This document shows, piece by piece, positions 1-64,000 of a stretch of 64,000 bases of DNA. This stretch comes from Curtobacterium flaccumfaciens pv. betae (lineage in GTDB: Bacteria; Actinomycetota; Actinomycetes; Actinomycetales; Microbacteriaceae). The position numbers and the translations under genes were made by a program. Below the pieces are notes generated by a model that did no database searches, had not been told where the DNA came from, and saw only the letters and a program-made list of their open reading frames with translations. The stretch spans positions 1,736,001-1,800,000 of the forward strand of contig NZ_JAPJDC010000001.1 of NCBI RefSeq assembly GCF_026241855.1, written 5' to 3'. Each line of letters starts with the position of its first letter. The stretch's first letter is position 1.

Positions 1-1
1 G

Positions 2-229
2 GTCGAGGACCTCGACGCCGTCGGACTCACGGACGTCCGGGCGTTCACCGACCAGACCGACGCGCTGCGCTGGGTCGCCCTGGTGGACCGGCTGTACGAC
101 GCGCAGGTGCGGATCGTCGCCTCGGGCACGCCGCTCGACCAGGTGTACCCCGACGTGATGCTCGAGGGCGGCTACCGCAAGAAGTACCTGCGCGCGGCGT
201 CCCGCGTGGTGGCGCTCACCCGCGCCTGA
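2..229 (+). CDS. zapE: Cell division protein ZapE / AFG1-like ATPase, C-terminal fragment
   Basis: The frame is open from the window edge and ends at TGA 227-229, so only the last 75 residues are visible; the P-loop part lies outside. The remaining segment reads as the end of the AFG1/ZapE ATPase family: a DRLYDAQVRIVASG strand (family: D-x-LYD-x-x-V-x-hydrophobic), then GGYRKKYLRAASRVVAL near the terminus, matching the family's closing FxRTxSRLxEM-like helix. Members are P-loop ATPases linked to the division ring in E. coli. The gene is followed by a 210-bp gap carrying the regulatory region of the ammonium transporter. Assignment rests on the C-terminal pattern only. Confidence 0.7.
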   Translation, partial: VEDLDAVGLTDVRAFTDQTDALRWVALVDRLYDAQVRIVASGTPLDQVYPDVMLEGGYRKKYLRAASRVVALTRA

Positions 230-332
230 GGACCCCTCGCCGTCAGACCGATCTGTCCACGGCGGTCTCCTGCCCCTCGCGCAGGGGACATCGGGCCGGC
301 GGAAACACGACGTTTACAAACGGCGCGGTCGC

Positions 333-348
333 GTTACATCCGCGAAAC
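333..348 (+). promoter_or_regulatory. GlnR-type nitrogen box upstream of amtB
   Basis: The sequence GTTAC-N6-GAAAC occurs exactly here, 91 bp before the chosen start codon of the ammonium transporter. This matches the half-site pair GTnAC-n6-GAAAC described for GlnR in streptomycetes and mycobacteria. A second, poorer set of half-sites (GAAAC near 302, TTTAC near 313) lies upstream. It fits nitrogen-limitation control of amtB; binding is inferred. Confidence 0.55.
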
Positions 349-439
349 AGTTCGTGCTCCCTCGTGAAACCTCGCCTCGCCAGACTCTGTGACACCCGAG
401 GCGGTCCAAGAGCCGCTCGTGCAATCGAGAGGTGAGCAG

Positions 440-1714
440 ATGCTTGATCAGGGCAACACGACGTTCGTGTTGGTGATGGCTGCGCTGGTGTTGTTCATGA
501 CACCCGGCCTGGCCTTCTTCTACGGCGGCTTGGTGAAGGCCAAGTCCGTCATCTCCATGATGATGATGTCGTTCGGTGCGATCGCGCTCGTGAGCGTGCT
601 CTGGGTGGTCTACGGCTACGCGATCGCCTTCGCCAACCACGGCGACGGCACGGCGGTCTCCGGCGTGGTCGGGTTCTTCAGCATCGACTGGAACCAGATC
701 GGCCTCGGCCAGGCCTTCGAGGAGGCGAAGTCCTCGAACATCCAGGCGGCGTACCCGTCGATGGCCTTCGTCGGGTTCCAGGCGACGTTCGCGATCATCA
801 CCGTCGCGCTCATCTCCGGCGCCATCGCCGACCGCGCCAAGTTCGGCGCGTGGATGGTCTTCGCCGGCGTCTGGGTCACGGTCGTCTACTTCCCGGTCGC
901 CTCGTGGGTCTTCAACCTGACCTCCGGCTGGGCCGCCACGTGGGGCGTCATCGACTTCGCCGGTGGCACCGCGGTGCACATCAACGCCGGTGCAGCGGGT
1001 CTCGCCCTGGCGATCGTGCTCGGCAAGCGCGTCGGCTTCGCCAAGGGCGCGCACAAGCCGCACAACCCGCCCTTCGTCCTGCTCGGTGCCGCCATCCTGT
1101 GGTTCGGCTGGTTCGGCTTCAACGCCGGCTCCGAGGGTGCTGCTGACGGCATCGCCGCGATCGCCTGGGTGAACACCCTCGCCGCCCCGGCCGCCGCCAT
1201 CCTCGGCTGGCTGCTCATCGAGAAGCTCAAGGACGGCAAGGCGACCTCCGTCGGTGCCGCCTCGGGTGCCGTCACCGGCCTCGTCGCGATCACCCCGGCC
1301 TGTGCCGCGCTGACCCCGGGTTGGGGCATCCTGCTCGGCTTCCTCGCCGGCATCGTCTGCTGCTTCGCCATCGACTGGAAGTACCGCCTGGGCTTCGACG
1401 ACTCGCTCGACGTGGTCGGCGTCCACCTGGTCGGCGGCATCTTCGGCACGCTGTTCCTCGGCTTCTTCGCCAACGACACCGGCCTGATCTACTCCGGCTC
1501 GTTCGAGCAGCTCGGCAAGCAGGCGGCTGCAGCGGGTGCCGTCGGCGCGTACTCGTTCGTCCTGGCCTTCGTCATCGGCTGGATCATCGAGAAGACGATG
1601 GGCTTCCGCGTCAAGACCGAGGACGAGGTCGCGGGCATCGACACCGCGGTCCACGGCGAAGAGGGCTACGTCCTCTACGAGCAGACCGACGACAGCCCGG
1701 TCAGCGTCCGCTAG
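440..1714 (+). CDS. amtB: Ammonium transporter (Amt/MEP/Rh family)
   Basis: Integral membrane channel for ammonium uptake. The 424-residue product has about eleven hydrophobic segments and the family hallmarks: an early TPGLAFFYGGLV stretch, the central DFAGGTAVHINAGAAGLALA signature carrying the first pore histidine, and LDVVGVHLVGGIFGTLFLGF carrying the second. I chose ATG 440 because AGGTGAG precedes it at good distance; an in-frame ATG at 389 would add 17 polar residues before the first membrane segment. No GlnK (PII) gene follows, unlike many amtB operons; instead a strong hairpin ends the unit. A GlnR-like box upstream suggests nitrogen control. Confidence 0.95.
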   Translation: MLDQGNTTFVLVMAALVLFMTPGLAFFYGGLVKAKSVISMMMMSFGAIALVSVLWVVYGYAIAFANHGDGTAVSGVVGFFSIDWNQIGLGQAFEEAKSSNIQAAYPSMAFVGFQATFAIITVALISGAIADRAKFGAWMVFAGVWVTVVYFPVASWVFNLTSGWAATWGVIDFAGGTAVHINAGAAGLALAIVLGKRVGFAKGAHKPHNPPFVLLGAAILWFGWFGFNAGSEGAADGIAAIAWVNTLAAPAAAILGWLLIEKLKDGKATSVGAASGAVTGLVAITPACAALTPGWGILLGFLAGIVCCFAIDWKYRLGFDDSLDVVGVHLVGGIFGTLFLGFFANDTGLIYSGSFEQLGKQAAAAGAVGAYSFVLAFVIGWIIEKTMGFRVKTEDEVAGIDTAVHGEEGYVLYEQTDDSPVSVR

Positions 1715-1730
1715 ACACGCTCCACCACCG

Positions 1731-1778
1731 CACGACGACGGGCCCCGCGCACACAGCAGCGCGGGGCCCGTCGTCGTG
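1731..1778 (+). terminator. Strong hairpin after amtB
   Basis: A 20-bp perfect inverted repeat (arms 1731-1750 and 1759-1778, 8-base loop) begins 17 bp after the amtB stop. It has no T-tract, as is usual for high-GC actinobacteria. It separates amtB from the toxin-locus gene beginning at 1812. Confidence 0.75.
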
Positions 1779-1811
1779 TGCGGGACCATCCCCGGCCGGT
1801 AGGGTTCCGGC

Positions 1812-2933
1812 GTGGACGACGTCACCCTCGCGCACCCGCTCGTCGACGCGGTCGGGCCCGGCTTCGTCGTCTCCGAAACCGACGCCGCGATCGTGTCGCT
1901 GTCCTCCGCCCGGATGGGGCTCGTGCTCGAGACACGGGCCGCCGACCTCGCGTTCGTGCTGCTCACCCCGCCCACCAGCCGCCTCACCCCGGCGATGCTC
2001 GCGATGCTCCGGCGCACGAGCAGCGCGTGGGTCGTCCGCGAGGGCGACCGCTACCGCGCCGCCGGCTCCACCGAGGTCGTCGACGACGTCGCGACCGCGA
2101 TGTTCGCCCCGCAGGCCTCCCAGCGCACCACCCGGCTCGGCGCCGACGAGGTCCCCTGGGTCGAGCTGATCGTGTCCGTCCACCACCCCGCCACCGAGCA
2201 GGCCGGCATCGGTCGCACCGCTGAGCTCCTGCTCGGGGGACTCGCCGGCAGTGCGCCCACGGCCTGGGGCACGGTCGAGCCGGCCACGCTCGCGTGGAGC
2301 GTCGGTGCCGTCACGGACTTCGCCCGTGGGCGCGCGCCCCGACCGACCCGGCTCGTCGCCGTCGGCCCGGTCGACGGTGGGTTCGCCGCGGTACAGCTCC
2401 GCATCGAACGGTCCGCGACGGGCGTCACCGAGGAGACACGGCTGGCACTGCCTCGGCCAGGGCCCACGCGGCCGGTCCCGGGGCGACGCGCCAGCGGCGG
2501 GCCGGCCGTGCCGGTGGGGAGAGGCACGGTGCCGGTCCCCGGGAACGGCTCGCCTCCGGTGGACGGTCCGGTCGTCGACGTCCTGGCCGACCTCGCGCGT
2601 CGACAGCGCGTGCTGCTCGCAACGGCGTGGCGGGCGGGCGGGCACGCAGACGCGACCCTCGCCGCTCGGCAGCGCGGCATGCCCGTCCCCCTCGGAGCGG
2701 TCGTCGGTGCCGCCGCCGTGCGGGACCTCGGCGTCGACACCGGTTCGTTGCCGGTGGGTGCCATGCCGGTCGGGACGCCGCGCGTGCCGTCGCTGCTGCT
2801 CGACTTCGCGCCGCCGACCGCAGGGCTGACCGGGGGCGCCGAGGTGGAGGCTCGCTGGCGGCGGCTGGCCGAGCTCGGCACCGCGCTCGGCCCCCGTGCC
2901 GTCGAGCTGCTGGGATTCGGGGCGGACCGATGA
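1812..2933 (+). CDS. DUF6177-like protein of a polymorphic toxin / type VII-like locus
   Basis: 373-residue soluble protein with no signal peptide or membrane segment. It opens with LAHPLVDAVGPGFVVSETDAA and has a Pro/Gly-rich middle (about residues 218-250) separating two folded parts. I believe it belongs to the DUF6177 family, found in Microbacteriaceae and streptomycetes beside small WXG100-like proteins; that family name is from memory. It starts a run of four overlapping or closely spaced genes (next start overlaps its stop as ATGA) ending in a large toxin, so it is probably an accessory or chaperone-like part of the toxin export locus. GTG start; the ribosome-binding site is weak. No enzymatic motif seen. 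Confidence 0.6.
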   Translation: MDDVTLAHPLVDAVGPGFVVSETDAAIVSLSSARMGLVLETRAADLAFVLLTPPTSRLTPAMLAMLRRTSSAWVVREGDRYRAAGSTEVVDDVATAMFAPQASQRTTRLGADEVPWVELIVSVHHPATEQAGIGRTAELLLGGLAGSAPTAWGTVEPATLAWSVGAVTDFARGRAPRPTRLVAVGPVDGGFAAVQLRIERSATGVTEETRLALPRPGPTRPVPGRRASGGPAVPVGRGTVPVPGNGSPPVDGPVVDVLADLARRQRVLLATAWRAGGHADATLAARQRGMPVPLGAVVGAAAVRDLGVDTGSLPVGAMPVGTPRVPSLLLDFAPPTAGLTGGAEVEARWRRLAELGTALGPRAVELLGFGADR

Positions 2934-3286
2934 GCGCCGAGTGGACGATCCTCAGCGCCGACCACGTGGACGCTGCAGCCGTGCTCACCGGAGCCGCCGC
3001 GGTCGACCCCGCGATCGGCATCCGCCAGCTCTGGGCGGGCGATGCGCTGCAGCTCGTGTCGGACGACGGGGTGGTGCTCCTCACGCTCTTCCAGTCCCGC
3101 CGGCTCGACAGCACCACCGATGCCGAACGGCTGCTCACCAGACCGTTGTCGGTGGCGGGTGATCGGCTATGGTGGACCGAGAACCACGCGGCCGCGCAAC
3201 CCCCGTTCCGGGGGACGGCCGAACGGATCGTGCACAGCATCGCGGACGCCGCCGGGGGAACGGCTGCGTCCCGAGCCGCGCACTGA
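2930..3286 (+). CDS. Small hypothetical protein in the toxin locus
   Basis: 118-residue product, unrecognised. The ATG overlaps the upstream stop (ATGA at 2930), which indicates translational coupling and decides the start; a longer in-frame extension upstream lies wholly inside the previous gene and is discarded. It opens MSAEWTILSADHVDAAAVL and ends in an Ala-rich tail. No signal peptide, membrane segment or catalytic motif is visible. Its position between the DUF6177-like gene and the DUF6507-like WXG protein suggests a structural or accessory role in the same toxin unit; no function can be assigned. Confidence 0.65.
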   Translation: MSAEWTILSADHVDAAAVLTGAAAVDPAIGIRQLWAGDALQLVSDDGVVLLTLFQSRRLDSTTDAERLLTRPLSVAGDRLWWTENHAAAQPPFRGTAERIVHSIADAAGGTAASRAAH

Positions 3287-3331
3287 CCACGCGATCGCTC
3301 TGACCGAGCGGGACGACGACCAGGGGGAGCC

Positions 3332-3691
3332 ATGGGGAACGGCTGGCAGATCGAGCCCGCGGGCGTGCAGACGACGCTCACCGACACCGAGACCGCGGCG
3401 ACGAACCTCTCGACCGCGTTCGACGGTCTTGCCGACGCCCACGCGGCGCTCACGACCGCCGTCGGGGACGACCAGGCGGTTGCCGGCGCCGTCGCGGCAC
3501 TCATCGAGAGCCACTCTGCCCTCCTGACCCGCGTGGGCAACCACATCACGGCCGGTCTGGCCGGCGCTGCCACCGCGACCCTCGCCTACTACCACGGTGA
3601 CGAGGAGATGGCTGCGACGGCGCAGACCAACGCGATCCGTGCCTCCAGTACCGGCGATTTCTCGGCCTTCGACCTGGGTGGTGACCAGTGA
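3332..3691 (+). CDS. WXG100-like small helical protein (DUF6507-like)
   Basis: 119-residue protein, mainly helical, beginning MGNGWQIEPAGVQTTLTDTE and containing the string AYYHGDEEMAATAQ near the end. The early W and Pro-Ala-Gly-Val-Q pattern followed by amphipathic helices resembles the DUF6507 family of actinobacterial ESX-like proteins. ATG 3332 is preceded by GGGGGAG. Its stop overlaps the GTG of the large toxin, so the two are probably made together; a helical partner or export adaptor for the toxin is the likely role. Family assignment is from memory of the pattern. Confidence 0.65.
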   Translation: MGNGWQIEPAGVQTTLTDTETAATNLSTAFDGLADAHAALTTAVGDDQAVAGAVAALIESHSALLTRVGNHITAGLAGAATATLAYYHGDEEMAATAQTNAIRASSTGDFSAFDLGGDQ

Positions 3692-5688
3692 CGAGCCAGT
3701 GCCGCGCTGACGGCCTGATCGATCCGGACGCGATCCCCGGCGCGAACATCGACGCGGCGAAGGTCGAGACCGCCGGCACGGCGTTCTCGACGTCGGCCAC
3801 CGACGTCGAGACGCGCGGCGGCGAGGTGAAGACCGCCTGGGCGAAGCTCGGCAGCAGCTACACCACGCCGGACTCCACCGAACTGCTCGCGGTCATGGAC
3901 GGCGTCGAGACCGACACCGCTTCGCTCGCCGCGACCCTGCAGAAGGCGTCGACGTTCATCGGTGACTACGCGACCGCCGTCGCGCCCATCGCGAAGCGGC
4001 TCGTCGAGCTGAAGGCCGAGGCCGCGACGTTCGTCGAGAAGGCGCTCAAGGGCAAGACCGTCGGCCCGTGGGACCCGGAACACCCCGCCAACCAGGGCAT
4101 CGTCGGGCTCGTCCAGAACTTCGGCGAGGTGCTCGACGACGTGCACCTGCCGTGGGACCAGTACACGCCGTACGTCGACGAGAACAACGAGCTGCTCACC
4201 AAGGTCGCCGAGCAGGAGACCAAGCTCTCCGCGGCTTCCGCCGAGTGTGTCAACGCGATCAACGGGCTGCGCACCGACATGTGCCTGGCCCCGGTGCAGG
4301 CCGTCGACTACACGGCGGCCGTCAAGGCGAACGAACCGATGCCGTGGGGGAGCACCGGGCGCGGTGACCAGTCGTGCCAAGAATCGTTCGACTCCGGCGT
4401 GTACGACGCCGCGAAGGGCACGGTCGAGGGACTCGGCGGACTGATCGGGTACAACTCGCAGACCGGCGAGTGGGGCGACGGCGACTGGGCGGCGCAGTCC
4501 TGGAAGGGCTTCGCGGAGTCCCTCGGACTGATCGTCCTGTTGGGCAGCCCGCCGCTCCTCCTCGCCGCGGCGCTGCCGAAGGGCGTCCTGCCGGATGTCG
4601 TCGGCGACACCGCGCGGAACATCATGGACCAGCAGAAGACCCTCGTCGAGGGCTTCGTCGGGTCGCCAGAGGACTGGCGGGACGACCCCGCTCACGCCGC
4701 CGGTGGTGCCGCGTTCAACATCGGCACGCTCTTCATCCCCGGCGCGGGCGAGATCGGCGCGGGCGCGAAGGTCGCGGCGCTCGGGTCGCGGCTCGCGGTG
4801 CTCGTGGCGGACGGCAGCAAGCTCGCGGCGATCGGTTCGAAGGTCGCGGCCGCCGGCACCACGATCGTGCGCGTCGGGGATGCGCTGTCGAGCCTGCCGG
4901 GCAAGGCGTTGTCGGGAGTCTCGGACCTGCTGGCGCGGGGGCGTGGCGGGTTCGCGGATGCGCTCCGGGGGCTCGGGGACAAGATCCCCACCGTGAAGGT
5001 CAGTGTCGAGCACGCCATGGCGACGCCGGACGGGTTCGGGGTGGGGGTCGGGCGGCCGCACATCGAGGTGGGGAACCCGGGTTCGGGTGGGCACTGGTTG
5101 CACTCGGTGGCGGATCACGTTGAGCCGTCGGGGACACACAGGGGCGGACACGGTGATCAGGTGGTCGAACCAGCCGCACCGCCTGCTCGTGACCCCCACA
5201 CGGCGATCGCTCCGGGGGACCAGCCGGTCATAGGACGCGTGGAACTCCAGTCTGATCACGCGACCGCGACGTGGGAGCTGGTGAAGCGCAACAAGGCCGG
5301 AATGGCCGAGCAGCAGTACTTCACCGGGATTCACCAACCAGGTGACGGAACTGTGCCGGAACTCGTGATCCGGACCGACGACGGGAGAAAGGTAGCCCTG
5401 GACGGCTTCCGAGTGGAGGCCGGCGAACGCGTCTTCGTGGACACGAAGGGCGATCACTCGTTCTGGTACACGTTCAAGAAGTGGACGCCCGAGCAGTTGT
5501 TCGCGAAGGACGGCGCTGAGATCGACAAGGTGGTCTCGAGCATCCGCCGGCAGCTTCAAGCGATCGAGGACGTCGGTGGCGGCCGACTAGAATACATCGT
5601 GACGGACAGACGCTTCGGCGAACTCCTCGATGACACGCTCGTCGACCAACGGCTCGACGTCGATGTGATCATTCGGTCGATGCCATGA
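3688..5688 (+). CDS. Polymorphic toxin with WXG/LXG-like N-terminus and PD-(D/E)XK-type nuclease tip
   Basis: 666-residue product starting at GTG 3688, overlapping the preceding stop. Residues 1-220 are alanine-rich helices like ESX/LXG toxin heads. Residues 275-300 and 340-400 hold hydrophobic stretches. Residues ~400-476 form a Gly-rich linker (SLPGKALSGVSDLLARGR region) that is duplicated downstream at 6843-7074. The C-terminal ~140 residues look like the toxic tip: Asp572 in ALDGF, then VFVDTKG with Asp585 and Lys587, fits the D...(D/E)xK layout of restriction-endonuclease-fold toxins such as Tox-REase-5. The gene directly downstream is the expected immunity partner. Nuclease activity is inferred from the motif. 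Confidence 0.75.
   Translation: MTSQCRADGLIDPDAIPGANIDAAKVETAGTAFSTSATDVETRGGEVKTAWAKLGSSYTTPDSTELLAVMDGVETDTASLAATLQKASTFIGDYATAVAPIAKRLVELKAEAATFVEKALKGKTVGPWDPEHPANQGIVGLVQNFGEVLDDVHLPWDQYTPYVDENNELLTKVAEQETKLSAASAECVNAINGLRTDMCLAPVQAVDYTAAVKANEPMPWGSTGRGDQSCQESFDSGVYDAAKGTVEGLGGLIGYNSQTGEWGDGDWAAQSWKGFAESLGLIVLLGSPPLLLAAALPKGVLPDVVGDTARNIMDQQKTLVEGFVGSPEDWRDDPAHAAGGAAFNIGTLFIPGAGEIGAGAKVAALGSRLAVLVADGSKLAAIGSKVAAAGTTIVRVGDALSSLPGKALSGVSDLLARGRGGFADALRGLGDKIPTVKVSVEHAMATPDGFGVGVGRPHIEVGNPGSGGHWLHSVADHVEPSGTHRGGHGDQVVEPAAPPARDPHTAIAPGDQPVIGRVELQSDHATATWELVKRNKAGMAEQQYFTGIHQPGDGTVPELVIRTDDGRKVALDGFRVEAGERVFVDTKGDHSFWYTFKKWTPEQLFAKDGAEIDKVVSSIRRQLQAIEDVGGGRLEYIVTDRRFGELLDDTLVDQRLDVDVIIRSMP
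4884..5115 (+). repeat. Toxin linker module, copy A (intact gene)
   Basis: About 232 bp of the toxin gene, encoding the linker before the C-terminal tip, is closely similar to copy B at 6843-7074 (constant offset 1959, no gaps). Such conserved pre-tip segments allow tip exchange by recombination in polymorphic toxins; here the duplication shows a past event. Confidence 0.85.
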
Positions 5689-5704
5689 CGACGGACGGAA
5701 AGAA

Positions 5705-6454
5705 TTGACCTCGATCTGGACCACACAGCAGCCTTCGATCCGGGTCCAGTGGGGAACCCGGTCGTTCGACGCAACTGGGGTGATATCGGCGTTGCGAGAG
5801 TCATTGAAGGTGTTGGCGCTCTGCGGACCGCCATTCGCTGGCCCTTGGACCCTCCTCGACCCCTCCTCCCAGGACGCGGACGGCTCGCGTGTCGACGAGC
5901 TCGCCGACTCCGATGTCGAGCTCCTCATCGAACGAGGAGTTGCGCGTAACCATGATGGTCAGCCATTTCCGCAAGACGGTTACGGTGTGACGTTGGTGAG
6001 CATGCCGACCGAGGGTGTCGGGGCCTCCTTGCGACTGCATGTCGGCGCGTCGGTGACTCGGCACATCGTGAACGAAGTTGCAGTGTCACTTCGGGCGCTC
6101 GAACCAGGAGCGTCAGTAGACCTCCGGGACTCCTTCGGAAAACATCAGGCCGAAGTCGTCGGGAGACTCGTCGAACTCTGGCACGCCGATCTTGCGCAGG
6201 TCTCCGTGCGCGACGCCAACCGGAGTCAGAAACGATTTGCAACCCTCATCGGTCTGACCAACTTCTTCCGCGGAGACCACAGTTCCGTTTTGTCCGCGAT
6301 CGACCTGCCGACCGCAGCCAAGACGACGGTCGCGGACGGGGGCACGTGGCTCATGATCGATGACGACTCCGACGACTTGGTGACAACAGTGGCGAGCATC
6401 GTGGCGACCGCCGATGTCATCGAGGATGCCGGCGGCCTCATCGTCTCTTCTTGA
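5705..6454 (+). CDS. Putative immunity protein for the PD-(D/E)XK toxin (Imm52-like)
   Basis: 249-residue soluble protein placed 16 bp after the toxin stop, the standard place for a cognate immunity gene. It begins MTSIWTTQQPSIRVQWGTRS from a TTG with a short-spaced GGAAAG upstream; no better in-frame ATG exists. Mixed alpha/beta character with Asp-rich patches (SDSD-like stretches and IDDDSDD near the end), typical for proteins that mask basic nuclease surfaces. Tox-REase-5 toxins are commonly paired with Imm52, and length and context fit, but I recognise no diagnostic Imm52 residues, so the family is tentative. Lower GC than flanking housekeeping genes, consistent with island origin. Confidence 0.6.
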   Translation: MTSIWTTQQPSIRVQWGTRSFDATGVISALRESLKVLALCGPPFAGPWTLLDPSSQDADGSRVDELADSDVELLIERGVARNHDGQPFPQDGYGVTLVSMPTEGVGASLRLHVGASVTRHIVNEVAVSLRALEPGASVDLRDSFGKHQAEVVGRLVELWHADLAQVSVRDANRSQKRFATLIGLTNFFRGDHSSVLSAIDLPTAAKTTVADGGTWLMIDDDSDDLVTTVASIVATADVIEDAGGLIVSS

Positions 6455-6547
6455 TCGCCGTCGTGGACTCGCATGACGGCGCGTAGCGGTGGCCAGACAA
6501 TTCGGCAGATCGTGTTTCGAGGGACAACGGCCGGCGAGCCGCGGGCG

Positions 6548-6842
6548 ATGATCACCCCGGACCCACGCGCCTGGAATGCGGCGACTCTCCGTCGCACCTC
6601 CTCGTCGCTGAGCGGTCTGCTCCCAGCAGCGTTCTACCCGTTGTGGGGATGAACTACGACGATGCGCCTGCCCCTCTGCGGGACGCACTCGAAGGCTTCT
6701 CGGAGGCTTCCGCGATCACAATCCGATCCGAAATCCGGAACATCCTCGATTCTGGTAGCAGCGATGAGGGCGTGTTCTCGCTGATCTCGGGGTTCAACGC
6801 AAACATCGATCCAGTCGACGACTTCAGAGTCGGCGGTCGGGC
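6548..6842 (+). pseudogene. Frameshifted CdiI_2-like immunity gene remnant
   Basis: From ATG 6548 the frame reads LRRTSSSLSGLLPAAFYPLW and then stops at TGA 6650. One base earlier in phase, from 6649, the frame continues MNYDDAPAPLRDALEGFSEA. Laid against the intact gene at 7698-8045 (LPAIFYPAWEMDYRDASEAL), the two halves are collinear with one base missing at about 6647-6648. Similarity ends at GGRAL, where the sequence switches to the toxin linker copy at 6843. This is a dead immunity gene truncated by recombination. A 217-codon open frame from 6643 to 7296 spans the junction but is a by-product of the frameshift and fusion. Confidence 0.75.
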
Positions 6843-7074
6843 CTTGTCGGCGCTGCCGGGGAAGGCGTTGTCCGGGGTCTCGGACCTGCTGGCGCGGGGG
6901 CGCGGCGTGTTCGCGGATGCGCTCCGGCGGCTCGGGGACAACATCCCAACCGTGAAGGTCAGCGTCGAGCACGCCAAGGCGACGCCGGACGGGTTCGGCG
7001 TCGGGGTCGGGCGGCCGCACATCGAGGTGGGGCGTCCGGATCCGGGGTCGCACTGGTTGCACTCGGTGGCGGAC
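6843..7074 (+). repeat. Toxin linker module, copy B (orphan)
   Basis: Second copy of the toxin linker, offset 1959 bp from copy A at 4884-5115. Most differences are third-position or conservative changes, so it was under coding selection before it became stranded. Confidence 0.85.
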
Positions 7075-7234
7075 CGGGTCGACGGTGGGTCTCACCGCGC
7101 CGAGTCGTCCGCGGGGCTGATTCCCACACCGGAACGATCGAAAGGCCGAATTCGATCAAGTGATCGGACGGCGGTTCAGCGAAGGTGTCTTCACGGACGA
7201 GAAGCAGATGTGGATGCAGTTGTTGTGGGACTAG
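6843..7234 (+). pseudogene. Orphan toxin C-terminal module, degraded
   Basis: Residues matching the linker of the full-length toxin (SALPGKALSGVSDLLARGRG through HWLHSVADRVD) run to about 7085. Downstream the frame drifts. In the +1 phase, 7142-7234 reads FDQVIGRRFSEGVFTDEKQM then a Trp-rich tail ending at TAG 7232, which looks like the natural end of a different toxin tip. The middle of that tip is deleted and out of frame. Together these parts form an orphan toxin module of the kind found behind full-length polymorphic toxins, now non-functional. The following immunity gene at 7293 is probably its partner. Confidence 0.65.
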
Positions 7235-7292
7235 AACAGTCCGGGGGGCTTCGTGGTCCGTACCGCTCACCCGACGAAGCTCGGAGGCTGAC

Positions 7293-7640
7293 GTGACAGG
7301 CATGACCGAGATCGGGTACGAGAACTATTCAGCCATAATCCCACTCCTCGGGGGCTTCCTCGAGAACCTCTACCAGCGTTGGTGGGACGACTACTCGTCC
7401 GTTGCCGTCTACATCGACTTCTACATCGCCGGATTCAGCGGGGAGGAGCTTGCGGAGATGCGGATGGAGTTCGTCTCGTTACGTGTGGATGGCGCAGAGG
7501 ACGGCGAGGTGGAGTCGTTCCTTCGCGGTATGAACGCGAACTACCGCATCGGTTCAGGGTCAGGTCGAGCGTTGTTGCGGGAAGTGGGGCAGCGAGTCGA
7601 CGAGCTCGCCAACGGCGCGATTCCGAAGGCCTTCGACTGA
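7293..7640 (+). CDS. CdiI_2-like immunity protein
   Basis: 115-residue protein; GTG 7293 is preferred because GGAGG at 7283-7287 sits five bases upstream (an ATG at 7302 is possible). It reads PLLGGFLENLYQRWWDDYSS early, then an acidic helix and a GMNANYRIGSGSG stretch near the end. The order leucine-rich start, L-G-G-F/Y, aromatic-W, acidic helices, late Tyr-Arg fits the small contact-dependent inhibition immunity family CdiI_2. It follows the degraded toxin tip ending at 7234, its likely original partner. Kept intact although the toxin is dead, as expected of a protective orphan immunity gene. Confidence 0.65.
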   Translation: MTGMTEIGYENYSAIIPLLGGFLENLYQRWWDDYSSVAVYIDFYIAGFSGEELAEMRMEFVSLRVDGAEDGEVESFLRGMNANYRIGSGSGRALLREVGQRVDELANGAIPKAFD

Positions 7641-7697
7641 ACCTGCTCGGGCTTCTTCATCAAGACCGCATTCCCAACGCCTCCGGAGGTGTGATAC

Positions 7698-8045
7698 ATG
7701 CCTGAGATCGAAGATCTGGGTACGGTGGAACTTCGTCGAACATTTCCCGCGCTTTCGTCTCTTCTCCCTGCAATCTTCTACCCCGCCTGGGAGATGGACT
7801 ACCGTGATGCGTCTGAAGCATTAAATGATGCTCTGGAAGGATTTTCCGCGCAGTCCGCCATCGGTGTACGAGCGGAGATCGAATCAGTACTCAATACCGA
7901 TGTGGACGATGCAGCCGTGTCGGCTCTCCTCCTCAAGCTGAACGCCAGCGTCGACCTGATGACCCACACCGGATTGGGGGGACGGGCGTTCCTCGAGGAA
8001 TTCGCGAGCGCAGTCGTAACCCACGTTTTCCGGCCGTCGGCCTAG
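7698..8045 (+). CDS. CdiI_2-like immunity protein
   Basis: 115-residue protein from ATG 7698 with a good GGAGGTG site. It contains FPALSSLLPAIFYPAWEMDY, then SEALNDALEGFSAQSAIGVR and a GLGGRAF motif near the end. It is a diverged relative of the gene at 7293 and a close relative of the broken copy at 6548-6842. No toxin gene precedes it, so it is an orphan immunity gene, presumably guarding against a toxin tip carried by neighbouring strains. Function is inferred from family and context. Confidence 0.65.
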   Translation: MPEIEDLGTVELRRTFPALSSLLPAIFYPAWEMDYRDASEALNDALEGFSAQSAIGVRAEIESVLNTDVDDAAVSALLLKLNASVDLMTHTGLGGRAFLEEFASAVVTHVFRPSA

Positions 8046-8319
8046 CGACATCCATCGAGGCACCGGTAACGACAACTCATTGAGCTCTTGGCACAGGGGC
8101 CGATTCAAGAGCCAGAGGCCTCGCCGATCGAGTCCTGTACCTGACGTCATCGACCCGCAGAATGCACTCGCGATCCTCACGTTCGATCTGCTGGGATCGG
8201 GGTGGGAACGCTCGGTATTCTTGATCAGCTGCGGCGCCAAAGGCAGACAGTCTGCGGCAAGTGATCATCGAGATTCCCGTCTCCTTCGAGACGTCGACCC
8301 GAGCCGGAGGACTGAAAGG
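8046..8319 (+). pseudogene. Remnant of a YezG-type immunity gene start and flanking DNA
   Basis: This 274-bp gap is not empty. Around 8120-8215 it carries a partial copy of the DNA that precedes and begins the third copy of the YezG-like gene: the string GAGGCCTCGCCGAT recurs at 8117 and 9338, and NALAILTFDLLGSGWER aligns with the starts of the genes at 8320 and 9393. It breaks off after ~20 codons at CTCGGTATTCTTGATC, a string that recurs as CGATATTCTTGATC near 9239. A long open frame fuses this debris to the intact gene at 8320 but has no support as a protein start. Confidence 0.6.
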
Positions 8320-9153
8320 TTGAACTCAGTGGGGCATCTGCACGGCTTGCAAAATCGCCTTGCGATCTTGACCTTCGACAGCATGCCGAGCGGCTGGTCG
8401 CGCGCGACGTCGGTCTTCGTGAACGTCGGTGTCTCGTCGCGACTGCAGCGGGCGGTGCTCACCGCGAGCGGGATGACTCTTGACCCTCCCGCCGACCTGG
8501 CGGAGTGGAAAGCTTGGAAGGATCTTCGAGTCTTGATGTCGGACGCGAACCACGGCGCTTGGTTCACGGGGCGGCTCCAGGTCGAGAGCTCGGGAGCCTA
8601 TCGGTTCGATTTCGACTGGGACACTGAGCCGCAGTGGCCGGTCCAGGTCGACCTCGATGGCAACATCGTGCAGTCTGAGCGCGTCGAGACCCAGCAGCTT
8701 CGCGACGATCTGCAGCGGTACCCGCGGGATGCGGAGATCGCGCCGGAGTGGCTCATCCAGCGCCTCGCAGCCAATCCGCTTCGTTTCGTGGACGCGTGGC
8801 AACCAGCGCTCGCGCCGCTGGCAAACAGTGAGAACTGGGTGATCGTTCGAGACATGATCCGCGGCGCCATCCAGGCCGGTAGTGATGACGCCGGCGTCGC
8901 AGTGGAAGCAAATCAGGTTGCTGAGGTCGTCTCCAGCGAACTCGTCGGCTCGACGCGCGTCGGACAGGTCTTGCGCCTCTGCCGGGAGGCGTCCGAGGGC
9001 GGACTGATCGAGTTCAGACCGGGGTCGACTGCGGATGCAGCGGAGTCAACGAGCGCGGCGCCCGACAATGACGAGGTCCTCCGGGTCAATGTCGAGGCCT
9101 TGATGGCTCCGCTAGTAGCTCTTGCCGGGCAGGAACTCCTCAACGCGCGGTGA
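8320..9153 (+). CDS. YezG-family (DUF600) immunity protein, copy 2
   Basis: 277-residue product. The TTG at 8320 is chosen because GGAGG (8306-8310) lies nine bases upstream and homology to copy 3 begins just after it; GTG 8329 is an alternative. Features of the YezG/DUF600 antitoxin family: RLAILTFDSMPSGWSRATSV near the N-terminus, GAWFTGRLQVESSGAYRFDF then D-x-EP in the middle, and QLRDDLQRYPRD before a P-E-W-L motif. A C-terminal extension of ~100 residues follows the family core. YezG proteins neutralise WXG/LXG-linked nucleases. Copy 3 lies 239 bp downstream. No intact toxin partner adjoins it. Confidence 0.65.
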   Translation: MNSVGHLHGLQNRLAILTFDSMPSGWSRATSVFVNVGVSSRLQRAVLTASGMTLDPPADLAEWKAWKDLRVLMSDANHGAWFTGRLQVESSGAYRFDFDWDTEPQWPVQVDLDGNIVQSERVETQQLRDDLQRYPRDAEIAPEWLIQRLAANPLRFVDAWQPALAPLANSENWVIVRDMIRGAIQAGSDDAGVAVEANQVAEVVSSELVGSTRVGQVLRLCREASEGGLIEFRPGSTADAAESTSAAPDNDEVLRVNVEALMAPLVALAGQELLNAR

Positions 9154-9392
9154 ACACCATGATCATCGGCTGGAAGATCCGAACACCTCGGTGTACCTGA
9201 GCCGGGAGATACAGCATGTTGGTTGCGCTGATCGTGGGTCGATATTCTTGATCCACTGGGGACGGGACGGTGTCGAGCACCTGCAACAAGTCCGCGTCGA
9301 GAGCCACGTCTCGCATGAGGCGGCAACAAGGGCCGGAGGCCTCGCCGATTGAGTTCTGCAGCTGAGTCATCGACCAACAGGATGCGCTCGCG
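9154..9392 (+). pseudogene. Toxin/immunity debris between the two YezG-like genes
   Basis: The 239-bp gap shares blocks with the gap at 8046-8319 (GATATTCTTGATCC near 9239; GGAGGCCTCGCCGATT near 9337) but in a different order. It contains a 76-codon open frame (9122-9352) with no recognisable domain. I read it as leftover toxin-tip and intergenic sequence from repeated duplication of immunity cassettes. Confidence 0.45.
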
Positions 9393-10187
9393 ATGCTCAC
9401 GTTCGACCGGCTGGGATCAGGGTGGCAACGTTCGACGAGTGTCTTCGTCAGTCTCGGCGTGACCGCGCGAATCGAGCGGGCCGTCGACACTGGCGTTGCA
9501 GTCATTCACACCTCTCCCGCTGACCTCGCGGAATTCGAGGCGTGGAGTCGACTGCGCGAAGTCATGGCCGAACCAGAACAGGGTGCCTGGTTCACAGGGC
9601 TCCTGCGCCTCGATTCACGTGGTGCTCAGCAGTTCGAGTTCTCCTGGGACGACGAGCCCCGATGGCCACTGTTGATCGACATCGATGGACAGCTCGTGGA
9701 CTCATTGCCGGTGGAGAATTCGGAATTGCGAGAAGACATGGTGATGCATCCGCGGCCTGCGTCTACGACACCACCATGGCTCGTCGAACGTCTCGGCGCA
9801 TCTCCGCTGCACTTCTCCGACAGGTGGGACGCCCGACTCGAGCCGCTCGGGAGCAGCCCGAACTGGTCGATCGTCCGGGAAATGGTCCGTGACACGATCC
9901 AGCTGCTCGGCGATGATCGAGATGCCGTACTGGAACGTGATGTGATCACGGAAGCGGTTTACAGTGAACTGCTCGCATCGACACGGGTGAGTCAGATGAT
10001 GCGCCTACTCCGAGATGCAGCGGCAGCTGGTGTGGTCGACGACCCGGCGCAGCTGAATTCGGACGAGGGTAACCCGTCGCGAGACGCGATCAGCAACGAC
10101 CAAGCGTTCCATCGCAACGTCGTCGTGCTGCTGTCGCTCATCGACCAGCTCGCGGACCAGGAGATCGCCAACGTCGTGAGCTCTTGA
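9393..10187 (+). CDS. YezG-family (DUF600) immunity protein, copy 3
   Basis: 264-residue paralogue of the gene at 8320, with the same core landmarks: LTFDRLGSGWQRSTSVFVSL, GAWFTGLLRLDSRG, an F-x-W-D-D-E-P pattern, ELREDMVMHPRP and P-P-W-L. The start is set at ATG 9393; residues aligning with copy 2 extend about eight codons upstream (to a TGA at 9363) without a standard start codon, so either the protein lost its first residues or an unusual start is used. No Shine-Dalgarno sequence is evident close to 9393. It ends 13 bp before a stranded zinc-ribbon fragment. Confidence 0.6.
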   Translation: MLTFDRLGSGWQRSTSVFVSLGVTARIERAVDTGVAVIHTSPADLAEFEAWSRLREVMAEPEQGAWFTGLLRLDSRGAQQFEFSWDDEPRWPLLIDIDGQLVDSLPVENSELREDMVMHPRPASTTPPWLVERLGASPLHFSDRWDARLEPLGSSPNWSIVREMVRDTIQLLGDDRDAVLERDVITEAVYSELLASTRVSQMMRLLRDAAAAGVVDDPAQLNSDEGNPSRDAISNDQAFHRNVVVLLSLIDQLADQEIANVVSS

Positions 10188-10200
10188 GAGGAGCTCCGGG

Positions 10201-10476
10201 GACCACTCCGATTGTCGCTCCTGCGGCACGCCGTTCCCGGAGGACACGTTCTGGGAGGCCTTCAACCCGTGGCTCGAGGGTCCCGAACCGACGCTCTCCT
10301 GCGGAAACTGCGGGAAGACTGCCCCGATGGGCGATCACGACACGGCCGGGAGCATCGTCGTCAGTCCGCTCTGGATCGTCATGTCGGGCAACGGTTGGTA
10401 CCTCGTCCCGGAACTCCTGGGCGCGCTCCGAACGGACTTCGGCGGTCGCTGGACGTGGGTGAGCCACCACCCGTAG
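10201..10476 (+). pseudogene. 5'-truncated zinc-ribbon protein remnant
   Basis: Frame 10201-10476 reads as convincing protein: CRSCGTPFPEDTFWEAFNPW, then SCGNCGKTAPMGDHDTAG, and a hydrophobic, Trp-rich end (SPLWIVMSGNGWYLVPELLG) ending at TAG 10474. Two CxxC pairs suggest a zinc ribbon. Upstream the frame is closed by TGA 10177 and no ATG, GTG, TTG or CTG occurs between it and the first Cys pair, so the 5' end is missing. It abuts the immunity array and is probably the tail of another island gene lost by recombination. Unrecognised family. Confidence 0.55.
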
Positions 10477-10511
10477 CGGCTTCCCGCGTCCGCGCGCGGC
10501 AGGATGAAGGC

Positions 10512-11168
10512 GTGAACTCGACGACGAGCATCCTCACCAATCTCCGCCCCGTCGGCGGTACCGCCCTCCAGGCCGACCACCCTCGGACCGTGTACCGGGC
10601 GAACACCGAACCGGTGGGACCGGACGCCTACCCGCCCGGTCTCGCGGCGGTGATCGACCTCCGCCGGGTCGACGAGACCGCCGCCGTGCCGCATCCGCTC
10701 GCGGCGTCGCCCGGCTACCGAGGTGTCCCCATGTTCGATCCGTCGTCGGGGCTGGAGTCGGCAGCCGAGGCCATCGCCCTCGAGGACCAGTACATCGACT
10801 GGCTCGACCGGCACCGCACCGGGATCGCCGAAGCACTCCGCGCCGTTGCTGCCACCGACGGTGACGTGTTGGTGTGCTGCTCGGCCGGGAAGGACCGCAC
10901 CGGGATCGTCAGCGCGCTGCTCGCGCGGCACTGGGGCGCGGACATCGACGCGATCGGTGAGGACTACGCCATGAGTGCGGACCGGCTCGTCGACCGCTTC
11001 GCGCGGGAACGCGCAGCGAGCGCCGACCCCGAGGCCACCGCGATCGCGCAACGGTGCGTGCCGGAGATCATGACCACGGTCATCGACCACGTCGAGCGTC
11101 GCTGGGGTTCGGTCGATGCGTACCTGCGGGCGATCGGCCTGCAGGACGAAGAGATCGCGCGCCTCTGA
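10512..11168 (+). CDS. Tyrosine-protein phosphatase (Y_phosphatase3 / PtpB type)
   Basis: 218-residue cytosolic phosphatase. The P-loop VLVCCSAGKDRTG matches the CX5R signature with the K-D-R-T-G form typical of PtpB-like dual-specificity enzymes; an early LRPVGGT followed by VYRANTEPVG and VIDLRR is the standard N-terminal layout of this family. GTG 10512 is chosen because AGGATGAAGG precedes it and the product then starts with the family's usual first strand; a longer frame upstream overlaps the zinc-ribbon remnant. Stands alone, closed by a perfect hairpin at 11205-11245. Marks the return to ordinary chromosomal genes. Confidence 0.88.
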   Translation: MNSTTSILTNLRPVGGTALQADHPRTVYRANTEPVGPDAYPPGLAAVIDLRRVDETAAVPHPLAASPGYRGVPMFDPSSGLESAAEAIALEDQYIDWLDRHRTGIAEALRAVAATDGDVLVCCSAGKDRTGIVSALLARHWGADIDAIGEDYAMSADRLVDRFARERAASADPEATAIAQRCVPEIMTTVIDHVERRWGSVDAYLRAIGLQDEEIARL

Positions 11169-11204
11169 TGGCGACGCTGGTCGCGTTCTGGACGTGACCA
11201 CGCA

Positions 11205-11245
11205 CTGGAGGCGCGGTGCGGGTCCGACCCGCACCGCGCCTCCAG
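11205..11245. terminator. Bidirectional hairpin between convergent genes
   Basis: Perfect 19-bp inverted repeat (arms 11205-11223 and 11227-11245, 3-base loop) between the phosphatase (+) and the aldo/keto reductase (-). Its right arm, CCCGCACCGCGCCTCCAG, recurs in the 195-bp array at 62.3-63.2 kb, so it may be both a terminator and a member of a dispersed repeat. Confidence 0.7.
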
Positions 11246-11287
11246 GCAGATGGTCGCGTCAGCGACCCGTTGGTTCCGTCGGCGACG

Positions 11288-12259
11288 TCACCAGGCGTAG
11301 TCCTCCGGCGAGGTCTTGTGCCCCGGGAAGATCTCGTCGAGCCGGTCGAGCGCACGCTGGTCGAGGCGGATGTCGACGGCTCGGACCGCGGACTCCCACT
11401 GCTCCATCGTGCGCGGGCCGGTGATCGGCGCGGTGACGCCGGGCTGGTGCAGCAGCCACGCGAGGGCGAGCTCGCCGGGGGTGTGGCCGAGCTCCTTCGC
11501 GAAGGACTCGTAGGCCTGGAGCTGGTCACGGTGCGCCTCGACGTACTCGGCGCTGCGGCCCGAGAGGCGACGCGAGCCGTTCTCGGTCTTCTCGATGACG
11601 CCGCCGAGGAGCCCGCCCTGCAGCGGGGACCACGGGATCACGCCGAGGCCGTAGTGCCGGGCGGCGGGGAGGACCTCACGCTCGACGTCGCGGACGACGA
11701 GGTTGTAGATCGACTGCTCGCTGACGAGGCCGAGGAAGTTGCGGTGCTTCGCGGCTTCCTGCGCCTGGGCGATGTGCCAGCCGGCGAAGTTCGACGAGCC
11801 GACGTAGAGCACCTTGCCCTGCGCGACCGCGAGTTCCATGGCCTGCCAGATCTCGTCCCAGGGGGTGTCCCGGTCGACGTGGTGCATCTGGTACAGGTCG
11901 ATGTGGTCGGTCTGCAGGCGGCGCAGCGAGGCGTCGAGCGACTGGCGGATGTTGTACGCCGAGAGCTTGCCGCCGTTCGGCCAGTCGATCATCTCGCCGT
12001 AGACCTTGGTGGCGAGGACCGTCTTCTCGCGACGTCCGCCGCCCTTGGCGAACCAGCGGCCGATGATCTCCTCGGTGGCGCCCTTGCCCACCGAGCCGCC
12101 GTAGCCGTTGGCGGTGTCGAAGAAGTTGACGCCGAGCTCGTGGGCCCGGTCCATGATCGCGTGCGAGTCGTCCTCGCTGGTCTCCGGGCCGAAGTTCATC
12201 GTGCCGAGCACGGCGCGCGAGACCGACAGCCCTGTCCGTCCGAGGTGTGTGTAGTCCAT
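11288..12259 (-). CDS. Aldo/keto reductase
   Basis: 323-residue NADPH-dependent oxidoreductase of the AKR superfamily (TIM barrel). The catalytic tetrad is visible: Asp and Tyr in FFDTANGYGG, Lys in VLATKVYG, His in LYQMHHVD. The segment GKVLYVGSSNFAGWHIAQAQ and the late YNLVVRDVEREVLPAARHYG fit the Kvbeta/AKR subgroup that includes general-stress reductases. Single-gene unit, convergent with the phosphatase and divergent from the ChaB-like gene at 12359. Substrate cannot be deduced. Confidence 0.93.
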   Translation of the reverse strand: MDYTHLGRTGLSVSRAVLGTMNFGPETSEDDSHAIMDRAHELGVNFFDTANGYGGSVGKGATEEIIGRWFAKGGGRREKTVLATKVYGEMIDWPNGGKLSAYNIRQSLDASLRRLQTDHIDLYQMHHVDRDTPWDEIWQAMELAVAQGKVLYVGSSNFAGWHIAQAQEAAKHRNFLGLVSEQSIYNLVVRDVEREVLPAARHYGLGVIPWSPLQGGLLGGVIEKTENGSRRLSGRSAEYVEAHRDQLQAYESFAKELGHTPGELALAWLLHQPGVTAPITGPRTMEQWESAVRAVDIRLDQRALDRLDEIFPGHKTSPEDYAW

Positions 12260-12358
12260 GAGACGGGTCTACTCGTGACGCGCTGCGGGCGCCAGGCCCT
12301 GGGAGTACCGGTCGAGGGGTGGGGAGTAGTCAGGGGGTACCACTCGAGAGGAGCAGCC

Positions 12359-12766
12359 ATGCCAGCCAAGGACGAGATCCCCAGCACCCTGCAGCGGTCA
12401 CCGGAGCACGCGCAGGAGGTCTTCGAGAAGACACTGGACTCGGCGAACGAGACCTACGGCCCGGGCGAGCGGGCGCACCGCACGGCGTTCGCCGCCGTGA
12501 AGCACGAGTACGAGAAGGTCGGCGACCACTGGGAGGAGAAGGAGTCCTCCGGGCCGTCCGACTCCGGCGCCGCTGGCTCCCGCGGTTCCGGTTCGCGTTC
12601 TTCGGGGAAGACCGAGGGCGGCGTCGACGCGAACGCCTCGAAGGCGCATCTGATGGACGTCGCGAAGCGACTCGACGTCAGCGGTCGCTCGAAGATGACC
12701 AAGGACGAGCTGGTCGAGGCGATCGGCAAGGCGAACGACCGCGCGACCGCAGCGGCGCGGAAGTGA
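12359..12766 (+). CDS. ChaB-like protein with C-terminal Rho_N/SAP-type domain
   Basis: 135 residues. The N-terminal 60 match ChaB: MPAKDEIPSTLQRSPEHAQE opening, then AHRTAFAAVKHEYEKVGDHW. A Ser/Gly-rich linker (about 63-85) joins it to a short helix-turn-helix of Rho_N/SAP type (AHLMDVAKRLDVSGRSKMTK-like, then DELVEAI). ATG 12359 has GAGAGGAG upstream. ChaB was named for cation transport regulation in E. coli, but in actinobacteria this arrangement is widespread and its role is unclear; the Rho_N-type end suggests nucleic-acid contact. Divergent from the aldo/keto reductase. Confidence 0.85.
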   Translation: MPAKDEIPSTLQRSPEHAQEVFEKTLDSANETYGPGERAHRTAFAAVKHEYEKVGDHWEEKESSGPSDSGAAGSRGSGSRSSGKTEGGVDANASKAHLMDVAKRLDVSGRSKMTKDELVEAIGKANDRATAAARK

Positions 12767-12826
12767 CCGCGGGTGCGGGGCTCTCCATTCCCCGGTCGGC
12801 ATGCGGCGGTGGAGTGAGGGGGTAAC

Positions 12827-13804
12827 GTGCCGACGATGAACATCCCAGCACTCCGCGGCAGCCGCATCCTCGGGTTCGGCCACCACCAGCCCGAACGCGT
12901 CCTGACCAACGACGAGCTGTCGACGATGGTCGACACGAACGACGAGTGGATCCGCACCCGCACCGGGATCCAGACGCGTCGGATCGCCGGGCCCGACGAC
13001 ACCGTGACGTCGATGGCGATCGAGGCCGGACGTCGTGCCCTCGCCGACGCCGGGGTGTCACCCTCGGCCGTCGGACTCGTCATCGTCGCCTCCACCACCC
13101 ACCAGGACCGCGCGCCGTACACGGCAGGTCGGGTCGCCGCCGCTCTCGGCATGACGAACGGCCCGGCGCCGATCGACATCAACACCGCGTGCAGCGGTTT
13201 CGAGTACGCGCTCGGGCTCGCCGACCAGTCCATCCGCACCGGTTCGGCCGACGTCGCGCTCGTCATCGGGTCCGAGGTGCTGTCCGGCATCGCCGACTGG
13301 ACCGACCGGTCGACGTGCGTACTCGTCGGTGACGGGGCCGGTGCCGCCGTGCTCGGGGTCGCCGAGACGCCCGAGATCGGCCCGGTGTCATGGGGGAGCG
13401 TGCCGCACTTGCTCGACGCCGTCCGTGTCGAGGGGTCGCCCGGGCGGTTCAACCAGGAGGGCCGCTCGATCTACCGGTGGGCGATCACCGAGGCCGAGGG
13501 GCACGCCCGCAAGGTCGTCGAGGCCGCCGGGCTCTCGATGGACGACATCGAGGTGTTCGCGTTCCACCAGGCGAACCTGCGGATCATCGAGCCGCTCGTG
13601 ACCGCGCTCGGTGGGGAGTCGAAGTTCGTCATCCGCGACGTCGTCGAGTCCGGGAACACCTCGGCCGCGAGTGTGCCGCTCGGGCTGTCGAAGGCGTGGG
13701 AGCGTGGCGACCTGCCGGAGGGGGTGCCGGCGCTGCTGTTCGGGTTCGGTGGTGGGTTCGCCCACGCCGGGCAGGTCGTGACGACGCCGGTGCGGTCCTT
13801 CTGA
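12827..13804 (+). CDS. fabH: 3-oxoacyl-ACP synthase III (KAS III)
   Basis: 325-residue condensing enzyme that starts fatty-acid chains from acyl-CoA and malonyl-ACP. The Cys-His-Asn triad is present: INTACSGFEYA (Cys), FAFHQANLRI (His), ESGNTSAASVPL (Asn). The N-terminal NDELSTMVDTNDEWIRTRTG and the C-terminal FGFGGGFAHAGQV are canonical. GTG 12827 has GAGGGGG upstream. It stands alone rather than in a fabD-acpP-fabF cluster, so it may be a second KAS III feeding a branched-chain or accessory product. A hairpin follows at 13822. Confidence 0.93.
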   Translation: MPTMNIPALRGSRILGFGHHQPERVLTNDELSTMVDTNDEWIRTRTGIQTRRIAGPDDTVTSMAIEAGRRALADAGVSPSAVGLVIVASTTHQDRAPYTAGRVAAALGMTNGPAPIDINTACSGFEYALGLADQSIRTGSADVALVIGSEVLSGIADWTDRSTCVLVGDGAGAAVLGVAETPEIGPVSWGSVPHLLDAVRVEGSPGRFNQEGRSIYRWAITEAEGHARKVVEAAGLSMDDIEVFAFHQANLRIIEPLVTALGGESKFVIRDVVESGNTSAASVPLGLSKAWERGDLPEGVPALLFGFGGGFAHAGQVVTTPVRSF

Positions 13805-13821
13805 GGCGCAGTTGCACGAAC

Positions 13822-13858
13822 GGCCCGGGCTCGGCTGCTGAGCATCCGTGCCCGGGCC
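13822..13858. terminator. Hairpin between convergent fabH and the hypothetical gene
   Basis: Arms GGCCCGGGC (13822-13830) and GCCCGGGCC (13850-13858) with a 19-base loop lie in the 94-bp gap between convergent genes, a plausible two-way terminator. Confidence 0.5.
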
Positions 13859-13898
13859 CTGCTCGGTCGTCGCGCCGGGCCGTTCTCGGTCGTCCTGG

Positions 13899-14771
13899 CT
13901 AACGCTTCGAGCGGGGGTCGTCCTGGCCCGGCTCGGTCCAGAGGTCCTGGTCCTTGCCCGCGCCGCGCTTCCACGGCAGGGCACGCCGGGTCTTCTCGGC
14001 AGTCGGTGTGACCGTCAGCACGATCGGGAACTCCGCCGGCGGCATGCCGAACCCCGTCCGCGACGCCTGGATCACCTTGCGGCCCAGGGCGTGGTTCCCG
14101 AGACCGCCGACGGCCGCTCCGATGCCGAACGGGAGCGCGCGGCCGAGGACCGAACCGCCCTGCCGGATGGCGAAGCGCTTGATGAACTGGTCACGGACCT
14201 GTCCGCCGATGCCGTTGACGACCTGCTTCGGCAGCGAGGACGTCACCATCTCGCCCCAGAACGCGGTCCGGGCCTGACCGCCGGCGGCCTGTCCGGCGAG
14301 CTGCTTGATGAGCTGCGTGCCCGGTGCGCCGAGGATCATCGCCATCACCAGGGTGCGGGCGCGCTCCGGGTCGTCCAGTGCGATGCCGTGGACCTCGGTC
14401 ACCGACTGTGCGAACAGGGCGGTGGTCTCGAGGAACCCGACCGTCTCGGCGCCGCTCAGTCCGAGCGCAGCTGCCATCCCGACCCCGGGGATCACCGCAC
14501 TCGCACCGACCGCGGCACCGCCGGTCGTGACGGCGGCAAGGTACTGCCGCTCGAGGATCTGGATCACCTCGGCGGGGGTCGCGTCGGGCTTGCGGCGACG
14601 GATCGCGTTGACGTGCGCGACCACGACAGGACGCTGCACGCTGATGACCCGATCGAGCCACTTGGCCCAGCCCGAGGGCTGGACCTGCTGCGTTCGGGGG
14701 TCGGAAGAGGTGGGGGAGACCGGTGCGGTCGGCAGGGGCACGATCGACTGGTCCTTCGGGGCACGGGCCAT
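13899..14771 (-). CDS. Conserved hypothetical protein with Gly/Ala-rich hydrophobic core
   Basis: 290 residues, not recognised to family. It opens with a Pro/Ser-rich head (about 40 residues) followed by SVQRPVVVAHVNAIRRRKPD and a helical, glycine-rich core with weakly hydrophobic stretches (TTGGAAVGASAVIPGVGMAA and LGRALPFGIGAAVGGLGNHA) resembling the membrane-inserting loops of EcsC-like proteins. The tail is basic and acidic mixed. Divergent from the gene at 14810 across 38 bp, so the two promoters must be compact. A membrane-associated role is possible; function unknown. Confidence 0.75.
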   Translation of the reverse strand: MARAPKDQSIVPLPTAPVSPTSSDPRTQQVQPSGWAKWLDRVISVQRPVVVAHVNAIRRRKPDATPAEVIQILERQYLAAVTTGGAAVGASAVIPGVGMAAALGLSGAETVGFLETTALFAQSVTEVHGIALDDPERARTLVMAMILGAPGTQLIKQLAGQAAGGQARTAFWGEMVTSSLPKQVVNGIGGQVRDQFIKRFAIRQGGSVLGRALPFGIGAAVGGLGNHALGRKVIQASRTGFGMPPAEFPIVLTVTPTAEKTRRALPWKRGAGKDQDLWTEPGQDDPRSKR

Positions 14772-14809
14772 GCGTTCACCGTACGCCGGGCACGTGAGAG
14801 GCTCGCTGG

Positions 14810-15457
14810 GTGGACACCGATCCGGAGCAGGGACCCCTCGACGCCGCCCGTCGTGCGGCCGGGTTCCTGACCGTCCGGCAGGTGGCCGCCCTCGCGCCCG
14901 AGGTCCGGGTGCTCGATCCCGCGTCCGTCCTGATCGGGGTGGGCGTGTCGGTCCTGCCCGGCGTGGAGCTGTACCCGTCCACGACGCTCGAGACCCGTCA
15001 CGGTGGGGTGATCACGCTGGCCGCCGGTGCCCGCCTGGGCCCCGGACCCGTGACCGTCGTCGCGTCGGCGTCGGCCGTGCACATCGGCGAGGATGCCGAA
15101 CTCGGCCCGGGCCCGGTGACCATCGTGGCTGACGGGTCGGACGTCGTCATCGGTGGTCGGGCTCGCCTGACGGCCGGGTGTCTCGTCGAGGGGCCGGCGC
15201 GGATCGGCGAGGGCGCGCAGGTGCTCGGAGCGGTTTCCGTGCGCGACGTCGAGCTCGAGGACGGCGGCGACCACCGCGAACCCGACCCGGACCACCGCGG
15301 CGGGGTGGTCAAGGGCACCGGGCCGGTCCGTGGTGTGCGCGTGGGACTCGGTGAGGTCGTCGTCGGTGGGGTGGCGCACGCCGGTGAAGCGTCTGATCGG
15401 CCGAGGATCGAGCGTCAGCGCACGTACCACCCGGACGCGCCGCGTCGTCCGCGCTGA
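14810..15457 (+). CDS. Putative left-handed beta-helix (hexapeptide-like) protein
   Basis: 215 residues from GTG 14810. Between about residues 35 and 145 a short-period pattern of Val/Ile-Gly repeats appears (VLIGVGVSVLPG, VITLAAGARLGPGPVTVVA, VHIGEDAELGPGPVTIVA, VVIGGRARLTAG), typical of trimeric LpxA-like hexapeptide folds; the remaining sequence is charged and low in complexity. Many such proteins are acyl- or nucleotidyltransferases, but no catalytic histidine is evident, so an enzymatic role is doubtful. Convergent with the gene at 15475 across 17 bp. Confidence 0.65.
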   Translation: MDTDPEQGPLDAARRAAGFLTVRQVAALAPEVRVLDPASVLIGVGVSVLPGVELYPSTTLETRHGGVITLAAGARLGPGPVTVVASASAVHIGEDAELGPGPVTIVADGSDVVIGGRARLTAGCLVEGPARIGEGAQVLGAVSVRDVELEDGGDHREPDPDHRGGVVKGTGPVRGVRVGLGEVVVGGVAHAGEASDRPRIERQRTYHPDAPRRPR

Positions 15458-15474
15458 TCGTCGAACACGCAGCC

Positions 15475-16437
15475 TCAGCACGGCACACCCGCGCGCCGGA
15501 GGGCAGCCCGCACCCGGTCGGGCTGCATCAGGTCGGACCACGAGAGCCGGACGACCACACGGACCTCGGGGAACGACCGGATGAAGTCCTCACGACGTTT
15601 CTCGCGCCAGTGCGCGTCTGCGGTGGATCGCCCGTCGAGCAGCGCCGGGTCCTCGTACTTCGCGCGGCCGTCGACCTCGACCACGACGCCCTGGTCGGGG
15701 AACCAGAAGTCCACGATCGCCGTGGCCGATCCGGCCCGGGCGAACACGTGCTGCTGCACCGGCTCCGGCACCCCGATCTCGCGGAAGCGCACGCGGCACA
15801 CTGACTCCGCCGGTGACCCCGACAGCGCCGAACTCATCCCCACGGCGATCCCCGCCTTGTCGTGGCCCGTGGGCCCCGTCGCGGCGAGTTCGTCGAGCAG
15901 GACCTCGGGCAGGAGATGCCGATCGTGGAGCGCCTGGTCGATCATCGGCAGCGCGAACTCGAGGGTGGATGAACCCGCGATGTCGACGAGGGTCCGTGCC
16001 AATGACGTGACGGGCGCTCCGTCGATCTCCGCGGGGGTGGTCGCGGGCAGGCCGGCCCACCGCGCGTCCGGCGTCGGCTCGCGGACGAGCGGTCCGGGAT
16101 GGAGCCGCAGATGTGCTGACGTGTCGGAGCGTTCGCGGCGCGGATCGACCACGTCGACCTTCGCCGGAGGGGCATGGACGAAGGGGAGTCCGTGCACGGC
16201 AGCCGCAGCCGAGCGCGCGAAGGCCCTCGGCGCGTGGATCATCGGCGCGGTTGCGCGCACCAGGAGCAACAGGTGGTCCTCGGGCCGGAGTCCGACGACC
16301 GACGACGGGGAGACCAGGACCCCCGGACGTACCGCGACCAACTCGCCCCGACGGACCCGGCGTTGCAGTGCCCGGCGTTCGGCGCTGGGCTTGCCGGTCG
16401 TGCGGATGAGGGGGATGGTGCGTGCGCGGTCGTCCAT
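15475..16437 (-). CDS. AbiEi-like N-terminus with DUF559/Vsr-like endonuclease-fold C-terminus
   Basis: 320 residues. The N-terminal ~60 (RALQRRVRRGELVAVRPGVL) resemble the winged-helix head of AbiEi-type antitoxin proteins common in Microbacteriaceae. The C-terminal ~90 contain IVDFWFPDQGVVVEVDGRAK with D-x-x-F-P and E-V-D-G-x-x-K, the layout of DUF559/Vsr-like PD-(D/E)XK folds, followed by REKRREDFIRSF. Such proteins occur in tens of copies per genome in this family and their role is unknown; toxin-antitoxin or nuclease functions have been suggested. No partner gene (AbiEii) adjoins it. Confidence 0.75.
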   Translation of the reverse strand: MDDRARTIPLIRTTGKPSAERRALQRRVRRGELVAVRPGVLVSPSSVVGLRPEDHLLLLVRATAPMIHAPRAFARSAAAAVHGLPFVHAPPAKVDVVDPRRERSDTSAHLRLHPGPLVREPTPDARWAGLPATTPAEIDGAPVTSLARTLVDIAGSSTLEFALPMIDQALHDRHLLPEVLLDELAATGPTGHDKAGIAVGMSSALSGSPAESVCRVRFREIGVPEPVQQHVFARAGSATAIVDFWFPDQGVVVEVDGRAKYEDPALLDGRSTADAHWREKRREDFIRSFPEVRVVVRLSWSDLMQPDRVRAALRRAGVPC

Positions 16438-16542
16438 GGATCAACCATCGATCGCCGGGACCGACCACGGGGCGACGGTGAGCCGATCTGTGGATGACGA
16501 GCCGCGCCTCCAGGCTGTGGAGGGATGAGGCGGAAGCAACTT

Positions 16543-16663
16543 GCGACGATGTCGATGTCGTACGACGGCGACTCTGTCGCTGTCACGCGTGCGCAACAGT
16601 TGCAGACGCGGAGGTGCGACAGCACCGATGTCGTACGACGTCGACAGTGTCGTTCCGCGTCGA
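16543..16663 (+). repeat. 73-bp tandem palindromic repeat, cluster 1
   Basis: Two units start with GCGAC at 16543 and 16616, exactly 73 bp apart; each is a large imperfect palindrome centred on TCGTACGA (16558-16565 and 16631-16638). The second unit is cut short near 16663, just before the end of fliW. The same 73-bp family occurs at 24386-24693. It fills the 252-bp gap downstream of fliW. Confidence 0.8.
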
Positions 16664-16689
16664 CCGGCCCCGGCCCGCCCCGCCCCCAC

Positions 16690-17058
16690 CTACACCCGCG
16701 CGAGCTCCGCCCGCAGCGGCAGGTCCTGCTCCTCGAGGATGACCTGCGCGCCCACGGCCGTCCGGGCGTTCACGACGATCGGCGCGAGCAGGTTCACCGT
16801 GGTGCCGGACGCTCCGGGGTTCGCGACCACGAGCAGCATCGCGTCGGCGGGGTCGGTCAACCCGAGCCCGGCGGCCTGCTCGTCGGTGAGCTCCGGCGCG
16901 TACGACGGCAGGTGCACCGCGGCGTCGAGCAGGAACAGCCGTGCGTCGTCGCCGACGAGCGTGAACAGCCCCTCGGCGCCGTCGACCGGCGAGAGCTCGA
17001 AGGCCGCGGCGGGAGCGAGCCCGAACGGCGGGACGGCGAAGGTCAGGGAGATGCTCAT
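16690..17058 (-). CDS. fliW: Flagellar assembly factor FliW
   Basis: 122-residue protein that in Bacillus binds flagellin and, when free, binds and inhibits CsrA. Landmarks include ARLFLLDAAVHLPSYAPEL, D-P-A-D-A-M-L-L-V-V and VNLLAPIVVNARTAVGAQVI, the last matching the FliW N-L-x-A-P-I-V-I-N signature. ATG 17058 overlaps the flgL stop (ATGA), so it is the last gene of flgN-flgK-flgL-fliW. The CsrA gene lies at 57617 in the second flagellar block, suggesting the FliW-CsrA-flagellin circuit operates here. Confidence 0.93.
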   Translation of the reverse strand: MSISLTFAVPPFGLAPAAAFELSPVDGAEGLFTLVGDDARLFLLDAAVHLPSYAPELTDEQAAGLGLTDPADAMLLVVANPGASGTTVNLLAPIVVNARTAVGAQVILEEQDLPLRAELARV

Positions 17059-17936
17059 CGGAGGTAGTCCATCAGGGTCGGCTGCAGGACCTTCGCGGTG
17101 ACGGCGAGGGCTGCCTGGTAGTTGGTCTGCTGCACCTGCAGGTCGAGGACGGCCTTCGCGAGGTCGACGTCCTCGATGTCGGCGCGGCGGCTCTCGAGCG
17201 AGACGGTCGCGGACTTCAGCGAGTCTTGCGCCGCGAGTGCAGCGGCGTGCCGGACGCCGACGTCGGCCTGGGCGCCGCGGACGGTCCCGAGCGCCGTGTC
17301 GACGTCCCCGATGCGAGCGTTCACGTTCACCCCGTTCTGCAGGTCGCTGACGATGGAGTCGATCATGCCGAACACCGAGTCGTCGCCGGAGCCGAAGACC
17401 GCGGTGCCGGTGGTGTCGACCCGCACCGTGGTGCCGTCGCCGACCCGACGGGACACGTCGGTGCCCGAGGCCGCCCAACCCGTCGCGGGGTCGTAGGCGA
17501 CAGCGGCGGTCGATGATCCCGCGAACACCGAACGGGTGCCGTAGGTCGCGTTGGCGCGTGCCTCGAGGTCGGCCTTGAGCGACCGGAACTGCGTGACGAA
17601 CGCGTCGCGGTCGGTGTCGCTCATGGTGCCGGAGTTCGCGGCCCGCACCGTGAGGTCGCGGACGTTGTTGAGCACCGAGTACACGCCGGACAGCGCACTG
17701 TCGGTGGTCGCGAGCCACGCCGCGGCGTCGTTCGCGTTCCGCGAGTGCTGCGCGGCTGCGGCCTGCTCCTTGCGCACCTGCATCGACGACGCGGTGCCGA
17801 CCGGGTCGTCCGAGGGCTTCTGGATCGCACGCAGCGTCGTGGCCTGGTCGGTGAGCTCGGCGACCCGCGCGGCACCGGCCTGCAGCCGGGCCGAGGCGGC
17901 CGCCATCGACATCTGGGTGGTCACACGGGTGATCAC
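17055..17936 (-). CDS. flgL: Flagellar hook-filament junction protein FlgL (HAP3)
   Basis: 293 residues with flagellin-like ends: VTTQMSMAAASARLQAGAAR at the start and YQAALAVTAKVLQPTLMDYL at the stop, the typical FlgL terminus. It forms the distal ring joining hook and filament. GTG 17936 is chosen because it lies two bases after the flgK stop and gives the conserved first helix. The frame extends much further upstream within flgK but that part is noise. Secreted by the flagellar export apparatus, with FlgN as likely chaperone. Confidence 0.93.
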   Translation of the reverse strand: MITRVTTQMSMAAASARLQAGAARVAELTDQATTLRAIQKPSDDPVGTASSMQVRKEQAAAAQHSRNANDAAAWLATTDSALSGVYSVLNNVRDLTVRAANSGTMSDTDRDAFVTQFRSLKADLEARANATYGTRSVFAGSSTAAVAYDPATGWAASGTDVSRRVGDGTTVRVDTTGTAVFGSGDDSVFGMIDSIVSDLQNGVNVNARIGDVDTALGTVRGAQADVGVRHAAALAAQDSLKSATVSLESRRADIEDVDLAKAVLDLQVQQTNYQAALAVTAKVLQPTLMDYLR

Positions 17937-17938
17937 GA

Positions 17939-19360
17939 TCAGCCCCTCCCGACGAGTCCGACGCGGTTGATGATGGTGTCGAGCATCTCGTCGACCGCGG
18001 TCAGGACGCGCGCCGCGCCCTGGTACGCGTGCTGGTAGCTCAGCAGGTTGACGTTCTCCTCGTCGAGGTCGACGCCGGCGCTGGACTGCTGCTGGTTGCG
18101 CGCGTTGGTGAGCGCGAGTCCGGTCATCGTCGATTCCGACGTGGCCGACCTGGAGGCGGTGCCCACCCCCGCCACGAACGTCGCCCAGACCTGGTCGGCG
18201 CCGTCCGACGACGCCCCGAGTCGCGCGAGCGCGTCGGCGAACGAGTCGTCGAGTTCCCCCGCCGCGTTCCGCGTCGCCAGCCCACCGGCGTCCGTGGGGA
18301 CGACGCCGAGTGCCTGGGCGGCGGGGACGCCGGCCGCCAGGGAGAAGAAGGGGGCGCCGGTGGTGCCGGCCGGGGTGGTCCCGGCGGCGTGCAGGGCGTT
18401 CACGGTCGTGGCGAGCCGCGTGGCCACGGCGTCGTAGGACGCGGAGGCCTCGGCGAGTGCGCCGCCGGTGCCGGTGCCGGACGCGGGTGCGAGGACCGCG
18501 AGGGCGCCACCGATCGACCCGCCGCCCAGTCCGACCGCCCCGGCCGTGCCGGTGGTCCAGGTCAGGGTGACCGCGGTGCCGTCGGCGAGACGTTCGCCGC
18601 CGCCGAGGGCGACCGAGCGGGCGTCGGTGCCCTGCACGAGCGGGTTGCCGCCGAGGAGCACGTCGACCGTGCCGTCGGCGTTCGTCCGGGTGGTGCCGCC
18701 GGCGAGCGTGGCGATCTGCTGCGTGAGCTGGTCGCGCTGGTCGAGCAGCTCGTTGGCGTTGCCGCCCGAGGCGAGCGCGGTGCGGATCTGGCCGTTCAGG
18801 TCGGCGACCTGCTCCGCGGCGCCGTTCAGCTGGGCGACCTGCCCGGTCAGGGTACCGCGCACCGAGGACCACTGCGCGTCGACGGCCTTCGAGCCGGCAG
18901 CCAGGGCGGCGACGACGGTGCCGGCGGCCCCGAGCACGGCACTGGCGGCACCCGGGTCGTCGGGGTGGCTGGCGAGCTCGCTCCAGGACGACCAGAACGC
19001 GTCGAGCTTGGCGCTCAGGCCGTCCTTGCCGGGCTCGTGCAACCCGGTCTCGAGGGCGGAGAGCGCCGTGGCGCGGGCATCGGCGTAGGCCGACGAACCG
19101 GCGGCGACGCGGACACCGGCGTCGAGCGTCAGGGACGCCAGGCGGGCGATGCCGTCGACCGAGACGCCCTGGCCGGCGAGGGCCGCGGTGCCCCGCATGA
19201 ACCCGGTCTGGGTCGCGGGGATCGAGTTCTGCGTGACGCGCTGCCGCGTGTAGCCCGCGGTGCCGGCGTTCGCGATGTTCTGGCCGGTGACGTCGATGCC
19301 GGCACGGGCGGCTGCGAGGCCGGAGTAGGCGGTCGCGAGGGATCCGAAGGTGCTGACCAC
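17939..19360 (-). CDS. flgK: Flagellar hook-associated protein FlgK (HAP1)
   Basis: 473 residues. The N-terminus STFGSLATAYSGLAAARAGI with VTGQNIANAGTAGYTRQRV is diagnostic for FlgK (family: N-I-A-N-x-x-T-x-G-Y-xRQ); the C-terminus has NLLSYQHAYQGAARVLTAVD, the usual D0 end. It forms the first hook-filament junction ring. GTG 19360 puts this motif right after the start and lies four bases past the flgN stop; an upstream extension would be a Pro/Arg-rich run inside flgN and is rejected. The middle is Gly/Ala-rich and variable as expected. Confidence 0.93.
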   Translation of the reverse strand: MVSTFGSLATAYSGLAAARAGIDVTGQNIANAGTAGYTRQRVTQNSIPATQTGFMRGTAALAGQGVSVDGIARLASLTLDAGVRVAAGSSAYADARATALSALETGLHEPGKDGLSAKLDAFWSSWSELASHPDDPGAASAVLGAAGTVVAALAAGSKAVDAQWSSVRGTLTGQVAQLNGAAEQVADLNGQIRTALASGGNANELLDQRDQLTQQIATLAGGTTRTNADGTVDVLLGGNPLVQGTDARSVALGGGERLADGTAVTLTWTTGTAGAVGLGGGSIGGALAVLAPASGTGTGGALAEASASYDAVATRLATTVNALHAAGTTPAGTTGAPFFSLAAGVPAAQALGVVPTDAGGLATRNAAGELDDSFADALARLGASSDGADQVWATFVAGVGTASRSATSESTMTGLALTNARNQQQSSAGVDLDEENVNLLSYQHAYQGAARVLTAVDEMLDTIINRVGLVGRG

Positions 19361-19364
19361 GGTG

Positions 19365-19850
19365 TTAGAGCGTCCCCTCGAACAGGCGGGCGCCGTCCTG
19401 GCCTGCGCCGGACGTGCCACTGGCGTCGTAGGTGGCGGCGCCGGTGACGGTCCCCGCCAGGGTCTCCTCGGTGGCCTGGGCGGCGGCACGGAGGAACCGG
19501 TCGTTCTCGTCGCGCAGGGCGCCGATCTGGGTGGTCAGTTCGACCATCGCGGTGAGGTGTGACGACAGGATCTCGCCCCACGGCCCGTTCGGTGCCGCGG
19601 CGACGACGTCGCGCAGGGGAGCGTCGGTGGCCACGCCCCACTCCTCGGCGACCTCGGCGCTCTGCGCGGCGCGCTCGAGACCGGTGCTGCGGAGCCGGTC
19701 GAGGACCTGCTCGACCTCGCGGCTGGCGTGCGACACCCAGCGGGAGCGGCCCGCGGTGAGCAGGAGCTGTTCCTCCTCGAGCTTGAAGGTGAGCAGTTCG
19801 AGCAGCTCGCGTTCGCGCCAGAGCACGGCGGACAGGTCGTTCACGCTCAT
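19365..19850 (-). CDS. flgN: FlgN-type flagellar chaperone
   Basis: 161-residue, mostly helical protein. MSVNDLSAVLWRERELLELL opening with a leucine-rich LTFKLEEEQLLLTAGRSRWV follows the FlgN-family pattern, and its place directly before flgK and flgL, its clients, supports the call. ATG 19850 has GGAGGAG upstream. First gene of the minus-strand operon; a FliA-type promoter (TTAC-N15-GTCGATAG) and a CsrA-like hairpin lie just upstream. Confidence 0.85.
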   Translation of the reverse strand: MSVNDLSAVLWRERELLELLTFKLEEEQLLLTAGRSRWVSHASREVEQVLDRLRSTGLERAAQSAEVAEEWGVATDAPLRDVVAAAPNGPWGEILSSHLTAMVELTTQIGALRDENDRFLRAAAQATEETLAGTVTGAATYDASGTSGAGQDGARLFEGTL

Positions 19851-19889
19851 CAGCTCCTCCCAGGTGGTGGTTCGTCGGGGTGGTCCCCG

Positions 19890-19907
19890 GTCCGTCATCC
19901 TGCGGAC
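19890..19907 (-). promoter_or_regulatory. CsrA-like hairpin in the flgN operon leader
   Basis: On the minus strand, GTCCG-CAGGATGA-CGGAC forms a 5-bp stem with an 8-base loop displaying AGGAUG, close to the CsrA consensus core ARGGAUG. It begins eight bases after the -10 box, so it lies at the very 5' end of the transcript, 40 bases before the flgN start codon. Confidence 0.45.
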
Positions 19908-19915
19908 ACCGGGAC

Positions 19916-19942
19916 CTATCGACTCCGTGACCGCGACCGTAA
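19916..19942 (-). promoter_or_regulatory. FliA (sigma-28)-type promoter of flgN-flgK-flgL-fliW
   Basis: Minus strand TTAC (19942-19939), a 15-base spacer and GTCGATAG (19923-19916). This resembles the sigma-28 consensus TAAA-N15-GCCGATAA and the other four boxes in this locus. Confidence 0.55.
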
Positions 19943-20243
19943 GCCCCGGCGGCCGAGTGCCGTCCCCCGTACTCGTCGACTCTGTGACCCGATGACCCCC
20001 GTCGGGGGACAAGAACGAGCGTTCCCGACCCCGGGTCCCCCCAAATGCCGACCCGAAACCGGGCCTGACACCCCCGCACTGGGGACGGTTGTGCACCTGT
20101 TCAGCGCATTGCCAGCCGATACATTCAGAACGCACCCCGGGGGACACCCGGAACCGCTCGGGAACGATGCGGGGTGCACCGCTCGGAGGGACCCGGGCGG
20201 GTCTTCGGCGTACGCACCGGCCATCCGAGGCCGGCGTCCGTCG

Positions 20244-20259
20244 CGCCCACGGACGGGTG
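20244..20259 (+). promoter_or_regulatory. CsrA-like hairpin in the fliA leader
   Basis: CGCCC-ACGGAC-GGGTG: a 5-bp stem (one G-U pair) with the hexaloop ACGGAC, the same core seen in the fliC and flbD leaders. It sits 35 bases before the fliA ATG. Confidence 0.4.
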
Positions 20260-20293
20260 AGCCGACACACGTCAGGTCGACCAGGGGAACAGC

Positions 20294-21109
20294 ATGGACC
20301 GCACCGAACGCAACGCGATGATCGTGGAGCACCTCCCGCTCGTGGGCTACATCGTGGCCGACGTCCGCTCCCGGGCGACGCACCTGGACCGCGACGACCT
20401 CGCCGCCGTCGGATCGCTCGCACTCGTCGCAGCCGCCGAGGCCTTCGACCCCACCCTCGGCGTGCCGTTCGGCGCCTACGCCCGCACCCGGATCGCCGGT
20501 GCGCTGGCCGACGACATGCGCTCGGCCGACTGGGCCTCCCGCGGCACCCGGAAGCGGATCCGCGAGACCCTGGCAACGCAGGAGGCCCTGTCCGCACGCC
20601 TCGGTCGGAGCGTCGGTGCCCAGGAGATCGCCGATGCCATGGGCGTCGACAAGCAGACCGCCGTCGACGCGATGAGCGACGCCGCCCGGACCGTCGCGCC
20701 GCTGGACGAGACCGTGCACGACCTCGTCCCCGCAGACCTGCCGCTCCCCGGGGACGACCTGCTCGAGACCGAGAGGCGCCGGTACCTCCGCGCCGCAGTC
20801 GAGGCCCTGCCGGAGCGGATGCGCTTCATCGTCGAGGCCGTGTACTTCGGCGACCGCTCGGTCACCGACGTCGCCGCCGAGCTCGGCATCACGCACTCGG
20901 CCGTCTCGCAGCAGCGCTCCGAGGCGATGCGCCTGCTCCACGACGGTCTCGCCGCCCACTACGGCGACGGCACCACCGTCGAGCCCGCGAGCCGCACCAC
21001 CGCGGCCCGCCGCAGCGCCTACCTCGCCCGTGTCGCCACGAACGCCGCCGCCGGTGTCGCCCGTGCCGTGCACGACGCCGCGTCCGGCCCGGCCGTCGCG
21101 GCGAGTTGA
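20294..21109 (+). CDS. fliA: RNA polymerase sigma factor FliA/WhiG family
   Basis: 271 residues with the sigma-70 order of regions but no region 1.1. Region 2 contains DDLAAVGSLALVAAAEAFDP and VPFGAYARTRIAGALADDMR, the latter matching the FliA/SigB-type S-Y-A-x-x-R-I-x-G-A-x-x-D-x-x-R signature. Region 3 follows (SARLGRSVGAQEIADAMGVD) and region 4 has VTDVAAELGITHSAVSQQRS. The C-terminal ~40 residues are an Ala-rich extension. It likely reads the TAAC-N15/16-GCCGATAG promoters of the locus. No anti-sigma FlgM gene was found nearby. Followed by fliC with its own promoter. Confidence 0.9.
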   Translation: MDRTERNAMIVEHLPLVGYIVADVRSRATHLDRDDLAAVGSLALVAAAEAFDPTLGVPFGAYARTRIAGALADDMRSADWASRGTRKRIRETLATQEALSARLGRSVGAQEIADAMGVDKQTAVDAMSDAARTVAPLDETVHDLVPADLPLPGDDLLETERRRYLRAAVEALPERMRFIVEAVYFGDRSVTDVAAELGITHSAVSQQRSEAMRLLHDGLAAHYGDGTTVEPASRTTAARRSAYLARVATNAAAGVARAVHDAASGPAVAAS

Positions 21110-21140
21110 GACGTCGGCGGAAACTTCTCCGCCGATCCCC

Positions 21141-21167
21141 TAACGACTCCCGGCAACCGGCCGAGAG
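21141..21167 (+). promoter_or_regulatory. FliA-type promoter of fliC
   Basis: TAAC (21141-21144), 15-base spacer, GCCGAGAG (21160-21167). Sixty bases separate the -10 box from the fliC ATG, giving a structured leader. Confidence 0.6.
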
Positions 21168-21179
21168 TCATCCATGTCA

Positions 21180-21219
21180 GCCCACGGACGGGCCGACGCA
21201 CGACCCACATTCACGGAGG
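21180..21219 (+). promoter_or_regulatory. Two CsrA-like sites in the fliC leader
   Basis: Site 1: hairpin GCCC-ACGGAC-GGGC (21180-21193) with A(N)GGA in the hexaloop. Site 2: ACGGA (21213-21217) overlapping the Shine-Dalgarno GGAGG (21215-21219). This repeats the two-site layout of the Bacillus hag leader, where CsrA blocks translation until FliW removes it. Confidence 0.55.
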
Positions 21220-21227
21220 AAACCACC

Positions 21228-22085
21228 ATGGGTATGTCCATCAACACCAACCTCTCGGCACTCAACACGTACCGGAACCTCAACGCGACGCAGAACGACC
21301 TGTCGAAGTCCCTCGAGAAGCTCTCGACCGGCCTCCGCATCAACCGTGCTGCCGACGACGCTGCCGGTCTGTCGATCTCCGAGGGGCTGAAGTCCCAGGT
21401 CGGTGGCCTCACGGTCGCCGCCCGCAACGCGCAGGACGGCATCTCCGTCGTGCAGACCGCTGAAGGTGGCCTCACCGAGACCCACTCGATCCTCCAGCGC
21501 ATGCGCGACCTGGCTGTCCAGGCCGGCAACGACTCGAACAACGAGGACTCGCGAAAGGCGATCACGACCGAGGTCGGTCAGCTCCAGGAGGAGCTGCAGC
21601 GCATCTCGGACTCGACCAACTTCAACGGGATCAAGCTGCTCGACGGCAAGGCCTCCACCACGGCTGCCGGTCCCGGTACCGGCAAGCTGACCTTCCAGGT
21701 CGGCGCGGACGGCTCCGACGCCAGCAAGATCGACGTCGACCTCACCGGCGCGGACGTCTCGAAGGTCGCCACGGCGGTCAAGGCGCTCGACTTCACCACG
21801 GGCGACAACGCTCGCCTCGCGGTGACCGAGCTCGACGCGCAGATCAAGTCGGTCTCGGAGGCTCGTTCCAACCTCGGTGCGGTCCAGAACCGCTTCGACC
21901 ACGCCATCAACGTGACGAACGTGGCCAAGGAGAACCTCACCGCTGCCGGTTCGCGCATCACCGACGTCGACATGGCGCAGGAGATGGTCAAGTACACGCG
22001 CGACAACATCCTCAGCCAGGCCGGCACCTCGATGCTCGCGCAGGCGAACCAGAGCACCCAGGGCGTGCTCTCGCTCCTGCGCTAG
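21228..22085 (+). CDS. fliC: Flagellin
   Basis: 285 residues, a short flagellin with full D0/D1 ends and little central domain. N-terminus: MSINTNLSALNTYRNLNATQ, then LSTGLRINRAADDAAGLSIS; C-terminus: NLGAVQNRFDHAINVTNVAK and QEMVKYTRDNILSQAGTSML ending in VLSLLR. ATG 21228 lies eight bases after GGAGG. Monocistronic: strong promoter upstream, perfect hairpin 22095-22137 downstream. Its leader carries two CsrA-like sites, so translation is probably controlled by CsrA and FliW. Arginine-120 region glycosylation or methylation cannot be judged. Confidence 0.97.
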   Translation: MGMSINTNLSALNTYRNLNATQNDLSKSLEKLSTGLRINRAADDAAGLSISEGLKSQVGGLTVAARNAQDGISVVQTAEGGLTETHSILQRMRDLAVQAGNDSNNEDSRKAITTEVGQLQEELQRISDSTNFNGIKLLDGKASTTAAGPGTGKLTFQVGADGSDASKIDVDLTGADVSKVATAVKALDFTTGDNARLAVTELDAQIKSVSEARSNLGAVQNRFDHAINVTNVAKENLTAAGSRITDVDMAQEMVKYTRDNILSQAGTSMLAQANQSTQGVLSLLR

Positions 22086-22094
22086 CCATCACGA

Positions 22095-22137
22095 CGTCCG
22101 TCCTCCGGGCCCGATCGGGTGTCCCGGAGGACGGACG
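22095..22137 (+). terminator. Terminator after fliC
   Basis: Perfect 15-bp inverted repeat (22095-22109 and 22123-22137, 13-base loop) starting nine bases after the fliC stop. Confidence 0.8.
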
Positions 22138-22179
22138 CCACCATCCTGACCACCTCCACGACGCCAGGGAGTGTCGACG

Positions 22180-23571
22180 ATGTCCTCGTCCGTGTCCTCG
22201 AGCAGCAGCCTCGCGATCGACGGTCTGGTCAGCGGTCTCAAGACGACCGACCTCATCAACTCGCTGATGAGCGTCGAGGGGGTCCCGCAGACCCTGCTCA
22301 AGAACAAGCTCATCACCACCAACTCGTTCATCTCGTCACTGCAGACGCTCAACGGGTTGATCCAGGGGCTCGCCACGGATGCCGCGAAGGCCTCGTCGCT
22401 CGACCTCTTCGCCGCGACGAGCACCGCGCCGACCGTCACCGCCGTCACCGGTACCGGGGCGACCGCCGGCTCCATCAGCTTCACCGTCGGTTCGACCGCC
22501 TCGGCACAGGTCGGGGTCACGGCCGCGATGTCGACGTGGTCGACCGGTGCGCAGCCGATCACGATCGTCGGCGCGGACGGCAAGTCGACCACCGTGACGC
22601 CGGCGTCCGGTTCGCTCGACGACGCCGTGTCCGCCCTGAACAAGTCCGGTGCGGGCGTCACCGCGACGAAGGTCTCCGCCGGCACCGACGCCGACGGCAG
22701 CAAGCTCTACCGCCTGCAGCTCACGTCCGGCACGACCGGGGCGGCCGGCGGCTTCCAGGTGTACCGGGGCGGCGCCGACGACGTGGCAGCGGGCACCGCG
22801 ACGAACGTCCTCACCGAGACCGGTGCCGCCGTCGTCACCACGGCGACCGACGCCAGCGTCACCCTCTGGGCCGGCACCGCCGCCGCGCAGACGGTGACGA
22901 GCGCGACGAACACCTTCACCGGGCTCGTCCCCGGGCTCGACGTCACCGTGTCGAAGGCCACCACCGAACCCGTCACCGTGACGGTCGCGCAGGACACCAC
23001 CAAGGCCCAGTCCGTGGCCTCCGGGCTCGTCGACGCGATGAACGCGGTCGCCGCCTACTACAAGACGAACACCGCGGTGTCGAGCTCGACCAGCGCGACG
23101 TCCGGCACCACGACGACGAAGGCCGGCGTCCTGCTCGGCGACGGTGCGTCCCGCGACGCCGTGCAGCGGCTCACGAGCACGATGTCCGCCCCCGTCGACG
23201 GCAAGTCGCCGTCGACGATCGGGATCGAGATCACGAGGGACGGCAGCTTCACCTTCGACCCAGAGGTCTTCCAGAAGGCACTCGCCGCCGATCCGAAGGC
23301 CACCCAGGCGATGCTCTCCGGCGTCGCCGCGAACGTCGGTGCCGCGGCCAGCGCCGCCTCCGACAAGTACGACGGCTCCGTCACCACGTCCATCACCGGG
23401 CAGCAGGCCGTCGCCAAGGACCTCAACACCCAGATCGACAGCTGGACCGACCGGCTGACGAGGCGCCGGGCCGCGCTGCAGACCCTCTACTCATCCCTCG
23501 AGACCAGCCTCAGCAAGCTCCAGTCGCAGTCGAGCTGGCTCGCCGGCCAGCTGGCCTCGACGTCGAGCTGA
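22180..23571 (+). CDS. fliD: Flagellar cap protein FliD (HAP2)
   Basis: 463 residues. The N-terminus has LAIDGLVSGLKTTDLINSLM, the FliD_N signature (G-L-x-S-G-L-D/K-T), and the C-terminal third contains LNTQIDSWTDRLTRRRAALQ then a coiled coil (LYSSLETSLSKLQSQSSWLA), typical of FliD_C. It caps the growing filament and folds flagellin. ATG 22180 is favoured: AGGGAG ends eight bases upstream, whereas the alternative GTG at 22171 overlaps that site. Start of the fliD-fliS-fliT-like unit; no clear promoter of its own was seen beyond fliC's terminator. Confidence 0.93.
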   Translation: MSSSVSSSSSLAIDGLVSGLKTTDLINSLMSVEGVPQTLLKNKLITTNSFISSLQTLNGLIQGLATDAAKASSLDLFAATSTAPTVTAVTGTGATAGSISFTVGSTASAQVGVTAAMSTWSTGAQPITIVGADGKSTTVTPASGSLDDAVSALNKSGAGVTATKVSAGTDADGSKLYRLQLTSGTTGAAGGFQVYRGGADDVAAGTATNVLTETGAAVVTTATDASVTLWAGTAAAQTVTSATNTFTGLVPGLDVTVSKATTEPVTVTVAQDTTKAQSVASGLVDAMNAVAAYYKTNTAVSSSTSATSGTTTTKAGVLLGDGASRDAVQRLTSTMSAPVDGKSPSTIGIEITRDGSFTFDPEVFQKALAADPKATQAMLSGVAANVGAAASAASDKYDGSVTTSITGQQAVAKDLNTQIDSWTDRLTRRRAALQTLYSSLETSLSKLQSQSSWLAGQLASTSS

Positions 23572-23582
23572 CGGGAACGACC

Positions 23583-24056
23583 ATGACCTTCGACTTCCAG
23601 GCAGCCGCATTCCGCCAGGCCGCCCAGCCGCGCACCGTCACCGACCAGCGTCGTGCCCAGTACACGAACGAGGCCGTGCTGTCGGCGACGCCGGCCCAGC
23701 TCGTGACGATGCTCTACGACCGGCTGCTGCTCGACCTGCACCGTGCCGAGGCCGCGCAGGTCGCCGCCGACTGGGAGGCGGCCCGCGAGCAGCTCCTGCA
23801 CGCCCAGGCGATCGTCGGCGAGCTCTCGAGCACCCTCCGGATCGACGTCTGGGACGGCGGCGAGGGTCTGCTCGCCGTCTACAACTACGCCTCCACCTCG
23901 CTCATCACGGCGAACGTGCACCGCGACGTGCAGGCCACCCGTGACTGCATCCGGATCCTCGAGCCGCTGCGTCAGTCGTGGCACGAGGCAGCCGCGTCGC
24001 TGCCCGCGACGCCCACCACGCAGCAGCCGACCGGGGGAGCCCTCGGTGTCGCCTGA
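23583..24056 (+). CDS. fliS: Flagellin export chaperone FliS
   Basis: 157 residues, helical. The core QYTNEAVLSATPAQLVTMLY followed by DRLLLDLHRAEAAQ is diagnostic for FliS (family: Y-x-x-x-x-v-x-T-a-s-p-e-x-L-v-x-M-L-Y-d). It binds the flagellin C-terminus in the cytoplasm before export. A ~25-residue N-terminal extension and a Thr/Gln tail are longer than in Bacillus FliS. Overlaps the next gene by 11 bases, implying coupling. Confidence 0.92.
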   Translation: MTFDFQAAAFRQAAQPRTVTDQRRAQYTNEAVLSATPAQLVTMLYDRLLLDLHRAEAAQVAADWEAAREQLLHAQAIVGELSSTLRIDVWDGGEGLLAVYNYASTSLITANVHRDVQATRDCIRILEPLRQSWHEAAASLPATPTTQQPTGGALGVA

Positions 24057-24372
24057 TCCGTCCGCAGAGCTGTCGCCTGAGCAGCCGGACGGACGAGCCG
24101 CATGGGAGGCCCTGCTCGCCTCCCTGGAGCACGACGCCGCCGGGCAGGCGGCCGACTCCACGGCCGTGGCCGGGTGGTCGGAGCCGGCCGGGCTGGGACC
24201 GCTGCCGCGGGACCTGGTGGGACGGGCCTCCCGGCTGCTCGCCGCGCAGCGGGACCGGATGACGGTACTCGAGGCCGACCGCCGCTCGACGCTGGAGCAC
24301 CTCGGTGCCCTGCGCGCCGTCGACGCCACGCGCGAGCCCCGCGGCTCCGTGTACCTCGACGCTTCCGCCTGA
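24046..24372 (+). CDS. Small FliT-position protein (putative FliD chaperone)
   Basis: 108-residue acidic helical protein starting at GTG 24046 with GGGGGAG upstream and overlapping the end of fliS. It lacks a clear FliT signature. Its middle GRAAWEALLASLEHDAAGQA and the late LLAAQRDRMTVLEADRRSTL pattern suggest a helical hairpin; in other flagellar loci a FliT-type chaperone for FliD occupies this exact slot after fliD-fliS. Function is inferred from position. Followed by the 73-bp repeat cluster. Confidence 0.65.
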   Translation: MSPDPSAELSPEQPDGRAAWEALLASLEHDAAGQAADSTAVAGWSEPAGLGPLPRDLVGRASRLLAAQRDRMTVLEADRRSTLEHLGALRAVDATREPRGSVYLDASA

Positions 24373-24385
24373 CCCGCGCCCCCGA

Positions 24386-24693
24386 GCGACGATGTCGTCG
24401 TCGTACGACAGCGACCCTGTCGCTTCCGCGCGCGTGCAACTGCTGGCGCGCGCAACGGGCGGCGTCTGCACGGAGCGACGATGTCGTCGTCGTACGACGG
24501 CGGCCCTGTCGCTCTCGCGCGCGTGCAACTGCTGGCGCGCGCAACGGGCGACGTCGTCGTTGTCGTACGACGTCGGCTCCGTCGCTTCCGCGCGCGTGCA
24601 ACTGGTGGCGCGTGCACGGGGCGACGATGTCGATGTCGTACGACGTCGACGGTGTCGCTCCCGTGCGCGTGCAACTGTCCGCGCGCGCAACGA
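24386..24693 (+). repeat. 73-bp tandem palindromic repeat, cluster 2 (four units)
   Basis: Units start with GCGAC at 24386, 24475, 24548 and 24621, with the next GCGAC at 24694; spacings are 89, 73, 73 and 73 (the first unit carries a 16-bp insertion). Each unit has a palindrome centred on TCGTACGA and a GC-rich half containing GCGTGCAACTG. The same family with the same 73-bp period occurs at 16543-16663. Confidence 0.85.
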
Positions 24694-24751
24694 GCGACAC
24701 CGCGCACCGACGCCGCACCCGCACCCACCGCCCCCCGTTCGGGGCGACGCC

Positions 24752-24779
24752 TAACGCGGCGGACGACGGACTCCGATAG
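24752..24779 (+). promoter_or_regulatory. FliA-type promoter of the flgB-flgE operon
   Basis: TAAC (24752-24755), 16-base spacer, TCCGATAG (24772-24779). It drives about 10 kb of overlapping basal-body and hook genes. Confidence 0.55.
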
Positions 24780-24787
24780 CGCCACTC

Positions 24788-24825
24788 GAGCACGGATCGC
24801 TCACCAGTTCGGCCAGGGATCGGCC
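24788..24825 (+). promoter_or_regulatory. Two CsrA-like hairpins in the flgB leader
   Basis: GAGC-ACGGATC-GCTC (24788-24802) and GGCC-AGGGATC-GGCC (24811-24825): two adjacent perfect 4-bp stems with 7-base loops, each displaying A(N)GGA at the same loop position. They begin eight bases after the -10 box. Confidence 0.5.
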
Positions 24826-24875
24826 ACCACCGCACGGCGACGTCGCACCGACGACGCCTGACGAGGGGATCCTTC

Positions 24876-25220
24876 GTGTTCGATTCCGTGACGAGCATCG
24901 CGCTGCAGAGCGCACTCGACGGTCTGTCGATGCGCCAGAAGGTGATCGCGAACAACATCGCGAACATCAACACGACGAACTACCACGCCGAGAAGGTCCA
25001 GTTCGAGGACGCCCTGGCGAAGTCGATCGTGGACGGCGACGGTGCCACCACGCCGACGATGGCGCGCAGCCTCGAGCCGACGAACACGAACGGCAACAAC
25101 GTCAACCTCGACGAGGAGACGCTGTCGAACATCGACACCGTGCTGCGGTACCAGTTCGCCACGCAGGCGATGAACTCCGAGCTCACCAGCGTCCGTGCGG
25201 CGATGCGGACGAACTCGTGA
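24876..25220 (+). CDS. flgB: Flagellar proximal rod protein FlgB
   Basis: 114 residues. LQSALDGLSMRQKVIANNIA followed by NINTTNYHAEKVQFEDAL is the rod-protein N-terminal signature in its FlgB form, and MNSELTSVRAAMR closes the D0 helix. It builds the proximal rod through the basal body. GTG 24876 has GAGGGGA upstream. First gene of the long operon; its stop overlaps the flgC GTG. Confidence 0.93.
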   Translation: MFDSVTSIALQSALDGLSMRQKVIANNIANINTTNYHAEKVQFEDALAKSIVDGDGATTPTMARSLEPTNTNGNNVNLDEETLSNIDTVLRYQFATQAMNSELTSVRAAMRTNS

Positions 25221-25612
25221 CGACCTTCGACGCGATCGGCATCGCGAGCACCGGCCTGACCGTGCACCGGAAGTGGCTCGACGCCGTCTCGGACAACATC
25301 GCCAACGCGAACACCGTGAAGTCGATGGACGACACCGCGTTCCAGGCGCGCTACGTCGAGGTGCAGGAGGGCAACGGCGTCTCCGGCGCCTACGTCAAGG
25401 GCGCGGCGTTCGGCAGCGCCGCCGGCCGTGTGACCTACGACCCGGACAACCCGCTCGCGAACGAGGAGGGCTACGTCCGCATGCCCGACATCGACCTCGG
25501 CACGCAGATGGCGGACCTCATCATGGCCCAGCGCGGCTACCAGGCGAACGCCGCCGTGGTCGACCGTGCCAAGACCGCCTACGAGGCGGCACTGCAGATC
25601 GGGAAGAACTGA
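25217..25612 (+). CDS. flgC: Flagellar proximal rod protein FlgC
   Basis: 131 residues. FDAIGIASTGLTVHRKWLDA then VSDNIANANTVKSMDD is the FlgC N-terminal motif; QRGYQANAAVVDRAKTAYEA is the matching C-terminal one. Overlaps flgB by four bases (GTGA) and fliE by one base (TGATG), a sign of translational coupling. Exported rod subunit. Confidence 0.94.
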   Translation: MTTFDAIGIASTGLTVHRKWLDAVSDNIANANTVKSMDDTAFQARYVEVQEGNGVSGAYVKGAAFGSAAGRVTYDPDNPLANEEGYVRMPDIDLGTQMADLIMAQRGYQANAAVVDRAKTAYEAALQIGKN

Positions 25613-25953
25613 TGCCCATCGACGCCGTGAACGGTGTGACCACCAACGCGATGACGAACGCCCTGACGAGTGTGTCGGGGACGTCCAGCGACAGCACGAA
25701 CGCCACCGCAGCCGCCGGCGCGACGACCGACGGCAGCGGGTTCGCCGCGAGCCTCGGCAACGCCGTCGACGGGCTGCAGTCGTTGCAGAGCGACTCGAAG
25801 ACCCTCGCGCTCAAGGCCGTGACCGGCAACCTCGACGACATCCACGACGCCACGATCGCCGCCACCCGCGCGCAGGTCTCGCTCGAGCTCGTCTCCGCCG
25901 TCCGCAACAAGGGCGTCGACGCCTTCAACGAGATCATGAGGATGCAGGCCTGA
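25612..25953 (+). CDS. fliE: Flagellar hook-basal body protein FliE
   Basis: 113 residues, joining the MS ring to the rod. The conserved half is C-terminal: GNLDDIHDATIAATRAQVSL then ELVSAVRNKGVDAFNEIMRM, matching the FliE family end (L-x-x-i-h-d-v-m-i-a-x-q-k-a-x-l). The N-terminal 45 residues are Thr/Ala-rich and variable. ATG 25612 overlaps the flgC stop and its own stop overlaps the fliF ATG. Confidence 0.93.
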   Translation: MPIDAVNGVTTNAMTNALTSVSGTSSDSTNATAAAGATTDGSGFAASLGNAVDGLQSLQSDSKTLALKAVTGNLDDIHDATIAATRAQVSLELVSAVRNKGVDAFNEIMRMQA

Positions 25954-27623
25954 TGCCCGTCGCCGTCAAGAACGTCTTCGCGCGCCTCAGCGCCTACGTG
26001 AAGGGCTTCTCCGCCGCCCAGCGCACCATTGCGATCCTGGCGATCGCGGCGCTCGTGCTCGGCGGGATCGCCCTCGCGTCCTGGCTCGGCAAGGCGTCCT
26101 ACGCCCCGCTCTTCACCGGGCTCGCCGCGGCCGACGCGAGCTCCATCACGGACCAGCTGCAGACCGACGGTGTGCCGTTCCAGCTCACCGACGGCGGTGC
26201 GACGATCCTCGTGCCGCAGGCGCAGGTGTACTCGGAGCGGCTCAAGGCGGCGTCGAACGGCCTGCCGTCGTCGAACGAGGGCGGCTACTCGCTGCTCGAC
26301 AAGATGGGCGTGACGAGCTCGGAGTTCCAGCAGGACGTCACCTACAAGCGCGCGATGGAGGGCGAGCTCGCCAAGACCATCGGTGCGATGGACGGCGTGC
26401 AGACCGCCACCGTGCAGCTCGCGATCCCGGAGAAGTCGGTGTTCGTCTCCGAGGAGAAGGACCCGACCGCGTCGGTGTTCATCGCGACCGAGAACGGCAC
26501 GCAGCTGAGCACCGACCAGGTGCAGGCCATCGTGCACCTGACGAGCGCCTCGGTCGAGGGCATGCAGCCCACCGACGTCTCGGTCGTCGACGCCAAGGGC
26601 CAGACCCTGTCCGCCGTCGGCACCGGTGCGACCGGGAGCGGCGCCGACCAGGCCGCCGACTACGACGCGGCGACGAGCAAGAAGATCCAGGACCTGCTCG
26701 ACACCACGCTCGGCGTCGGCAACGCGACCGTCGTGGTCTCCGGGACGATGAACCAGGAGTCCGGCACCCGGACGTCCGAGAGCTACACGTCTCCCACGTC
26801 GGGCCCGGTCGCGCTGAACGAGTCGAGCACCACCGAAGAGTACGGCGCCGGCGCCGGTGCGGGGACCGGCGCGACCGGGGTCCTCGGTCCGGACAACATC
26901 GCCGTCCCGAACGGCACCGCGACGAGCGGCACCGGCGACGACGGGTACAAGAACGAATCGGCGACGAAGAACAACGCCGTCGACCACACCACCGAGACCA
27001 CGCAGATCCCCTCGGGCGGGCTCGACCGGCAGACCATCTCGGTCGCGCTGAACTCGAAGGCCGACGCCGTGCAGAACGCGAACCTGCAGAGCATCAACGA
27101 CCTGGTGTCCGCCGCCGCGGGGGTCGACCAGAACCGTGGCGACCAGGTCAAGGTCGCGATGATGGACTTCGACACGAGCGCTTCCGACCAGGCCGCGAAG
27201 GCCCTCGAGGCCCAGCAGAAGGCCGACCAGCAGGAAGCACTGTGGTCGTCGATCCGCACCGCGGGCATCGTGATCGGCATCGTCCTCGCCGTCATCGCGA
27301 TCATGTTCTTCGTCGCCCGCCGCAACCGGAAGCAGGAGCGCGAGGCCGTCGACCTCGGCGAGCTCGACGCCTTCGCCGGCGAGACGTTCCAGCTGCCCCT
27401 CGCGATGGACGGTGTCGACGACCGGGCGACGCTCGGTGCCGGTGACGCCCCGACCGCGGTGCTGTCGACGATGCCCGGCGGCGACGCCCCCACCGAGGTG
27501 CTGACGACCGAGGAGATCACCGCCGAGCGCCGCCGTCAGGACATCTCCGCCCTGGCCGAGCGCGACCCGAAGCGCACCGCCGAGCTCCTGCGCGGGCTCC
27601 TCGACGACCGGGCAACGGTGTGA
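25953..27623 (+). CDS. fliF: Flagellar MS-ring protein FliF
   Basis: 556 residues. Two membrane segments bracket a periplasm-facing region: about residues 28-47 (LAIAALVLGGIALASWLG) and about 433-453 (TAGIVIGIVLAVIAIMFFVA). Between them are the YscJ-like ring-building motifs (YAPLFTGLAAADASSITDQL; VQTATVQLAIPEKSVFV). The C-terminal tail ends in ALAERDPKRTAELLRGLLDD, the FliG-binding segment. A Gly/Thr/Asn-rich insertion sits near residues 285-330. It templates the basal body in the membrane. Confidence 0.95.
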   Translation: MPVAVKNVFARLSAYVKGFSAAQRTIAILAIAALVLGGIALASWLGKASYAPLFTGLAAADASSITDQLQTDGVPFQLTDGGATILVPQAQVYSERLKAASNGLPSSNEGGYSLLDKMGVTSSEFQQDVTYKRAMEGELAKTIGAMDGVQTATVQLAIPEKSVFVSEEKDPTASVFIATENGTQLSTDQVQAIVHLTSASVEGMQPTDVSVVDAKGQTLSAVGTGATGSGADQAADYDAATSKKIQDLLDTTLGVGNATVVVSGTMNQESGTRTSESYTSPTSGPVALNESSTTEEYGAGAGAGTGATGVLGPDNIAVPNGTATSGTGDDGYKNESATKNNAVDHTTETTQIPSGGLDRQTISVALNSKADAVQNANLQSINDLVSAAAGVDQNRGDQVKVAMMDFDTSASDQAAKALEAQQKADQQEALWSSIRTAGIVIGIVLAVIAIMFFVARRNRKQEREAVDLGELDAFAGETFQLPLAMDGVDDRATLGAGDAPTAVLSTMPGGDAPTEVLTTEEITAERRRQDISALAERDPKRTAELLRGLLDDRATV

Positions 27624-28672
27624 GCGCGCTGATGCCGAGCCCCGGCGGCGGTTCCGGTCCGAGCGACCGTGCCCTGACCGGTGCGCAGAAGGTCGCGCTC
27701 ATCCTCATGCAGATGGAGACCGACCGCGCCGCCGAGGTGATGAAGCAGTTCACCGAGATGGAGGCCGAGGAGATCTCCGCCGAGATCGTCCGGATGCGCC
27801 GCGTCGAGGACACCGTCGTCGACCAGACGCTGTCGGAGTTCCACCGGATCACGATGAGCGGCCGGCTGCAGAAGCGCGGCGGCAAGGAGACCGCCCTCGG
27901 GCTGCTCGAGGCGTCGTTCGGTGCCGAGCGGGCCGCCGGCGTGATGGACCGTCTGGCCTCGAACCTCGCCGGCCAGTCGTTCGACTTCCTCGACGACGCC
28001 GAACCCGGCCAGGTCATCTCCCTGCTCGAGGGCGAGCTGCCGCAGACGATCGCGCTCGTGCTCGCCCACCTGGGCCCCGGGCAGGCCAGTGCCGTGCTCG
28101 CGGGGATCGACGAGCGCGTCCGCACCGACGTCGCCCAGGCCTTCGCGACCATGGGCAGCGCGACCCCCGAGGCCGTCGGCATCGTCGCCGGTGTGCTGCG
28201 CCAGCGCGCCGGGGCCGTCGTGTCGCCGCGCGAGAGCGTCGAGGTCGTCGGTGGCATCGCACCCCTGGTCGACATCATCAACCGCTCCGACGTCGCGACC
28301 GAGAAGGCCGTGCTCGAGGGACTCGAAGCCCGCGACCCGGAGCTCGCCGAAGACATCCGCTCCCGCATGCTGACCTTCGAGGACATCGTGAAGCTCGAGT
28401 CCCGCGACATCCAGCAGGTGCTGCGCGGCATCGACTCGAAGATCCTCGCGACCGCCATGAAGGGCGCAGCCGGACCCGTCGTCGAGACCATCCGCGCGAA
28501 CGTGTCCGAGCGCAACCGCGAACTCCTCGACGACGAACTGCAGGCCATGGGCCCGGTCCGCGTCTCGCAGGTCGAGGAAGCCCGTGCCGAGGTCGTCCGC
28601 TCCGTGCGCGAGCTCGAGGCCCAGGGCGTCGTCACCGTGCACCGCGCCGAGGAGGACGAGCTCGTTGACTGA
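27620..28672 (+). CDS. fliG: Flagellar motor switch protein FliG
   Basis: 350 residues. It opens with LTGAQKVALILMQMETDRAA (FliG N-domain binding FliF), has the middle EHPQ-equivalent stretch (EGELPQTIALVLAHLGPGQA), and a C-domain with LTFEDIVKLESRDIQQVLRG followed by the charged torque helix. GTG 27620 overlaps the fliF stop. It transmits torque between MotA and the rotor. Overlaps fliH by eight bases. Confidence 0.95.
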   Translation: MSALMPSPGGGSGPSDRALTGAQKVALILMQMETDRAAEVMKQFTEMEAEEISAEIVRMRRVEDTVVDQTLSEFHRITMSGRLQKRGGKETALGLLEASFGAERAAGVMDRLASNLAGQSFDFLDDAEPGQVISLLEGELPQTIALVLAHLGPGQASAVLAGIDERVRTDVAQAFATMGSATPEAVGIVAGVLRQRAGAVVSPRESVEVVGGIAPLVDIINRSDVATEKAVLEGLEARDPELAEDIRSRMLTFEDIVKLESRDIQQVLRGIDSKILATAMKGAAGPVVETIRANVSERNRELLDDELQAMGPVRVSQVEEARAEVVRSVRELEAQGVVTVHRAEEDELVD

Positions 28673-29339
28673 CACCGTCGTGCACCGCGTCGCCTTCCCG
28701 GTGCTCGCCGACCCCGCCGGACGCGAGCGCGCGTCGAGCGCGGACGTCCGCGGGCACGCGGCCGGGTACACCGCCGGCCTGCGGGCCGCGCAGGCCGAGA
28801 CCGACGCCCTGCGCAACCGGCTCGAGGCCGAGCACGCCGCGCGGGTCACCGCGCTGCAGGCCGACACGGCACGCCGGGTCGCGGTCCTCGACGCCGCCAC
28901 GAACGCCATGCTCTCCACGGTCGCACCCGTCCTGGCGGACGCCGAGGCGTCGGTCGCGAGCGCGGCAGTCGACCTGGCCGAGGCGATCGTCGGCAACGTG
29001 GTCCGCGCCACCAGGCCCGCACACGACGCGACCGTCGCCGACGGTCCGGACGGACAGGGCAGCCGGGAGGCCCGGATCGCGTCCGGCGCGGAGGCCACCG
29101 TCCGTCGGGCGCTCGCGTCCGTGGACCGCACGGTCCCGGTGGCCGTCCGGCTGAGCCCGGCGGACGCCGCGCGCGTCGCCGGCCTCGACCTGCCGGTGCC
29201 GGTCGTCGCCGACGGCGCCCTGCGCGACGGCGACGCCGTCGTCGACCTGCCGGACGGCATGCTCGACGCGCGCATCGCCACGGCGCTCGACCGCGCCCGC
29301 ACCGCCCTCGGGGTCGACACGACGGGAGCCGACCGGTGA
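28665..29339 (+). CDS. fliH: Flagellar assembly protein FliH
   Basis: 224 residues, low similarity overall as usual for FliH. Helical N-terminal half rich in Ala/Arg/Glu (AAGYTAGLRAAQAETDALRN) and a C-terminal half ending DGAVVDLPDGMLDARIATAL-like, matching the FliH/YscL end G-D-x-x-v-x-x-x-x-G-x-x-D-a-r. TTG 28665 is the best start: GGAGG sits nine bases upstream. It regulates the export ATPase FliI, whose gene follows with a four-base overlap. Confidence 0.85.
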   Translation: MTDTVVHRVAFPVLADPAGRERASSADVRGHAAGYTAGLRAAQAETDALRNRLEAEHAARVTALQADTARRVAVLDAATNAMLSTVAPVLADAEASVASAAVDLAEAIVGNVVRATRPAHDATVADGPDGQGSREARIASGAEATVRRALASVDRTVPVAVRLSPADAARVAGLDLPVPVVADGALRDGDAVVDLPDGMLDARIATALDRARTALGVDTTGADR

Positions 29340-30679
29340 CCGCCACGCTGCTCCGTCCGCGCGGTCTCGACGAGGCGCTCCTGCGTGCCGCACCCCAGCG
29401 GGTCGGTGTCGTCACGAGCGCCGTCGGCCTGGGGCTGACGATCGCCGGGCTCGACGCCCGCGTCGGCGAGGTCGTCACGGTCGGCGCCGAGGACGGCGAG
29501 CAGACCGCGGTCGAGGTCGTCGCCACCGATGCCTCGGGCGTCCGCTGCATGCCGCTCGGCCGCCTGACCGGCGTGACCGCGGGCACCCCGGCGCGTCCGA
29601 CCGGCCGCCCCGTGCTCGTGCCGACCGGATCCGGCCTGTTCGGCCGCGTGCTCGACGGACTCGGCCGACCGATCGACGACCGCGGCCCGCTCCAGGGCCC
29701 CGGCGGCGAACCGGTCACCTGGGTCCCGCTCGACCACGACACCCCGAGCCCGATGGCCCGGACCCGCATCGACACCCCGATGCAGCTCGGCGTCCGCGTG
29801 CTCGACACCCTGACCACCGTCGGCCGCGGGCAGCGCATGGGCCTGTTCGCCGGGTCCGGCGTGGGCAAGTCGTCGCTGCTGTCGATGATCGCGCGCGGGA
29901 GCGACGCGGCCGTCAACGTCATCGCCCTGGTGGGGGAGCGCGGCCGCGAGGTGCGCGAGTTCCTGGAGGACGACCTGGGACCGGAGGGGCTCGCCCGCTC
30001 GATCGTCGTCGTGTCGACCTCCGACGAGCCCGCGCTCATGCGCCTGCGCGCCGCGTTCGTGGCCACCCGCATCGCCGAGTCGTTCCGCGACGCCGGCCAG
30101 GACGTCGTGCTCATGATGGACTCGCTCACCCGCGTCGCGATGGCGCAGCGTGAGATCGGGCTGTCGGTGGGGGAACCGCCGGCCACCCGGGGCTACCCGC
30201 CGTCGACGTTCTCGGTGCTCGCAGGACTGCTCGAGCGCGCCGGGACCGACCGCGTCGGCAGCATCACGGGCATGTACACCGTGCTGGTCGACGGCGACGA
30301 CCACAACGAGCCGATCGCCGACGCGGCCCGCAGCATCCTCGACGGCCACGTCGTGCTCGACCGCAAGCTCGCGATCACCGGGCACTTCCCGTCGGTCGAC
30401 GCCCTCGGCTCGGTGTCCCGCGTCGCCTCGAAGGTCACCCGACCCGAGCAGCGTGCCGCCGCCACCGTGCTGCGGAAGGTGATGGCCGCCCGTGCCGGCG
30501 CCCAGGACCTGCTCGACGTCGGTGCGTACCAGCGCGGGTCGAACCCGCTCGTGGACGCCGCCGTCGACCACCAGGGATCGATCGACGCGTTCCTGCGCCA
30601 GGGCATGAACGAGCGGGCGACCGCCGACGCGTCCTGGCAGCGCCTCGGCGGCCTCGTGCAGCAGCTGGGGGTGTCGTGA
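29336..30679 (+). CDS. fliI: Flagellum-specific export ATPase FliI
   Basis: 447 residues, F1-beta-like ATPase energising export. Walker A GLFAGSGVGKSSLL, Walker B VVLMMDSLTRVAMAQREIGL, and the family box ATRGYPPSTFSVLAGLLERA are all present, as is the N-terminal beta barrel. GTG 29336 overlaps the fliH stop and its own stop overlaps fliJ. Peripheral membrane protein forming a hexamer with FliJ in the centre. Confidence 0.96.
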   Translation: MTATLLRPRGLDEALLRAAPQRVGVVTSAVGLGLTIAGLDARVGEVVTVGAEDGEQTAVEVVATDASGVRCMPLGRLTGVTAGTPARPTGRPVLVPTGSGLFGRVLDGLGRPIDDRGPLQGPGGEPVTWVPLDHDTPSPMARTRIDTPMQLGVRVLDTLTTVGRGQRMGLFAGSGVGKSSLLSMIARGSDAAVNVIALVGERGREVREFLEDDLGPEGLARSIVVVSTSDEPALMRLRAAFVATRIAESFRDAGQDVVLMMDSLTRVAMAQREIGLSVGEPPATRGYPPSTFSVLAGLLERAGTDRVGSITGMYTVLVDGDDHNEPIADAARSILDGHVVLDRKLAITGHFPSVDALGSVSRVASKVTRPEQRAAATVLRKVMAARAGAQDLLDVGAYQRGSNPLVDAAVDHQGSIDAFLRQGMNERATADASWQRLGGLVQQLGVS

Positions 30680-31110
30680 TGGCCCGCCGCTTCTCGCTCG
30701 CCGGACTCCTGCGCCTGCGTCACACCGAACAGGACCGTGCCGCCGCCACGCTGGCCACCGCGAACGAGCGCGTCCGTGACGCGGCCGACGCCCGGATCGC
30801 CGCACGCCGGAGCCTCGCCGACAGCGAGGACGCCCAGCCGATCCAGGACGCCGCCACCCTGAGCGCCGTCGCCGCAGCACGTGCCGCGACCCGCGGGATG
30901 CTCGAGGAGCTCGACGCCGTGGTGCAGAACCGCCGTGCCGACGCCGACCGGGCACAGCAGGACTACACCGCCGCCCGTCGTGCCGCCGTCGGCCTCGAGA
31001 AGCTCGAGGGCAAGCACACCGAGCAGCAGGCGGCCGAGGAACTCCGGACCGAACAGAACGCCCTCGACGAGATCGCGGCACGACGCCGCACGGAAGGTGG
31101 TGCCCGATGA
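30679..31110 (+). CDS. fliJ: Flagellar export protein FliJ
   Basis: 143 residues, almost wholly coiled coil: FSLAGLLRLRHTEQDRAAAT at the start, then Ala/Arg/Glu heptads to the end. The RF-x-L-x-x-L-L-x-L-R opening and the place after fliI identify it despite low sequence conservation. ATG 30679 overlaps the fliI stop (TGATG). It stalks the FliI hexamer and couples it to FlhA. Confidence 0.88.
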   Translation: MARRFSLAGLLRLRHTEQDRAAATLATANERVRDAADARIAARRSLADSEDAQPIQDAATLSAVAAARAATRGMLEELDAVVQNRRADADRAQQDYTAARRAAVGLEKLEGKHTEQQAAEELRTEQNALDEIAARRRTEGGAR

Positions 31111-31844
31111 GCGTCGAAGCGGTGCTCTCCCGGATCTCGGAGATCCGGTCCCAGATCGACACGCTGCGCGGCGGGACGGCCACGGCTGCCCCGAGCGCCT
31201 CCGCCACCGGTGGTGCCGCGGGGTCCTCGGCCTTCGCCGACGCCCTCGCCACCGCCGACGGCACGACCGGCGCGGCGACCGCTGCCGGTGCGACCGCCGC
31301 AGCCTCCGCGACGGGCACCCGTGCCCCCGCGACCTCGGTCGACGCCGGGGCCGGAACCCTCGCCACCGGCAGCGGTGCGACCGGCGCCGACGTGGTGGCC
31401 GACGCGAAGAAGTACCTCGGTGTGCCGTACGTGTTCGGCGGGGAGACGACCGCGGGCATGGACTGCTCGGGCCTGGTGCAGACGGTCTTCAAGGACCTCG
31501 GGGTCACGATGCCCCGGGTCGTGCCGGACCAGGCGAAGATGGGCGTCGAGGTCGGCTCCCTGAAGGACGCGCAGCCCGGCGACCTGATCATCCCGAAGGG
31601 CGAGGGCCACGTCGTCATCTACGTCGGCGACGGCAAGGTGCTGCACGCGCCGCGCCCCGGCAAGGACGTCCGGATCGTCGACAACTGGTACTCCCAGGGC
31701 GACATCGCGACCATCCGCCGGATCGTCCCCGCACAGGCGGCCCCGGCGGCCGTCGCCGCGCCGACCGCCTCGACAGCGCGTTCCGCGACCGACCTGCAGA
31801 CCGCCGCGCTGCTGTCCATGATGCAGTCCGGGAGCGCCGCATGA
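31107..31844 (+). CDS. NlpC/P60 (C40) peptidase in the flagellar operon
   Basis: 245 residues. The first ~35 form a helix, residues ~40-95 are an Ala/Thr/Gly linker, and the C-terminal ~110 are NlpC/P60: VADAKKYLGVPYVFGGETTA, Cys in GMDCSGLVQTVF, His in GEGHVVIYVG. A downstream Asp/Asn for the third catalytic position is near HAPRPGKDV. It lies between fliJ and fliK where a FlgJ-type muramidase would be expected, so it is probably the hydrolase that opens peptidoglycan for the rod. No signal peptide, consistent with flagellar export. Confidence 0.88.
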   Translation: MSVEAVLSRISEIRSQIDTLRGGTATAAPSASATGGAAGSSAFADALATADGTTGAATAAGATAAASATGTRAPATSVDAGAGTLATGSGATGADVVADAKKYLGVPYVFGGETTAGMDCSGLVQTVFKDLGVTMPRVVPDQAKMGVEVGSLKDAQPGDLIIPKGEGHVVIYVGDGKVLHAPRPGKDVRIVDNWYSQGDIATIRRIVPAQAAPAAVAAPTASTARSATDLQTAALLSMMQSGSAA

Positions 31845-33277
31845 GCCTGACCATCGCCACCCAGCCGTCCGTGTCCACCGCTCCGGGCCCCACCCGGGGT
31901 GCATCGTCCGACCCCGCTGCTGCCGGGTCCTTCGGTGCGGCACTGACCGCCGCCGTCGCGACCGAGCGGCGCCCCGGAGACGGTGCCGCCGGGCGGGACG
32001 ACACCGACGGCCGCACGGCGGACGGCTCGGCCGCGACGCCGAGCACCGCCGCCACGCCGTCCGCGTCCACGTCCGCGTCCGCGTCGGACCAGTCGGTGCC
32101 CGCGACCGGTTCCCCGTCGGGTGACGCGCAGGCGCTGCTCGCCGCCGGACTCGTGACCGTGGCCGCACCGACTGCTCCGGCGGGCCTCACGAGTGGCCCG
32201 GGGGACCAGTCGGCCACCGCCGCCGCCGAGACGCCCGCCGGCGACCAGCACGTCGCCGTGGCCACGGCGGGGACCGCCGGAACGACCGCGACACCGGCGT
32301 CGGTCACCGAGGACGCCTCGACGCCGGTCCCGTCGACCCCGGCGCCGACCACCACCCTCGCCACGACGACCCCGCAGCAGGCGCCGGCGGCGGGCGGTGC
32401 ACGGCAGAACGCTGCCGGAGCGACGACGGGCACGGCGACCACCGCCACGACGACGCCCGCCGTGTCGCCCGCCGGCACCGCGTCTCCGGCCGCCGCCGCG
32501 ACGATCGTCGCGGGCGCCACCCCCGCGACCACCACATCCGCGACGACCGCCGTCTCGATGGCCACGGCCGCGACCGACCCGGCGACCACCGCCCCGACGG
32601 CCGCCACCGCGATCGCGGCCCCCGCCGCCACCCGCACCGCCGACGGCGACACCGCCACCGTGCCCCCGGGCCAGGCGCCGGTCGTCACGGCCGCCCCGGC
32701 AGCCGGCGCCGGCTCCCGAGCCGGCCACGGGACGGAGCAGCAGGCGTCGACGCCGGGTGATCCGGGCCTCCCGGCCGTCGCCCCCAGCCGCGGTGGCGAG
32801 ACGCCGTTCGTCATGTCGACGACGCCGACTGCCGCGCCCGCCGCGACGACCGCGCCGGCCCCGGCACCGCTCGCCCAGCAGCTGGCGCGACCGGTGTTCT
32901 CGCTCGCACAGGCCGGCCCCGGCGAGCACGTCGTCACCGTGCAGGTCGTGCCGGACAGCCTCGGCCCGGTCACGGTCCGCGCGCACGTCACCGCGCACGG
33001 CATGCACGTCGAGCTGTTCGCCGCGTCGGACGCCGGCCGCGAGGCCGTCCGCCAGGTCCTGCCGGACCTGCGGCGGGACACGGCCGGCACCGGTGTGAGC
33101 ACCACGCTCGACCTGTCGTCGCAGAACCAGCCGCAGGACGCGCCGGGTCGCGACGAGCGTCCGGCCGCGCGTGCCGTGCCTGGCGACCCCGGCCTGGAGG
33201 CGCGGGTCACCCCGCGCGCGCAGCCCACCGCCCACACGCCCTCCATCCGCACCGCGGGACTCGACGTCCTCGCCTGA
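31841..33277 (+). CDS. fliK: Flagellar hook-length control protein FliK
   Basis: 478 residues. About 340 residues of Thr/Ala/Pro-rich, repetitive sequence precede a folded C-terminal domain (~residues 350-425) containing EHVVTVQVVPDSLGPVTVRA and VELFAASDAGREAVRQVLPD, the Flg_hook signature (L-x-P-x-x-L-G-x-v-x-V). ATG 31841 overlaps the previous stop. It measures hook length and switches export specificity through FlhB. The low-complexity ruler part explains why the first two thirds match no known domain. Confidence 0.88.
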   Translation: MSLTIATQPSVSTAPGPTRGASSDPAAAGSFGAALTAAVATERRPGDGAAGRDDTDGRTADGSAATPSTAATPSASTSASASDQSVPATGSPSGDAQALLAAGLVTVAAPTAPAGLTSGPGDQSATAAAETPAGDQHVAVATAGTAGTTATPASVTEDASTPVPSTPAPTTTLATTTPQQAPAAGGARQNAAGATTGTATTATTTPAVSPAGTASPAAAATIVAGATPATTTSATTAVSMATAATDPATTAPTAATAIAAPAATRTADGDTATVPPGQAPVVTAAPAAGAGSRAGHGTEQQASTPGDPGLPAVAPSRGGETPFVMSTTPTAAPAATTAPAPAPLAQQLARPVFSLAQAGPGEHVVTVQVVPDSLGPVTVRAHVTAHGMHVELFAASDAGREAVRQVLPDLRRDTAGTGVSTTLDLSSQNQPQDAPGRDERPAARAVPGDPGLEARVTPRAQPTAHTPSIRTAGLDVLA

Positions 33278-33302
33278 TCCGGCTCACGAACAGGAACTCA
33301 CC

Positions 33303-33746
33303 ATGCCCATCGACGGCATCACCGGCAGCGTGGACCCGACCGCGCAGGCAGCGGCACTGGCCGCCAACTCGACGGCCCAGAAGTCCCAGACGATGGACTC
33401 CGAGGTCTTCATGAAGCTGCTCGTCACGCAGCTGCGCAACCAGGACCCGTCCTCGCCGATGGACACCAACCAGATGATCAGCCAGCAGACGCAGCTCGCG
33501 ATGATGGAGCAGATCACCAACCAGACCACGACGGGGAACGAGAACTTCTCGCTCCAGATGCGCATCGCCGCAGCGAACCTCGTCGGCAAGCAGGTCAGCT
33601 ACACCGACGCCGACTCGGGCAAGTCCGTCACCGGGACCGCCTCGGCCGTGTCGTACGCGAACAGCGTCCCCACGGTCACCGTGAACGGGAAGGAGGTCGC
33701 CCTCGACGTGATCTCCGGCATCACCACCACCGCTCCGGCGTCCTGA
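33303..33746 (+). CDS. flgD: Flagellar hook cap protein FlgD
   Basis: 147 residues. SEVFMKLLVTQLRNQDPSSP followed by MDTNQMISQQTQLAMMEQI is the FlgD_N signature (F-L-x-L-L-v-x-Q-L-x-n-Q-D-P). It lacks the longer FlgD_C Ig-like domain of enterics, ending with a short VTVNGKEVALDVISGI strand pair. It caps the growing hook. ATG 33303 follows a GGAACTC-poor region; spacing from fliK is 25 bp. Confidence 0.93.
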   Translation: MPIDGITGSVDPTAQAAALAANSTAQKSQTMDSEVFMKLLVTQLRNQDPSSPMDTNQMISQQTQLAMMEQITNQTTTGNENFSLQMRIAAANLVGKQVSYTDADSGKSVTGTASAVSYANSVPTVTVNGKEVALDVISGITTTAPAS

Positions 33747-33750
33747 CGCC

Positions 33751-33812
33751 CGCTCGTTCCTCCCTCGTTCTTCCTCGTACTCCCTCGTTCTTCCTCGCTC
33801 TTTCTGCCTCTC
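33751..33812 (+). repeat. CT-rich direct repeats before flgE
   Basis: Short imperfect repeats of CCTCGTTCTT and CCTCGTACTC on the + strand fill the flgD-flgE gap; the tract is nearly pure pyrimidine over ~60 bp, unlike anything else in this operon. Confidence 0.6.
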
Positions 33813-33826
33813 CGAAAGGACGCACC

Positions 33827-35002
33827 ATGCTCCGCTCGCTCTACTCCGGGATCTCCGGCCTCCGCTCCCACCAGCAGATGCTCGACGTCACCGGCAACAA
33901 CATCGCCAACGTCAACACCGTCGGCTTCAAGTCGTCGACCACCGTCTTCCAGGACACCCTGTCGCAGATGACCCAGGGTGCCGGCGGACCGCAGACCGGC
34001 ATCGGCGGCACGAACCCCGCCCAGATCGGCCTGGGCGTGCAGGTCGCCGGGGTCTCCACGAACTTCTCGCAGGGCTCGGCGCAGGCCACCGGCAAGGCCA
34101 CCGACCTGATGATCTCGGGCGACGGCTTCTTCGTCACCCGCCTGGGCAACGACACCGTCTACACCCGCGCCGGTGCGTTCGACTTCGACGCGGACGGCCG
34201 CCTGGTCACCGCCGACGGCAAGATCGTGCAGGGCTACCCGGCCACGAACGGCGTCGTCAACGAGAACGGCCAGCTGTCCGACATCACGCTGCCGCTCGAC
34301 GCCGCAGCCCCGGCGGTCCGCACCACCGCCGCCACGGTCGCCGGCAACCTGCCGTCCGAGACCGCCGTCGGCCAGACCATCACCCGCGAGGCCACTGTGT
34401 ACGACGCCTCGGGCGCCAAGCACACGATGTCCCTCGCCTACACGCGCACCGCCGACGGCTGGGACGTCACCGGGCGCAACGGCCAGGGCACCACCGCGAC
34501 GACCTCGCTGACCTTCGGCACCGACGGCAAGCTGACCGCCGGCGGCACCCTCGCCGTCGGTGGCATCCGGGTCGACATGGGCGAACTGACCGGGTTCGCC
34601 TCGCTCAACACCGCGGCGATCGGCTCGCAGAACGGCCGCGAGGCCGGCGCGCTGCAGGGCTACTCGATCGCGAAGGACGGAACCGTCACCGGCACGTTCT
34701 CGAACGGCGCGTCGCTCGCGCTCGGCCGCATCGCCCTCGCCACGTTCGCCAACCCGGCCGGCCTCGAGAAGACCGGGGCGTCGGGCTACCGCGCCACCGC
34801 GAACTCGGGCGGTGCGACCGTCGGCGGTCCCGGCTCGGCGGGCGTCGGTTCGCTCGCTGCGGGGACGCTCGAGATGTCGAACGTCGACCTGTCGCAGGAG
34901 TTCACGAACCTGATCGTGGCGCAGCGCGGGTTCCAGGCGAACGCCCGCATCATCACCACCTCGGACGAGGTGCTGCAGGAGCTCACCAACCTGAAGCGCT
35001 AG
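33827..35002 (+). CDS. flgE: Flagellar hook protein FlgE
   Basis: 391 residues. MLRSLYSGISGLRSHQQMLD with VTGNNIANVNTVGFKSS is the FlgE/F/G N-terminus; QEFTNLIVAQRGFQANARII then a T-x-D-E-x-L closing helix ends it. It is the only member of the FlgE/FlgF/FlgG family in the window, so it is called the hook; it forms the universal joint outside the cell. GAAAGGA before ATG 33827. Last gene of the operon, followed by a perfect 18-bp hairpin. Confidence 0.92.
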   Translation: MLRSLYSGISGLRSHQQMLDVTGNNIANVNTVGFKSSTTVFQDTLSQMTQGAGGPQTGIGGTNPAQIGLGVQVAGVSTNFSQGSAQATGKATDLMISGDGFFVTRLGNDTVYTRAGAFDFDADGRLVTADGKIVQGYPATNGVVNENGQLSDITLPLDAAAPAVRTTAATVAGNLPSETAVGQTITREATVYDASGAKHTMSLAYTRTADGWDVTGRNGQGTTATTSLTFGTDGKLTAGGTLAVGGIRVDMGELTGFASLNTAAIGSQNGREAGALQGYSIAKDGTVTGTFSNGASLALGRIALATFANPAGLEKTGASGYRATANSGGATVGGPGSAGVGSLAAGTLEMSNVDLSQEFTNLIVAQRGFQANARIITTSDEVLQELTNLKR

Positions 35003-35376
35003 GCGCGGGGCTCGCGTCGCGGGCGCTGCGCTCGCGTCTCGCGTCGCGGGCGCTTGGTGAGCAGGAACGGTCGGGTACTGAAGGGGGACTCGACCGTTCC
35101 TGCTCACCATCGTTCGTGGTGCAGGGAGTTCGGCGCCGGTTCGTGACGAAACGCTGCGTCGCGACGTCTCATCGGTGCGATGCGCGAGAACCACGACACC
35201 GACCACCAGTCCGACCACCGCTGCTGCAGCGTCTTCGACCGCTGGCGGTGTGATCGACCACCAGGCCACGACGGCGTGCACGAGTCGCGTGCTCCCGGCG
35301 GCCGCACGAGCTGGAACGACGCGCTGACCGGGCGGCGGCTCGGCGAGGTCTGAGCCCGAGCGGGTATGGTCAGCGC
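35003..35376. other. 374-bp gap between flgE and cmtR
   Basis: Contains a direct repeat of CTCGCGTCGCGGGCGCT (35011 and 35038), the flgE terminator (35056-35108) and ~265 bp without a recognised gene; the last part should hold the cmtR promoter. A 207-codon minus-strand frame here has no domain and is not accepted. Confidence 0.5.
35056..35108. terminator. Terminator after flgE
   Basis: Perfect 18-bp inverted repeat (35056-35073 and 35091-35108, 17-base loop) 54 bp after the flgE stop. It closes the ~10-kb flagellar operon. Confidence 0.8.
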
Positions 35377-35703
35377 ATGCTGACCATTGCCTCGCGGCAC
35401 GACGTGCTGAACCGTCTCGGGCGGGCGCTCTCCGACCCCACGCGTGCGCGGATCCTGCTCCGGCTGCTCGACGAACCCGGCTACCCGGCGCGGCTCGCCG
35501 AGGAACTCGAGCTGACGCGGACGAACGTGTCGAACCACCTGTCGTGCCTGCGCGGCTGCGGGATCGTCGTCGCAGTCCCCGAGGGCCGTCGGACCCGCTA
35601 CGAGATCGCCGACCGCAACCTCACCCGTGCGCTCGAGTCCCTGGTCGACGTGGTGCTGGCGGTGGACGTCGCCGACGACGACGGATGCGAGGTCGAGCGG
35701 TGA
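35377..35703 (+). CDS. cmtR: CmtR-type ArsR-family metal sensor (Cd/Pb)
   Basis: 108 residues, closely patterned on Mycobacterium tuberculosis CmtR: LGRALSDPTRARILLRLLDE, TRTNVSNHLSCLRGCGIVVA, YEIADRNLTRALESLVDVVL. The metal-binding Cys57 and Cys61 occupy the same numbers as in CmtR, and Cys104 near the terminus stands for CmtR Cys102. Such repressors leave DNA when Cd2+ or Pb2+ bind. The next gene, a CDF transporter, overlaps by four bases and is the regulated exporter. Confidence 0.88.
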   Translation: MLTIASRHDVLNRLGRALSDPTRARILLRLLDEPGYPARLAEELELTRTNVSNHLSCLRGCGIVVAVPEGRRTRYEIADRNLTRALESLVDVVLAVDVADDDGCEVER

Positions 35704-36374
35704 CCACGGCCGCGATGTCGCTCGCACCGGCTCGTGTCGGCGTGCTCCGGCGACGGATCAGGTGGATCGTCGCGGCGACCATCGCCTACAACGTGATCGA
35801 GGCCGTCGTGGCGATCGCCGCCGGTTCGGTGGCGTCCTCCACCGCGCTGATCGGCTTCGGGCTCGACTCGATCGTCGAGGTCCTGTCGGCAGCGGCCGTC
35901 GCGTGGCAGTTCGCCGGGCGTGACCCAGAGGCCCGGGAACGAACGGCACTGCGGGTGATCGCGATCTCGTTCCTCGGGCTCGCCGTCGTGGTGAGTGTCG
36001 ATGCCGTCCTGACCTTCACGGGCCTCCGGTCGCCGGAGCACAGTCCGGTCGGCATCGTCCTGGCCGCGGTGAGCCTGGCGGTCATGCCGTTCCTGAGCCT
36101 CGTCGAACGGCGGACCGGACGCGAACTCGGCTCGGCGTCGGCGATCGCCGACTCGAAGCAGACGCTGATCTGCAGCTACCTGTCGGCGGCGGTGCTGCTC
36201 GGCCTGCTGGCGAACAGCCTGTTCGGCTGGTGGTGGGCCGATCCGCTCGCAGGACTCGTCGTGGTCGTGTTCGCCGTGCGCGAGGGTCTCGAAGCCTGGC
36301 GCGGTGACGCGTGCAAGCAGCCGGTGTCGGCGCTGACCGGGGAGCGCGAGCGCGAGGGGTGCGACTGCTGCTGA
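35700..36374 (+). CDS. Cation transporter (CDF-like metal efflux)
   Basis: 224 residues, about six membrane segments. IVEVLSAAAVAWQFAGRDPE and ALIGFGLDSIVE carry the Asp/Glu pattern of the CDF first site; ASAIADSKQTLICSYLSAAV and WWADPLAGLVVVVFAVREGL match the later helices. It ends in a Cys-rich tail (EREREGCDCC) instead of the usual cytosolic domain, probably binding thiophilic metals. Coupled to cmtR, so Cd/Pb export is the likely job. GTG 35700; ATG 35715 is an alternative. Confidence 0.85.
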   Translation: MTTAAMSLAPARVGVLRRRIRWIVAATIAYNVIEAVVAIAAGSVASSTALIGFGLDSIVEVLSAAAVAWQFAGRDPEARERTALRVIAISFLGLAVVVSVDAVLTFTGLRSPEHSPVGIVLAAVSLAVMPFLSLVERRTGRELGSASAIADSKQTLICSYLSAAVLLGLLANSLFGWWWADPLAGLVVVVFAVREGLEAWRGDACKQPVSALTGEREREGCDCC

Positions 36375-36399
36375 TCGGAGTCTGCCTGAGGCTGGCGGT

Positions 36400-36690
36400 T
36401 CAGCCGGCTTCGGACTCGCTGACGTGGCTGACCGCGTCACCGACGATGTGGGCGATGTGCTCGTCGTGCAGCGAGTAGACGGCGTTCCGCCCGATGCGCT
36501 CGACCTGCACGATGCCCGCGAGCCGCAGCGTGCGGAGGTGCTGGGACACCAGGGGCTGCGACAGCTCGGTCGCTTCGGCGAGGGAGCCGACGTCGGAAGG
36601 CTGGGGAATCAGCGCGGACAGGATCCGGAGTCGGGCGGGCGAGGACAGCGCCTTGAAGAGTTCGGCTGCTGCTTCGATCCCGTCTGACAT
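36400..36690 (-). CDS. SmtB/CzrA-type ArsR regulator (Zn-site)
   Basis: 96 residues. Winged helix: ALSSPARLRILSALIPQPSD, LSQPLVSQHLRTLRLAGIVQ. The alpha-5 helix reads LHDEHIAHIVGDAVSHVSE, placing Asp, His, His and Glu at the exact spacing of SmtB Asp104, His106, His117, Glu120, a Zn(II)/Co(II)/Ni(II) site. ATG 36690 is chosen over upstream in-frame starts because it gives the normal family length. Its neighbour upstream on the same strand is a His-rich peptide, suggesting zinc or nickel control. Confidence 0.85.
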   Translation of the reverse strand: MSDGIEAAAELFKALSSPARLRILSALIPQPSDVGSLAEATELSQPLVSQHLRTLRLAGIVQVERIGRNAVYSLHDEHIAHIVGDAVSHVSESEAG

Positions 36691-36695
36691 GGACT

Positions 36696-36723
36696 CATGT
36701 AAGCGCACGCGCATACGTGCATG
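36696..36723. promoter_or_regulatory. Imperfect inverted repeat upstream of the ArsR gene
   Basis: 28 bp bounded by CATG on both sides, with partial dyad symmetry, directly upstream of the ArsR start. Size and place suit an autoregulatory operator; similarity to published SmtB boxes is weak. Confidence 0.3.
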
Positions 36724-36729
36724 CAACAC

Positions 36730-36768
36730 GACGGCCCCGGCGCGGTGCGTCGGGGCCGTCGTGCAGGT
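36730..36768. terminator. Hairpin between the His-rich gene and the ArsR gene
   Basis: CACGACGGCCCCG and its complement CGGGGCCGTCGTG flank an 11-base loop. It lies downstream of the His-rich gene (minus strand) and before the ArsR gene, so the two may be separate transcripts. Confidence 0.6.
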
Positions 36769-36810
36769 CCGTCGATCGGTGCTGATCACGGGCCTGCGCT
36801 GATCAGGAGA

Positions 36811-36966
36811 TCAGTGCTCGTCGTAGTGGTCGCCGTGCTGGGCGTGCTTGTGTCCGTCGTGGACGAAGTCGACGTGGTCCTCGTGCTGGACCGTCTCGTG
36901 GCCGCAGCCGTCCTGGTGGGTGTGCTCGGCGACGGTGTGCTCTGCGCTGTTCTCGTGCTCGGCCAT
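36811..36966 (-). CDS. Small histidine-rich metal-binding protein
   Basis: 51 residues, 13 of them His, many in H-x-H, H-x-x-H or H-E/D patterns (AEHENSAEHTVAEHTHQDGC opening; a single Cys). ATG 36966 has AGGAGGT at good spacing; a 31-residue in-frame extension upstream falls in the AT-rich promoter and is not used. Composition suggests a Zn/Ni/Co buffer or storage peptide, and the next gene on the strand is an SmtB-type sensor. Upstream, 37005-37045 is unusually AT-rich for this genome and is the likely promoter. Confidence 0.8.
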   Translation of the reverse strand: MAEHENSAEHTVAEHTHQDGCGHETVQHEDHVDFVHDGHKHAQHGDHYDEH

Positions 36967-37004
36967 GGTGACCTCCTGCTGATCGTCGGTTGGGATGCCC
37001 TCAG

Positions 37005-37045
37005 CGTAGATCACATATGCAGAAGTAGCAATACATTTATAGATG
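37005..37045 (-). promoter_or_regulatory. AT-rich promoter region of the His-rich gene
   Basis: About 40 bp with strings such as ATAAATGTATTGC and TGCATATGTG on the minus strand, far more AT-rich than the surroundings. It probably contains the promoter and a regulator site for the 51-residue gene; no exact operator is recognised. Confidence 0.4.
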
Positions 37046-37077
37046 AGAACCGGTGTCAACTCCGGGACCGAGCTCGC

Positions 37078-37926
37078 TCAGCGCTCGATCGCCGTCGACG
37101 ACCACTGCGACGGTGGGTCGATCCCGTCGGGCACCAGAGTGGCGGAGTCACCGCGTGCCGCGTTCACCTGCGCCTGTGTGAGGAACACCGCCGTGGACAG
37201 GTCCGCTCCGTCGACCCGTGCATCCCGCATGTCGACGCCGAGCAGGTCGACTCCGGACAGGTCGGCACCGCGCAGGTCCGCCGCGATCAGCGTGGCTCCC
37301 CGCAGGTCGGCCCCGCGCAGCGAGCGTGCGCGGAGGTCGGAACCGGCGAGGTCCGCCCCCGGTCGCAGCAGGCCGTCCGGTGCGTCGTCCGCACCGGTGC
37401 TGTACCGGCCCCGTACCTCGGCGCTCACCTCGACGAGGACATCGCGCACTCGAGCGTGCAGTGGCTCCACGTCCAGCGCGAGGAGCATCGACCGGCCAGC
37501 GTCGAGGCTTCGCCGGATCTCCTCCGCGAGGAGGGCAGCGTCGCCTGCTGAGTCTGGGGTCACCGCGCGGTCCTGCGCCTCGGCGAGGTGCCAGAGCATC
37601 TCGTGCAACCTGCGGACGATCGGGAACACCCGGAACATCTCCGCGCGGGAGTCCGGGTGGTCACGCCAACTGACCCCGTCGTAGAGGGTCTGGGACACGT
37701 ACTGGCCAGCACCGGAGCAGTCGAAGACGGTGCAGCCCCGGAACCCGCGCGGCCGCAGCGCCTGGTGGATGGAGCAGGAGAAGTCGTCAGCGAGGTTGCC
37801 GCAAGGGGTGCCGGCGGGTTTGTCGATCGGGAAGTCGGCGGAGCGCTGGAACCCGAAGGCGGTGCAGCAGAGCGCGAAGCAGCTGCCGCAGTCCGCGCGC
37901 AGGGCGGACCGGTCGGTGGTCGTCAT
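37078..37926 (-). CDS. Pentapeptide-repeat protein with Cys-rich N-terminus
   Basis: 282 residues. Residues ~5-75 contain about nine Cys (DCGSCFALCCTAFGFQ, PCGNLADDFSCSIHQ, GFRGCTVFDCSGAGQ), likely a metal-binding domain. The middle is helical (RRLHEMLWHLAEAQDRA). Residues ~205-260 are pentapeptide repeats of A(D/N)LxG form (GADLRGATLIAADLRGADLS), a quadrilateral beta helix. ATG 37926 with AGAGGAAG upstream; an upstream extension is Arg/Ser-rich noise. Some pentapeptide proteins shield gyrase, but the Cys-rich head argues for another role. Confidence 0.8.
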   Translation of the reverse strand: MTTTDRSALRADCGSCFALCCTAFGFQRSADFPIDKPAGTPCGNLADDFSCSIHQALRPRGFRGCTVFDCSGAGQYVSQTLYDGVSWRDHPDSRAEMFRVFPIVRRLHEMLWHLAEAQDRAVTPDSAGDAALLAEEIRRSLDAGRSMLLALDVEPLHARVRDVLVEVSAEVRGRYSTGADDAPDGLLRPGADLAGSDLRARSLRGADLRGATLIAADLRGADLSGVDLLGVDMRDARVDGADLSTAVFLTQAQVNAARGDSATLVPDGIDPPSQWSSTAIER

Positions 37927-37969
37927 GGAGTGGTCTTCCTCTGGTGGTCTGGATGGTGTGCCGGGTGCG

Positions 37970-37993
37970 GGGGAACTCCTGGTGGAGTTCCCC
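37970..37993. terminator. Short hairpin upstream of the pentapeptide gene
   Basis: Perfect 10-bp stem GGGGAACTCC / GGAGTTCCCC with a 4-base loop, in the gap between the antiporter stop and the pentapeptide start. Confidence 0.4.
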
Positions 37994-38121
37994 GTCCGGG
38001 CGCACGAGACCACCCCCGCGCGTCGGCGGGGCGAACCGGTGGTGCTGGGTGACCGGTGGGTCACCGAGAGAGACGGAGGATCACTGCGGCCAGGCTAGCG
38101 TTCCCGGTGCAATGGGATCGG

Positions 38122-38168
38122 GAAACGGGCGTCCCTGGTCGGAACGACAGACCGGGTACGCCCGTTTC
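38122..38168 (-). terminator. Terminator of the Na+/H+ antiporter gene
   Basis: Perfect 11-bp outer stem GAAACGGGCGT / ACGCCCGTTTC with further pairing inside (CCTGGTC / GACCGGG), 24 bp past the antiporter stop. Confidence 0.6.
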
Positions 38169-38191
38169 GACCAGGTGTGCGCGGAGTCGCC

Positions 38192-39799
38192 CTACGACGA
38201 CGTGGGCGGTGACGCCACCGACTCGATGCCATCCAACCGCGCCTCTTCCGCGTCGTACCCCGCACGCACCTGGCGCAGCACCAGGTCGTCGATCTCGTCG
38301 GCGTCGCGCAGGCGCAACAGGGTCCTCGCCTTGTGCTGGACGAGTGCGAGCTCGAGGGCGACCGCGTTGTCGTGCCGCTGCAGCGCGGGGTGGTCGTCGT
38401 CGTCCCCCTCGCGGGCCTCGATCACGTCGAGGTGCGCCTCGTAGTCCTTCCGCAGGCGATCGACGGTGGCACGATCGGCTCCGGTCGACCGTGCCAGGCG
38501 GGGGAGCGCATCGAGCGCCTCCTCGATCGCGGTGCGTTCGGCGTAGCGACGTTCCTCGCTGACGGACTCGTCCTCGGGCAGCGCGGCGCGACGCAGGACG
38601 GCCGGCAGCACGAGGGCCTGGCCGACGATCGTGACGATGACCACGCCGGCGGTGACGAAGACGATGAGGTCCCGCTCGGGGAAGTCGCCACCGGACCCCA
38701 GGGTGCGCGGCACGGCGACGGCCATGGCGAGCGACACCGCGCCCCGGAACCCGGCGAACCCGCTGACGAGCCGGTCGCGGTGCCCTTCGCGGGGTTCCCC
38801 GCCGGTACGTCGGGTGACGAGCCAGATGGTCCCGCCCGCGGCGTTCAGGAACGCGAACCGCACGATGACGAGCAGCACCGCGACCGCGAAGACGATCCCG
38901 GTCCCGCGCAGCAGGTCGGCGGGGTCGAGTGCGCGTGCGGCGACCATCGCCTCGATGCCGACCAGGACGAACAGCGCGCCGTTGAGCAGGAAGGTCAGGA
39001 ACGACCAGAACGCGCGCACCTGCTGACGGGTCTCGGCACGGTCGAGCTTGGGGCCGACCTGGCTGACGACGATGCCGGCCGCCACGACGGCGAGCACGCC
39101 GGAGGCGCCGATGGCCTCGGCGGCCAGGAAGGCTGCGAAGGGCACGAGCAGGGTGACGAGGTTCTCGAGCACGACGGTGTCGACGCGCCGCAGCACCATC
39201 GTCCCGATCCACGCGGCGGCGAGCCCGGCGGCGACCCCGCCGATGTAGGACAGGACGAGCATGCCGGACACGCCCCAGAACGTGAGCTCCTGCGTGCCGA
39301 CGGTGACGGCCACCGCGATGCCGTAGACGACGAGGGTGGTGCCGTCGTTCACCAGGCTCTCGGCCCGGAGCACCGTGACGTTCCGCCGCGGCAGCATCTT
39401 CGTGAGCACACCGACCGCGGTCGCGTCGGTCGGGGCGACCGCGGCGCCGAGCACCCAGGCCGGCCCCCACGGCATCCCGAGCAGGTGCAGCAGCACGGCG
39501 ACGGCACCGGCGGTCACCACGACGAGCAGGGTGCCCATCAGGACGATGCCGCGCAGGTTCTTCCGGATCTCGCGGAGCGACGTCGTCAGGCTCTCCCAGT
39601 AGAGCAGCGCCGGCAGGAACAGCAGCAGCACGGCCTCGGCGGGCAGCTCGACGTCCGCGAACTCCGGCACGAGCCCGAGCAGCGCGCCGAAGACCAGGAG
39701 CAGCACGGGTGGCGCGATCCGGATCCGGTCGGCCACGGCCGCCGTCAGTGCGATGGCGAGGCCGAGCACGACCACCAGTTCCGGTCCCAGCACGTGCAC
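38192..39799 (-). CDS. Na+/H+ antiporter (CPA1/NhaP type)
   Basis: 535 residues: about twelve membrane segments then a ~140-residue cytosolic tail rich in Asp/Glu/Arg. AAVAPTDATAVGVLTKMLPR and RAESLVNDGTTLVVYGIAVA are the CPA1 ion-site motifs (P-T-D and E-S-x-x-N-D), and GFAGFRGAVSLAMAVAVPRT is the conserved later helix (G-x-R-G-A-V-x-L-A). It exchanges Na+ or K+ for H+ across the membrane. Ends in a strong hairpin; a 23-bp tandem repeat lies just upstream of its start. Confidence 0.93.
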   Translation of the reverse strand: MHVLGPELVVVLGLAIALTAAVADRIRIAPPVLLLVFGALLGLVPEFADVELPAEAVLLLFLPALLYWESLTTSLREIRKNLRGIVLMGTLLVVVTAGAVAVLLHLLGMPWGPAWVLGAAVAPTDATAVGVLTKMLPRRNVTVLRAESLVNDGTTLVVYGIAVAVTVGTQELTFWGVSGMLVLSYIGGVAAGLAAAWIGTMVLRRVDTVVLENLVTLLVPFAAFLAAEAIGASGVLAVVAAGIVVSQVGPKLDRAETRQQVRAFWSFLTFLLNGALFVLVGIEAMVAARALDPADLLRGTGIVFAVAVLLVIVRFAFLNAAGGTIWLVTRRTGGEPREGHRDRLVSGFAGFRGAVSLAMAVAVPRTLGSGGDFPERDLIVFVTAGVVIVTIVGQALVLPAVLRRAALPEDESVSEERRYAERTAIEEALDALPRLARSTGADRATVDRLRKDYEAHLDVIEAREGDDDDHPALQRHDNAVALELALVQHKARTLLRLRDADEIDDLVLRQVRAGYDAEEARLDGIESVASPPTSS

Positions 39800-39858
39800 T
39801 CCGATCGTCGTCCGACCCGCCAGTCAACGCCGATCCACGGTGGATCCTTCCAGAACAG

Positions 39859-39927
39859 CCGGACGACGCGCCGCACCACACCCGGACGACGCGCCGCACC
39901 ACACCCGGACGACGCGCCGCACCGCGC
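39859..39927 (+). repeat. 23-bp tandem repeat, three copies
   Basis: The unit CCGGACGACGCGCCGCACCA (first 20 bases) starts at 39859, 39882 and 39905, an exact 23-bp period, followed by degenerate partial copies to ~39955. It fills the gap between the antiporter start and the end of the DUF475-like gene. Confidence 0.85.
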
Positions 39928-39953
39928 CGCACGACGCGTCACGAGCCGCCGCG

Positions 39954-41087
39954 TCACACCGCCCGCGGCCGCCGCACCACGCGCCGCCACCACGCGCGCC
40001 ACGGCAGGGAACTCACCAGCGCCGACCCGATCACGACGGTCCCGAACCACCCCACGACGACGCCCGGGATCGGCACGAGCAGACTCGCCCACAGCAGCAC
40101 CGACAGCACCCCGAGCACGTACGCCGCACCGGCCTTCAGGTACCGCAGCCGCTTCAGTCCCGCAGCCTGGTCGACCCGCGAGGTCAGGCGGGCCAGGAAC
40201 ACCGCGCCCACCCCGATCGCCCCGATGGCGACGGCGGCCTGCTCGAGGGCCCCGAGCCCGTCCGATCCGAGCGGCCCGGACCCCGCCAGGCTGTACACGC
40301 CGTCGAGGATCTCGAACAGCATGAACACGACGAGCCCCCGCTCGAACACGACGGTCGACGCGTACAGGTGGATGCGCCAGGCTCCGCGGCCGACCCCGAT
40401 CGACGCCGTGTCCGACGCGCCGCCGACGGGGCCGCTGCGCAGCGCCCACGACGCGGTCCGCTTCGACACGAGGTACGCGGCGATGCCGGCCACCCCGCCG
40501 AGCGCGACCGGCAGCAGCGCACCGGCGGCCCACCCGGAACGCGACCCGACGAGCACGGAGGTCACCACGACCCCTGTCGCAGCGGTGACCAGCGACCAGA
40601 CGCGGGGTCGCGCGACGGAGGCGAGCCGCGCCTCCAGGCTGCCCAGCCACGACCTGCGGGACGCGCGGTCGGTGTTGAACAGGTACTCGGCGAAGACCTG
40701 CCAGATGAACGCGGCGCCGAAGGCGGCGAGGGCGGGACGCACCTCGGCCAGGTGCGCGGAGAACGAGCCGGGCGCGAAGACGGCTTCCTCGACCGAGCTG
40801 GCCGGGTCGGTCGCGTCACCGACCGCGACGGCGGCCGGAGGCAGGAGCAGGCGCATCGCGAGCACGCCCGCGACGATGCCGAGCGACAGGAACAGCCGCC
40901 GGGCGGGGGAGTGCAGCCGGCCGGCGATGCCGGCCATCGGCACGGACGAGTCCGCGGCCATCGCGATCTCGAGGAACGCGAGGGCCACGAAGGCGAGCCC
41001 TGCGGCGGGGCCGAGCACCAGCCAGGCCGCCGCGGCGGCCGCGATGGTGATGAGCAGGGGGACGGTCAGGAGTGATCTCGTGGCCAT
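39954..41087 (-). CDS. DUF475-like (TerC-related) integral membrane protein
   Basis: 377 residues with about nine hydrophobic segments. FVALAFLEIAMAADSSVPMA near residue 40 and FMLFEILDGVYSLAGS later resemble the paired E-x-x-x-S/D acidic motifs of the DUF475/TerC superfamily, though the usual F-D-N is replaced by A-D-S and Y-S-L. ATG 41087 is chosen; a GTG five codons upstream (41102) is possible. TerC relatives act in metal homeostasis or tellurite resistance; with altered motifs the function is uncertain. Confidence 0.7.
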   Translation of the reverse strand: MATRSLLTVPLLITIAAAAAAWLVLGPAAGLAFVALAFLEIAMAADSSVPMAGIAGRLHSPARRLFLSLGIVAGVLAMRLLLPPAAVAVGDATDPASSVEEAVFAPGSFSAHLAEVRPALAAFGAAFIWQVFAEYLFNTDRASRRSWLGSLEARLASVARPRVWSLVTAATGVVVTSVLVGSRSGWAAGALLPVALGGVAGIAAYLVSKRTASWALRSGPVGGASDTASIGVGRGAWRIHLYASTVVFERGLVVFMLFEILDGVYSLAGSGPLGSDGLGALEQAAVAIGAIGVGAVFLARLTSRVDQAAGLKRLRYLKAGAAYVLGVLSVLLWASLLVPIPGVVVGWFGTVVIGSALVSSLPWRAWWRRVVRRPRAV

Positions 41088-41174
41088 CTGCCCATCCAGC
41101 ACGGTCGGCCTGGGCGGCGCATGGAGCGCTCCTGGGCATCGGCCTGGAGGCCCGTGGGGACCCCGTCAGACGGG

Positions 41175-41210
41175 TGACGGCCCGTCCCCACTTGCGGGGA
41201 CGGACCGTCC
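41175..41210. terminator. Hairpin upstream of the DUF475-like gene
   Basis: CCGTCCCC / GGGGACGG with loop ACTTGC and near-complementary flanks, located between the large murA terminator and the DUF475-like start; its role may be leader structure or reinforcing termination. Confidence 0.4.
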
Positions 41211-41216
41211 GGGGGA

Positions 41217-41290
41217 ACGCAAAACACCGGTGTTCGCGTGTTGAACCGCGGTCTGCGCGTGTTCAACCGGCGAACACCGGTGTTTTGCGT
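41217..41290 (-). terminator. Large palindromic terminator after murA
   Basis: Arms of 20 bp (41217-41236 and 41271-41290) are perfect complements; inside them GTTGAAC and GTTCAAC pair again. The arm carries the self-palindrome AACACCGGTGTT. It begins 12 bases after the murA stop on the minus strand. Confidence 0.75.
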
Positions 41291-41301
41291 CGGGTTCAGG
41301 G

Positions 41302-42870
41302 TCAGTCGTGGAACGTCTCGATGGACGCGCCGAGCGAGTTGAGGCGCTCCTGCAGCTGCTCGTAGCCACGGGCGATGATGCCGACGTTGCGCAGGACGCT
41401 CTCGCCCTTCGCCGCGAGCATCGCCAGCAGGATCACCACGGCAGGCCGCAGTGCCGGCGGGCAGCTGATCTCGGCCCCGGAGAAGTGCGTCGGGCCGGTG
41501 ACGTCGAGGCGGTGCGGGTCACGCAAGGTGACGCTCGCGCCCAGGCGGGTGAGGTCGAGCAGGTGGATCGCCCGGCCCTCGTAGACCCAGTCGTGCACGA
41601 GCGTGGTGCCCTCGGCCATGGCCGCGATCACGACGAAGAACGGCAGGTTGTCGATGTTCAGGCCGGGGAACGGCATCGCGTGGATCTTGTCGATCGGCGC
41701 GTGCAGCTCGGACGGGTGCACCGTGATGTCGACGAGACGGGTACGGCCGTTGGCGGCTGCGTACTCCTCGCTGACGTCGAAGCGCAGGCCCATCTCGGCC
41801 AGGGTCGCGAGCTCGATCTCGAGGAACTCGATCGGCGCACGCGTCACGGTGAGGGTCGACGCGGTGACGATGCCGGCGGTCAGCAGGCTCATCGCCTCGA
41901 CCGGGTCCTCGCTCGGCCAGTAGTCCACGACCTCGTCGATCTTGCTCTTGCCGGTGATGCGGAGCGTGGTGGTGCCGATGCCCTCGATCTGCACCCCGAG
42001 CAGCTCGAGGAAGAAGCAGAGGTCCTGCACCATGTAGTTGGGGCTGGCGTTCCGGATGACGGTCTCGCCGTCGCGGGCCGCGGCGGCCAGGATCGCGTTC
42101 TCGGTCACGGTGTCGCCGCGCTCGGTGAGCACGACCGACTTGGTGGGGACGGCCTGGTTCGCGACGTCGACCTCGTACCAGCCGGAGGTCGCCTCGACGT
42201 CCACGCCGAACGGACGCAGCGCGATGAGGTGCGGCTCGACCGTGCGGGTGCCGAGGTCGCAGCCGCCGGCGTAGGGCAGACGGAACGACTCGTACCGGCC
42301 GCTGAGGGGGCCGAGGAACATGAGCACGCTGCGGGTGCGGCGGGCGGCGTCGGCGTCGATCGCGTCGAGGTGCAGGTCGTCGGGGGCGACGATCTCGAGG
42401 GTCTCGCCGTCCTCCGACCAGGTGACGCTCGCGCCGAGGCTGCGGAGCACGTCGATGATGCGGTCGACCTCGACGATCCGGGCGACCTTGTGCAGACGGG
42501 TGACGCCGCGGTTGAGCAGCGAGGCGCAGAGCAGCGCGACGGCGGCGTTCTTGCTCGAGTTCACCGCGATGGAGCCGCTGAGCTTCCGGCCGCCCTGCAC
42601 GCGCAGGTGGGCGCGCTGCGGGGCGCCGCCGATCGAGACGATCTGCTGGTCGAGGGCGTCGCTGATGCGGGTGAGCATCTCGAGGGACAGGTTCTGCCCA
42701 CCCTGCTCGATGCGGTTGATCGCGCTCTGGCTGGTGCCGACGCGTTCGGCGAGCTGGGCCTGCGTCATGCTGCGGCCCTTGCGGGCGCCCCGGATCAGGG
42801 CGCCGACCTCACGGAGGGGTGCTGCGGTCGCCGGAGATGCCGGCGAGACGACGGTGGTGGTGTCGGTCAT
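41302..42870 (-). CDS. murA: UDP-N-acetylglucosamine 1-carboxyvinyltransferase with N-terminal HTH
   Basis: 522 residues. Residues ~20-80 are an XRE-type helix-turn-helix (MTQAQLAERVGTSQSAINRI), followed by a complete MurA/EPSP-synthase fold. Key residues: Lys-Asn in NSSKNAAVALLCASLL, active-site Cys in LPYAGGCDLGTRTVEPH. It transfers enolpyruvate to UDP-GlcNAc, the first step of peptidoglycan synthesis. ATG 42870 is preferred over GTG 42879; no Shine-Dalgarno precedes it, so the mRNA may be nearly leaderless. HTH-MurA fusions occur in actinobacteria, usually beside a second plain MurA elsewhere, so this may be a regulatory paralogue. Confidence 0.92.
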   Translation of the reverse strand: MTDTTTVVSPASPATAAPLREVGALIRGARKGRSMTQAQLAERVGTSQSAINRIEQGGQNLSLEMLTRISDALDQQIVSIGGAPQRAHLRVQGGRKLSGSIAVNSSKNAAVALLCASLLNRGVTRLHKVARIVEVDRIIDVLRSLGASVTWSEDGETLEIVAPDDLHLDAIDADAARRTRSVLMFLGPLSGRYESFRLPYAGGCDLGTRTVEPHLIALRPFGVDVEATSGWYEVDVANQAVPTKSVVLTERGDTVTENAILAAAARDGETVIRNASPNYMVQDLCFFLELLGVQIEGIGTTTLRITGKSKIDEVVDYWPSEDPVEAMSLLTAGIVTASTLTVTRAPIEFLEIELATLAEMGLRFDVSEEYAAANGRTRLVDITVHPSELHAPIDKIHAMPFPGLNIDNLPFFVVIAAMAEGTTLVHDWVYEGRAIHLLDLTRLGASVTLRDPHRLDVTGPTHFSGAEISCPPALRPAVVILLAMLAAKGESVLRNVGIIARGYEQLQERLNSLGASIETFHD

Positions 42871-42980
42871 GCGCGCCACGCTAACACGCTCATGAGATAA
42901 ATCGATGGAAGATCGACACCCTTTGCGCGTCCTGAGGTCTCGAATACGTCACAGTTGGGAATTTCGGGGGACGAAACTGC

Positions 42981-43778
42981 TCAGGGATCGGTCAGGGTGC
43001 CCCGGACGATCGAGTCACCGGAGTGCGCCGGATCACCGTCGTCGGCCTCGGCCGAGACGTCCACGACCGGGAACTCCGCGGTGTCGACGCCGTCGGGCAC
43101 CGTGAAGCGGCCCTGGTCGCCGTCGAGGTAGCCGACGCTCACCAGTCCGCCGAGGTCCGACCGCATCATCCAGACTTCGCGCAGCGGACCGGTGCCGGAG
43201 CGACCGCGCTCTCCGTGCAGGTCGACGAGCAGGGTCACCCGGCCGTCCTGGTCACGTTCGAGTTCGGCGCGGCCGGTCGTCCCCGACCAACCGGGCAGCG
43301 CTGCGAGCTCGGTGTTCGCCAGGACGGTCTCGGTGTCGCCGCGGGGGAGTCCGGGGACGATCCCCGACGCCACACCGATGCCGAGGACGACGGCCAGGAC
43401 ACCGACGCCGGCGATCACCAGCGCCAGGACACGGCGACGACGCGGACGGGATCGGTGTCGGCGTGCCACGGCGTGGTGCTGCCCGTCGGACGGCGTGGCG
43501 GCGGACGCGCGTTCGGCCGCTCGTCCTGGATCGGTCGCCGGCGCCGCGGCCTGCTGTGGCGTCCGGGCGATCTCGGCCGCGATCCGGTCCCACACGTGCT
43601 CCGGGGGCGCGGCCAGCGTGACGTCCTCGGACGCCCGGGTCACCGCGGCGACCCGCTGCAGCGCGGCCACCTCGTCGCGGCACCGGTCGCAGGACGCCAG
43701 GTGCTCGGCGACGTCGTCGGTCGCGACCTGGTCGGAGACCGCGAGCATCGCCAGCGTCTCGTCGTCGACGTGCTTCAT
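42981..43778 (-). CDS. RskA-type anti-sigma factor
   Basis: 265 residues. The N-terminal zinc anti-sigma motif is clear: VAEHLASCDRCRDEVAALQR (H-x3-C-x2-C). One membrane segment (about residues 118-140, VLALVIAGVGVLAVVLGIGV) leads to an extracytoplasmic RskA domain (LREVWMMRSDLGGLVSVGYL region). It holds the neighbouring ECF sigma at the membrane until proteolysis. Its start overlaps the sigma gene's stop (ATGA), so the pair is coupled. Confidence 0.92.
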   Translation of the reverse strand: MKHVDDETLAMLAVSDQVATDDVAEHLASCDRCRDEVAALQRVAAVTRASEDVTLAAPPEHVWDRIAAEIARTPQQAAAPATDPGRAAERASAATPSDGQHHAVARRHRSRPRRRRVLALVIAGVGVLAVVLGIGVASGIVPGLPRGDTETVLANTELAALPGWSGTTGRAELERDQDGRVTLLVDLHGERGRSGTGPLREVWMMRSDLGGLVSVGYLDGDQGRFTVPDGVDTAEFPVVDVSAEADDGDPAHSGDSIVRGTLTDP

Positions 43779-44320
43779 TCGATCACCTCCAGACGTGTTC
43801 GGAGCCGAGCCAGACTTCGGTGGATGTGGCTCTTGACGGTGCCCAGCGGCAGTTCGAGCCGTTCGGCGATCTCACGATGGCTGAGGTCGTCGTAGAACGC
43901 CAGTCGCATCACGCGCCGTGGGACCTCGTCGAGCCGCTCGAGCTCTCCGGCGACCAGTGCGCGTTCGGCCAGGTCGAAGGCCGGTTCCGGCGCCGGGGTG
44001 GTCTCCTCGACCACGTCCGCGTCGGCGGCGCTGGCGTGCCGTCGGCGCTCGTTCTGCGCGTCGGCGATGCAGTTCCGGGTGATGCCGACCAGCCACGCGC
44101 CGAGCGGGGCGCGGCCGGGGTCGTAGCTCGTGCTGCGCTGCCAGGCCTTCACGAAGACCTGCTGCGTGACGTCCTCCGCGGCGGCCGGGTCGGCCAGGGC
44201 GCGCAGGGCCAGCGAGTACACGAGTGACGACCACCGCTCGTAGACGGCTCGCAGGGCGTGCTCGCCCCCGGCGCGGAACGCGTCCGAGAGCTCGCTGTCG
44301 TCCGGGAGGATGGTCGTCAC
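43775..44320 (-). CDS. ECF RNA polymerase sigma factor (SigK-like)
   Basis: 181 residues. Region 2: YERWSSLVYSLALRALADPA and AEDVTQQVFVKAWQR; region 4: LAFYDDLSHREIAERLELPL then GTVKSHIHRSLARLR. This is the ECF19/SigK-like architecture, and the RskA partner fits. GTG 44320 has AGGAAGAC upstream; a longer frame adds an Arg-rich head and is rejected. Last but one gene of a four-gene minus-strand unit with sortase and DUF4397 genes. Confidence 0.9.
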   Translation of the reverse strand: MTTILPDDSELSDAFRAGGEHALRAVYERWSSLVYSLALRALADPAAAEDVTQQVFVKAWQRSTSYDPGRAPLGAWLVGITRNCIADAQNERRRHASAADADVVEETTPAPEPAFDLAERALVAGELERLDEVPRRVMRLAFYDDLSHREIAERLELPLGTVKSHIHRSLARLRTRLEVIE

Positions 44321-44388
44321 GTCTTCCTGTCGCTGGCGCGGTCGTCGTCGACCACGATCCGATCGTAGGGGGCGGATCGTCGCCACGG

Positions 44389-45033
44389 TCAGGCCGGGAC
44401 CGCGGTCACGACGAGGTTGCTCTCGTAGTGTCCGGTGGCTGCGTCGAACGTCCCGCCGCAGGTCACCAGGACGAGCCGTCGGGGCCCGTCGTGACGGAAC
44501 ACCTCACCCCAGGGGAGTCCCTGCTTCTCGAGCATGCTGACGGAGTCGATCCGCCACGCGGTCTCGGCACCGTCCGCGTCGGTCAGGGTGACCCGGGTGC
44601 CGGACGGGGCGTCGCCGAGGCGGGAGAACGGGCCGATGCCGTAGCCGACCGCGTCGACGTGGGCCGCGATGACGACGGTGCCCTCGGTGGACGACGGTGC
44701 GGCACCGAACCGGTACCAGCCCGCGGTGGCCGGGTCGGGCGGGAGCGCCAGCGCGCCGTCCTCGTCGACCCCCTCCGGGCGGACCGGCGCGCTGATGCCG
44801 GCGTGGTCGACGGTGATGGTGGTCGGGGCGTGGGCGTCCCGGACCGGGGGGATCGTGGCGGCCTGCTGCGGCACCTCGGTCGAGAACGCTGACGGGACCG
44901 GTGTGGGGGTGGTGGTCGTCAGGACGGACGGCTGCCCGCCGGGGGTGGTCCCGGCCGACGAGCACCCGGTCAGGGCGGCGGCCGCCACGGCGACGAGGAG
45001 CGTCACCGTGGCGGACCGCACGGGGCGTGGCAC
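44389..45033 (-). CDS. Class F sortase
   Basis: 214 residues. A signal-anchor or lipoprotein head (VAVAAAALTGCSS) precedes a Thr/Pro linker and the sortase barrel. Catalytic His lies in VVIAAHVDAVGYG and Cys in RLVLVTCGGTFD; the C-terminal GHYESNLVV holds the region of the Arg. Class F enzymes are typical of actinobacteria and can anchor surface proteins or trim peptides. The neighbouring DUF4397 protein is the likely substrate. Two bases separate the genes. Confidence 0.88.
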   Translation of the reverse strand: MPRPVRSATVTLLVAVAAAALTGCSSAGTTPGGQPSVLTTTTPTPVPSAFSTEVPQQAATIPPVRDAHAPTTITVDHAGISAPVRPEGVDEDGALALPPDPATAGWYRFGAAPSSTEGTVVIAAHVDAVGYGIGPFSRLGDAPSGTRVTLTDADGAETAWRIDSVSMLEKQGLPWGEVFRHDGPRRLVLVTCGGTFDAATGHYESNLVVTAVPA

Positions 45034-45035
45034 GT

Positions 45036-45875
45036 TCAGCGGCGGGTCGCTGCGTGCCGGCGGCGGAGCACCACGGCCCCGATCGCGGCAGCGGCGGCCA
45101 GTGCGGCCGCCGCTGCGCCGACCAGGGGCAGGGGGTCCTGGTCGTTCGTGGCCACGAGACCGGCGTTCCCGGCAGGGACGCCGTTCGGCGTGCCACCGAG
45201 GTCCGCGATCGTCTGCGTGGCGAGGGCGAGGTTGTCATCGTCCAGGCTGCCCCAGGCGTAGACGATGGTCGACGAGCCCGCGGTGACCGCGACGTCCGCC
45301 GGGCCGATCACGGGGTCGGTGGTCCCGGTGGCGGCGACGGTCGCCGACACGGTGCCGGCCGGCAGCTCGAGTGCCTGCTCGTCGGGGTTCGACAGGTTCG
45401 ACACGACGGCCTTCCCACCGGCGAGGACGTCGACGGCCGGTGCGGCGGCGACGTGCCGGACGACCAGGCGTCCCTGGCCGGCCGCGACGGCCGAGGTGTC
45501 GTTGGTGAACACCGTGGCGGTCGGGGACCCGTCCGTGGCGTCGTGGGCGACGGCGGTGTAGTTGCCCCCAGCGTCGAACGAGACGTCCGCCGGGCCGATG
45601 ATCGGCTTCGACGCATCGGTGGCGTCCGAGGCGGTGATCGCGAGCTGGTGCGCACCGGCCGGCACCATCATGGGGCCGGCGAGGGTGCCCGGGGTGAAGT
45701 CGTCGATGGCACGTTCGCCGTCGAGGTAGACGTCGACGGTGACGTCCGGGACGGCGTGGAGGACCGAGAGCGTCGCGTCGCCGGTGGCGGCGGTCGCAGC
45801 GGTCGCGGGCAGTACGGCCGCGGCGGCGGCGAACAGGACACCGGCGCTGAGGCCGGTGGCGAGTGTCTTGCGCAT
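45036..45875 (-). CDS. Secreted DUF4397 protein with degenerate sortase signal
   Basis: 279 residues. Signal peptide (KTLATGLSAGVLFAAAAAVL, cut near ATAATA), then two DUF4397 repeats (LSVLHAVPDVTVDVYLDGER; LVVRHVAAAPAVDVLAGGKA). The C-terminus has LPLVG followed by a hydrophobic stretch and RRRHAATRR, the layout of an LPxTG signal with Val in place of Thr. ATG 45875 has GAAGGAG upstream. First gene of the DUF4397-sortase-sigma-anti-sigma unit; the arrangement is common in Microbacteriaceae. Confidence 0.88.
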   Translation of the reverse strand: MRKTLATGLSAGVLFAAAAAVLPATAATAATGDATLSVLHAVPDVTVDVYLDGERAIDDFTPGTLAGPMMVPAGAHQLAITASDATDASKPIIGPADVSFDAGGNYTAVAHDATDGSPTATVFTNDTSAVAAGQGRLVVRHVAAAPAVDVLAGGKAVVSNLSNPDEQALELPAGTVSATVAATGTTDPVIGPADVAVTAGSSTIVYAWGSLDDDNLALATQTIADLGGTPNGVPAGNAGLVATNDQDPLPLVGAAAAALAAAAAIGAVVLRRRHAATRR

Positions 45876-45939
45876 GACGTGTCTCCTTCGGGCCTGTCCG
45901 GGCCGGTGCGGACGACGTCGTCCTCGACGTCGTACCCCC

Positions 45940-45967
45940 ACTACCGCCGGAGCACCCCGATCGGATG
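45940..45967 (-). promoter_or_regulatory. Possible ECF promoter of the DUF4397 operon
   Basis: Minus strand CATCC (45967-45963), a 16-base spacer, CGGTAGT (45946-45940), loosely like SigK/ECF19 promoters (CATCC and a CGTA-like -10). It would make the operon autoregulated. Weak evidence. Confidence 0.3.
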
Positions 45968-45984
45968 CAGCGATTTCCTGGGGA

Positions 45985-47064
45985 TCAGCTGAGACGGCGC
46001 CAGACCCCTGCGTTGCCCGGACGCGACCAGGTCTCCGGATCGCCCGTGACGGCCTCGTCCCCGGCTCCCAGGTCGGTGAGCCGGTACGCGGAGTCCGGCG
46101 TCCACCCGGCGACGACGCTCGCGCGGCTGCCGTCGACCGGCACGGCGAGCCCGGAAGTGCGGAACCAGCCTGCGACGGTCAGGTGCACGACGTCGTACTC
46201 GGTGGCCACCGCGGACCAGTCCGGCAGCACCCAGTCGCCCTGCCGTCCGGTCGCCACGGCCCAGTCGTTCCGTCGGGTCGTCCCCGTCACGTCGAGCGGC
46301 CAGCGCCGGCACAGCGCGGCCCAGTCGGCGGGACCCTCGACGGTGCACACGCGCGCCGTGGCATCGGCCGGCACCGCCGAGACGATGGCGCGTTCCTGCC
46401 CGAAGGAGTCCTCGACCGCCCAGAGCGCCAGCGGCCCGGCGGACGGGAACGGCGCTCGCGTGTGCTGCGCGAGCGGCCACGGCGGCGTCGTCCACCACAC
46501 CCCGCTGCCGGTCCCCGGACTTCCCTCGGAGATCTCGTCCCGCAGCTCCAGCGCCCAGTCGGCCAGTGCCGCCTCCGCGCTCGGACGACGGGGCTGGTCG
46601 CCCTCGTCGAACTCGACGCTCCATGCTCCGCCCTGCGGGTCGGAGAGCCGGCGCACGACCGGGCTGTCGACCGCCCACCGAGCGAGCCGCCGAAGCGCGG
46701 CCAGCAGTTCCGTCCGAGCGAGGAGCGCGTCCAGCGCATCGGGCTGCTGCCACCACAGCGCGCTCTCCGCAGTCGACTCGAGTGCGACCACGACGTCGTC
46801 CTCGCCCACGGACGGCAGGGACACCGCCGCGAGTGCGCTCGCCACCGCTGCCAGATTCGGAGCCGGATCGGGTTCGACCTCACCACCGATGCCGAAGAGC
46901 GTTCGGTCGTCGCCGCGTTCGACGCCGAGGTGGTGCTCCGCCCAGAAGAGCAGGTCGCCGAGTTGTAGGGCGGCCGGGTCGTCGGGGTCCTGGACACCGC
47001 TGACGAGCTCCAGGCAGAAGCGCCGGCCACGCGGGTGGGCGAGCAGGTCCGAGGCATCGATCAC
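45985..47064 (-). CDS. Conserved hypothetical protein
   Basis: 359 residues, soluble, Trp-rich, not recognised. It opens MIDASDLLAHPRGRRFCLEL with LLFWAEHHLGVERGDD, a middle WWTTPPWPLAQHTRAPFPSA and an end VLPDWSAVATEYDVVHLTVA. The spread of Trp and acidic residues with no membrane segment suggests an enzyme or binding protein. Monocistronic; divergent from the flbD promoter. I can give no function. Confidence 0.75.
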   Translation of the reverse strand: MIDASDLLAHPRGRRFCLELVSGVQDPDDPAALQLGDLLFWAEHHLGVERGDDRTLFGIGGEVEPDPAPNLAAVASALAAVSLPSVGEDDVVVALESTAESALWWQQPDALDALLARTELLAALRRLARWAVDSPVVRRLSDPQGGAWSVEFDEGDQPRRPSAEAALADWALELRDEISEGSPGTGSGVWWTTPPWPLAQHTRAPFPSAGPLALWAVEDSFGQERAIVSAVPADATARVCTVEGPADWAALCRRWPLDVTGTTRRNDWAVATGRQGDWVLPDWSAVATEYDVVHLTVAGWFRTSGLAVPVDGSRASVVAGWTPDSAYRLTDLGAGDEAVTGDPETWSRPGNAGVWRRLS

Positions 47065-47087
47065 CGAACCAGGCTAGTGACGGCCGC

Positions 47088-47114
47088 TAACGCACCCGTC
47101 GCACCCGCCGATAG
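47088..47114 (+). promoter_or_regulatory. FliA-type promoter of flbD-motA-motB
   Basis: TAAC (47088-47091), 15-base spacer, GCCGATAG (47107-47114): the best match in the locus to the sigma-28 consensus. Confidence 0.65.
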
Positions 47115-47125
47115 TCCTCCGTGCA

Positions 47126-47169
47126 GGCCCACGGACGGGCCCGCATCCCGCCCCACGGACGGCGGCGGG
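47126..47169 (+). promoter_or_regulatory. Two CsrA-like hairpins in the flbD leader
   Basis: GGCCC-ACGGAC-GGGCC (47126-47141), 5-bp stem and hexaloop; and CCGCC-CCACGGAC-GGCGG (47148-47165), 5-bp stem, extendable to 47169. The first starts 12 bases after the -10 box plus one, exactly as in fliC. Confidence 0.5.
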
Positions 47170-47192
47170 ACGATCGAGAACCAGGACGGGCC

Positions 47193-47495
47193 ATGATCGT
47201 CGTCACACGACTGAACGGCAGCGGATTCGCTGTGAACCCCGATCTCGTGGAGCGCATCCAGGAGACGCCGGACACGACGCTCATCATGGTCGACGGTGCG
47301 AAGTACATCGTGCGGGAGTCGATGGCCGACGTCATCGACCTGATCGCCGCGTACCGCGCACGCATCGTCGGCATGGCCTACGGCACCGACCAGGCCCCCC
47401 GGTCGAGCACGAACACCGGCCCGCAGCCCACGCTCGCCCCGGTCGCCGCACTCCGCTCCACGCAGCACGGCCGCGCGCTGGACGGGGGTCGCTGA
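47193..47495 (+). CDS. flbD: FlbD-family flagellar protein
   Basis: 100 residues. MIVVTRLNGSGFAVNPDLVE with IQETPDTTLIMVDGAKYIVR is the FlbD (SwrD-like) fold: a small beta protein of about 65 residues, here with a 35-residue Thr/Pro-rich tail. In Bacillus SwrD raises motor torque and is encoded beside motility genes. ATG 47193 follows GGACGGG. First gene of the mot operon, one base before motA. Confidence 0.88.
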   Translation: MIVVTRLNGSGFAVNPDLVERIQETPDTTLIMVDGAKYIVRESMADVIDLIAAYRARIVGMAYGTDQAPRSSTNTGPQPTLAPVAALRSTQHGRALDGGR

Positions 47496-47496
47496 C

Positions 47497-48321
47497 GTGG
47501 ACATTGCAACGATCGTCGGCATCCTGCTCGCCTTCGGCGCCCTGTTCGGCATGGTCCAGATGGAGCACGTCGAGCTCGGTGGACTCTTCCTGCCCGCCCC
47601 GATGCTGCTCGTGTTCGGCGCCACCATCGGCTGCGGCATCGCCAGCACCACGCTGAAGGACGCGATCGCCAGCTTCAAGGCGGTCCCGAAGGCGTTCACC
47701 GGCAAGGCCACCCCGCCGGCGTCGGTCATCGACGACGTCGTTGGGCTCGCCGAGACCGCCCGCGCGAACGGCCTGCTCGCCCTCGAGCAGGAGGCCGACA
47801 AGCACGACGACCCGTTCATGAAGAAGGCGCTGCAGAACATCGCGGACGGCACCGACGGCGACGAGCTGCGGATCCTGCTCGAGGACGAGATCGAGTCGAA
47901 CGCGGCCCCGACACGGAGCGCGAGTGCGTTCTTCATGGGCCTCGGCGGCTTCGCCCCGACCGTCGGCATCATCGGCACCGTGGTCTCGCTGACCCACGTG
48001 CTCGCGAACCTCGGCAAGCCCGACGAGCTCGGACCGCTGATCGCCAGCGCCTTCGTCGCCACCCTGTGGGGCCTGCTGACCGCGAACTTCATGTGGCTGC
48101 CGATCGGCGGCAAGCTCCGCAAGCTCGCCCAGCTCGAGTCGGACCGCCAGACGCTCTTGATGGAGGGGCTGCTCGCGGTGCAGGCCGGCAGCCAGCCCCG
48201 TCTGCTCGGTGAGCGGCTGAAGGCCATGGTCCCGCCCGCCGCCCGCGCCGACACGGGTGGCAAGGCCGGCAAGGCCGGCAAGAAGGCCGACGCGGCCGAC
48301 GACCAGCAGCTGGCGGCCTGA
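47497..48321 (+). CDS. motA: Flagellar stator protein MotA
   Basis: 274 residues with four membrane segments. VGIIGTVVSLTHVLANLGKP and LIASAFVATLWGLLTANFMW are the conserved TM3-TM4 stretches (family: P-x-x-G-x-x-G-T-v... and A-l-l-t-T-l-y-G). Cytosolic loops hold the charged residues facing FliG. C-terminal Lys/Ala/Gly tail. GTG 47497. Forms the H+ or Na+ channel with MotB. Confidence 0.94.
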   Translation: MDIATIVGILLAFGALFGMVQMEHVELGGLFLPAPMLLVFGATIGCGIASTTLKDAIASFKAVPKAFTGKATPPASVIDDVVGLAETARANGLLALEQEADKHDDPFMKKALQNIADGTDGDELRILLEDEIESNAAPTRSASAFFMGLGGFAPTVGIIGTVVSLTHVLANLGKPDELGPLIASAFVATLWGLLTANFMWLPIGGKLRKLAQLESDRQTLLMEGLLAVQAGSQPRLLGERLKAMVPPAARADTGGKAGKAGKKADAADDQQLAA

Positions 48322-48323
48322 CC

Positions 48324-49253
48324 GTGAGCGCCAACCCCCGGGGCCGCGGCCGCGGTCGCGCGAAGAAGTCCCACGACGAGGCCGAGCACCCCGACGAGCG
48401 CTGGATGGCGTCGTACATGGACATGATCACGGTGCTGATGTGCATGTTCCTCGTGCTCTTCGCGATGTCCACCGTCGACCAGGAGAAGTACATCCAGCTG
48501 AAGCAGTCGCTCGCCACCGGCTTCGGCGAGGTCGACTCGCAGAAGATCGACACCGCGAGCGGCACCGTCGTGACGAAGGACCAGGTCGAGGACGGATCCG
48601 GCTACTCGACGGACAAGTCCCAGGCCGACCACTCGACCGCCTCGTCGGGCACGAAGGACACCAACGTCGACCCCGCGTCGACGGTGGTGCCGACGACGGC
48701 GACGAAGCAGGACCTCGCCGAGGCGAAGCGCGAGCTCGACGACCTGACGAAGCTCGAGCGTGCGATCCAGCACAACCTGGCGAAGGCGGGCCAGACCGAG
48801 AACGTGCAGTTCACCGTCGACGCCCGCGGCTTGATCGTCCGGTTGATCGGCAGCGAGACGTACTTCGGCACGAACAGCGCGGACCTGTCCGACCGGGCGC
48901 GGTCGATCATGGACGCCATCGCGCCGGTGCTGAAGACCTCCGACCACGACGTCAGCGTCGAGGGGCACGCCGACCAGCGGAACTCGACGGCGCCGTACGC
49001 CACCAACTGGGAGCTCAGCGCGGCGCGGGCGACCGGGGTCCTGCGCGACCTGGTCGAGCGGGGCGGGATGCCCGGCGAGCACGTGCAGAGCGTCGGGTTC
49101 GGGTCGAGCCGGCCACTGGCGAAGGGCGGCACGGACCGGGACCTCGCCCTGAACCGGCGGGTCGACATCGTGGTCCTGTCGAACGCCGACCAGGACGTCA
49201 GCGCCCTCATGCCGGCGCTGGCGAAGGCACAGGACGGAGCGCAGCAGGGCTGA
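48324..49253 (+). CDS. motB: Flagellar stator protein MotB
   Basis: 309 residues. Basic N-terminus, one membrane segment with the channel Asp33 (YMDMITVLMCMFLVLFAM), then an OmpA-type peptidoglycan-binding domain (VEGHADQRNSTAPYATNWEL, SARATGVLRDLVERGGMP). It anchors the stator to the wall. The stop lies inside a 23-bp tandem repeat whose first unit encodes the last residues. GTG 48324. Confidence 0.94.
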   Translation: MSANPRGRGRGRAKKSHDEAEHPDERWMASYMDMITVLMCMFLVLFAMSTVDQEKYIQLKQSLATGFGEVDSQKIDTASGTVVTKDQVEDGSGYSTDKSQADHSTASSGTKDTNVDPASTVVPTTATKQDLAEAKRELDDLTKLERAIQHNLAKAGQTENVQFTVDARGLIVRLIGSETYFGTNSADLSDRARSIMDAIAPVLKTSDHDVSVEGHADQRNSTAPYATNWELSAARATGVLRDLVERGGMPGEHVQSVGFGSSRPLAKGGTDRDLALNRRVDIVVLSNADQDVSALMPALAKAQDGAQQG

Positions 49254-49305
49254 GACACCGAGCGCAGCGGGGCTGGGACACGGAGCGCAGCAGGGCTGGG
49301 ACACG
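49237..49305 (+). repeat. 23-bp tandem repeat at the motB 3' end
   Basis: Units beginning GAGCGCAGC at 49237, 49260 and 49283 (period 23). The first is inside the motB coding sequence, so the gene's tail seems to have been copied into the gap. Confidence 0.8.
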
Positions 49306-49360
49306 CACCGCGCGGAGCGCACCAGCGCTGACGCCACCGCCCCACTACGGGGTACAGCAC

Positions 49361-49388
49361 TGACGGGTGCCCCACAGGTGACCGATAG
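49361..49388 (+). promoter_or_regulatory. FliA-type promoter of fliM-csrA operon
   Basis: TGAC (49361-49364), 16-base spacer, ACCGATAG (49381-49388). Only eight bases separate the -10 box from the fliM GTG, so this transcript would be nearly leaderless. Confidence 0.45.
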
Positions 49389-49396
49389 ACGCACCC

Positions 49397-50275
49397 GTGA
49401 CCGAGACCCTGCCAGCGCCCGAGGTGTACGACTTCGCGCGCCCGTCGACGCTGGCCCGTGAGCACGCCCGGGTCCTCGAGCTCGCCTTCGAGACGTTCGC
49501 GCGCCAGTGGGGTACGCAGCTGACGGCGAAGGTCCGCGCGGTCAGCCAGGTCACCTGCGAGCAGGTGGAGATGACGACGTACGACGAGTACGCCGCGTCG
49601 CTGCCCGCGCTCACCGGCATGGTGCTGCTGCCGATCACCGGCCTGACCCCGAAGGGCGTGCTGCAGGTCCCGCTCGACGCCGCGCTGACGTGGGTGTCGC
49701 ACGCGCTGGGCGCCTCGAAGCCGCTGCCGACGCCGGACCGCACCTTCACGCCCATCGAGCAGGCTCTGGTCCGCAAGATCGTCGAGGACGCCCTCGACGA
49801 CCTCCGCTACTCGTTCGGCGGGCTGCTCGCGCAGGACGTCGCGGTCGGCGGGTTCCAGTTCAACAGCCAGTTCGCCCAGGCCGCGCAGAAGGGCGACCTG
49901 ATGATCGTCGCCTCGTTCTCGATCCGGGTCGGCGACCGCATCGCCCCCGGCACGCTGGCCCTGCCGGCCGAGGCCGTCCTGCCGCAGCTCGGCGAGGCCG
50001 CAGCGCACGTGTCGCCGGCCGACGCCCGAGCCCTGCTCGACGCGCAGCTCGAGAGCGTGCCCGTGGGCGTCAGCCTGCGCTTCGCCCCGGCCGCGGTCCT
50101 GCCGACGCAGGTCCTGCGGCTCGCCGTCGGCGATGTCCTGCCGCTGCCGCACCCGCAGCACCGGCCCCTCACCATCGCGGTCGACGGCGAACCCGTCGGC
50201 ACCGCCGCGGTCGGCGCGAACGGCTCGCGCCTCGCCGGCATCGTCGTCACCACCACGAGCACGGAGCAGCACTGA
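49397..50275 (+). CDS. fliM: Flagellar motor switch protein FliM
   Basis: 292 residues. YDFARPSTLAREHARVLELA is the FliM opening (family: y-d-F-x-r-P-d-r-x-x-r-x-q); the middle has the CheC-like fold and the end carries a SpoA domain (LPLPHPQHRPLTIAVDGEPV). The usual N-terminal CheY-binding LSQ-x-E-I-D-x-L peptide is absent or much reduced, interesting since no chemotaxis genes are seen here. GTG 49397; stop overlaps fliN. Confidence 0.92.
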   Translation: MTETLPAPEVYDFARPSTLAREHARVLELAFETFARQWGTQLTAKVRAVSQVTCEQVEMTTYDEYAASLPALTGMVLLPITGLTPKGVLQVPLDAALTWVSHALGASKPLPTPDRTFTPIEQALVRKIVEDALDDLRYSFGGLLAQDVAVGGFQFNSQFAQAAQKGDLMIVASFSIRVGDRIAPGTLALPAEAVLPQLGEAAAHVSPADARALLDAQLESVPVGVSLRFAPAAVLPTQVLRLAVGDVLPLPHPQHRPLTIAVDGEPVGTAAVGANGSRLAGIVVTTTSTEQH

Positions 50276-50979
50276 TGACCGAAACGACCACCCTCCACAC
50301 CGCAGCGGCCGAGTCGCTCGCGGCGCAGCTCCCGACGGCCGCCCCCTTGACCGCGGTGCTCCTGCCTGGAGGCGCGACACCGGTCGTGCTCGACGCGGCG
50401 ACGGACGCCGTGGTCGCCTCGTTCGTCGGCGGCCTGTCGGCCGACCTGGCGCTCGTGCTCACCGACCTCGAGGCGATCACGGCCGCCGGAGGCACCGACC
50501 ACGGCATCGTGGCCGTCACGGACGTGCTGCGTCCGTCGCTCGAGGCTGCGGCCTCGGTCCTCGGCGTCGGGGTGCTCGGCGAGGCGCACCGCGAGTCGGC
50601 CGCGTCACTGCTGGCCGACCCGGACACCGTCGTGTTCGAGCTCGCCGCCGGTGGCCTGCCCGCCGGGTGGTTCGGCATCCGGGTCCGCGAGAACGGCACG
50701 GTGTCCGCGCCCGTCGTGGCGAACCTGCCCGCCGGCAACCTCGGCCGGATCAACAACGTCGAGATGACCCTGACGGTCGAGATCGGCCGCACCCGGATGT
50801 CGGTCCGCGACGTGCTCGGCATGGAGCCCGGGGCTGTCGTCGAGCTCGACCGCAGTGCCGGCGCCCCCGCCGACGTCCTGCTGAACGGCCGCCTCATCGC
50901 GCACGGCGAGGTCGTCGTCGTCGACCAGGACTACGCGGTCCGGATCACCCGCATCCTCGACGTCGCCGAGACGGTCTGA
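50275..50979 (+). CDS. fliN: Flagellar motor switch protein FliN
   Basis: 234 residues, longer than enteric FliN (~137). The C-terminal ~80 are the SpoA domain: NVEMTLTVEIGRTRMSVRDV, LGMEPGAVVELDRSAG, DVLLNGRLIAHGEVVVVDQD. The N-terminal ~140 are a CheC-like extension without a recognisable phosphatase motif, as in FliN/FliY hybrids of actinobacteria. ATG 50275 overlaps the fliM stop. Part of the C-ring. Confidence 0.92.
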   Translation: MTETTTLHTAAAESLAAQLPTAAPLTAVLLPGGATPVVLDAATDAVVASFVGGLSADLALVLTDLEAITAAGGTDHGIVAVTDVLRPSLEAAASVLGVGVLGEAHRESAASLLADPDTVVFELAAGGLPAGWFGIRVRENGTVSAPVVANLPAGNLGRINNVEMTLTVEIGRTRMSVRDVLGMEPGAVVELDRSAGAPADVLLNGRLIAHGEVVVVDQDYAVRITRILDVAETV

Positions 50980-50986
50980 TCCGCAC

Positions 50987-51547
50987 GTGGACACCCTCGT
51001 CGTCACCCTCCGCGTCGCGCTCTCGCTCGGCGTCGTGCTCGCCCTCATGTGGGTGCTGCACCGCGCGAGCCGCAAGCGCTTCTCGGGCAAGCCGTCGGGC
51101 CGTCGTGCGGCGACCGTCGAGGTCGTCGGTCGGCAGGGCATCGGTGGCAAGGCGAGCGTCGTCGTGGTCGACGTCGAGGGGGAGCGGCTCGTCCTCGGCG
51201 TGTCCGAGCACGGGGTCAACCTGCTCACCAGCGGGCAGGCGCCCGCGCCGGAACTCACCATCGTGACCGGACCGGTGGCACTGCCGGTGCGTCCCGCCCC
51301 GTCGGCCGACGCGTTCGGTCGGGAACTCGCGCAGCAGTCGGACGCCACCACGGGCCTCCCGGCAGGCACGGACGACGTGACCCGGGCGACCGACGCGACC
51401 AGCGCCGTCGCGCCGTTGCCGATGCGCCCGCGCAACCGTCGCCCGCAGCGCGCCGTGCCGAGCGCCCAGCAGCTGCAGGGTTCGATCCTGTCGGTCGACA
51501 CCTGGCGCCAGGCCGCGGCCGCGCTGCGGAACCGGCGGGCCGGGTGA
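50987..51547 (+). CDS. fliO: Flagellar biosynthetic protein FliO
   Basis: 186 residues: one N-terminal membrane segment (VTLRVALSLGVVLALMWVLH), then a small beta domain (VEVVGRQGIGGKASVVVVDV with LVLGVSEHGVNLL), and a Pro/Arg-rich tail. This is the FliO/YscO-like pattern, and the position before fliP confirms it. It helps assemble FliP. Overlaps fliP by four bases. Confidence 0.9.
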   Translation: MDTLVVTLRVALSLGVVLALMWVLHRASRKRFSGKPSGRRAATVEVVGRQGIGGKASVVVVDVEGERLVLGVSEHGVNLLTSGQAPAPELTIVTGPVALPVRPAPSADAFGRELAQQSDATTGLPAGTDDVTRATDATSAVAPLPMRPRNRRPQRAVPSAQQLQGSILSVDTWRQAAAALRNRRAG

Positions 51548-52380
51548 GGGCGGCAGGGCCGCACCGTCTGGCACGGTCGGGTCGACTCGTCGCCCTCGTC
51601 CTGCTCGGCCTGGCGGTCGTGGCCGGGTTCCTGATGCTCACGACGACCGGTGCGCACGCTGCCGGTGTCGTCGAACCCACCGCCCCGGCGACCCCGACCG
51701 CCCCCGCGACCGGAGACTTCAGCGTCAGCGTGAACGGCCCGGACGGCACCCCGTCGTCGGCCGTGGTGACGCTCATCGGCATCACGCTGCTGAGCGTCGC
51801 ACCCGCGCTGATGCTCATGATGACGTCGTTCACGAAGATCTTCGTCGTGCTCGCGATGACCCGGAACGCGCTCGGGCTGCAGTCGATCCCGCCGAACCAG
51901 GTGATCGCCGGACTGGCACTGTTCCTGTCGCTGTTCGTGATGGCGCCGGTGCTCGGGCACATCAACGACGACGCCCTGCAGCCTTACCTGGCCGGGCACC
52001 TCGACTTCAACCAGGCCGTCGAGATCGGCACGAAGCCGCTGCGCACGTTCATGCTCCACCAGACCCGCGACGAGGACGTCGCCCTGATCACCCGAGCCGC
52101 CGGGCTCGACAACCCGAAGTCGATGGCGGACGTGCCGATGACGACGGTGATCCCGGCGTTCATCATCTCGGAGCTCCGCAGCGCGTTCATCATCGGGTTC
52201 GTCATCTTCATCCCGTTCCTGGTGATCGACCTCGTCGTCTCCGCGGCCCTGATGTCGATGGGCATGATGATGCTCCCGCCGGTCATGATCTCGCTGCCGT
52301 TCAAGATCCTGCTCTTCGTGCTGGTCGACGGCTGGGGCCTCATCATCACGTCGCTCATCGAGAGCTACCACGTTGTCTAG
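51544..52380 (+). CDS. fliP: Flagellar biosynthetic protein FliP
   Basis: 278 residues. A signal-like first segment (about residues 15-35) precedes a Pro/Thr linker; the family core then reads LSVAPALMLMMTSFTKIFVV, TRNALGLQSIPPNQVIAGLA, IPAFIISELRSAFIIGFVIF. Forms the export gate with FliQ and FliR. GTG 51544; longer upstream frame is fliO-antiphase noise. Hydrophobic throughout. Confidence 0.95.
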   Translation: MRAAGPHRLARSGRLVALVLLGLAVVAGFLMLTTTGAHAAGVVEPTAPATPTAPATGDFSVSVNGPDGTPSSAVVTLIGITLLSVAPALMLMMTSFTKIFVVLAMTRNALGLQSIPPNQVIAGLALFLSLFVMAPVLGHINDDALQPYLAGHLDFNQAVEIGTKPLRTFMLHQTRDEDVALITRAAGLDNPKSMADVPMTTVIPAFIISELRSAFIIGFVIFIPFLVIDLVVSAALMSMGMMMLPPVMISLPFKILLFVLVDGWGLIITSLIESYHVV

Positions 52381-52389
52381 GGGGCACGC

Positions 52390-52665
52390 ATGAACCAGCA
52401 GGCCGTCATCGACCTCGTGCTCCAGGCGCTCCTGGTGTCCGGCAAGCTCGCCGCCCCGGTGCTCATCACCTCGCTCGTCGTCGGCTTCGCGATCTCGCTG
52501 TTCCAGTCGGTGACGCAGATCCAGGAGGTCACGCTCTCGTTCGTGCCGAAGGCCGTCGCCGTCGCGATCGCGCTGGTGGTCTGCGGCAACTGGATGATCT
52601 CGGAGATGATCGCGTTCACGCACGTCGCCTTCGACATGATCCCGAAGCTGCTCGGGGCCGGTTGA
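52390..52665 (+). CDS. fliQ: Flagellar biosynthetic protein FliQ
   Basis: 91 residues, two membrane segments. VIDLVLQALLVSGKLAAPVL then LVVGFAISLFQSVTQIQEVT and SFVPKAVAVAIALVVCGNWM match the whole FliQ family (P-x-L-x-x-x-x-v-G-l-x-i-s-i-x-Q-a-x-T-Q-i-q-e-x-T-l-x-f-v-P-K). Part of the export gate. ATG 52390 nine bases after fliP. Confidence 0.96.
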   Translation: MNQQAVIDLVLQALLVSGKLAAPVLITSLVVGFAISLFQSVTQIQEVTLSFVPKAVAVAIALVVCGNWMISEMIAFTHVAFDMIPKLLGAG

Positions 52666-53423
52666 TGGAGCTCAGCATCGACGCCGACCGTCTGGAGGCG
52701 ACCATGCTCGCCGGCGTCCGGCTCGTCGCGTTCTTCGTCATCGCGCCGCCGTTCTCGTACCGGGCGTTCCCCGGCACGGTGAAGGTGATCCTCGGGCTGG
52801 GGCTCGCCATCGGCGTCGCCCCGCGCGTCGCCGTCGGCTACGAGTCGCTCGACACGGGGCCGTTCCTGCTCGCCCTGCTCACCCAGCTCGTCGTCGGGCT
52901 GTCCCTCGGGTTCCTGGTGTTCCTGGTGTTCGCCGCCGTGCAGTCGGCGGGTGCGCTCATCGACCTGTTCGGCGGGTTCACGCTCGCGCAGGCGTTCGAC
53001 CCGCAGTCCCAGGTCAACGGCGCCCAGTTCACCCGCCTGTTCCAGATGACCGCGCTCGCGCTGCTCTTCACCTCGGGCGGCTACCAGCTCATCGTCGGTG
53101 GTCTGGTGCGGTCGTTCGACGCCGTGCCGCTCACCGGCACCTTCGCGGTGGACGGGCTCGCGTCGATGCTCGTGATCGCGATGTCGCAGATGTTCCTCGC
53201 CGCCCTGCAGATCGCCGGTCCGCTCGTCGTCGTGCTGTTCCTGGCCGACGTCGGCCTCGGGCTGCTGACCCGCGTGGCACCGGCGCTCAACGCGTTCCAG
53301 ATGGGCTTCCCGATCAAGATCGGCCTGACCGTCCTGTTCGCCGGAGCGCTCTTCATGGCCCTGCCCTCGGTGGTGTCGTCGCTGACCGGCGACGCCGTCG
53401 AGGCGATCACGGGACGGGGGTGA
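52665..53423 (+). CDS. fliR: Flagellar biosynthetic protein FliR
   Basis: 252 residues with about six membrane segments. RLVAFFVIAPPFSYRAFPGT at the start and FLADVGLGLLTRVAPALNAF later are FliR landmarks (family: P-v-x-f-l-l-x-x-d-l-a-l-G-l-l-x-R-x-a-P-q). ATG 52665 overlaps the fliQ stop (TGATG); a TTG one codon earlier is possible. Export gate subunit. Confidence 0.95.
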   Translation: MELSIDADRLEATMLAGVRLVAFFVIAPPFSYRAFPGTVKVILGLGLAIGVAPRVAVGYESLDTGPFLLALLTQLVVGLSLGFLVFLVFAAVQSAGALIDLFGGFTLAQAFDPQSQVNGAQFTRLFQMTALALLFTSGGYQLIVGGLVRSFDAVPLTGTFAVDGLASMLVIAMSQMFLAALQIAGPLVVVLFLADVGLGLLTRVAPALNAFQMGFPIKIGLTVLFAGALFMALPSVVSSLTGDAVEAITGRG

Positions 53424-53427
53424 CGAC

Positions 53428-54621
53428 GTGTCCGACAGCGGAGAACGTTCCGAACAGGCAACCCAGCAGCGGATGCGCGAGGTCCACGAGAAGGGCCAGA
53501 TCGGTCGCTCGCAGGACCTCGGCGCGTGGATCGGGATCGCCGTCGCGGCGCTCATGATCCCGGCCGCGATCGGCAACGCCGCGGCCGCCGGACAGGACCA
53601 GCTCCTCGCCGTGCAGCGCGTCATCGAGGACCCCGAGCTCGGTGCCGTGCAGGCCCTGCTCGCCGATGCCCTCGGTTCGATGGGTGCGACCCTCGGCCCG
53701 ATGCTCGCGGTCGTCGCGGTCGCGGTGCTCGCCGCCGCCGTCACCCAGGGCGGGGTGCACTTCCGCAAGATGACGCCGCAGCCCGACCACTTCGATCCGA
53801 TCGCCGGACTGAAGCGCGTGTTCGGCACCCAGGCGCTCTGGAACGGGGCGAAGGCGCTGCTGAAGACCGCCGTCGTCGGGCTCGTCCTGTGGTTCGCGGT
53901 GCAGGGGCTCATGCCGGTCCTGATGACGAGCGGCTCGCTGCCGCTGTCGGCCGTGCTCGAGGCCGCCGCCGCCGGGTCCGGCACCCTGCTGCGCGCCGCG
54001 ATCGTCGCCGGGCTCGTCCTCGCAGCCCTCGACGTGTTCGTGGTGATCCGCCGCAACCGGAAGCGCACGATGATGACCAAGCGCGAGGTCAAGGACGAGA
54101 ACAAGCGGAGCGACGGCGACCCGCTGGTGAAGTCGCAGCGCCGCTCCCGTCAGCTCGCGATGAGCCGCAACCGGATGATCCAGGCCATCGGCACCGCGGA
54201 CGTCGTGATGACGAACCCGACCCACTACGCCGTCGCGATCAAGTACGAGCCGGGGAAGTCCGCGCCCCGGGTGGTGGCGAAGGGGGCCGGCCCGGTCGCC
54301 GACGTGATCCGCGCCCGTGCCGAGGAAGAGCGGGTGCCGATCGTCCGCGACGTCCCGCTCACCCGGGCACTGCACGCCACGTGCGAGCTCGGGCACGAGA
54401 TCCCCGTCGACCTGTACACGCCCGTGGCCCGCGTCCTGTCCTTCGTGATGGCGCTCAAGGCGCGCGGCACCGCGGCCGGCACGCACGCGCCGCCGCGGCC
54501 GACCACCCCGGACGAGGTCGCGAGCGTCATCGACCCCGCCACCCTGACCGGGGACCTCCGCCCCCGCAGGCTCCGCACACCGCGCACCGCAGAGAACCAG
54601 ACCGAAGGACTCCCCGCATGA
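53428..54621 (+). CDS. flhB: Flagellar biosynthetic protein FlhB
   Basis: 397 residues. Cytosolic start SERSEQATQQRMREVHEKGQ (family: E-k-T-E-x-a-T-p-k-r-l-x-x-a-R-e-x-G), four membrane segments, then the self-cleaving cytosolic domain with Asn263-Pro-Thr-His266 (VMTNPTHYAVAIKYEPGKSA). Cleavage switches export from hook to filament proteins with FliK. A ~50-residue Pro/Arg tail extends beyond the usual end. Overlaps flhA. Confidence 0.95.
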   Translation: MSDSGERSEQATQQRMREVHEKGQIGRSQDLGAWIGIAVAALMIPAAIGNAAAAGQDQLLAVQRVIEDPELGAVQALLADALGSMGATLGPMLAVVAVAVLAAAVTQGGVHFRKMTPQPDHFDPIAGLKRVFGTQALWNGAKALLKTAVVGLVLWFAVQGLMPVLMTSGSLPLSAVLEAAAAGSGTLLRAAIVAGLVLAALDVFVVIRRNRKRTMMTKREVKDENKRSDGDPLVKSQRRSRQLAMSRNRMIQAIGTADVVMTNPTHYAVAIKYEPGKSAPRVVAKGAGPVADVIRARAEEERVPIVRDVPLTRALHATCELGHEIPVDLYTPVARVLSFVMALKARGTAAGTHAPPRPTTPDEVASVIDPATLTGDLRPRRLRTPRTAENQTEGLPA

Positions 54622-56672
54622 ACCGCAAGGACCTGCCGAAGCTCGTCGTCCCGGTGTTCATCGTCGGCATCATCCTGCTGCTGATCCTGCCGGTGCCGTC
54701 GTTCCTGCTCGACTTCCTGATCATCATCAACATCCTGCTGGCGCTGGTGATCCTGCTCACGACGCTGTTCGTGAAGAAGCCGCTCGACTTCTCGGTGTTC
54801 CCGTCCCTGCTGCTCGTCGCGACGCTGTTCCGGCTCGGCCTCAACGTGGCGTCCACCCGGTTGGTGCTCGGCGAGGGCTTCGCCGGCGACGTCATCCAGG
54901 CGTTCGGCCACGTCGCCGTCTCCGGGTCGATCATCATCGGCGCAGTCATCTTCCTGATCCTCATCGTCATCCAGTTCGTCGTGGTGACGAAGGGTGCCGA
55001 GCGCGTCGCCGAGGTCGGGGCACGCTTCACCCTCGACGCGATGCCGGGCAAGCAGATGGCGATCGACGCGGACCTGAACGCCGGGCTGATCACCGACCAG
55101 GAAGCCAAGGAGCGCCGCGCCGCGGTGTCCGCCGAGGCCGACTTCTACGGCGCGATGGACGGTGCGTCGAAGTTCGTCAAGGGCGATGCGATCGCCGGCA
55201 TCCTGATCATCATCATCAACCTGATCGGCGGCATCGCGATCGGCATGCTGCAGAACGGACTGTCCGCCACCGACGCCCTGTCGAAGTACGGCATCCTGAC
55301 GATCGGCGACGGCCTGGTCACGCAGATCCCGGCGCTGCTCATGGCGGTCTCGACGGGCATGATCGTCACCCGGTCCGGCGCCGAGTCCGAGATGGGGTCC
55401 TCGGCCGCGACCCAGCTGTCGCAGTCGCGGAACGCCCTGATGATCGCCGGTGTCGCCGCGATCGCGATGGGCTTCATCCCCGGCATGCCGATCCTGCCCT
55501 TCCTACTCGTCGGCGCGACCCTGCTCTTCACGGGCTGGCGCATCGGCCGGAACGCCGCCCGGGCCGAGGCCGACGCCGCCCAGCAGCAGGCACTCGCGGC
55601 GGCGGCACCGACCGGCGACACCCCGGAGGACCTGCTCGAGCAGATGCGCGTGCACGCCCTCGAGATCCTGCTCGCCCCCGACCTGGTCGACATGGTCTCC
55701 GGCGCCTCCGACGACCTGCTCGGCCGGGTACGTGCCCTCCGCCGCAAGATCGCGATCGACATGGGGATCGTCGTCCCGCCGGTCCGCACCCGCGACTCGA
55801 TCGACCTGCCGCCGTCGACGTACGCCATCCGGATCGCCGGCGTCGAAGCCGGTCGTGGCACCGCGCCCGCCCGCAGCGTCCTGGCGCTCGGCGACCACCT
55901 GGACGGCCTGCCCGGCACCTCCACCGTCGAGCCGGTGTTCGGCCTGACCGGCAAGTGGGTTCCCGCCGAACTGCGGCACGCCGCCGAGATGACCGGCGCG
56001 ACCGTGATCGACCGGGTCTCGGTGCTCGTCACCCACCTGCAGGCGGTCATCGGCGACAACGCCGCGCGCCTGCTCACCCGCGAGGACGTCAAGGTCCTGA
56101 CCGAGGGCGTCAAGCAGGTCAACCCCGCCGCGGTCGAGGAACTCGTGCCCGGCATGCTGTCGATGGCCGAGCTGCAGCGGGTGCTGCAGGGCCTGCTCGC
56201 CGAGCGCGTGCCGATCAACGACCTCGGCCGGATCTGCGAGGCCCTCACGCTCCGCGCCAAGGTGTCGACCGACCCCGAGGGGCTCGTCGAATCCGCCCGT
56301 GCGGCCCTCGGACCGGCCCTCGCCGCCCGGCACACCGACGCCGGCACCCTGCGCGTCATCATGATCGACCCGATGCTCGAGCAGTCGATGCTCGAGGGGC
56401 TCCGGCCGTCCGAGCAGGGCAGCCAGATCGTGCTCGACGCGCACCGCATCGAGCAGGTCCTGGGCTCCGTCCGCGACGCCGTGCGCTCCGTGGAGGACCA
56501 GGGGCTCTCCGCCGTCCTGGTCTGCGCCCCGCAGCTCCGCCCGGCCGTGCACCGCATGGTCGCCGCCCAGTCGAACGGGCTCCCGGTGCTGTCGTACCAG
56601 GAGGCCACCGCCGCGGGCTCCACCATCGAGACCGTGGGAGTGGTCCGTGCCGCCGACCCGATTGCAGCGTAG
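54618..56672 (+). CDS. flhA: Flagellar biosynthesis protein FlhA
   Basis: 684 residues. Eight membrane segments in the first ~330 residues include the FHIPEP-family box FSVFPSLLLVATLFRLGLNV and the cytosolic loop GARFTLDAMPGKQMAIDADL with the proton-coupling Asp. The C-terminal ~340 residues bind late-substrate chaperones (INDLGRICEALTLRAKV region). Central pore of the export gate. ATG 54618 overlaps flhB; 26 bases at its end are shared with the next gene. Confidence 0.96.
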   Translation: MNRKDLPKLVVPVFIVGIILLLILPVPSFLLDFLIIINILLALVILLTTLFVKKPLDFSVFPSLLLVATLFRLGLNVASTRLVLGEGFAGDVIQAFGHVAVSGSIIIGAVIFLILIVIQFVVVTKGAERVAEVGARFTLDAMPGKQMAIDADLNAGLITDQEAKERRAAVSAEADFYGAMDGASKFVKGDAIAGILIIIINLIGGIAIGMLQNGLSATDALSKYGILTIGDGLVTQIPALLMAVSTGMIVTRSGAESEMGSSAATQLSQSRNALMIAGVAAIAMGFIPGMPILPFLLVGATLLFTGWRIGRNAARAEADAAQQQALAAAAPTGDTPEDLLEQMRVHALEILLAPDLVDMVSGASDDLLGRVRALRRKIAIDMGIVVPPVRTRDSIDLPPSTYAIRIAGVEAGRGTAPARSVLALGDHLDGLPGTSTVEPVFGLTGKWVPAELRHAAEMTGATVIDRVSVLVTHLQAVIGDNAARLLTREDVKVLTEGVKQVNPAAVEELVPGMLSMAELQRVLQGLLAERVPINDLGRICEALTLRAKVSTDPEGLVESARAALGPALAARHTDAGTLRVIMIDPMLEQSMLEGLRPSEQGSQIVLDAHRIEQVLGSVRDAVRSVEDQGLSAVLVCAPQLRPAVHRMVAAQSNGLPVLSYQEATAAGSTIETVGVVRAADPIAA

Positions 56673-57612
56673 CGGCGCGACGCTCGAGTCCCTCCGCGAC
56701 GCGGTCCGGACCGAGTTCGGCGCGGGTGCGCGGATCGTCGCGGCCGAACGCGTGACCACGCCGGGTTTCGGCGGGCTGTTCCGCAAGGCGCACGTCGAGG
56801 CCACCGTCGAGGTGCCGGAACCGGGGGACCAGCCCACCGCCCGGGTCCTCATCGCCGACTCGCCCGTGCAGCGCGTCGGCATCGCCGCGCTGCTCGCCGA
56901 CGCCGAGGCAGCCGAGGCACGCATCGCCGGCACCGACGGCACCAGGGCGACGCGGGCCGACGCCTTCGCGTCGGTGCTCGACGGGTTCCAGGCGGACGGC
57001 ATCACGCCGAGCGCCCCGCGCCCGACGCTCGCGCCGTCCGAGCCGGACGCGCCCACCGGGGTCGACCCGCGCCTCCAGGCCGCCGTCGACGCGCAGACGG
57101 TGGCGGACGCGCAGGCGGTGGCCGTCGCGCAGCCGGTCGTCGAGACCCGGTCGGGAGGCCCGTCCCACGTCCTCGACGCGCCCTCGCCTGCACCGGTGGG
57201 CCGGCCCACGGCCCCGACCGTGCGGTCCGCGGACGGTGACCTGGTGCTCCTGGTCGGGCGGCCGAACGACGTCGACGCGGCCGCCGGGCTCTTCGCGGTG
57301 CGGCACGCGCTCCGGCCGACGGACGCCGCCGACCGCCGTGCGGCGATCCTGGCGCGGGCCGACGGTGTCCGCGACGGGCACGCCGTGCTCGCCGTCGCCG
57401 CGTGGGACGACCGGGCGACCGGCGACGCGCTGCAGGCCGACCAGGTGTGGGTCGTGGTCGACGTCGGGCGGAAGCCCGCGGACTCGGCCGCGATGGTGTC
57501 CGCGGTGGCCTCGCGGCTGCCCGTGGTCGGCGTCGTGGCGATCGGTGCGGGGGAGACCGCCACGCCCGGGTCGGTGGACCTGCTGGGGCTCCCCGTCGTG
57601 TCGCTAGGCTGA
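56647..57612 (+). CDS. FlhF-like protein lacking a GTPase P-loop
   Basis: 321 residues in the flhF slot behind flhA. The N-terminal ~50 (RSGATLESLRDAVRTEFGAG then RIVAAERVTTPGFGGLFRKA) match the FlhF start. The C-terminal ~120 resemble the end of an SRP-type GTPase (LVLLVGRPNDVDAAAGLFAV; VWVVVDVGRKPADSAAMVSA), but the G-x-x-x-x-G-K-(S/T) loop and the other G motifs are absent. The middle is Pro/Ala-rich. It overlaps flhA by 26 bases. Probably a degenerate FlhF that could still place the flagellum without GTP hydrolysis; unusual. Confidence 0.65.
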   Translation: MPPTRLQRSGATLESLRDAVRTEFGAGARIVAAERVTTPGFGGLFRKAHVEATVEVPEPGDQPTARVLIADSPVQRVGIAALLADAEAAEARIAGTDGTRATRADAFASVLDGFQADGITPSAPRPTLAPSEPDAPTGVDPRLQAAVDAQTVADAQAVAVAQPVVETRSGGPSHVLDAPSPAPVGRPTAPTVRSADGDLVLLVGRPNDVDAAAGLFAVRHALRPTDAADRRAAILARADGVRDGHAVLAVAAWDDRATGDALQADQVWVVVDVGRKPADSAAMVSAVASRLPVVGVVAIGAGETATPGSVDLLGLPVVSLG

Positions 57613-57616
57613 ACGG

Positions 57617-57895
57617 GTGCTGGTACTCACGCGGAAGGTCGGCGAGCGGATCCTCGTCGGCGACGACATCGTCATCACGGTGCTCGACTCCCGGGGCGAC
57701 GGCGTCCGGATCGGCATCGACGCCCCGCGCGGCGTGAAGATCCAGCGCGAAGAGGTCGTGCGTGCGGTCGCCGAGGCGAACGCCGAGGCCGCCGCTGCCG
57801 GTGACGACGCCGAGGCGCAGCTGCGCGCGGCGCTCGGGGCTCGCGGCGGGGCGGCCGCGGGCGGCCAGGCTCCGCCGGAGCCGACCGACTCCTAG
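57617..57895 (+). CDS. csrA: Carbon storage regulator CsrA
   Basis: 92 residues; the first ~60 are a standard CsrA: MLVLTRKVGERILVGDDIVI with VRIGIDAPRGVKIQREEVVR. RNA-contact residues Arg6 and Arg44 are both present. The last ~32 residues are an Ala/Gly extension. It binds A(N)GGA hairpins in mRNA leaders; candidate sites occur in five flagellar leaders here. FliW, its antagonist in Bacillus, is encoded at 16690. GTG 57617, four bases after the FlhF-like stop; end of the long fliM operon. Confidence 0.95.
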   Translation: MLVLTRKVGERILVGDDIVITVLDSRGDGVRIGIDAPRGVKIQREEVVRAVAEANAEAAAAGDDAEAQLRAALGARGGAAAGGQAPPEPTDS

Positions 57896-57906
57896 CGGCC
57901 GACACG

Positions 57907-57996
57907 GCCACGCCCGTCACGGGCGCGGCTGCACGCCCGTCACGGACGTGGCTGCACGTCCGTCACGGGCGCGGCCGCGTGTCCGTCACGGACGGG
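57907..57996 (+). repeat. 23-bp tandem repeat, four copies, each a small palindrome
   Basis: GTCACGG recurs at 57916, 57939, 57962 and 57985 (period 23). Each unit contains a palindrome such as GCCCGTCACGGGC or GTCCGTCACGGAC. The array runs from the csrA 3' flank into the last codons of the convergent acyl-CoA dehydrogenase and may act as a two-way terminator. Confidence 0.85.
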
Positions 57997-60124
57997 GCTT
58001 CTTCTCCTGTTCGGGCAGGCGGCCGGCGGCGGCCTCGGCCGCGAACCAGGCGCGTGCCTCGTCCTGCCGGGCCTGCTCGGCGCCGAGCGCGATCGGCGCC
58101 CGGACGTGACCGGGCTCGTAGCCGAAGGTCTCGATCAGCTGCGGCACGATGGGCCGGACCCGGGCGACGAGCCGGTCGATGTACGCCGACACCGCACGGG
58201 CCCGCTGCGCCGACAGCCGGCCGTGCAGCAGGTACCAGTCCAGGTGCTGCTCGAGCAGGCCGAGCGCGAACAGGTCGCGCAGCCACACCAGCACGCGTCG
58301 GGTGTCGCCCTCGGTGACCTCGTCGAGCGCCTCGGTGAAGGCGTCCCACTGCATGAGCTCGGCGTGCGCCTTCGACGCCTCGATGAGCTCGTGCTGCGAG
58401 CGGTTCAGCAGTCGTGCGGCGCGGGCTCGGTCCTTGCCGGCCGACGCCAGGCGCATGCCGATCTCGGCGACCATGGTGTCGACCCGACCGGCGAGCAGTT
58501 CGCGCTGCGTGCGAGGGTCCTGCAGGTCGGCGACGCTGGCGGCCAGGGACCCGCGGTCCGCCACGGTCTGGCCGAGGCGACGGATGCCGGACGCGTCGGC
58601 CAGCTTGGACGCCGCGACGGCCGCCACGAACTTCGCGGTGGACGCCGGGTCCTTCGGGGCCTTCGCACGGAACTCGGTGAGCAGGCGCTTGCCGACGAGC
58701 TGCAGCAGCACGGTGTTGTCGCCCTCGAACGTCACGTAGACGTCGAGGTCGGCGCGGAGCCCGGTCAGACGGTTCTCGGCGAGGAACCCGGCACCGCCGC
58801 AGGCCTCGCGGGCCTCCTGCAGGGTGTCGAGCGCCGACCACGTCGACATCGACTTGAACGCCGCGGCCTGGGTCTCCAGGTCCTCCCGGCGCTCCGGGGT
58901 GTCCTCGCGCCCGCTGAAGACGTCGTCGAAGGTGCGCAGGAGCTTCTCGTGCGCGAACGACTGCGCGAACACCGTCGCCAGGCGCGGGATGAGACGGCGC
59001 TGGTGCCGGCCGTAGTCGAGCAGCACGCCCTCGGTGCCGTCACCGGTGGGGAACTGCCGGCGCTGCATCGCGTACGTCAGGGCGATCTGCAGCGCGATCT
59101 TCTGCGCGACGACCGCGGCGCCGTCGAGCGACACCCGGCCCTGCACCAGGGTGCCGAGCATCGTGAAGAACCGGCGACCGGGCGAGGCGATCGGCGACGA
59201 GTAGGTGCCGTCCGCGGCGACGTCGCCGTAGCGGTTCAGCAGGTTCGTGCGGGGGACCCGGACGTGGTCGAACGCGAGCCGGCCGTTGTCGATGCCGTTC
59301 AGGCCGCCCTTGGGGCCGTCGTCCTCCCCGCTCACGCCTGGCAGGAACGCCCCCTCGGCGTCGCGGAGCGGGACGTAGAACGCGTGCACGCCGTGGTCGA
59401 CACCGGCGGTCACGAGCTTCGCGAACACGACGGCGGCGTGCCCGTGCAGGGCAGCGTTGCCGATGTAGTCCTTCCACGCACCGCGGAACGGCGTGTGGAT
59501 CTCGAACTCCTCGGTCGCGGGGTCGTACGTGGCCGTCGTGGCGATGCTCTGCACGTCCGAGCCGTGGCCGGTCTCGGTCATCGCGAAGCAGCCGGGGACC
59601 GCGAACGAGACGATGCCCGGCAGGAACTCGCGGTGGTTCGCCTCGGTGCCCAGGTGGTGCACGGCGGACCCGAACAGTCCCCACTGCACCCCGGCCTTGA
59701 TCTGCATCGACGGGTCGGCGACGACGAGCTCCTCGAACGCCGCCAGGTTGCCGCCGTGGTTGTCCTGGCCGCCGAACTCGGCGGGGTAGGGACGCTGGAT
59801 CGCCCCGGCGTCGACCAGGGTCCGGAGCTGCTCGAGCACGCGTGCCCGGTGCTCGGGGATCGGCTGGCCCTCGATCTTCTGCATCGCGGGGTCGAGCGCG
59901 AGCCGCCGGGAGATCCGGCGGTCCTCGGCCCAGCGTCCGAGCAGGAGCTCCTGCACCAGGTCGACGTCGATGCGGACGTCGGTGTCCGTGCCGGCGGTCG
60001 GGGTGCCCGCTGCCGGGTCGCCGGCGGCGTCGGCGTTCGGCGCGGCGTGCTGCGCGTCGACGTCCGGCGCGGTGTCGTTGCCGCTGGCGGGGGTGGTGCG
60101 CTGGGCGGGTGCGGTGTCGACCAT
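57986..60124 (-). CDS. Acyl-CoA dehydrogenase / oxidase family protein
   Basis: 712 residues, the long acyl-CoA oxidase-like form. FAD and substrate boxes: FAMTETGHGSDVQSIATTAT, GRRFFTMLGTLVQGRVSLDG, RRQFPTGDGTEGVLLDYGRH, ACGGAGFLAENRLTGLRADL and DVYVTFEGDNTVLLQLVGKR. A ~45-residue low-complexity head precedes the fold. ATG 60124 has AGGAGGACT upstream; an earlier in-frame start is not supported. It catalyses the first step of fatty-acid beta-oxidation; electron acceptor (O2 or ETF) unclear. Divergent from the peptide transporter. Confidence 0.9.
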   Translation of the reverse strand: MVDTAPAQRTTPASGNDTAPDVDAQHAAPNADAAGDPAAGTPTAGTDTDVRIDVDLVQELLLGRWAEDRRISRRLALDPAMQKIEGQPIPEHRARVLEQLRTLVDAGAIQRPYPAEFGGQDNHGGNLAAFEELVVADPSMQIKAGVQWGLFGSAVHHLGTEANHREFLPGIVSFAVPGCFAMTETGHGSDVQSIATTATYDPATEEFEIHTPFRGAWKDYIGNAALHGHAAVVFAKLVTAGVDHGVHAFYVPLRDAEGAFLPGVSGEDDGPKGGLNGIDNGRLAFDHVRVPRTNLLNRYGDVAADGTYSSPIASPGRRFFTMLGTLVQGRVSLDGAAVVAQKIALQIALTYAMQRRQFPTGDGTEGVLLDYGRHQRRLIPRLATVFAQSFAHEKLLRTFDDVFSGREDTPERREDLETQAAAFKSMSTWSALDTLQEAREACGGAGFLAENRLTGLRADLDVYVTFEGDNTVLLQLVGKRLLTEFRAKAPKDPASTAKFVAAVAASKLADASGIRRLGQTVADRGSLAASVADLQDPRTQRELLAGRVDTMVAEIGMRLASAGKDRARAARLLNRSQHELIEASKAHAELMQWDAFTEALDEVTEGDTRRVLVWLRDLFALGLLEQHLDWYLLHGRLSAQRARAVSAYIDRLVARVRPIVPQLIETFGYEPGHVRAPIALGAEQARQDEARAWFAAEAAAGRLPEQEKKPRP

Positions 60125-60322
60125 GGGCGGAGTCCTCCTGAACTGCGGTGTCCGTGTTGCACCGTCCACGCTAGACACCGGTGCCGACAGTGGCGGGAAC
60201 GCCGTGCGGGCCGCACAACCCCGTGTCGTCGGTGGCGTCACGAGGTCGTGGGAACCCTCCAAAGACATGAGCCGTGTTCGACGATTGGGCGTGCCCACCC
60301 GGCCAGGGGCAGACTGGCCGCC

Positions 60323-61789
60323 ATGTCACGTACCACCCCCGCGGACCGCGAAGGCCGTCCCGGACGCACCTTCTTCGGGCAACCGTTCGAGCTCTCGACA
60401 CCGTTCGCCGTGGAGCTCTGGGAGCGGTTCTCGTTCTACGGGATGCAGGGCATCGTCCTCATCTACATGTACTACACGGTCACGCAGGGCGGCCTGGGGA
60501 TCGACAAGGGCATCGCCACCGGCATCATGGGTGCCTACGGCGGCGCGGTCTACCTGTTCACGATCATCGGGGCGTGGATCGCCGACCGGCTGATCGGTGC
60601 GGACCGGACCCTGTTCGGCAGCGCGATCGTCGTGATGCTCGGGCACATCGCCCTCGCGCTCATCCCCGGGGTGGCCGGGGTCGGGGTCGGCCTCGTGCTC
60701 ATCGCGCTGGGCTCCGGCGGGCTCAAGGCCACCGCCACCACGATCGTCGGCGGCCTGTACAGCCGCGAGGACCCGCGCCGCGACGCCGGCTTCTCGCTCT
60801 ACTACCTCGGCGTGAACCTCGGGGCGTTCTTCGGACCGCTGCTCACCGGGCTGCTGCAGAGCTCGCTCGGCTTCCACTGGGGCTTCGGCCTGGCCGCCGT
60901 CGGCATGGCGGCGGGCCTGGTGCAGTACGCGATCAGGCGGGGGAAGCTGCCCGAGGTCGTCCGCCACGTGGCGAACCCCGTCGACCGCCGCCGCCTGCCG
61001 CTCATCGGTGCCGGCGTCGTCGTCGCGCTCGTCGTCATCGTCGTCGCCGTGCTGACCGGCCTGCTCAACGTCGGCAACCTGCCCACCGTCGTGGTCGCGG
61101 TCGTCGTGCTGGCCACCATCGGATACTTCGTCGTGATCCTGTCGAGCGGCATCACCCGTGACGAGCGGTCGCGGGTCTTCGCGTTCATCCCGCTGTTCAT
61201 CGGCAGCGCCGTGTTCTGGTCGCTCTACCAGCAGCAGTTCACCGTCGTGACGGTCTACTCCGACGAGCGCCTCGACCGCTCGCTGTTCGGGTGGGAGATA
61301 CCGGTGTCGTGGGTGCAGTCGATCAACCCGGTCTTCATCATCGTGCTGTCCGGCGTCTTCGCGGCGCTGTGGACCAAGCTCGGCGACCGCCAGCCGTCCA
61401 CCCCGACGAAGTTCGCCCTCGGCACCGGGATCATGGGGCTCGCGTTCCTGCTCTTCCTGCCGTTCACCGGTTCGGGCGAGAACGGCACACCGCTGCTGGC
61501 GCTCGTCGGCATCCTGCTGGTCTTCACGCTCGCGGAGCTGCTGCTCTCGCCGGTCGGCCAGTCCGTCGCCACGAAGCTCGCGCCGCCCAAGTTCCAGACG
61601 CAGATGGTCGCGTTGTTCTTCCTGTCGGTGTCGCTCGGCACCGCCGTCACCGGGGTGCTGTCCCGCTACTACGACCCGGCGAACGAGGCCCCGTACTTCA
61701 CGATCCTCGGCCTGGTCGCCGTCGTGGTGGGCGTGGTCCTGCTGCTCCTGGCCAAGCCGGTGCTGCGGCTCATGCGCGGCATCCGGTAA
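60323..61789 (+). CDS. POT-family proton-dependent peptide transporter
   Basis: 488 residues, about fourteen membrane segments. The PTR2 motifs are clear: ELWERFSFYGMQGIVLIYMY (E-x-x-E-R-F-x-x-Y-G), ALGSGGLKATATTIVGGLYS and FSLYYLGVNLGAFFGPLLTG (F-S-x-x-Y-x-x-i-N-x-G-x). It imports di- and tripeptides with protons. ATG 60323; a longer frame upstream overlaps the divergent dehydrogenase and is rejected. Followed 45 bp later by a 35-residue peptide gene. Confidence 0.93.
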   Translation: MSRTTPADREGRPGRTFFGQPFELSTPFAVELWERFSFYGMQGIVLIYMYYTVTQGGLGIDKGIATGIMGAYGGAVYLFTIIGAWIADRLIGADRTLFGSAIVVMLGHIALALIPGVAGVGVGLVLIALGSGGLKATATTIVGGLYSREDPRRDAGFSLYYLGVNLGAFFGPLLTGLLQSSLGFHWGFGLAAVGMAAGLVQYAIRRGKLPEVVRHVANPVDRRRLPLIGAGVVVALVVIVVAVLTGLLNVGNLPTVVVAVVVLATIGYFVVILSSGITRDERSRVFAFIPLFIGSAVFWSLYQQQFTVVTVYSDERLDRSLFGWEIPVSWVQSINPVFIIVLSGVFAALWTKLGDRQPSTPTKFALGTGIMGLAFLLFLPFTGSGENGTPLLALVGILLVFTLAELLLSPVGQSVATKLAPPKFQTQMVALFFLSVSLGTAVTGVLSRYYDPANEAPYFTILGLVAVVVGVVLLLLAKPVLRLMRGIR

Positions 61790-61833
61790 CCTGAGCGGAG
61801 CCACACGCCGACGCAACCAAGGAGTCACCACCC

Positions 61834-61941
61834 ATGCTCGAACTCATCGCAGGGATCATCATCGGCGTCGGCGTCCTCGGTGGCGTCGGGTGCTGCATGG
61901 CCGTCGCGGCCATGATGAAGAGCGGCTCCGAGGAGTACTGA
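61834..61941 (+). CDS. 35-residue membrane peptide
   Basis: MLELIAGIIIGVGVLGGVGC then a second Cys and AVAAMMKSGSEEY: one Gly-rich hydrophobic helix with adjacent Cys residues and a charged tail. AAGGAG lies 10 bases before ATG 61834. Too short for automatic callers but the helix, start site and clean stop support it. It follows the peptide transporter and may be co-transcribed. Function unknown. Confidence 0.65.
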   Translation: MLELIAGIIIGVGVLGGVGCCMAVAAMMKSGSEEY

Positions 61942-61955
61942 GTCCCTGACCCGGA

Positions 61956-62270
61956 CTACTCGCCGTTGTCGGTCGTGACCGGCACCAGCTGACGACTCAG
62001 GACGGTCGCGCGCTCGAAGGGGCCGCGGCCGTCCTTCGTGTACACGGGCTCCTCGAACGCGACGGTCCACGTGCGCTGTGTCCCGCCGATCTGACTCCCG
62101 CCGGGAGCCACGATCACCCCGATCGGCTCGTCGGCCCACTGCTCGCCACCCCGATCGGTGTCGATGACCTGCACGAGGGCACCGATGCCGAGACCGGGAG
62201 CGTCGTCGGGGCGGGGACTGGGGGAGCGGCGGCGTCCGAACACGCCATCACCGTAGCGGCGCGTGGTCAT
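61956..62270 (-). CDS. Small conserved hypothetical protein
   Basis: 104 residues. An Arg/Ser-rich head (YGDGVFGRRRSPSPRPDDAP) is followed by a compact beta domain (GIGALVQVIDTDRGGEQWAD, GVIVAPGGSQIGGTQRTWTV, AFEEPVYTKDGRGPFERATV). ATG 62270 is the natural start; the long upstream frame is repeat sequence. SH3-like barrel is possible. Convergent with the 35-residue gene. Not recognised. Confidence 0.65.
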   Translation of the reverse strand: MTTRRYGDGVFGRRRSPSPRPDDAPGLGIGALVQVIDTDRGGEQWADEPIGVIVAPGGSQIGGTQRTWTVAFEEPVYTKDGRGPFERATVLSRQLVPVTTDNGE

Positions 62271-63222
62271 GGAACGTCTGTGCGGCAGCTGCCGACACGC
62301 TGACGGCCTGGCCGCCGGGTGGTCAGGACACCCCGCCTGCGGCGCGTCGAACGGTCGCAGACCGTCGGCGGCAGCGCCGCCAGGCGACGGTTCGTGACCG
62401 CTCGGCGAACCTGAGCGGGGTGTTGCGACCGGCGGGACGACGGCCGGGAGGCCCGTGGCGCGCCCGCACCGCGCCTCCAGGCCGCCGGCGGTCGCGCCCA
62501 GAGCGCGGGCCGGGTGGTCAGGACACCCCGTCGACACCGCGTCGAGTGGTCACGAAGTGTCGGCTGCGCCGCCGCCAGGCGACGGTTCGTGACCCCTCGG
62601 CGAACCTGAGCGGGGTGTTGCGAGCGGCGGGGCAACGGCCGGGAGGCCCGTGGCGGACCCGCACCGCGCCTCCCGACCGCCGACGGTCGTGTCCAGGCCG
62701 CGGCCGGGTGGTCAGGACACCCCGCCTGCAGCGCCTCGAGTGGCCACGAACTGTCGGCTGCGCCGCCGCCATCCGACAGTTCGTGACCGCTCGGCGGACC
62801 TGAGCGGGGCGTTGCGACCGGCGGGACGACGGCCGGGAGGCCCGTGGCGGGCCCGCACCGCGCCTCCAGGCCGCTGTCGGTCGCGCCCAAAGCGCGGGCC
62901 GGGTGGTCAGGACACCCCGCCGACACCGCGCCGAACGGTCACGAACGGTCGGTTGCGCCGCCGCCAGGCGACGGTTCGTGACCGCTCGGCGGACCTGAGC
63001 GGGGTGTTGCGACCGGCGGGACGACGGCCGGGAGGCCCGTGGCGGGCCCGCACCGCGCCTCCAGGCCGCTGGCCGGGTGGTCAGGACACCCCGCCTGCAG
63101 CGCGTCGAACGGTCACGAACGGTCGGCTGCGCCGCCGCCATCCGACAGTTCGTGACCGCTCGGCGAACCTGAGCGGGGTGTCTCGACCAGCCGACACGCG
63201 CGACCACTCACCGCGGCCCGCG
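62271..63222. repeat. ~195-bp tandem repeat array (five copies)
   Basis: The 952-bp gap is almost wholly repeats. The landmark GTGGTCAGGACACC begins at 62319, 62514, 62708, 62903 and 63077 (spacings 195, 194, 195, 174). Each unit has nested inverted repeats: GGTCACGAAC / GTTCGTGACC around a ~20-base loop, an outer ACACCCCGC / GCGGGGTGT pair, and a GGAGGC...GCCTCC hairpin. Because the unit is about 65 codons, long open frames cross it on both strands, but none has a start site or domain. No gene is accepted here. Confidence 0.9.
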
Positions 63223-64000
63223 TCAGACGGCTGCCGGCTCCACCCGGGCGATCTCGGTGATGGACGAGTGGCCCGTCTCGGGGTGCTTGCGCATCGACAG
63301 GAGCCGCTCCATCGACGGCTCGAGCGCAGTGACCTTGTCGAGCGGCGCACTCACGACGAGCTGGAACCCGAGCCGGAGCCACGCGGTGACCGCACGGCCG
63401 GCGAACTCCGAGTCCGCCTTGATGAACGCCTCGTCGAGGAACACCGGCGCGAACCGGGGCCGGGGACGGGTCTCGTCACCGAGTTGGTAGCGCAGCGCGG
63501 CGCCGACGATGAACGCCACGAGTTCCTGCGTCTCGCCACCGGACTTGTCGCCGAGTGACGAGTACACGCCGAGGTCGTTGCCGTCGGTGTCGTACCGGAC
63601 GGCCGTGATCTCCATGTGCCGGCGGACGTCGAGCACCGCGTCGCGCTGGGTGGTGCGGCCCCGGGCAGCGTCCGGGTCGGGCCGGATGACCGCCATGAAG
63701 CGCCGGAGCCGCCGGAACCGCGTCTCGAGCACGTCGTCGGTCAGCTCTGTGTCGACCGAGGCCGACAGGGCGCGGAGCTCACGGCGGAAGGCGGTGACGT
63801 CCTCGCGGGTGACCCGGCGGATCTGGATCTTCAGGCGGTCCCGGTTCGCGCCGAACGGCAGCTCCCGCAGGATCTCGTTGACCGGCTCGAGGCGCTCCTC
63901 GATCTCGACGACGGCGCGGTCGAAGGCGCCGGCGAGCGGAACGAGGTCCTCGCCGCTCCACTGCGACAGGCGTCGACGCCACTCGCTCCGACGCGCGTGC
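63223..64000 (-). CDS. jetC: Wadjet/Mks condensin-like ATPase JetC (MukB-like), C-terminal part
   Basis: The frame is open from the window edge to TGA 63225-63223, giving the last ~258 residues. VNEILRELPFGANRDRLKIQ, then the ABC signature SGGETQELVAFIVGAALRYQ and Walker B FAPVFLDEAFIKADSEFAGR, then VSAPLDKVTALEPSMERLLS match SbcC/MukB-like ATPases of the JetC/MksB type. These SMC complexes (JetABCD) cut circular plasmids. jetA and jetB would lie outside the window upstream; jetD, usually next downstream, is not found: the repeat array follows instead. Confidence 0.8.
   Translation of the reverse strand, partial: HARRSEWRRRLSQWSGEDLVPLAGAFDRAVVEIEERLEPVNEILRELPFGANRDRLKIQIRRVTREDVTAFRRELRALSASVDTELTDDVLETRFRRLRRFMAVIRPDPDAARGRTTQRDAVLDVRRHMEITAVRYDTDGNDLGVYSSLGDKSGGETQELVAFIVGAALRYQLGDETRPRPRFAPVFLDEAFIKADSEFAGRAVTAWLRLGFQLVVSAPLDKVTALEPSMERLLSMRKHPETGHSSITEIARVEPAAV

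Follow-up and report, generated by a model that had tools for sequence, protein, structure and literature searches.

The leaders of three large flagellar operons of Curtobacterium flaccumfaciens pv. betae, those headed by fliC, flgB, and flbD, carry hairpins that are conserved RNA elements: their stems show compensatory changes on either side of an invariant A(N)GGA, and this also holds outside the family. Their assignment as CsrA-type sites is well supported by enrichment of the sequence pattern, compensatory stem changes, and the constancy of A(N)GGA, and the retention of the loops while the stems changed suggests that a large part of the flagellum is under a common control at the RNA level. 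These leaders probably bind a single CsrA and form a FliW-controlled regulon that comprises the filament, rod/hook, and motor/export operons, including that of csrA itself. The analyzed window is a stretch of 64,000 nt on the forward strand (assembly GCF_026241855.1, contig NZ_JAPJDC010000001.1, positions 1,736,001 to 1,800,000); in the following, family refers to Microbacteriaceae and class to Actinomycetes, according to the GTDB lineage of the window.

CsrA, FliW, and their distribution

As noted in the first-pass annotation, the window encodes both CsrA and its antagonist FliW, each scoring above its Pfam cut-off. The fliW gene (16690..17058, minus strand) is the last one in the flgN-flgK-flgL-fliW run. 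Its product scores 62 bits against the curated cut-off of 25 of the Pfam FliW family (PF02623), with the match spanning positions 36 to 122 of 122 and the N-terminal part unmatched, and also matches by sequence the FliW chain of the FliW-CsrA entry 5dmb (E 1.4e-5). The csrA gene (57617..57895, plus strand) closes the run begun by flbD; its product scores 81 bits against the curated cut-off of 27 of Pfam CsrA (PF02599), matches solved CsrA/RsmA chains, and is the sole CsrA match of the whole genome. Both N55 and R44 are present in all 19 readable CsrA rows, including that of the window (ungapped counting; 2 of the 21 CsrA rows were not read). In Bacillus subtilis, CsrA with N55 changed to D is reported to be deficient in FliW binding (PMC6529632). 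Residue N55 and the co-occurrence of the genes are what suggests that FliW would bind flagellin or CsrA and relieve repression.

Matches to csrA, fliW, and flbD and strong matches to flagellin are found in the same 62 of the 199 family genomes (lists compared by eye). Two genomes with a listed completeness of 100 (G461 and G568) have a flagellin match and no CsrA, and these also lack both FliW and the hairpin, while G221 (80% complete) has no CsrA match, yet carries the hairpin. In the class sample, 14 of the 56 CsrA-bearing genomes have no flagellin match at E 1e-20 or better; the link between CsrA and flagella is therefore not a strict one in that sample.

Frequency of CsrA-type hairpins

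A strict hairpin was defined by a stem with 4 or more bp and a loop AGGAN, ANGGAN, or ANGGANN. The scan of both strands of the window (128 kb of strand) gave 25 matches, a density that would drown a genome-wide search for single hairpins, and 10 of the matches are intergenic; the 6 intergenic matches that lie in the sense orientation within the 160 nt preceding a predicted start all belong to flagellar genes (fliA, 2; fliC, 1; flgB, 2; flbD, 1). When the scan was extended to 424 kb of this genome (the window and 18 stretches of 20 kb), hairpins were found in 4 of 8 flagellar leaders versus 5 of 337 other leaders (Fisher test, 1.5e-5). This flagellar set had been picked by the earlier finding, and the comparative data therefore weigh more. 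One of the five non-target leaders with a hairpin belongs to a gene of the flagellar cluster (at 31107).

Across the family, strict hairpins are present in 5 of 299 control flagellar leaders (fliD, 1/57; flgE, 3/55; flgK, 0/50; fliF, 0/55; motA, 1/44; fliM, 0/34; flgL, 0/4) and in 222 of 11,000 random 110-mers from the same loci (2%). Compared with shuffled sequences and with the control leaders of the family, the fliC, flgB, and flbD leaders are enriched in hairpins. Start codons in these leader sets are approximate, and leaders within one family are not independent; leaders whose start was missing from the fetched stretch were left out, which leaves 56 (flgB), 53 (fliA), and 48 (flgN) of the 62 genomes. 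The window has no Rfam match at the gathering score, and, with regard to chemotaxis leaders as targets, CheW and MCP have no matches in the genome.

A FliA-type promoter pattern, composed after these leaders had been viewed, has three matches on the two strands of the window, which are the predicted promoters of fliC, flgB, and flbD; in these leaders, A(N)GGA lies mostly 12 to 17 nt behind the -10 box.

The fliC and flbD leaders

The flagellin gene fliC (21228..22085, plus strand, as are all features of this and the next section; Flagellin_N, E 3.3e-49) is preceded by a FliA-type promoter, CTAACG-N14-GCCGAGAG (21140..21167), a CsrA-type hairpin (21176..21197, core GCCC[ACGGAC]GGGC at 21180-21193) that is marked by conservation, covariation, and fold, and a second candidate site, an ACGGA that overlaps the Shine-Dalgarno site (21213..21217). 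In the predicted fold of the window, the hairpin forms with its loop open and the Shine-Dalgarno GGA is paired. All 61 family leaders have a motif at the hairpin position, when the best-pairing ANGGA of each leader is chosen, and an ANGGA no more than 30 nt from the start, and thus hold both the upstream and the Shine-Dalgarno motif expected for FliW-CsrA-flagellin homeostasis; the two are 29 to 30 nt apart in 38 of the 61. (G176 has no fliC row; its flagellin is cut by a contig end.) The strict hairpin is found in 45 of these leaders, compared to a shuffle mean of 0.75 leaders and none in antisense, and a perfect 4-bp hairpin is missing from the remaining 16. Outside the family, a hairpin is present in 27 of 36 flagellin leaders from CsrA-bearing genomes of the class and absent in 9.

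The stem of the fliC hairpin is paired in 86% of cells in register and in 20 to 53% when slid (80 unique rows), and none of 500 shuffles, which ignore relatedness, matches the observed pairing at any of the 8 pairs in the combined set. In this covariation analysis, 22 of 94 rows had more than one ANGGA in range, and the one nearest to -45 was taken, disregarding pairing; 7 of the 40 class leaders were left out (L152, L164, L165, and L167, no CsrA; L149, no motif; L163 and L169, start not found). On a FliF tree of 55 rows, the minimum numbers of changes between paired states at pairs 1 to 8 are 0, 0, 5, 2, 7, 4, 13, and 13, counts that again use the best-pairing ANGGA and, for every pair, exclude the rows in which it is unpaired (for pair 3, 14 of 55).

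The flbD leader is arranged in a similar manner, with a FliA-type promoter (47087..47114), hairpin 1, GGCCC[ACGGAC]GGGCC (47126..47141), which is recovered by the strict scan, covariation, and the predicted best fold, and an AGGAC that overlaps the Shine-Dalgarno site (47183..47187) and has its GGA open in the predicted fold. A second hairpin that the first-pass annotation had mentioned could be located at 47147..47169 as CCCGCCCC[ACGGAC]GG-C-GGCGGG; it has a single bulged C, is part of the predicted best fold with its GGA open, and, by eye, is also carried by the congeners L062 and L066. The flbD gene itself (47193..47495; Pfam FlbD, 89 bits) is the first in the run that ends with csrA. Strict hairpins occur in 28 of 62 family flbD leaders (shuffle mean, 1.15 leaders; antisense, 0), and the other 34 lack a perfect 4-bp hairpin. 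Among leaders with the AGGAN loop, 19 of the 20 unique rows can form pair 2, where four Watson-Crick types are represented; shuffles give 9.8. These figures were obtained after dropping motifs too near the start, which reduced the AGGAN group from 27 to 21 rows and the ANGGAN group from 20 to 18; before that, pair 2 was paired in 20 of 25 rows versus 11.0 in shuffles, and pairs 1 to 4 were paired in 22, 20, 20, and 20 of 25.

The flgB leader

The run of rod, hook, and basal-body genes starts with flgB (24876..25220; Pfam Flg_bb_rod), downstream of a FliA-type promoter (24751..24779) and two hairpins conserved in the family and in the class, GAGC[ACGGATC]GCTC (24788..24802) and GGCC[AGGGATC]GGCC (24811..24825). 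At least one strict hairpin is present in all 56 family leaders and two are present in 51 (shuffle mean, 1.20 leaders; antisense, 1); the two motifs are 21 to 26 nt apart, with a spacing of 22 to 23 nt in 36 of 50 leaders. Outside the family, 13 of the 14 flgB leaders found have a hairpin and 11 have two, and the stems of hairpin 2 differ in distant relatives (e.g., GCCG/CGGC). Within the family, however, the stems are near-invariant and hairpin 2 covaries little, an invariance that exceeds what loop-only recognition would need and counts against the CsrA reading.

Both hairpins are absent from the predicted best fold of the window, where hairpin 1 joins a longer pairing with the start region. 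Because of this preference and the near-invariance of the hairpin 1 arm, a switch was considered that would join the 5' arm of hairpin 1 (GAGCAC) to GTGYTC in the start region. Complementarity is 6/6 in 29 of 52 leaders and 5/6 in 16 more, although for at least 3 rows the script picked a GAGCA other than that of the hairpin. At the variable pair, 34 of the 52 leaders fit, versus about 31 expected if independent (hand-reckoned), and the switch is therefore not supported.

The fliA and flgN leaders

The leader of fliA (20294..21109, plus strand; Pfam Sigma70_r2 and r4, named as the flagellar sigma factor by position and relatives) contains the hairpin CGCCC[ACGGAC]GGGTG (20244..20259), which retains at least 3 bp in 42 of 43 genus-clade leaders and is absent from the predicted best fold of the window. 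In the family, the strict scan finds hairpins in 6 of 53 leaders in sense versus 4 of 53 in antisense. This is thus a candidate site, apparently a genus-level trait that in the family barely exceeds the antisense rate. In the flgN leader, a stem with the CAGGATGA loop (19890..19907, minus strand) is present as a string; its 8-base loop falls outside the strict definition. Of the 43 genus-clade leaders, one of which (L110) contains stretches of N, just 7 have stem and motif together, and a strict hairpin is found in 1 of 48 family leaders. For this lack of conservation it was rejected as a CsrA site, although the window copy is predicted to fold with the GGA open. The flgN promoter box GTCGATAG is one base off the FliA-type pattern, and many family flgN leaders look by eye to have FliA-like promoters.

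All strings in the first-pass annotation (flgN, fliA, fliC, two in flgB, and flbD) are where it placed them, and the CsrA-type signature that it saw in five leaders holds for fliC, flgB, and flbD, only at the genus level for fliA, and not for flgN. In relatives, the fliC and flbD stems covary and those of flgB are kept with less variation. The "whole flagellar regulon" it suggested narrows to three large operons, with no conserved site in the flgN, fliD, flgE, and fliM leaders in the family strict scan.

Proposed mechanism and alternative explanations

In the scheme favored here, for which we infer CsrA binding, its relief by FliW, the sign of each effect, and a single flbD-to-csrA transcript, FliA would transcribe the fliC, flgB, and flbD messages with a CsrA hairpin almost at each 5' start. 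On fliC, a CsrA dimer would span the hairpin and the Shine-Dalgarno site and block translation; flagellin export would free FliW, which would remove CsrA and end the block. The flbD hairpins and Shine-Dalgarno site may act likewise, with CsrA limiting its own operon. On flgB, one dimer could sit on the two hairpins 22 to 23 nt apart, both upstream of the Shine-Dalgarno site, leading to either message protection or repression. A more far-reaching version, possible but doubtful, makes the flgB double hairpin a class-wide actinobacterial regulatory RNA that carries the flagellin-export signal (release of FliW and removal of CsrA) to the rod/hook operon and, via the flbD leader, to csrA; before hook completion, CsrA would hold back flagellin and sustain the rod/hook messages by protecting them, as with flhDC in Escherichia coli, whereupon the signs would flip jointly.

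The position of the hairpins near the predicted 5' end, with A(N)GGA mostly at a short distance behind the -10 box, would also suit plain stabilizers that slow the decay of FliA transcripts without CsrA. Such a role is unlikely, as it does not need A(N)GGA, which nevertheless stays constant while other loop bases vary; moreover, the hairpin is missing from nearly all family flgN leaders despite their FliA-like promoters, and from the two genomes without CsrA. The steady distance from the promoter and the near-invariant flgB arms (GAGC/GCTC and GGCC/GGCC) could be expected of DNA operators for a flagellar transcription factor. We consider this very unlikely, given that substitutions in the fliC and flbD arms are compensated while the asymmetric loop is retained, and that antisense matches are limited to a single flgB leader, with none for fliC or flbD.

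Still less probable is pairing of the exposed loops with a small RNA bearing a UCC-containing loop: the fliC and flbD loops are indeed predicted to be open, but orthologs have any of the four bases at loop position 2 and also differ in the last loop base, a pattern that fits CsrA and not pairing. Chance formation in GC-rich leaders is likely for the flgN string and for the second match in the fliA leader (near 20179-20200); for fliC, flgB, and flbD it is refuted by their rates compared with those of the random 110-mers, and as a general explanation it has the least to recommend it. FliW-CsrA has so far been studied mostly as a flagellin thermostat. If the CsrA regulon is real, its rod/hook and motor/export sites would turn this system into a flagellar stage switch, located where FliA messages begin and with feedback on csrA; exact RNA sites with natural stem variants are on hand for direct testing.

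Comparison with other CsrA systems

Control of flagellin by FliW-CsrA is already known elsewhere. The window resembles the Hag-FliW-CsrA homeostasis of B. subtilis in having csrA and fliW and in keeping CsrA N55, and its flagellin leader, in which one motif lies upstream and another overlaps the Shine-Dalgarno site, resembles that of hag, which carries two CsrA sites (PMC2587704). However, the fliW and csrA frames overlap in B. subtilis, whereas in the window these genes are 40 kb apart in separate runs, and hag is the target studied there, whereas here sites are present in the rod/hook run and in the motor/export run, of which csrA is the last gene.

In Campylobacter jejuni, according to the part of the study used here (PMC4894983), CsrA binds many flagellar leaders and csrA deletion hardly changes FlaG, FlaB, and FlgI, so that sites need not mean control. 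The spacing of the two GGA hexaloops in the C. jejuni flaA leader is 21 nt, similar to that of the flgB hairpins described above; flgB itself was enriched just 0.7- to 1.6-fold there, whereas here it is headed by a double hairpin (PMC4894983). For flhDC of E. coli, also an early flagellar message, two CsrA sites are likewise reported close to the 5' end (PMC7652899), but that target is a master regulator, whereas here it is the flgB run, with protection only a candidate effect.

No conserved flgB double hairpin or multi-operon layout in actinobacteria, no test of CsrA targets, and no CsrA binding data for any actinobacterium were found in the open-license literature. For Kineococcus radiotolerans, CsrA was proposed in 2008 to act on the flagellin message, via a match to the hag Shine-Dalgarno region, and csrA was reported beside flagellar genes (PMC2587704); that proposal concerns one gene in one species, and the part of the paper used here does not mention an upstream hairpin, other operons, or FliW. 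Finally, the hairpin loop is identical to the ANGGAN hexaloop that is bound by RsmE in solved structures (PMC7652899).

Candidate CsrA-Binding Hairpins in the Window

The hairpin strings with A(N)GGA loops that the first-pass annotation had listed as CsrA signatures in the leaders of flgN, fliA, fliC, flgB, and flbD were all located by a string search of the window, each at its reported position and with one occurrence; an additional copy of GCCC-ACGGAC-GGGC was found inside the flbD hairpin. A strict scan of both strands (stem of at least 4 bp with no more than one G-U pair and the loop AGGAN, ANGGAN, or ANGGANN) returned 25 matches, 15 coding and 10 intergenic, and 6 of the latter, all of them flagellar, are in the sense orientation no more than 160 nt from a start. 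Across 424 kb of the same genome, such hairpins were found in 5 of 337 other leaders versus 4 of the 8 flagellar leaders tested, those without a strict hairpin being the leaders of flgN, fliD, flgE, and fliM.

The window (positions 1736001-1800000 of contig 1; genome size, 3.78 Mb) carries two flagellar gene blocks, at ~16.7-35.0 kb and 47.2-57.9 kb, with ~12 kb of nonflagellar genes (35377-47064) between them; in relatives with both genes on one contig, fliC and flbD are ~12 to 45 kb apart. The genes flgN-flgK-flgL-fliW form a leftward run that ends with fliW, and csrA is the last gene of the run beginning with flbD. Pfam matches back CsrA (a single match in the whole genome), FliW, FlgN, the sigma factor, FlgB, FlbD, and FliM, and the flagellin domain backs fliC and flgL; the names of the other genes are based on gene order and resemblance. 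The FliA protein shares 99% identity with its counterpart in Curtobacterium flaccumfaciens LMG 3645, which makes Curtobacterium the very likely genus. A whole-genome search returned no matches to the CheW or MCP signaling domains, so the flagella are encoded here without these usual chemotaxis proteins. Tandem repeats include an array of 73- to 89-base units rich in GCGCGCGTGCAACTGCTGGCGCGC immediately 5' of the flgB promoter (24384-24698), whose core pattern occurs three times genome-wide, always at that array; four 23-base units containing CCCGTCACGGGC-like inverted repeats immediately 3' of csrA (57909-57999); and approximately four copies of a 195-base unit at 62314-63178.

Conservation in Microbacteriaceae

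In an even draw of 199 family genomes, CsrA, FliW, FlbD, and a strong flagellin match were found in 62 genomes each, the same ones when the lists were compared by eye; 8 more Flagellin_N matches were weak and partial. Flagellar stretches were taken from 60 of 61 relatives, and flbD leaders were fetched separately for 16 genomes (G176 contributed flbD only). Among 110-nt leaders, the strict hairpin was present in 45 of 61 for fliC (none antisense; dinucleotide-shuffle mean, 0.75 leaders), 56 of 56 for flgB, with two hairpins in 51 (1 antisense; mean, 1.20), and 28 of 62 for flbD (none antisense; mean, 1.15). The corresponding counts were 6 of 53 for fliA (4 antisense; mean, 0.95), 1 of 48 for flgN (none antisense; mean, 0.75), and 5 of 299 for the pooled control leaders. 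The proposal of sites in five leaders is well supported for fliC, flgB, and flbD and weak for fliA and flgN. Within the genus clade (43 leaders), 42 leaders retain 3 bp or more of the fliA site and 33 retain 4 bp; stem and motif of the flgN site are retained together in 7.

All 61 family fliC leaders have an ANGGA at positions -39 to -53 and a second one within 30 nt of the start, the latter being weak evidence alone because Shine-Dalgarno sites are GGA-rich. The flgB start was read as GTG or TTG in 42 of 55 family genomes, and CTT, rare in fliF, is the second flgB codon in 9 of 55; ATG starts were found in 61 of 61 fliC, 61 of 62 flbD, 50 of 51 fliF, and 51 of 53 flgE genes, with fliA and flgN mixed. 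Two loci (L044 and L046, from genomes G103 and G028) carry a second, divergent flbD-like gene that adjoins fliC near csrA.

Stem Changes around a Constant Loop

Compensatory stem changes, by which the first-pass annotation had proposed to judge the leaders of relatives, were found for fliC, the flbD AGGAN group, and flgB hairpin 1. The fliC stems include GCCC/GGGC, GGCC/GGCC-like, CCCC/GGGG, GACC/GGTC, and others around an unchanged loop. When family and wider-class leaders are combined (80 unique rows), 86% of the cells at pairs 1 to 6 are paired in register, compared to 20 to 53% after sliding by 1 or 2 bases, and the observed pairing was reached by 0 of 500 shuffles at each of eight pairs. 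In the subsets alone, it was reached by 500 of 500 shuffles at family pair 2 and by 21 and 50 of 500 at class pairs 1 and 8. Mapping onto a FliF tree (55 proteins), with G-U states counted and unpaired rows omitted, gave minimum numbers of paired-state changes at pairs 1 to 8 of 0, 0, 5, 2, 7, 4, 13, and 13.

For flbD, the first A(N)GGA 3' of the -10-like box (present in 55 of 62 leaders) was chosen irrespective of pairing. In the AGGAN group, pairs 1 to 4 are formed in 20, 19, 20, and 19 of 20 unique rows (22, 20, 20, and 20 of 25 when motifs too near the start are retained), and pair 2 occurs as four Watson-Crick types. Pairing in the ANGGAN group is weaker (9 to 11 of 15 at pairs 1 to 4). 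In flgB, compensation is seen for hairpin 1 at its second and third pairs (0 of 500 shuffles). Hairpin 2 has little of it within the family (5 and 21 of 500 shuffles at the second and third pairs) and takes GCCG/CGGC and further stems in other families of the class. The GAGC/GCTC and GGCC/GGCC arms at 24788-24825 are nearly invariant in the family; loop-only recognition would permit drift.

Promoters, Spacing, and Predicted Folds

A FliA-type pattern composed after inspection of these leaders (CTAACG, 14 to 15 bases, CCGATAG-like) occurs three times in the window, 5' of fliC, flgB, and flbD. Where a -10-like box was matched, the first A(N)GGA follows it by 16 nt in 29 of 42 fliC leaders, by 12 nt in 22 of 39 flgB leaders, and by 16 to 17 nt in 19 of 46 flbD leaders. 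From these distances, the hairpin is predicted to start no more than a few bases from the 5' end of the transcript. The two flgB motifs are 21 to 26 nt apart (22 to 23 nt in 36 of 50 leaders), the second being 34 to 66 nt upstream of the start; the best spacing for the CsrA dimer is given as 18 nt, and that in flaA as 21 nt, in the relevant passages of PMC4894983.

In folds computed from guessed transcript starts, the fliC hairpin and both flbD hairpins are part of the best prediction with GGA open, and the GGA of the fliC Shine-Dalgarno site is paired. Both flgB hairpins and the fliA hairpin are absent from the best predictions, and the flgN hairpin is largely present; folding GC-rich leaders alone is a poor guide in either direction.

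Other Families of the Class

By-eye tallies of 394 Actinomycetes genomes gave CsrA in 56 and flagellin (E value of 1e-20 or better) in 46, with both in 42, flagellin alone in 4, and CsrA alone in 14 of the 56. Outside the family, 39 genomes have flagellin, and 38 of these supplied the 40 flagellin leaders of the class set. In CsrA-bearing genomes, 27 of 36 such leaders have a strict upstream hairpin, with stems as varied as CGGGGAGCC/GGCTCCCCG and TGGGGC/GCCCCG; several of the 9 leaders without one have a single mismatch near the loop. Genomes with no CsrA match supplied a small control of four leaders, and FliW matches are absent from all four. No such hairpin precedes flagellin in G461 and G568 (completeness, 100), whose flagellin matches are among the weaker ones (E values of 2.4e-23 and 6.1e-35); a good hairpin is present in G221 (80% complete) and an odd one in G561 (63% complete). 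In 20-kb stretches around fliC from 20 class genomes outside the family, flgB was located in 14 (hairpin in 13, two in 11) and flbD in 4 (hairpin in 3).

Relation to Known Systems and Proposed Mechanism

Control of flagellin by CsrA and FliW is already known. The sources consulted, as far as their relevant passages go, describe CsrA binding across many flagellar leaders of C. jejuni (PMC4894983), an earlier proposed flagellin CsrA site in Kineococcus (PMC2587704), and a possible role of FliW in regulating CsrA in Actinobacteria, proposed from gene distribution (PMC4682653). In the corresponding parts of a survey of actinobacterial flagella, CsrA and FliW appear once each, within the list of proteins searched (PMC10746217), and an Actinosynnema expression table lists fliW and csrA beside flgN, flgK, and flgL (PMC9019756). 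Searches of the open-licence literature found no publication describing the flgB double hairpin or a CsrA regulon in actinobacteria.

The loop found here is an ANGGAN hexaloop, as in the solved RsmE complexes described in passages of PMC7652899. According to the same passages, CsrA represses glgC when it spans a hairpin and the Shine-Dalgarno site, and it protects the flhDC message via two sites near the 5' end of that message. The fliC leader has the glgC-type layout, the flbD leader has this layout plus one extra hairpin, and the flgB leader resembles flhDC. By analogy with B. subtilis (portions of PMC6529632), FliW would relieve CsrA at the predicted sites; all 19 of the CsrA rows that could be read have R44 and N55, and fliW itself is located in a run without conserved sites. 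The position of csrA at the end of the flbD run suggests that CsrA may limit its own run via the flbD leader.
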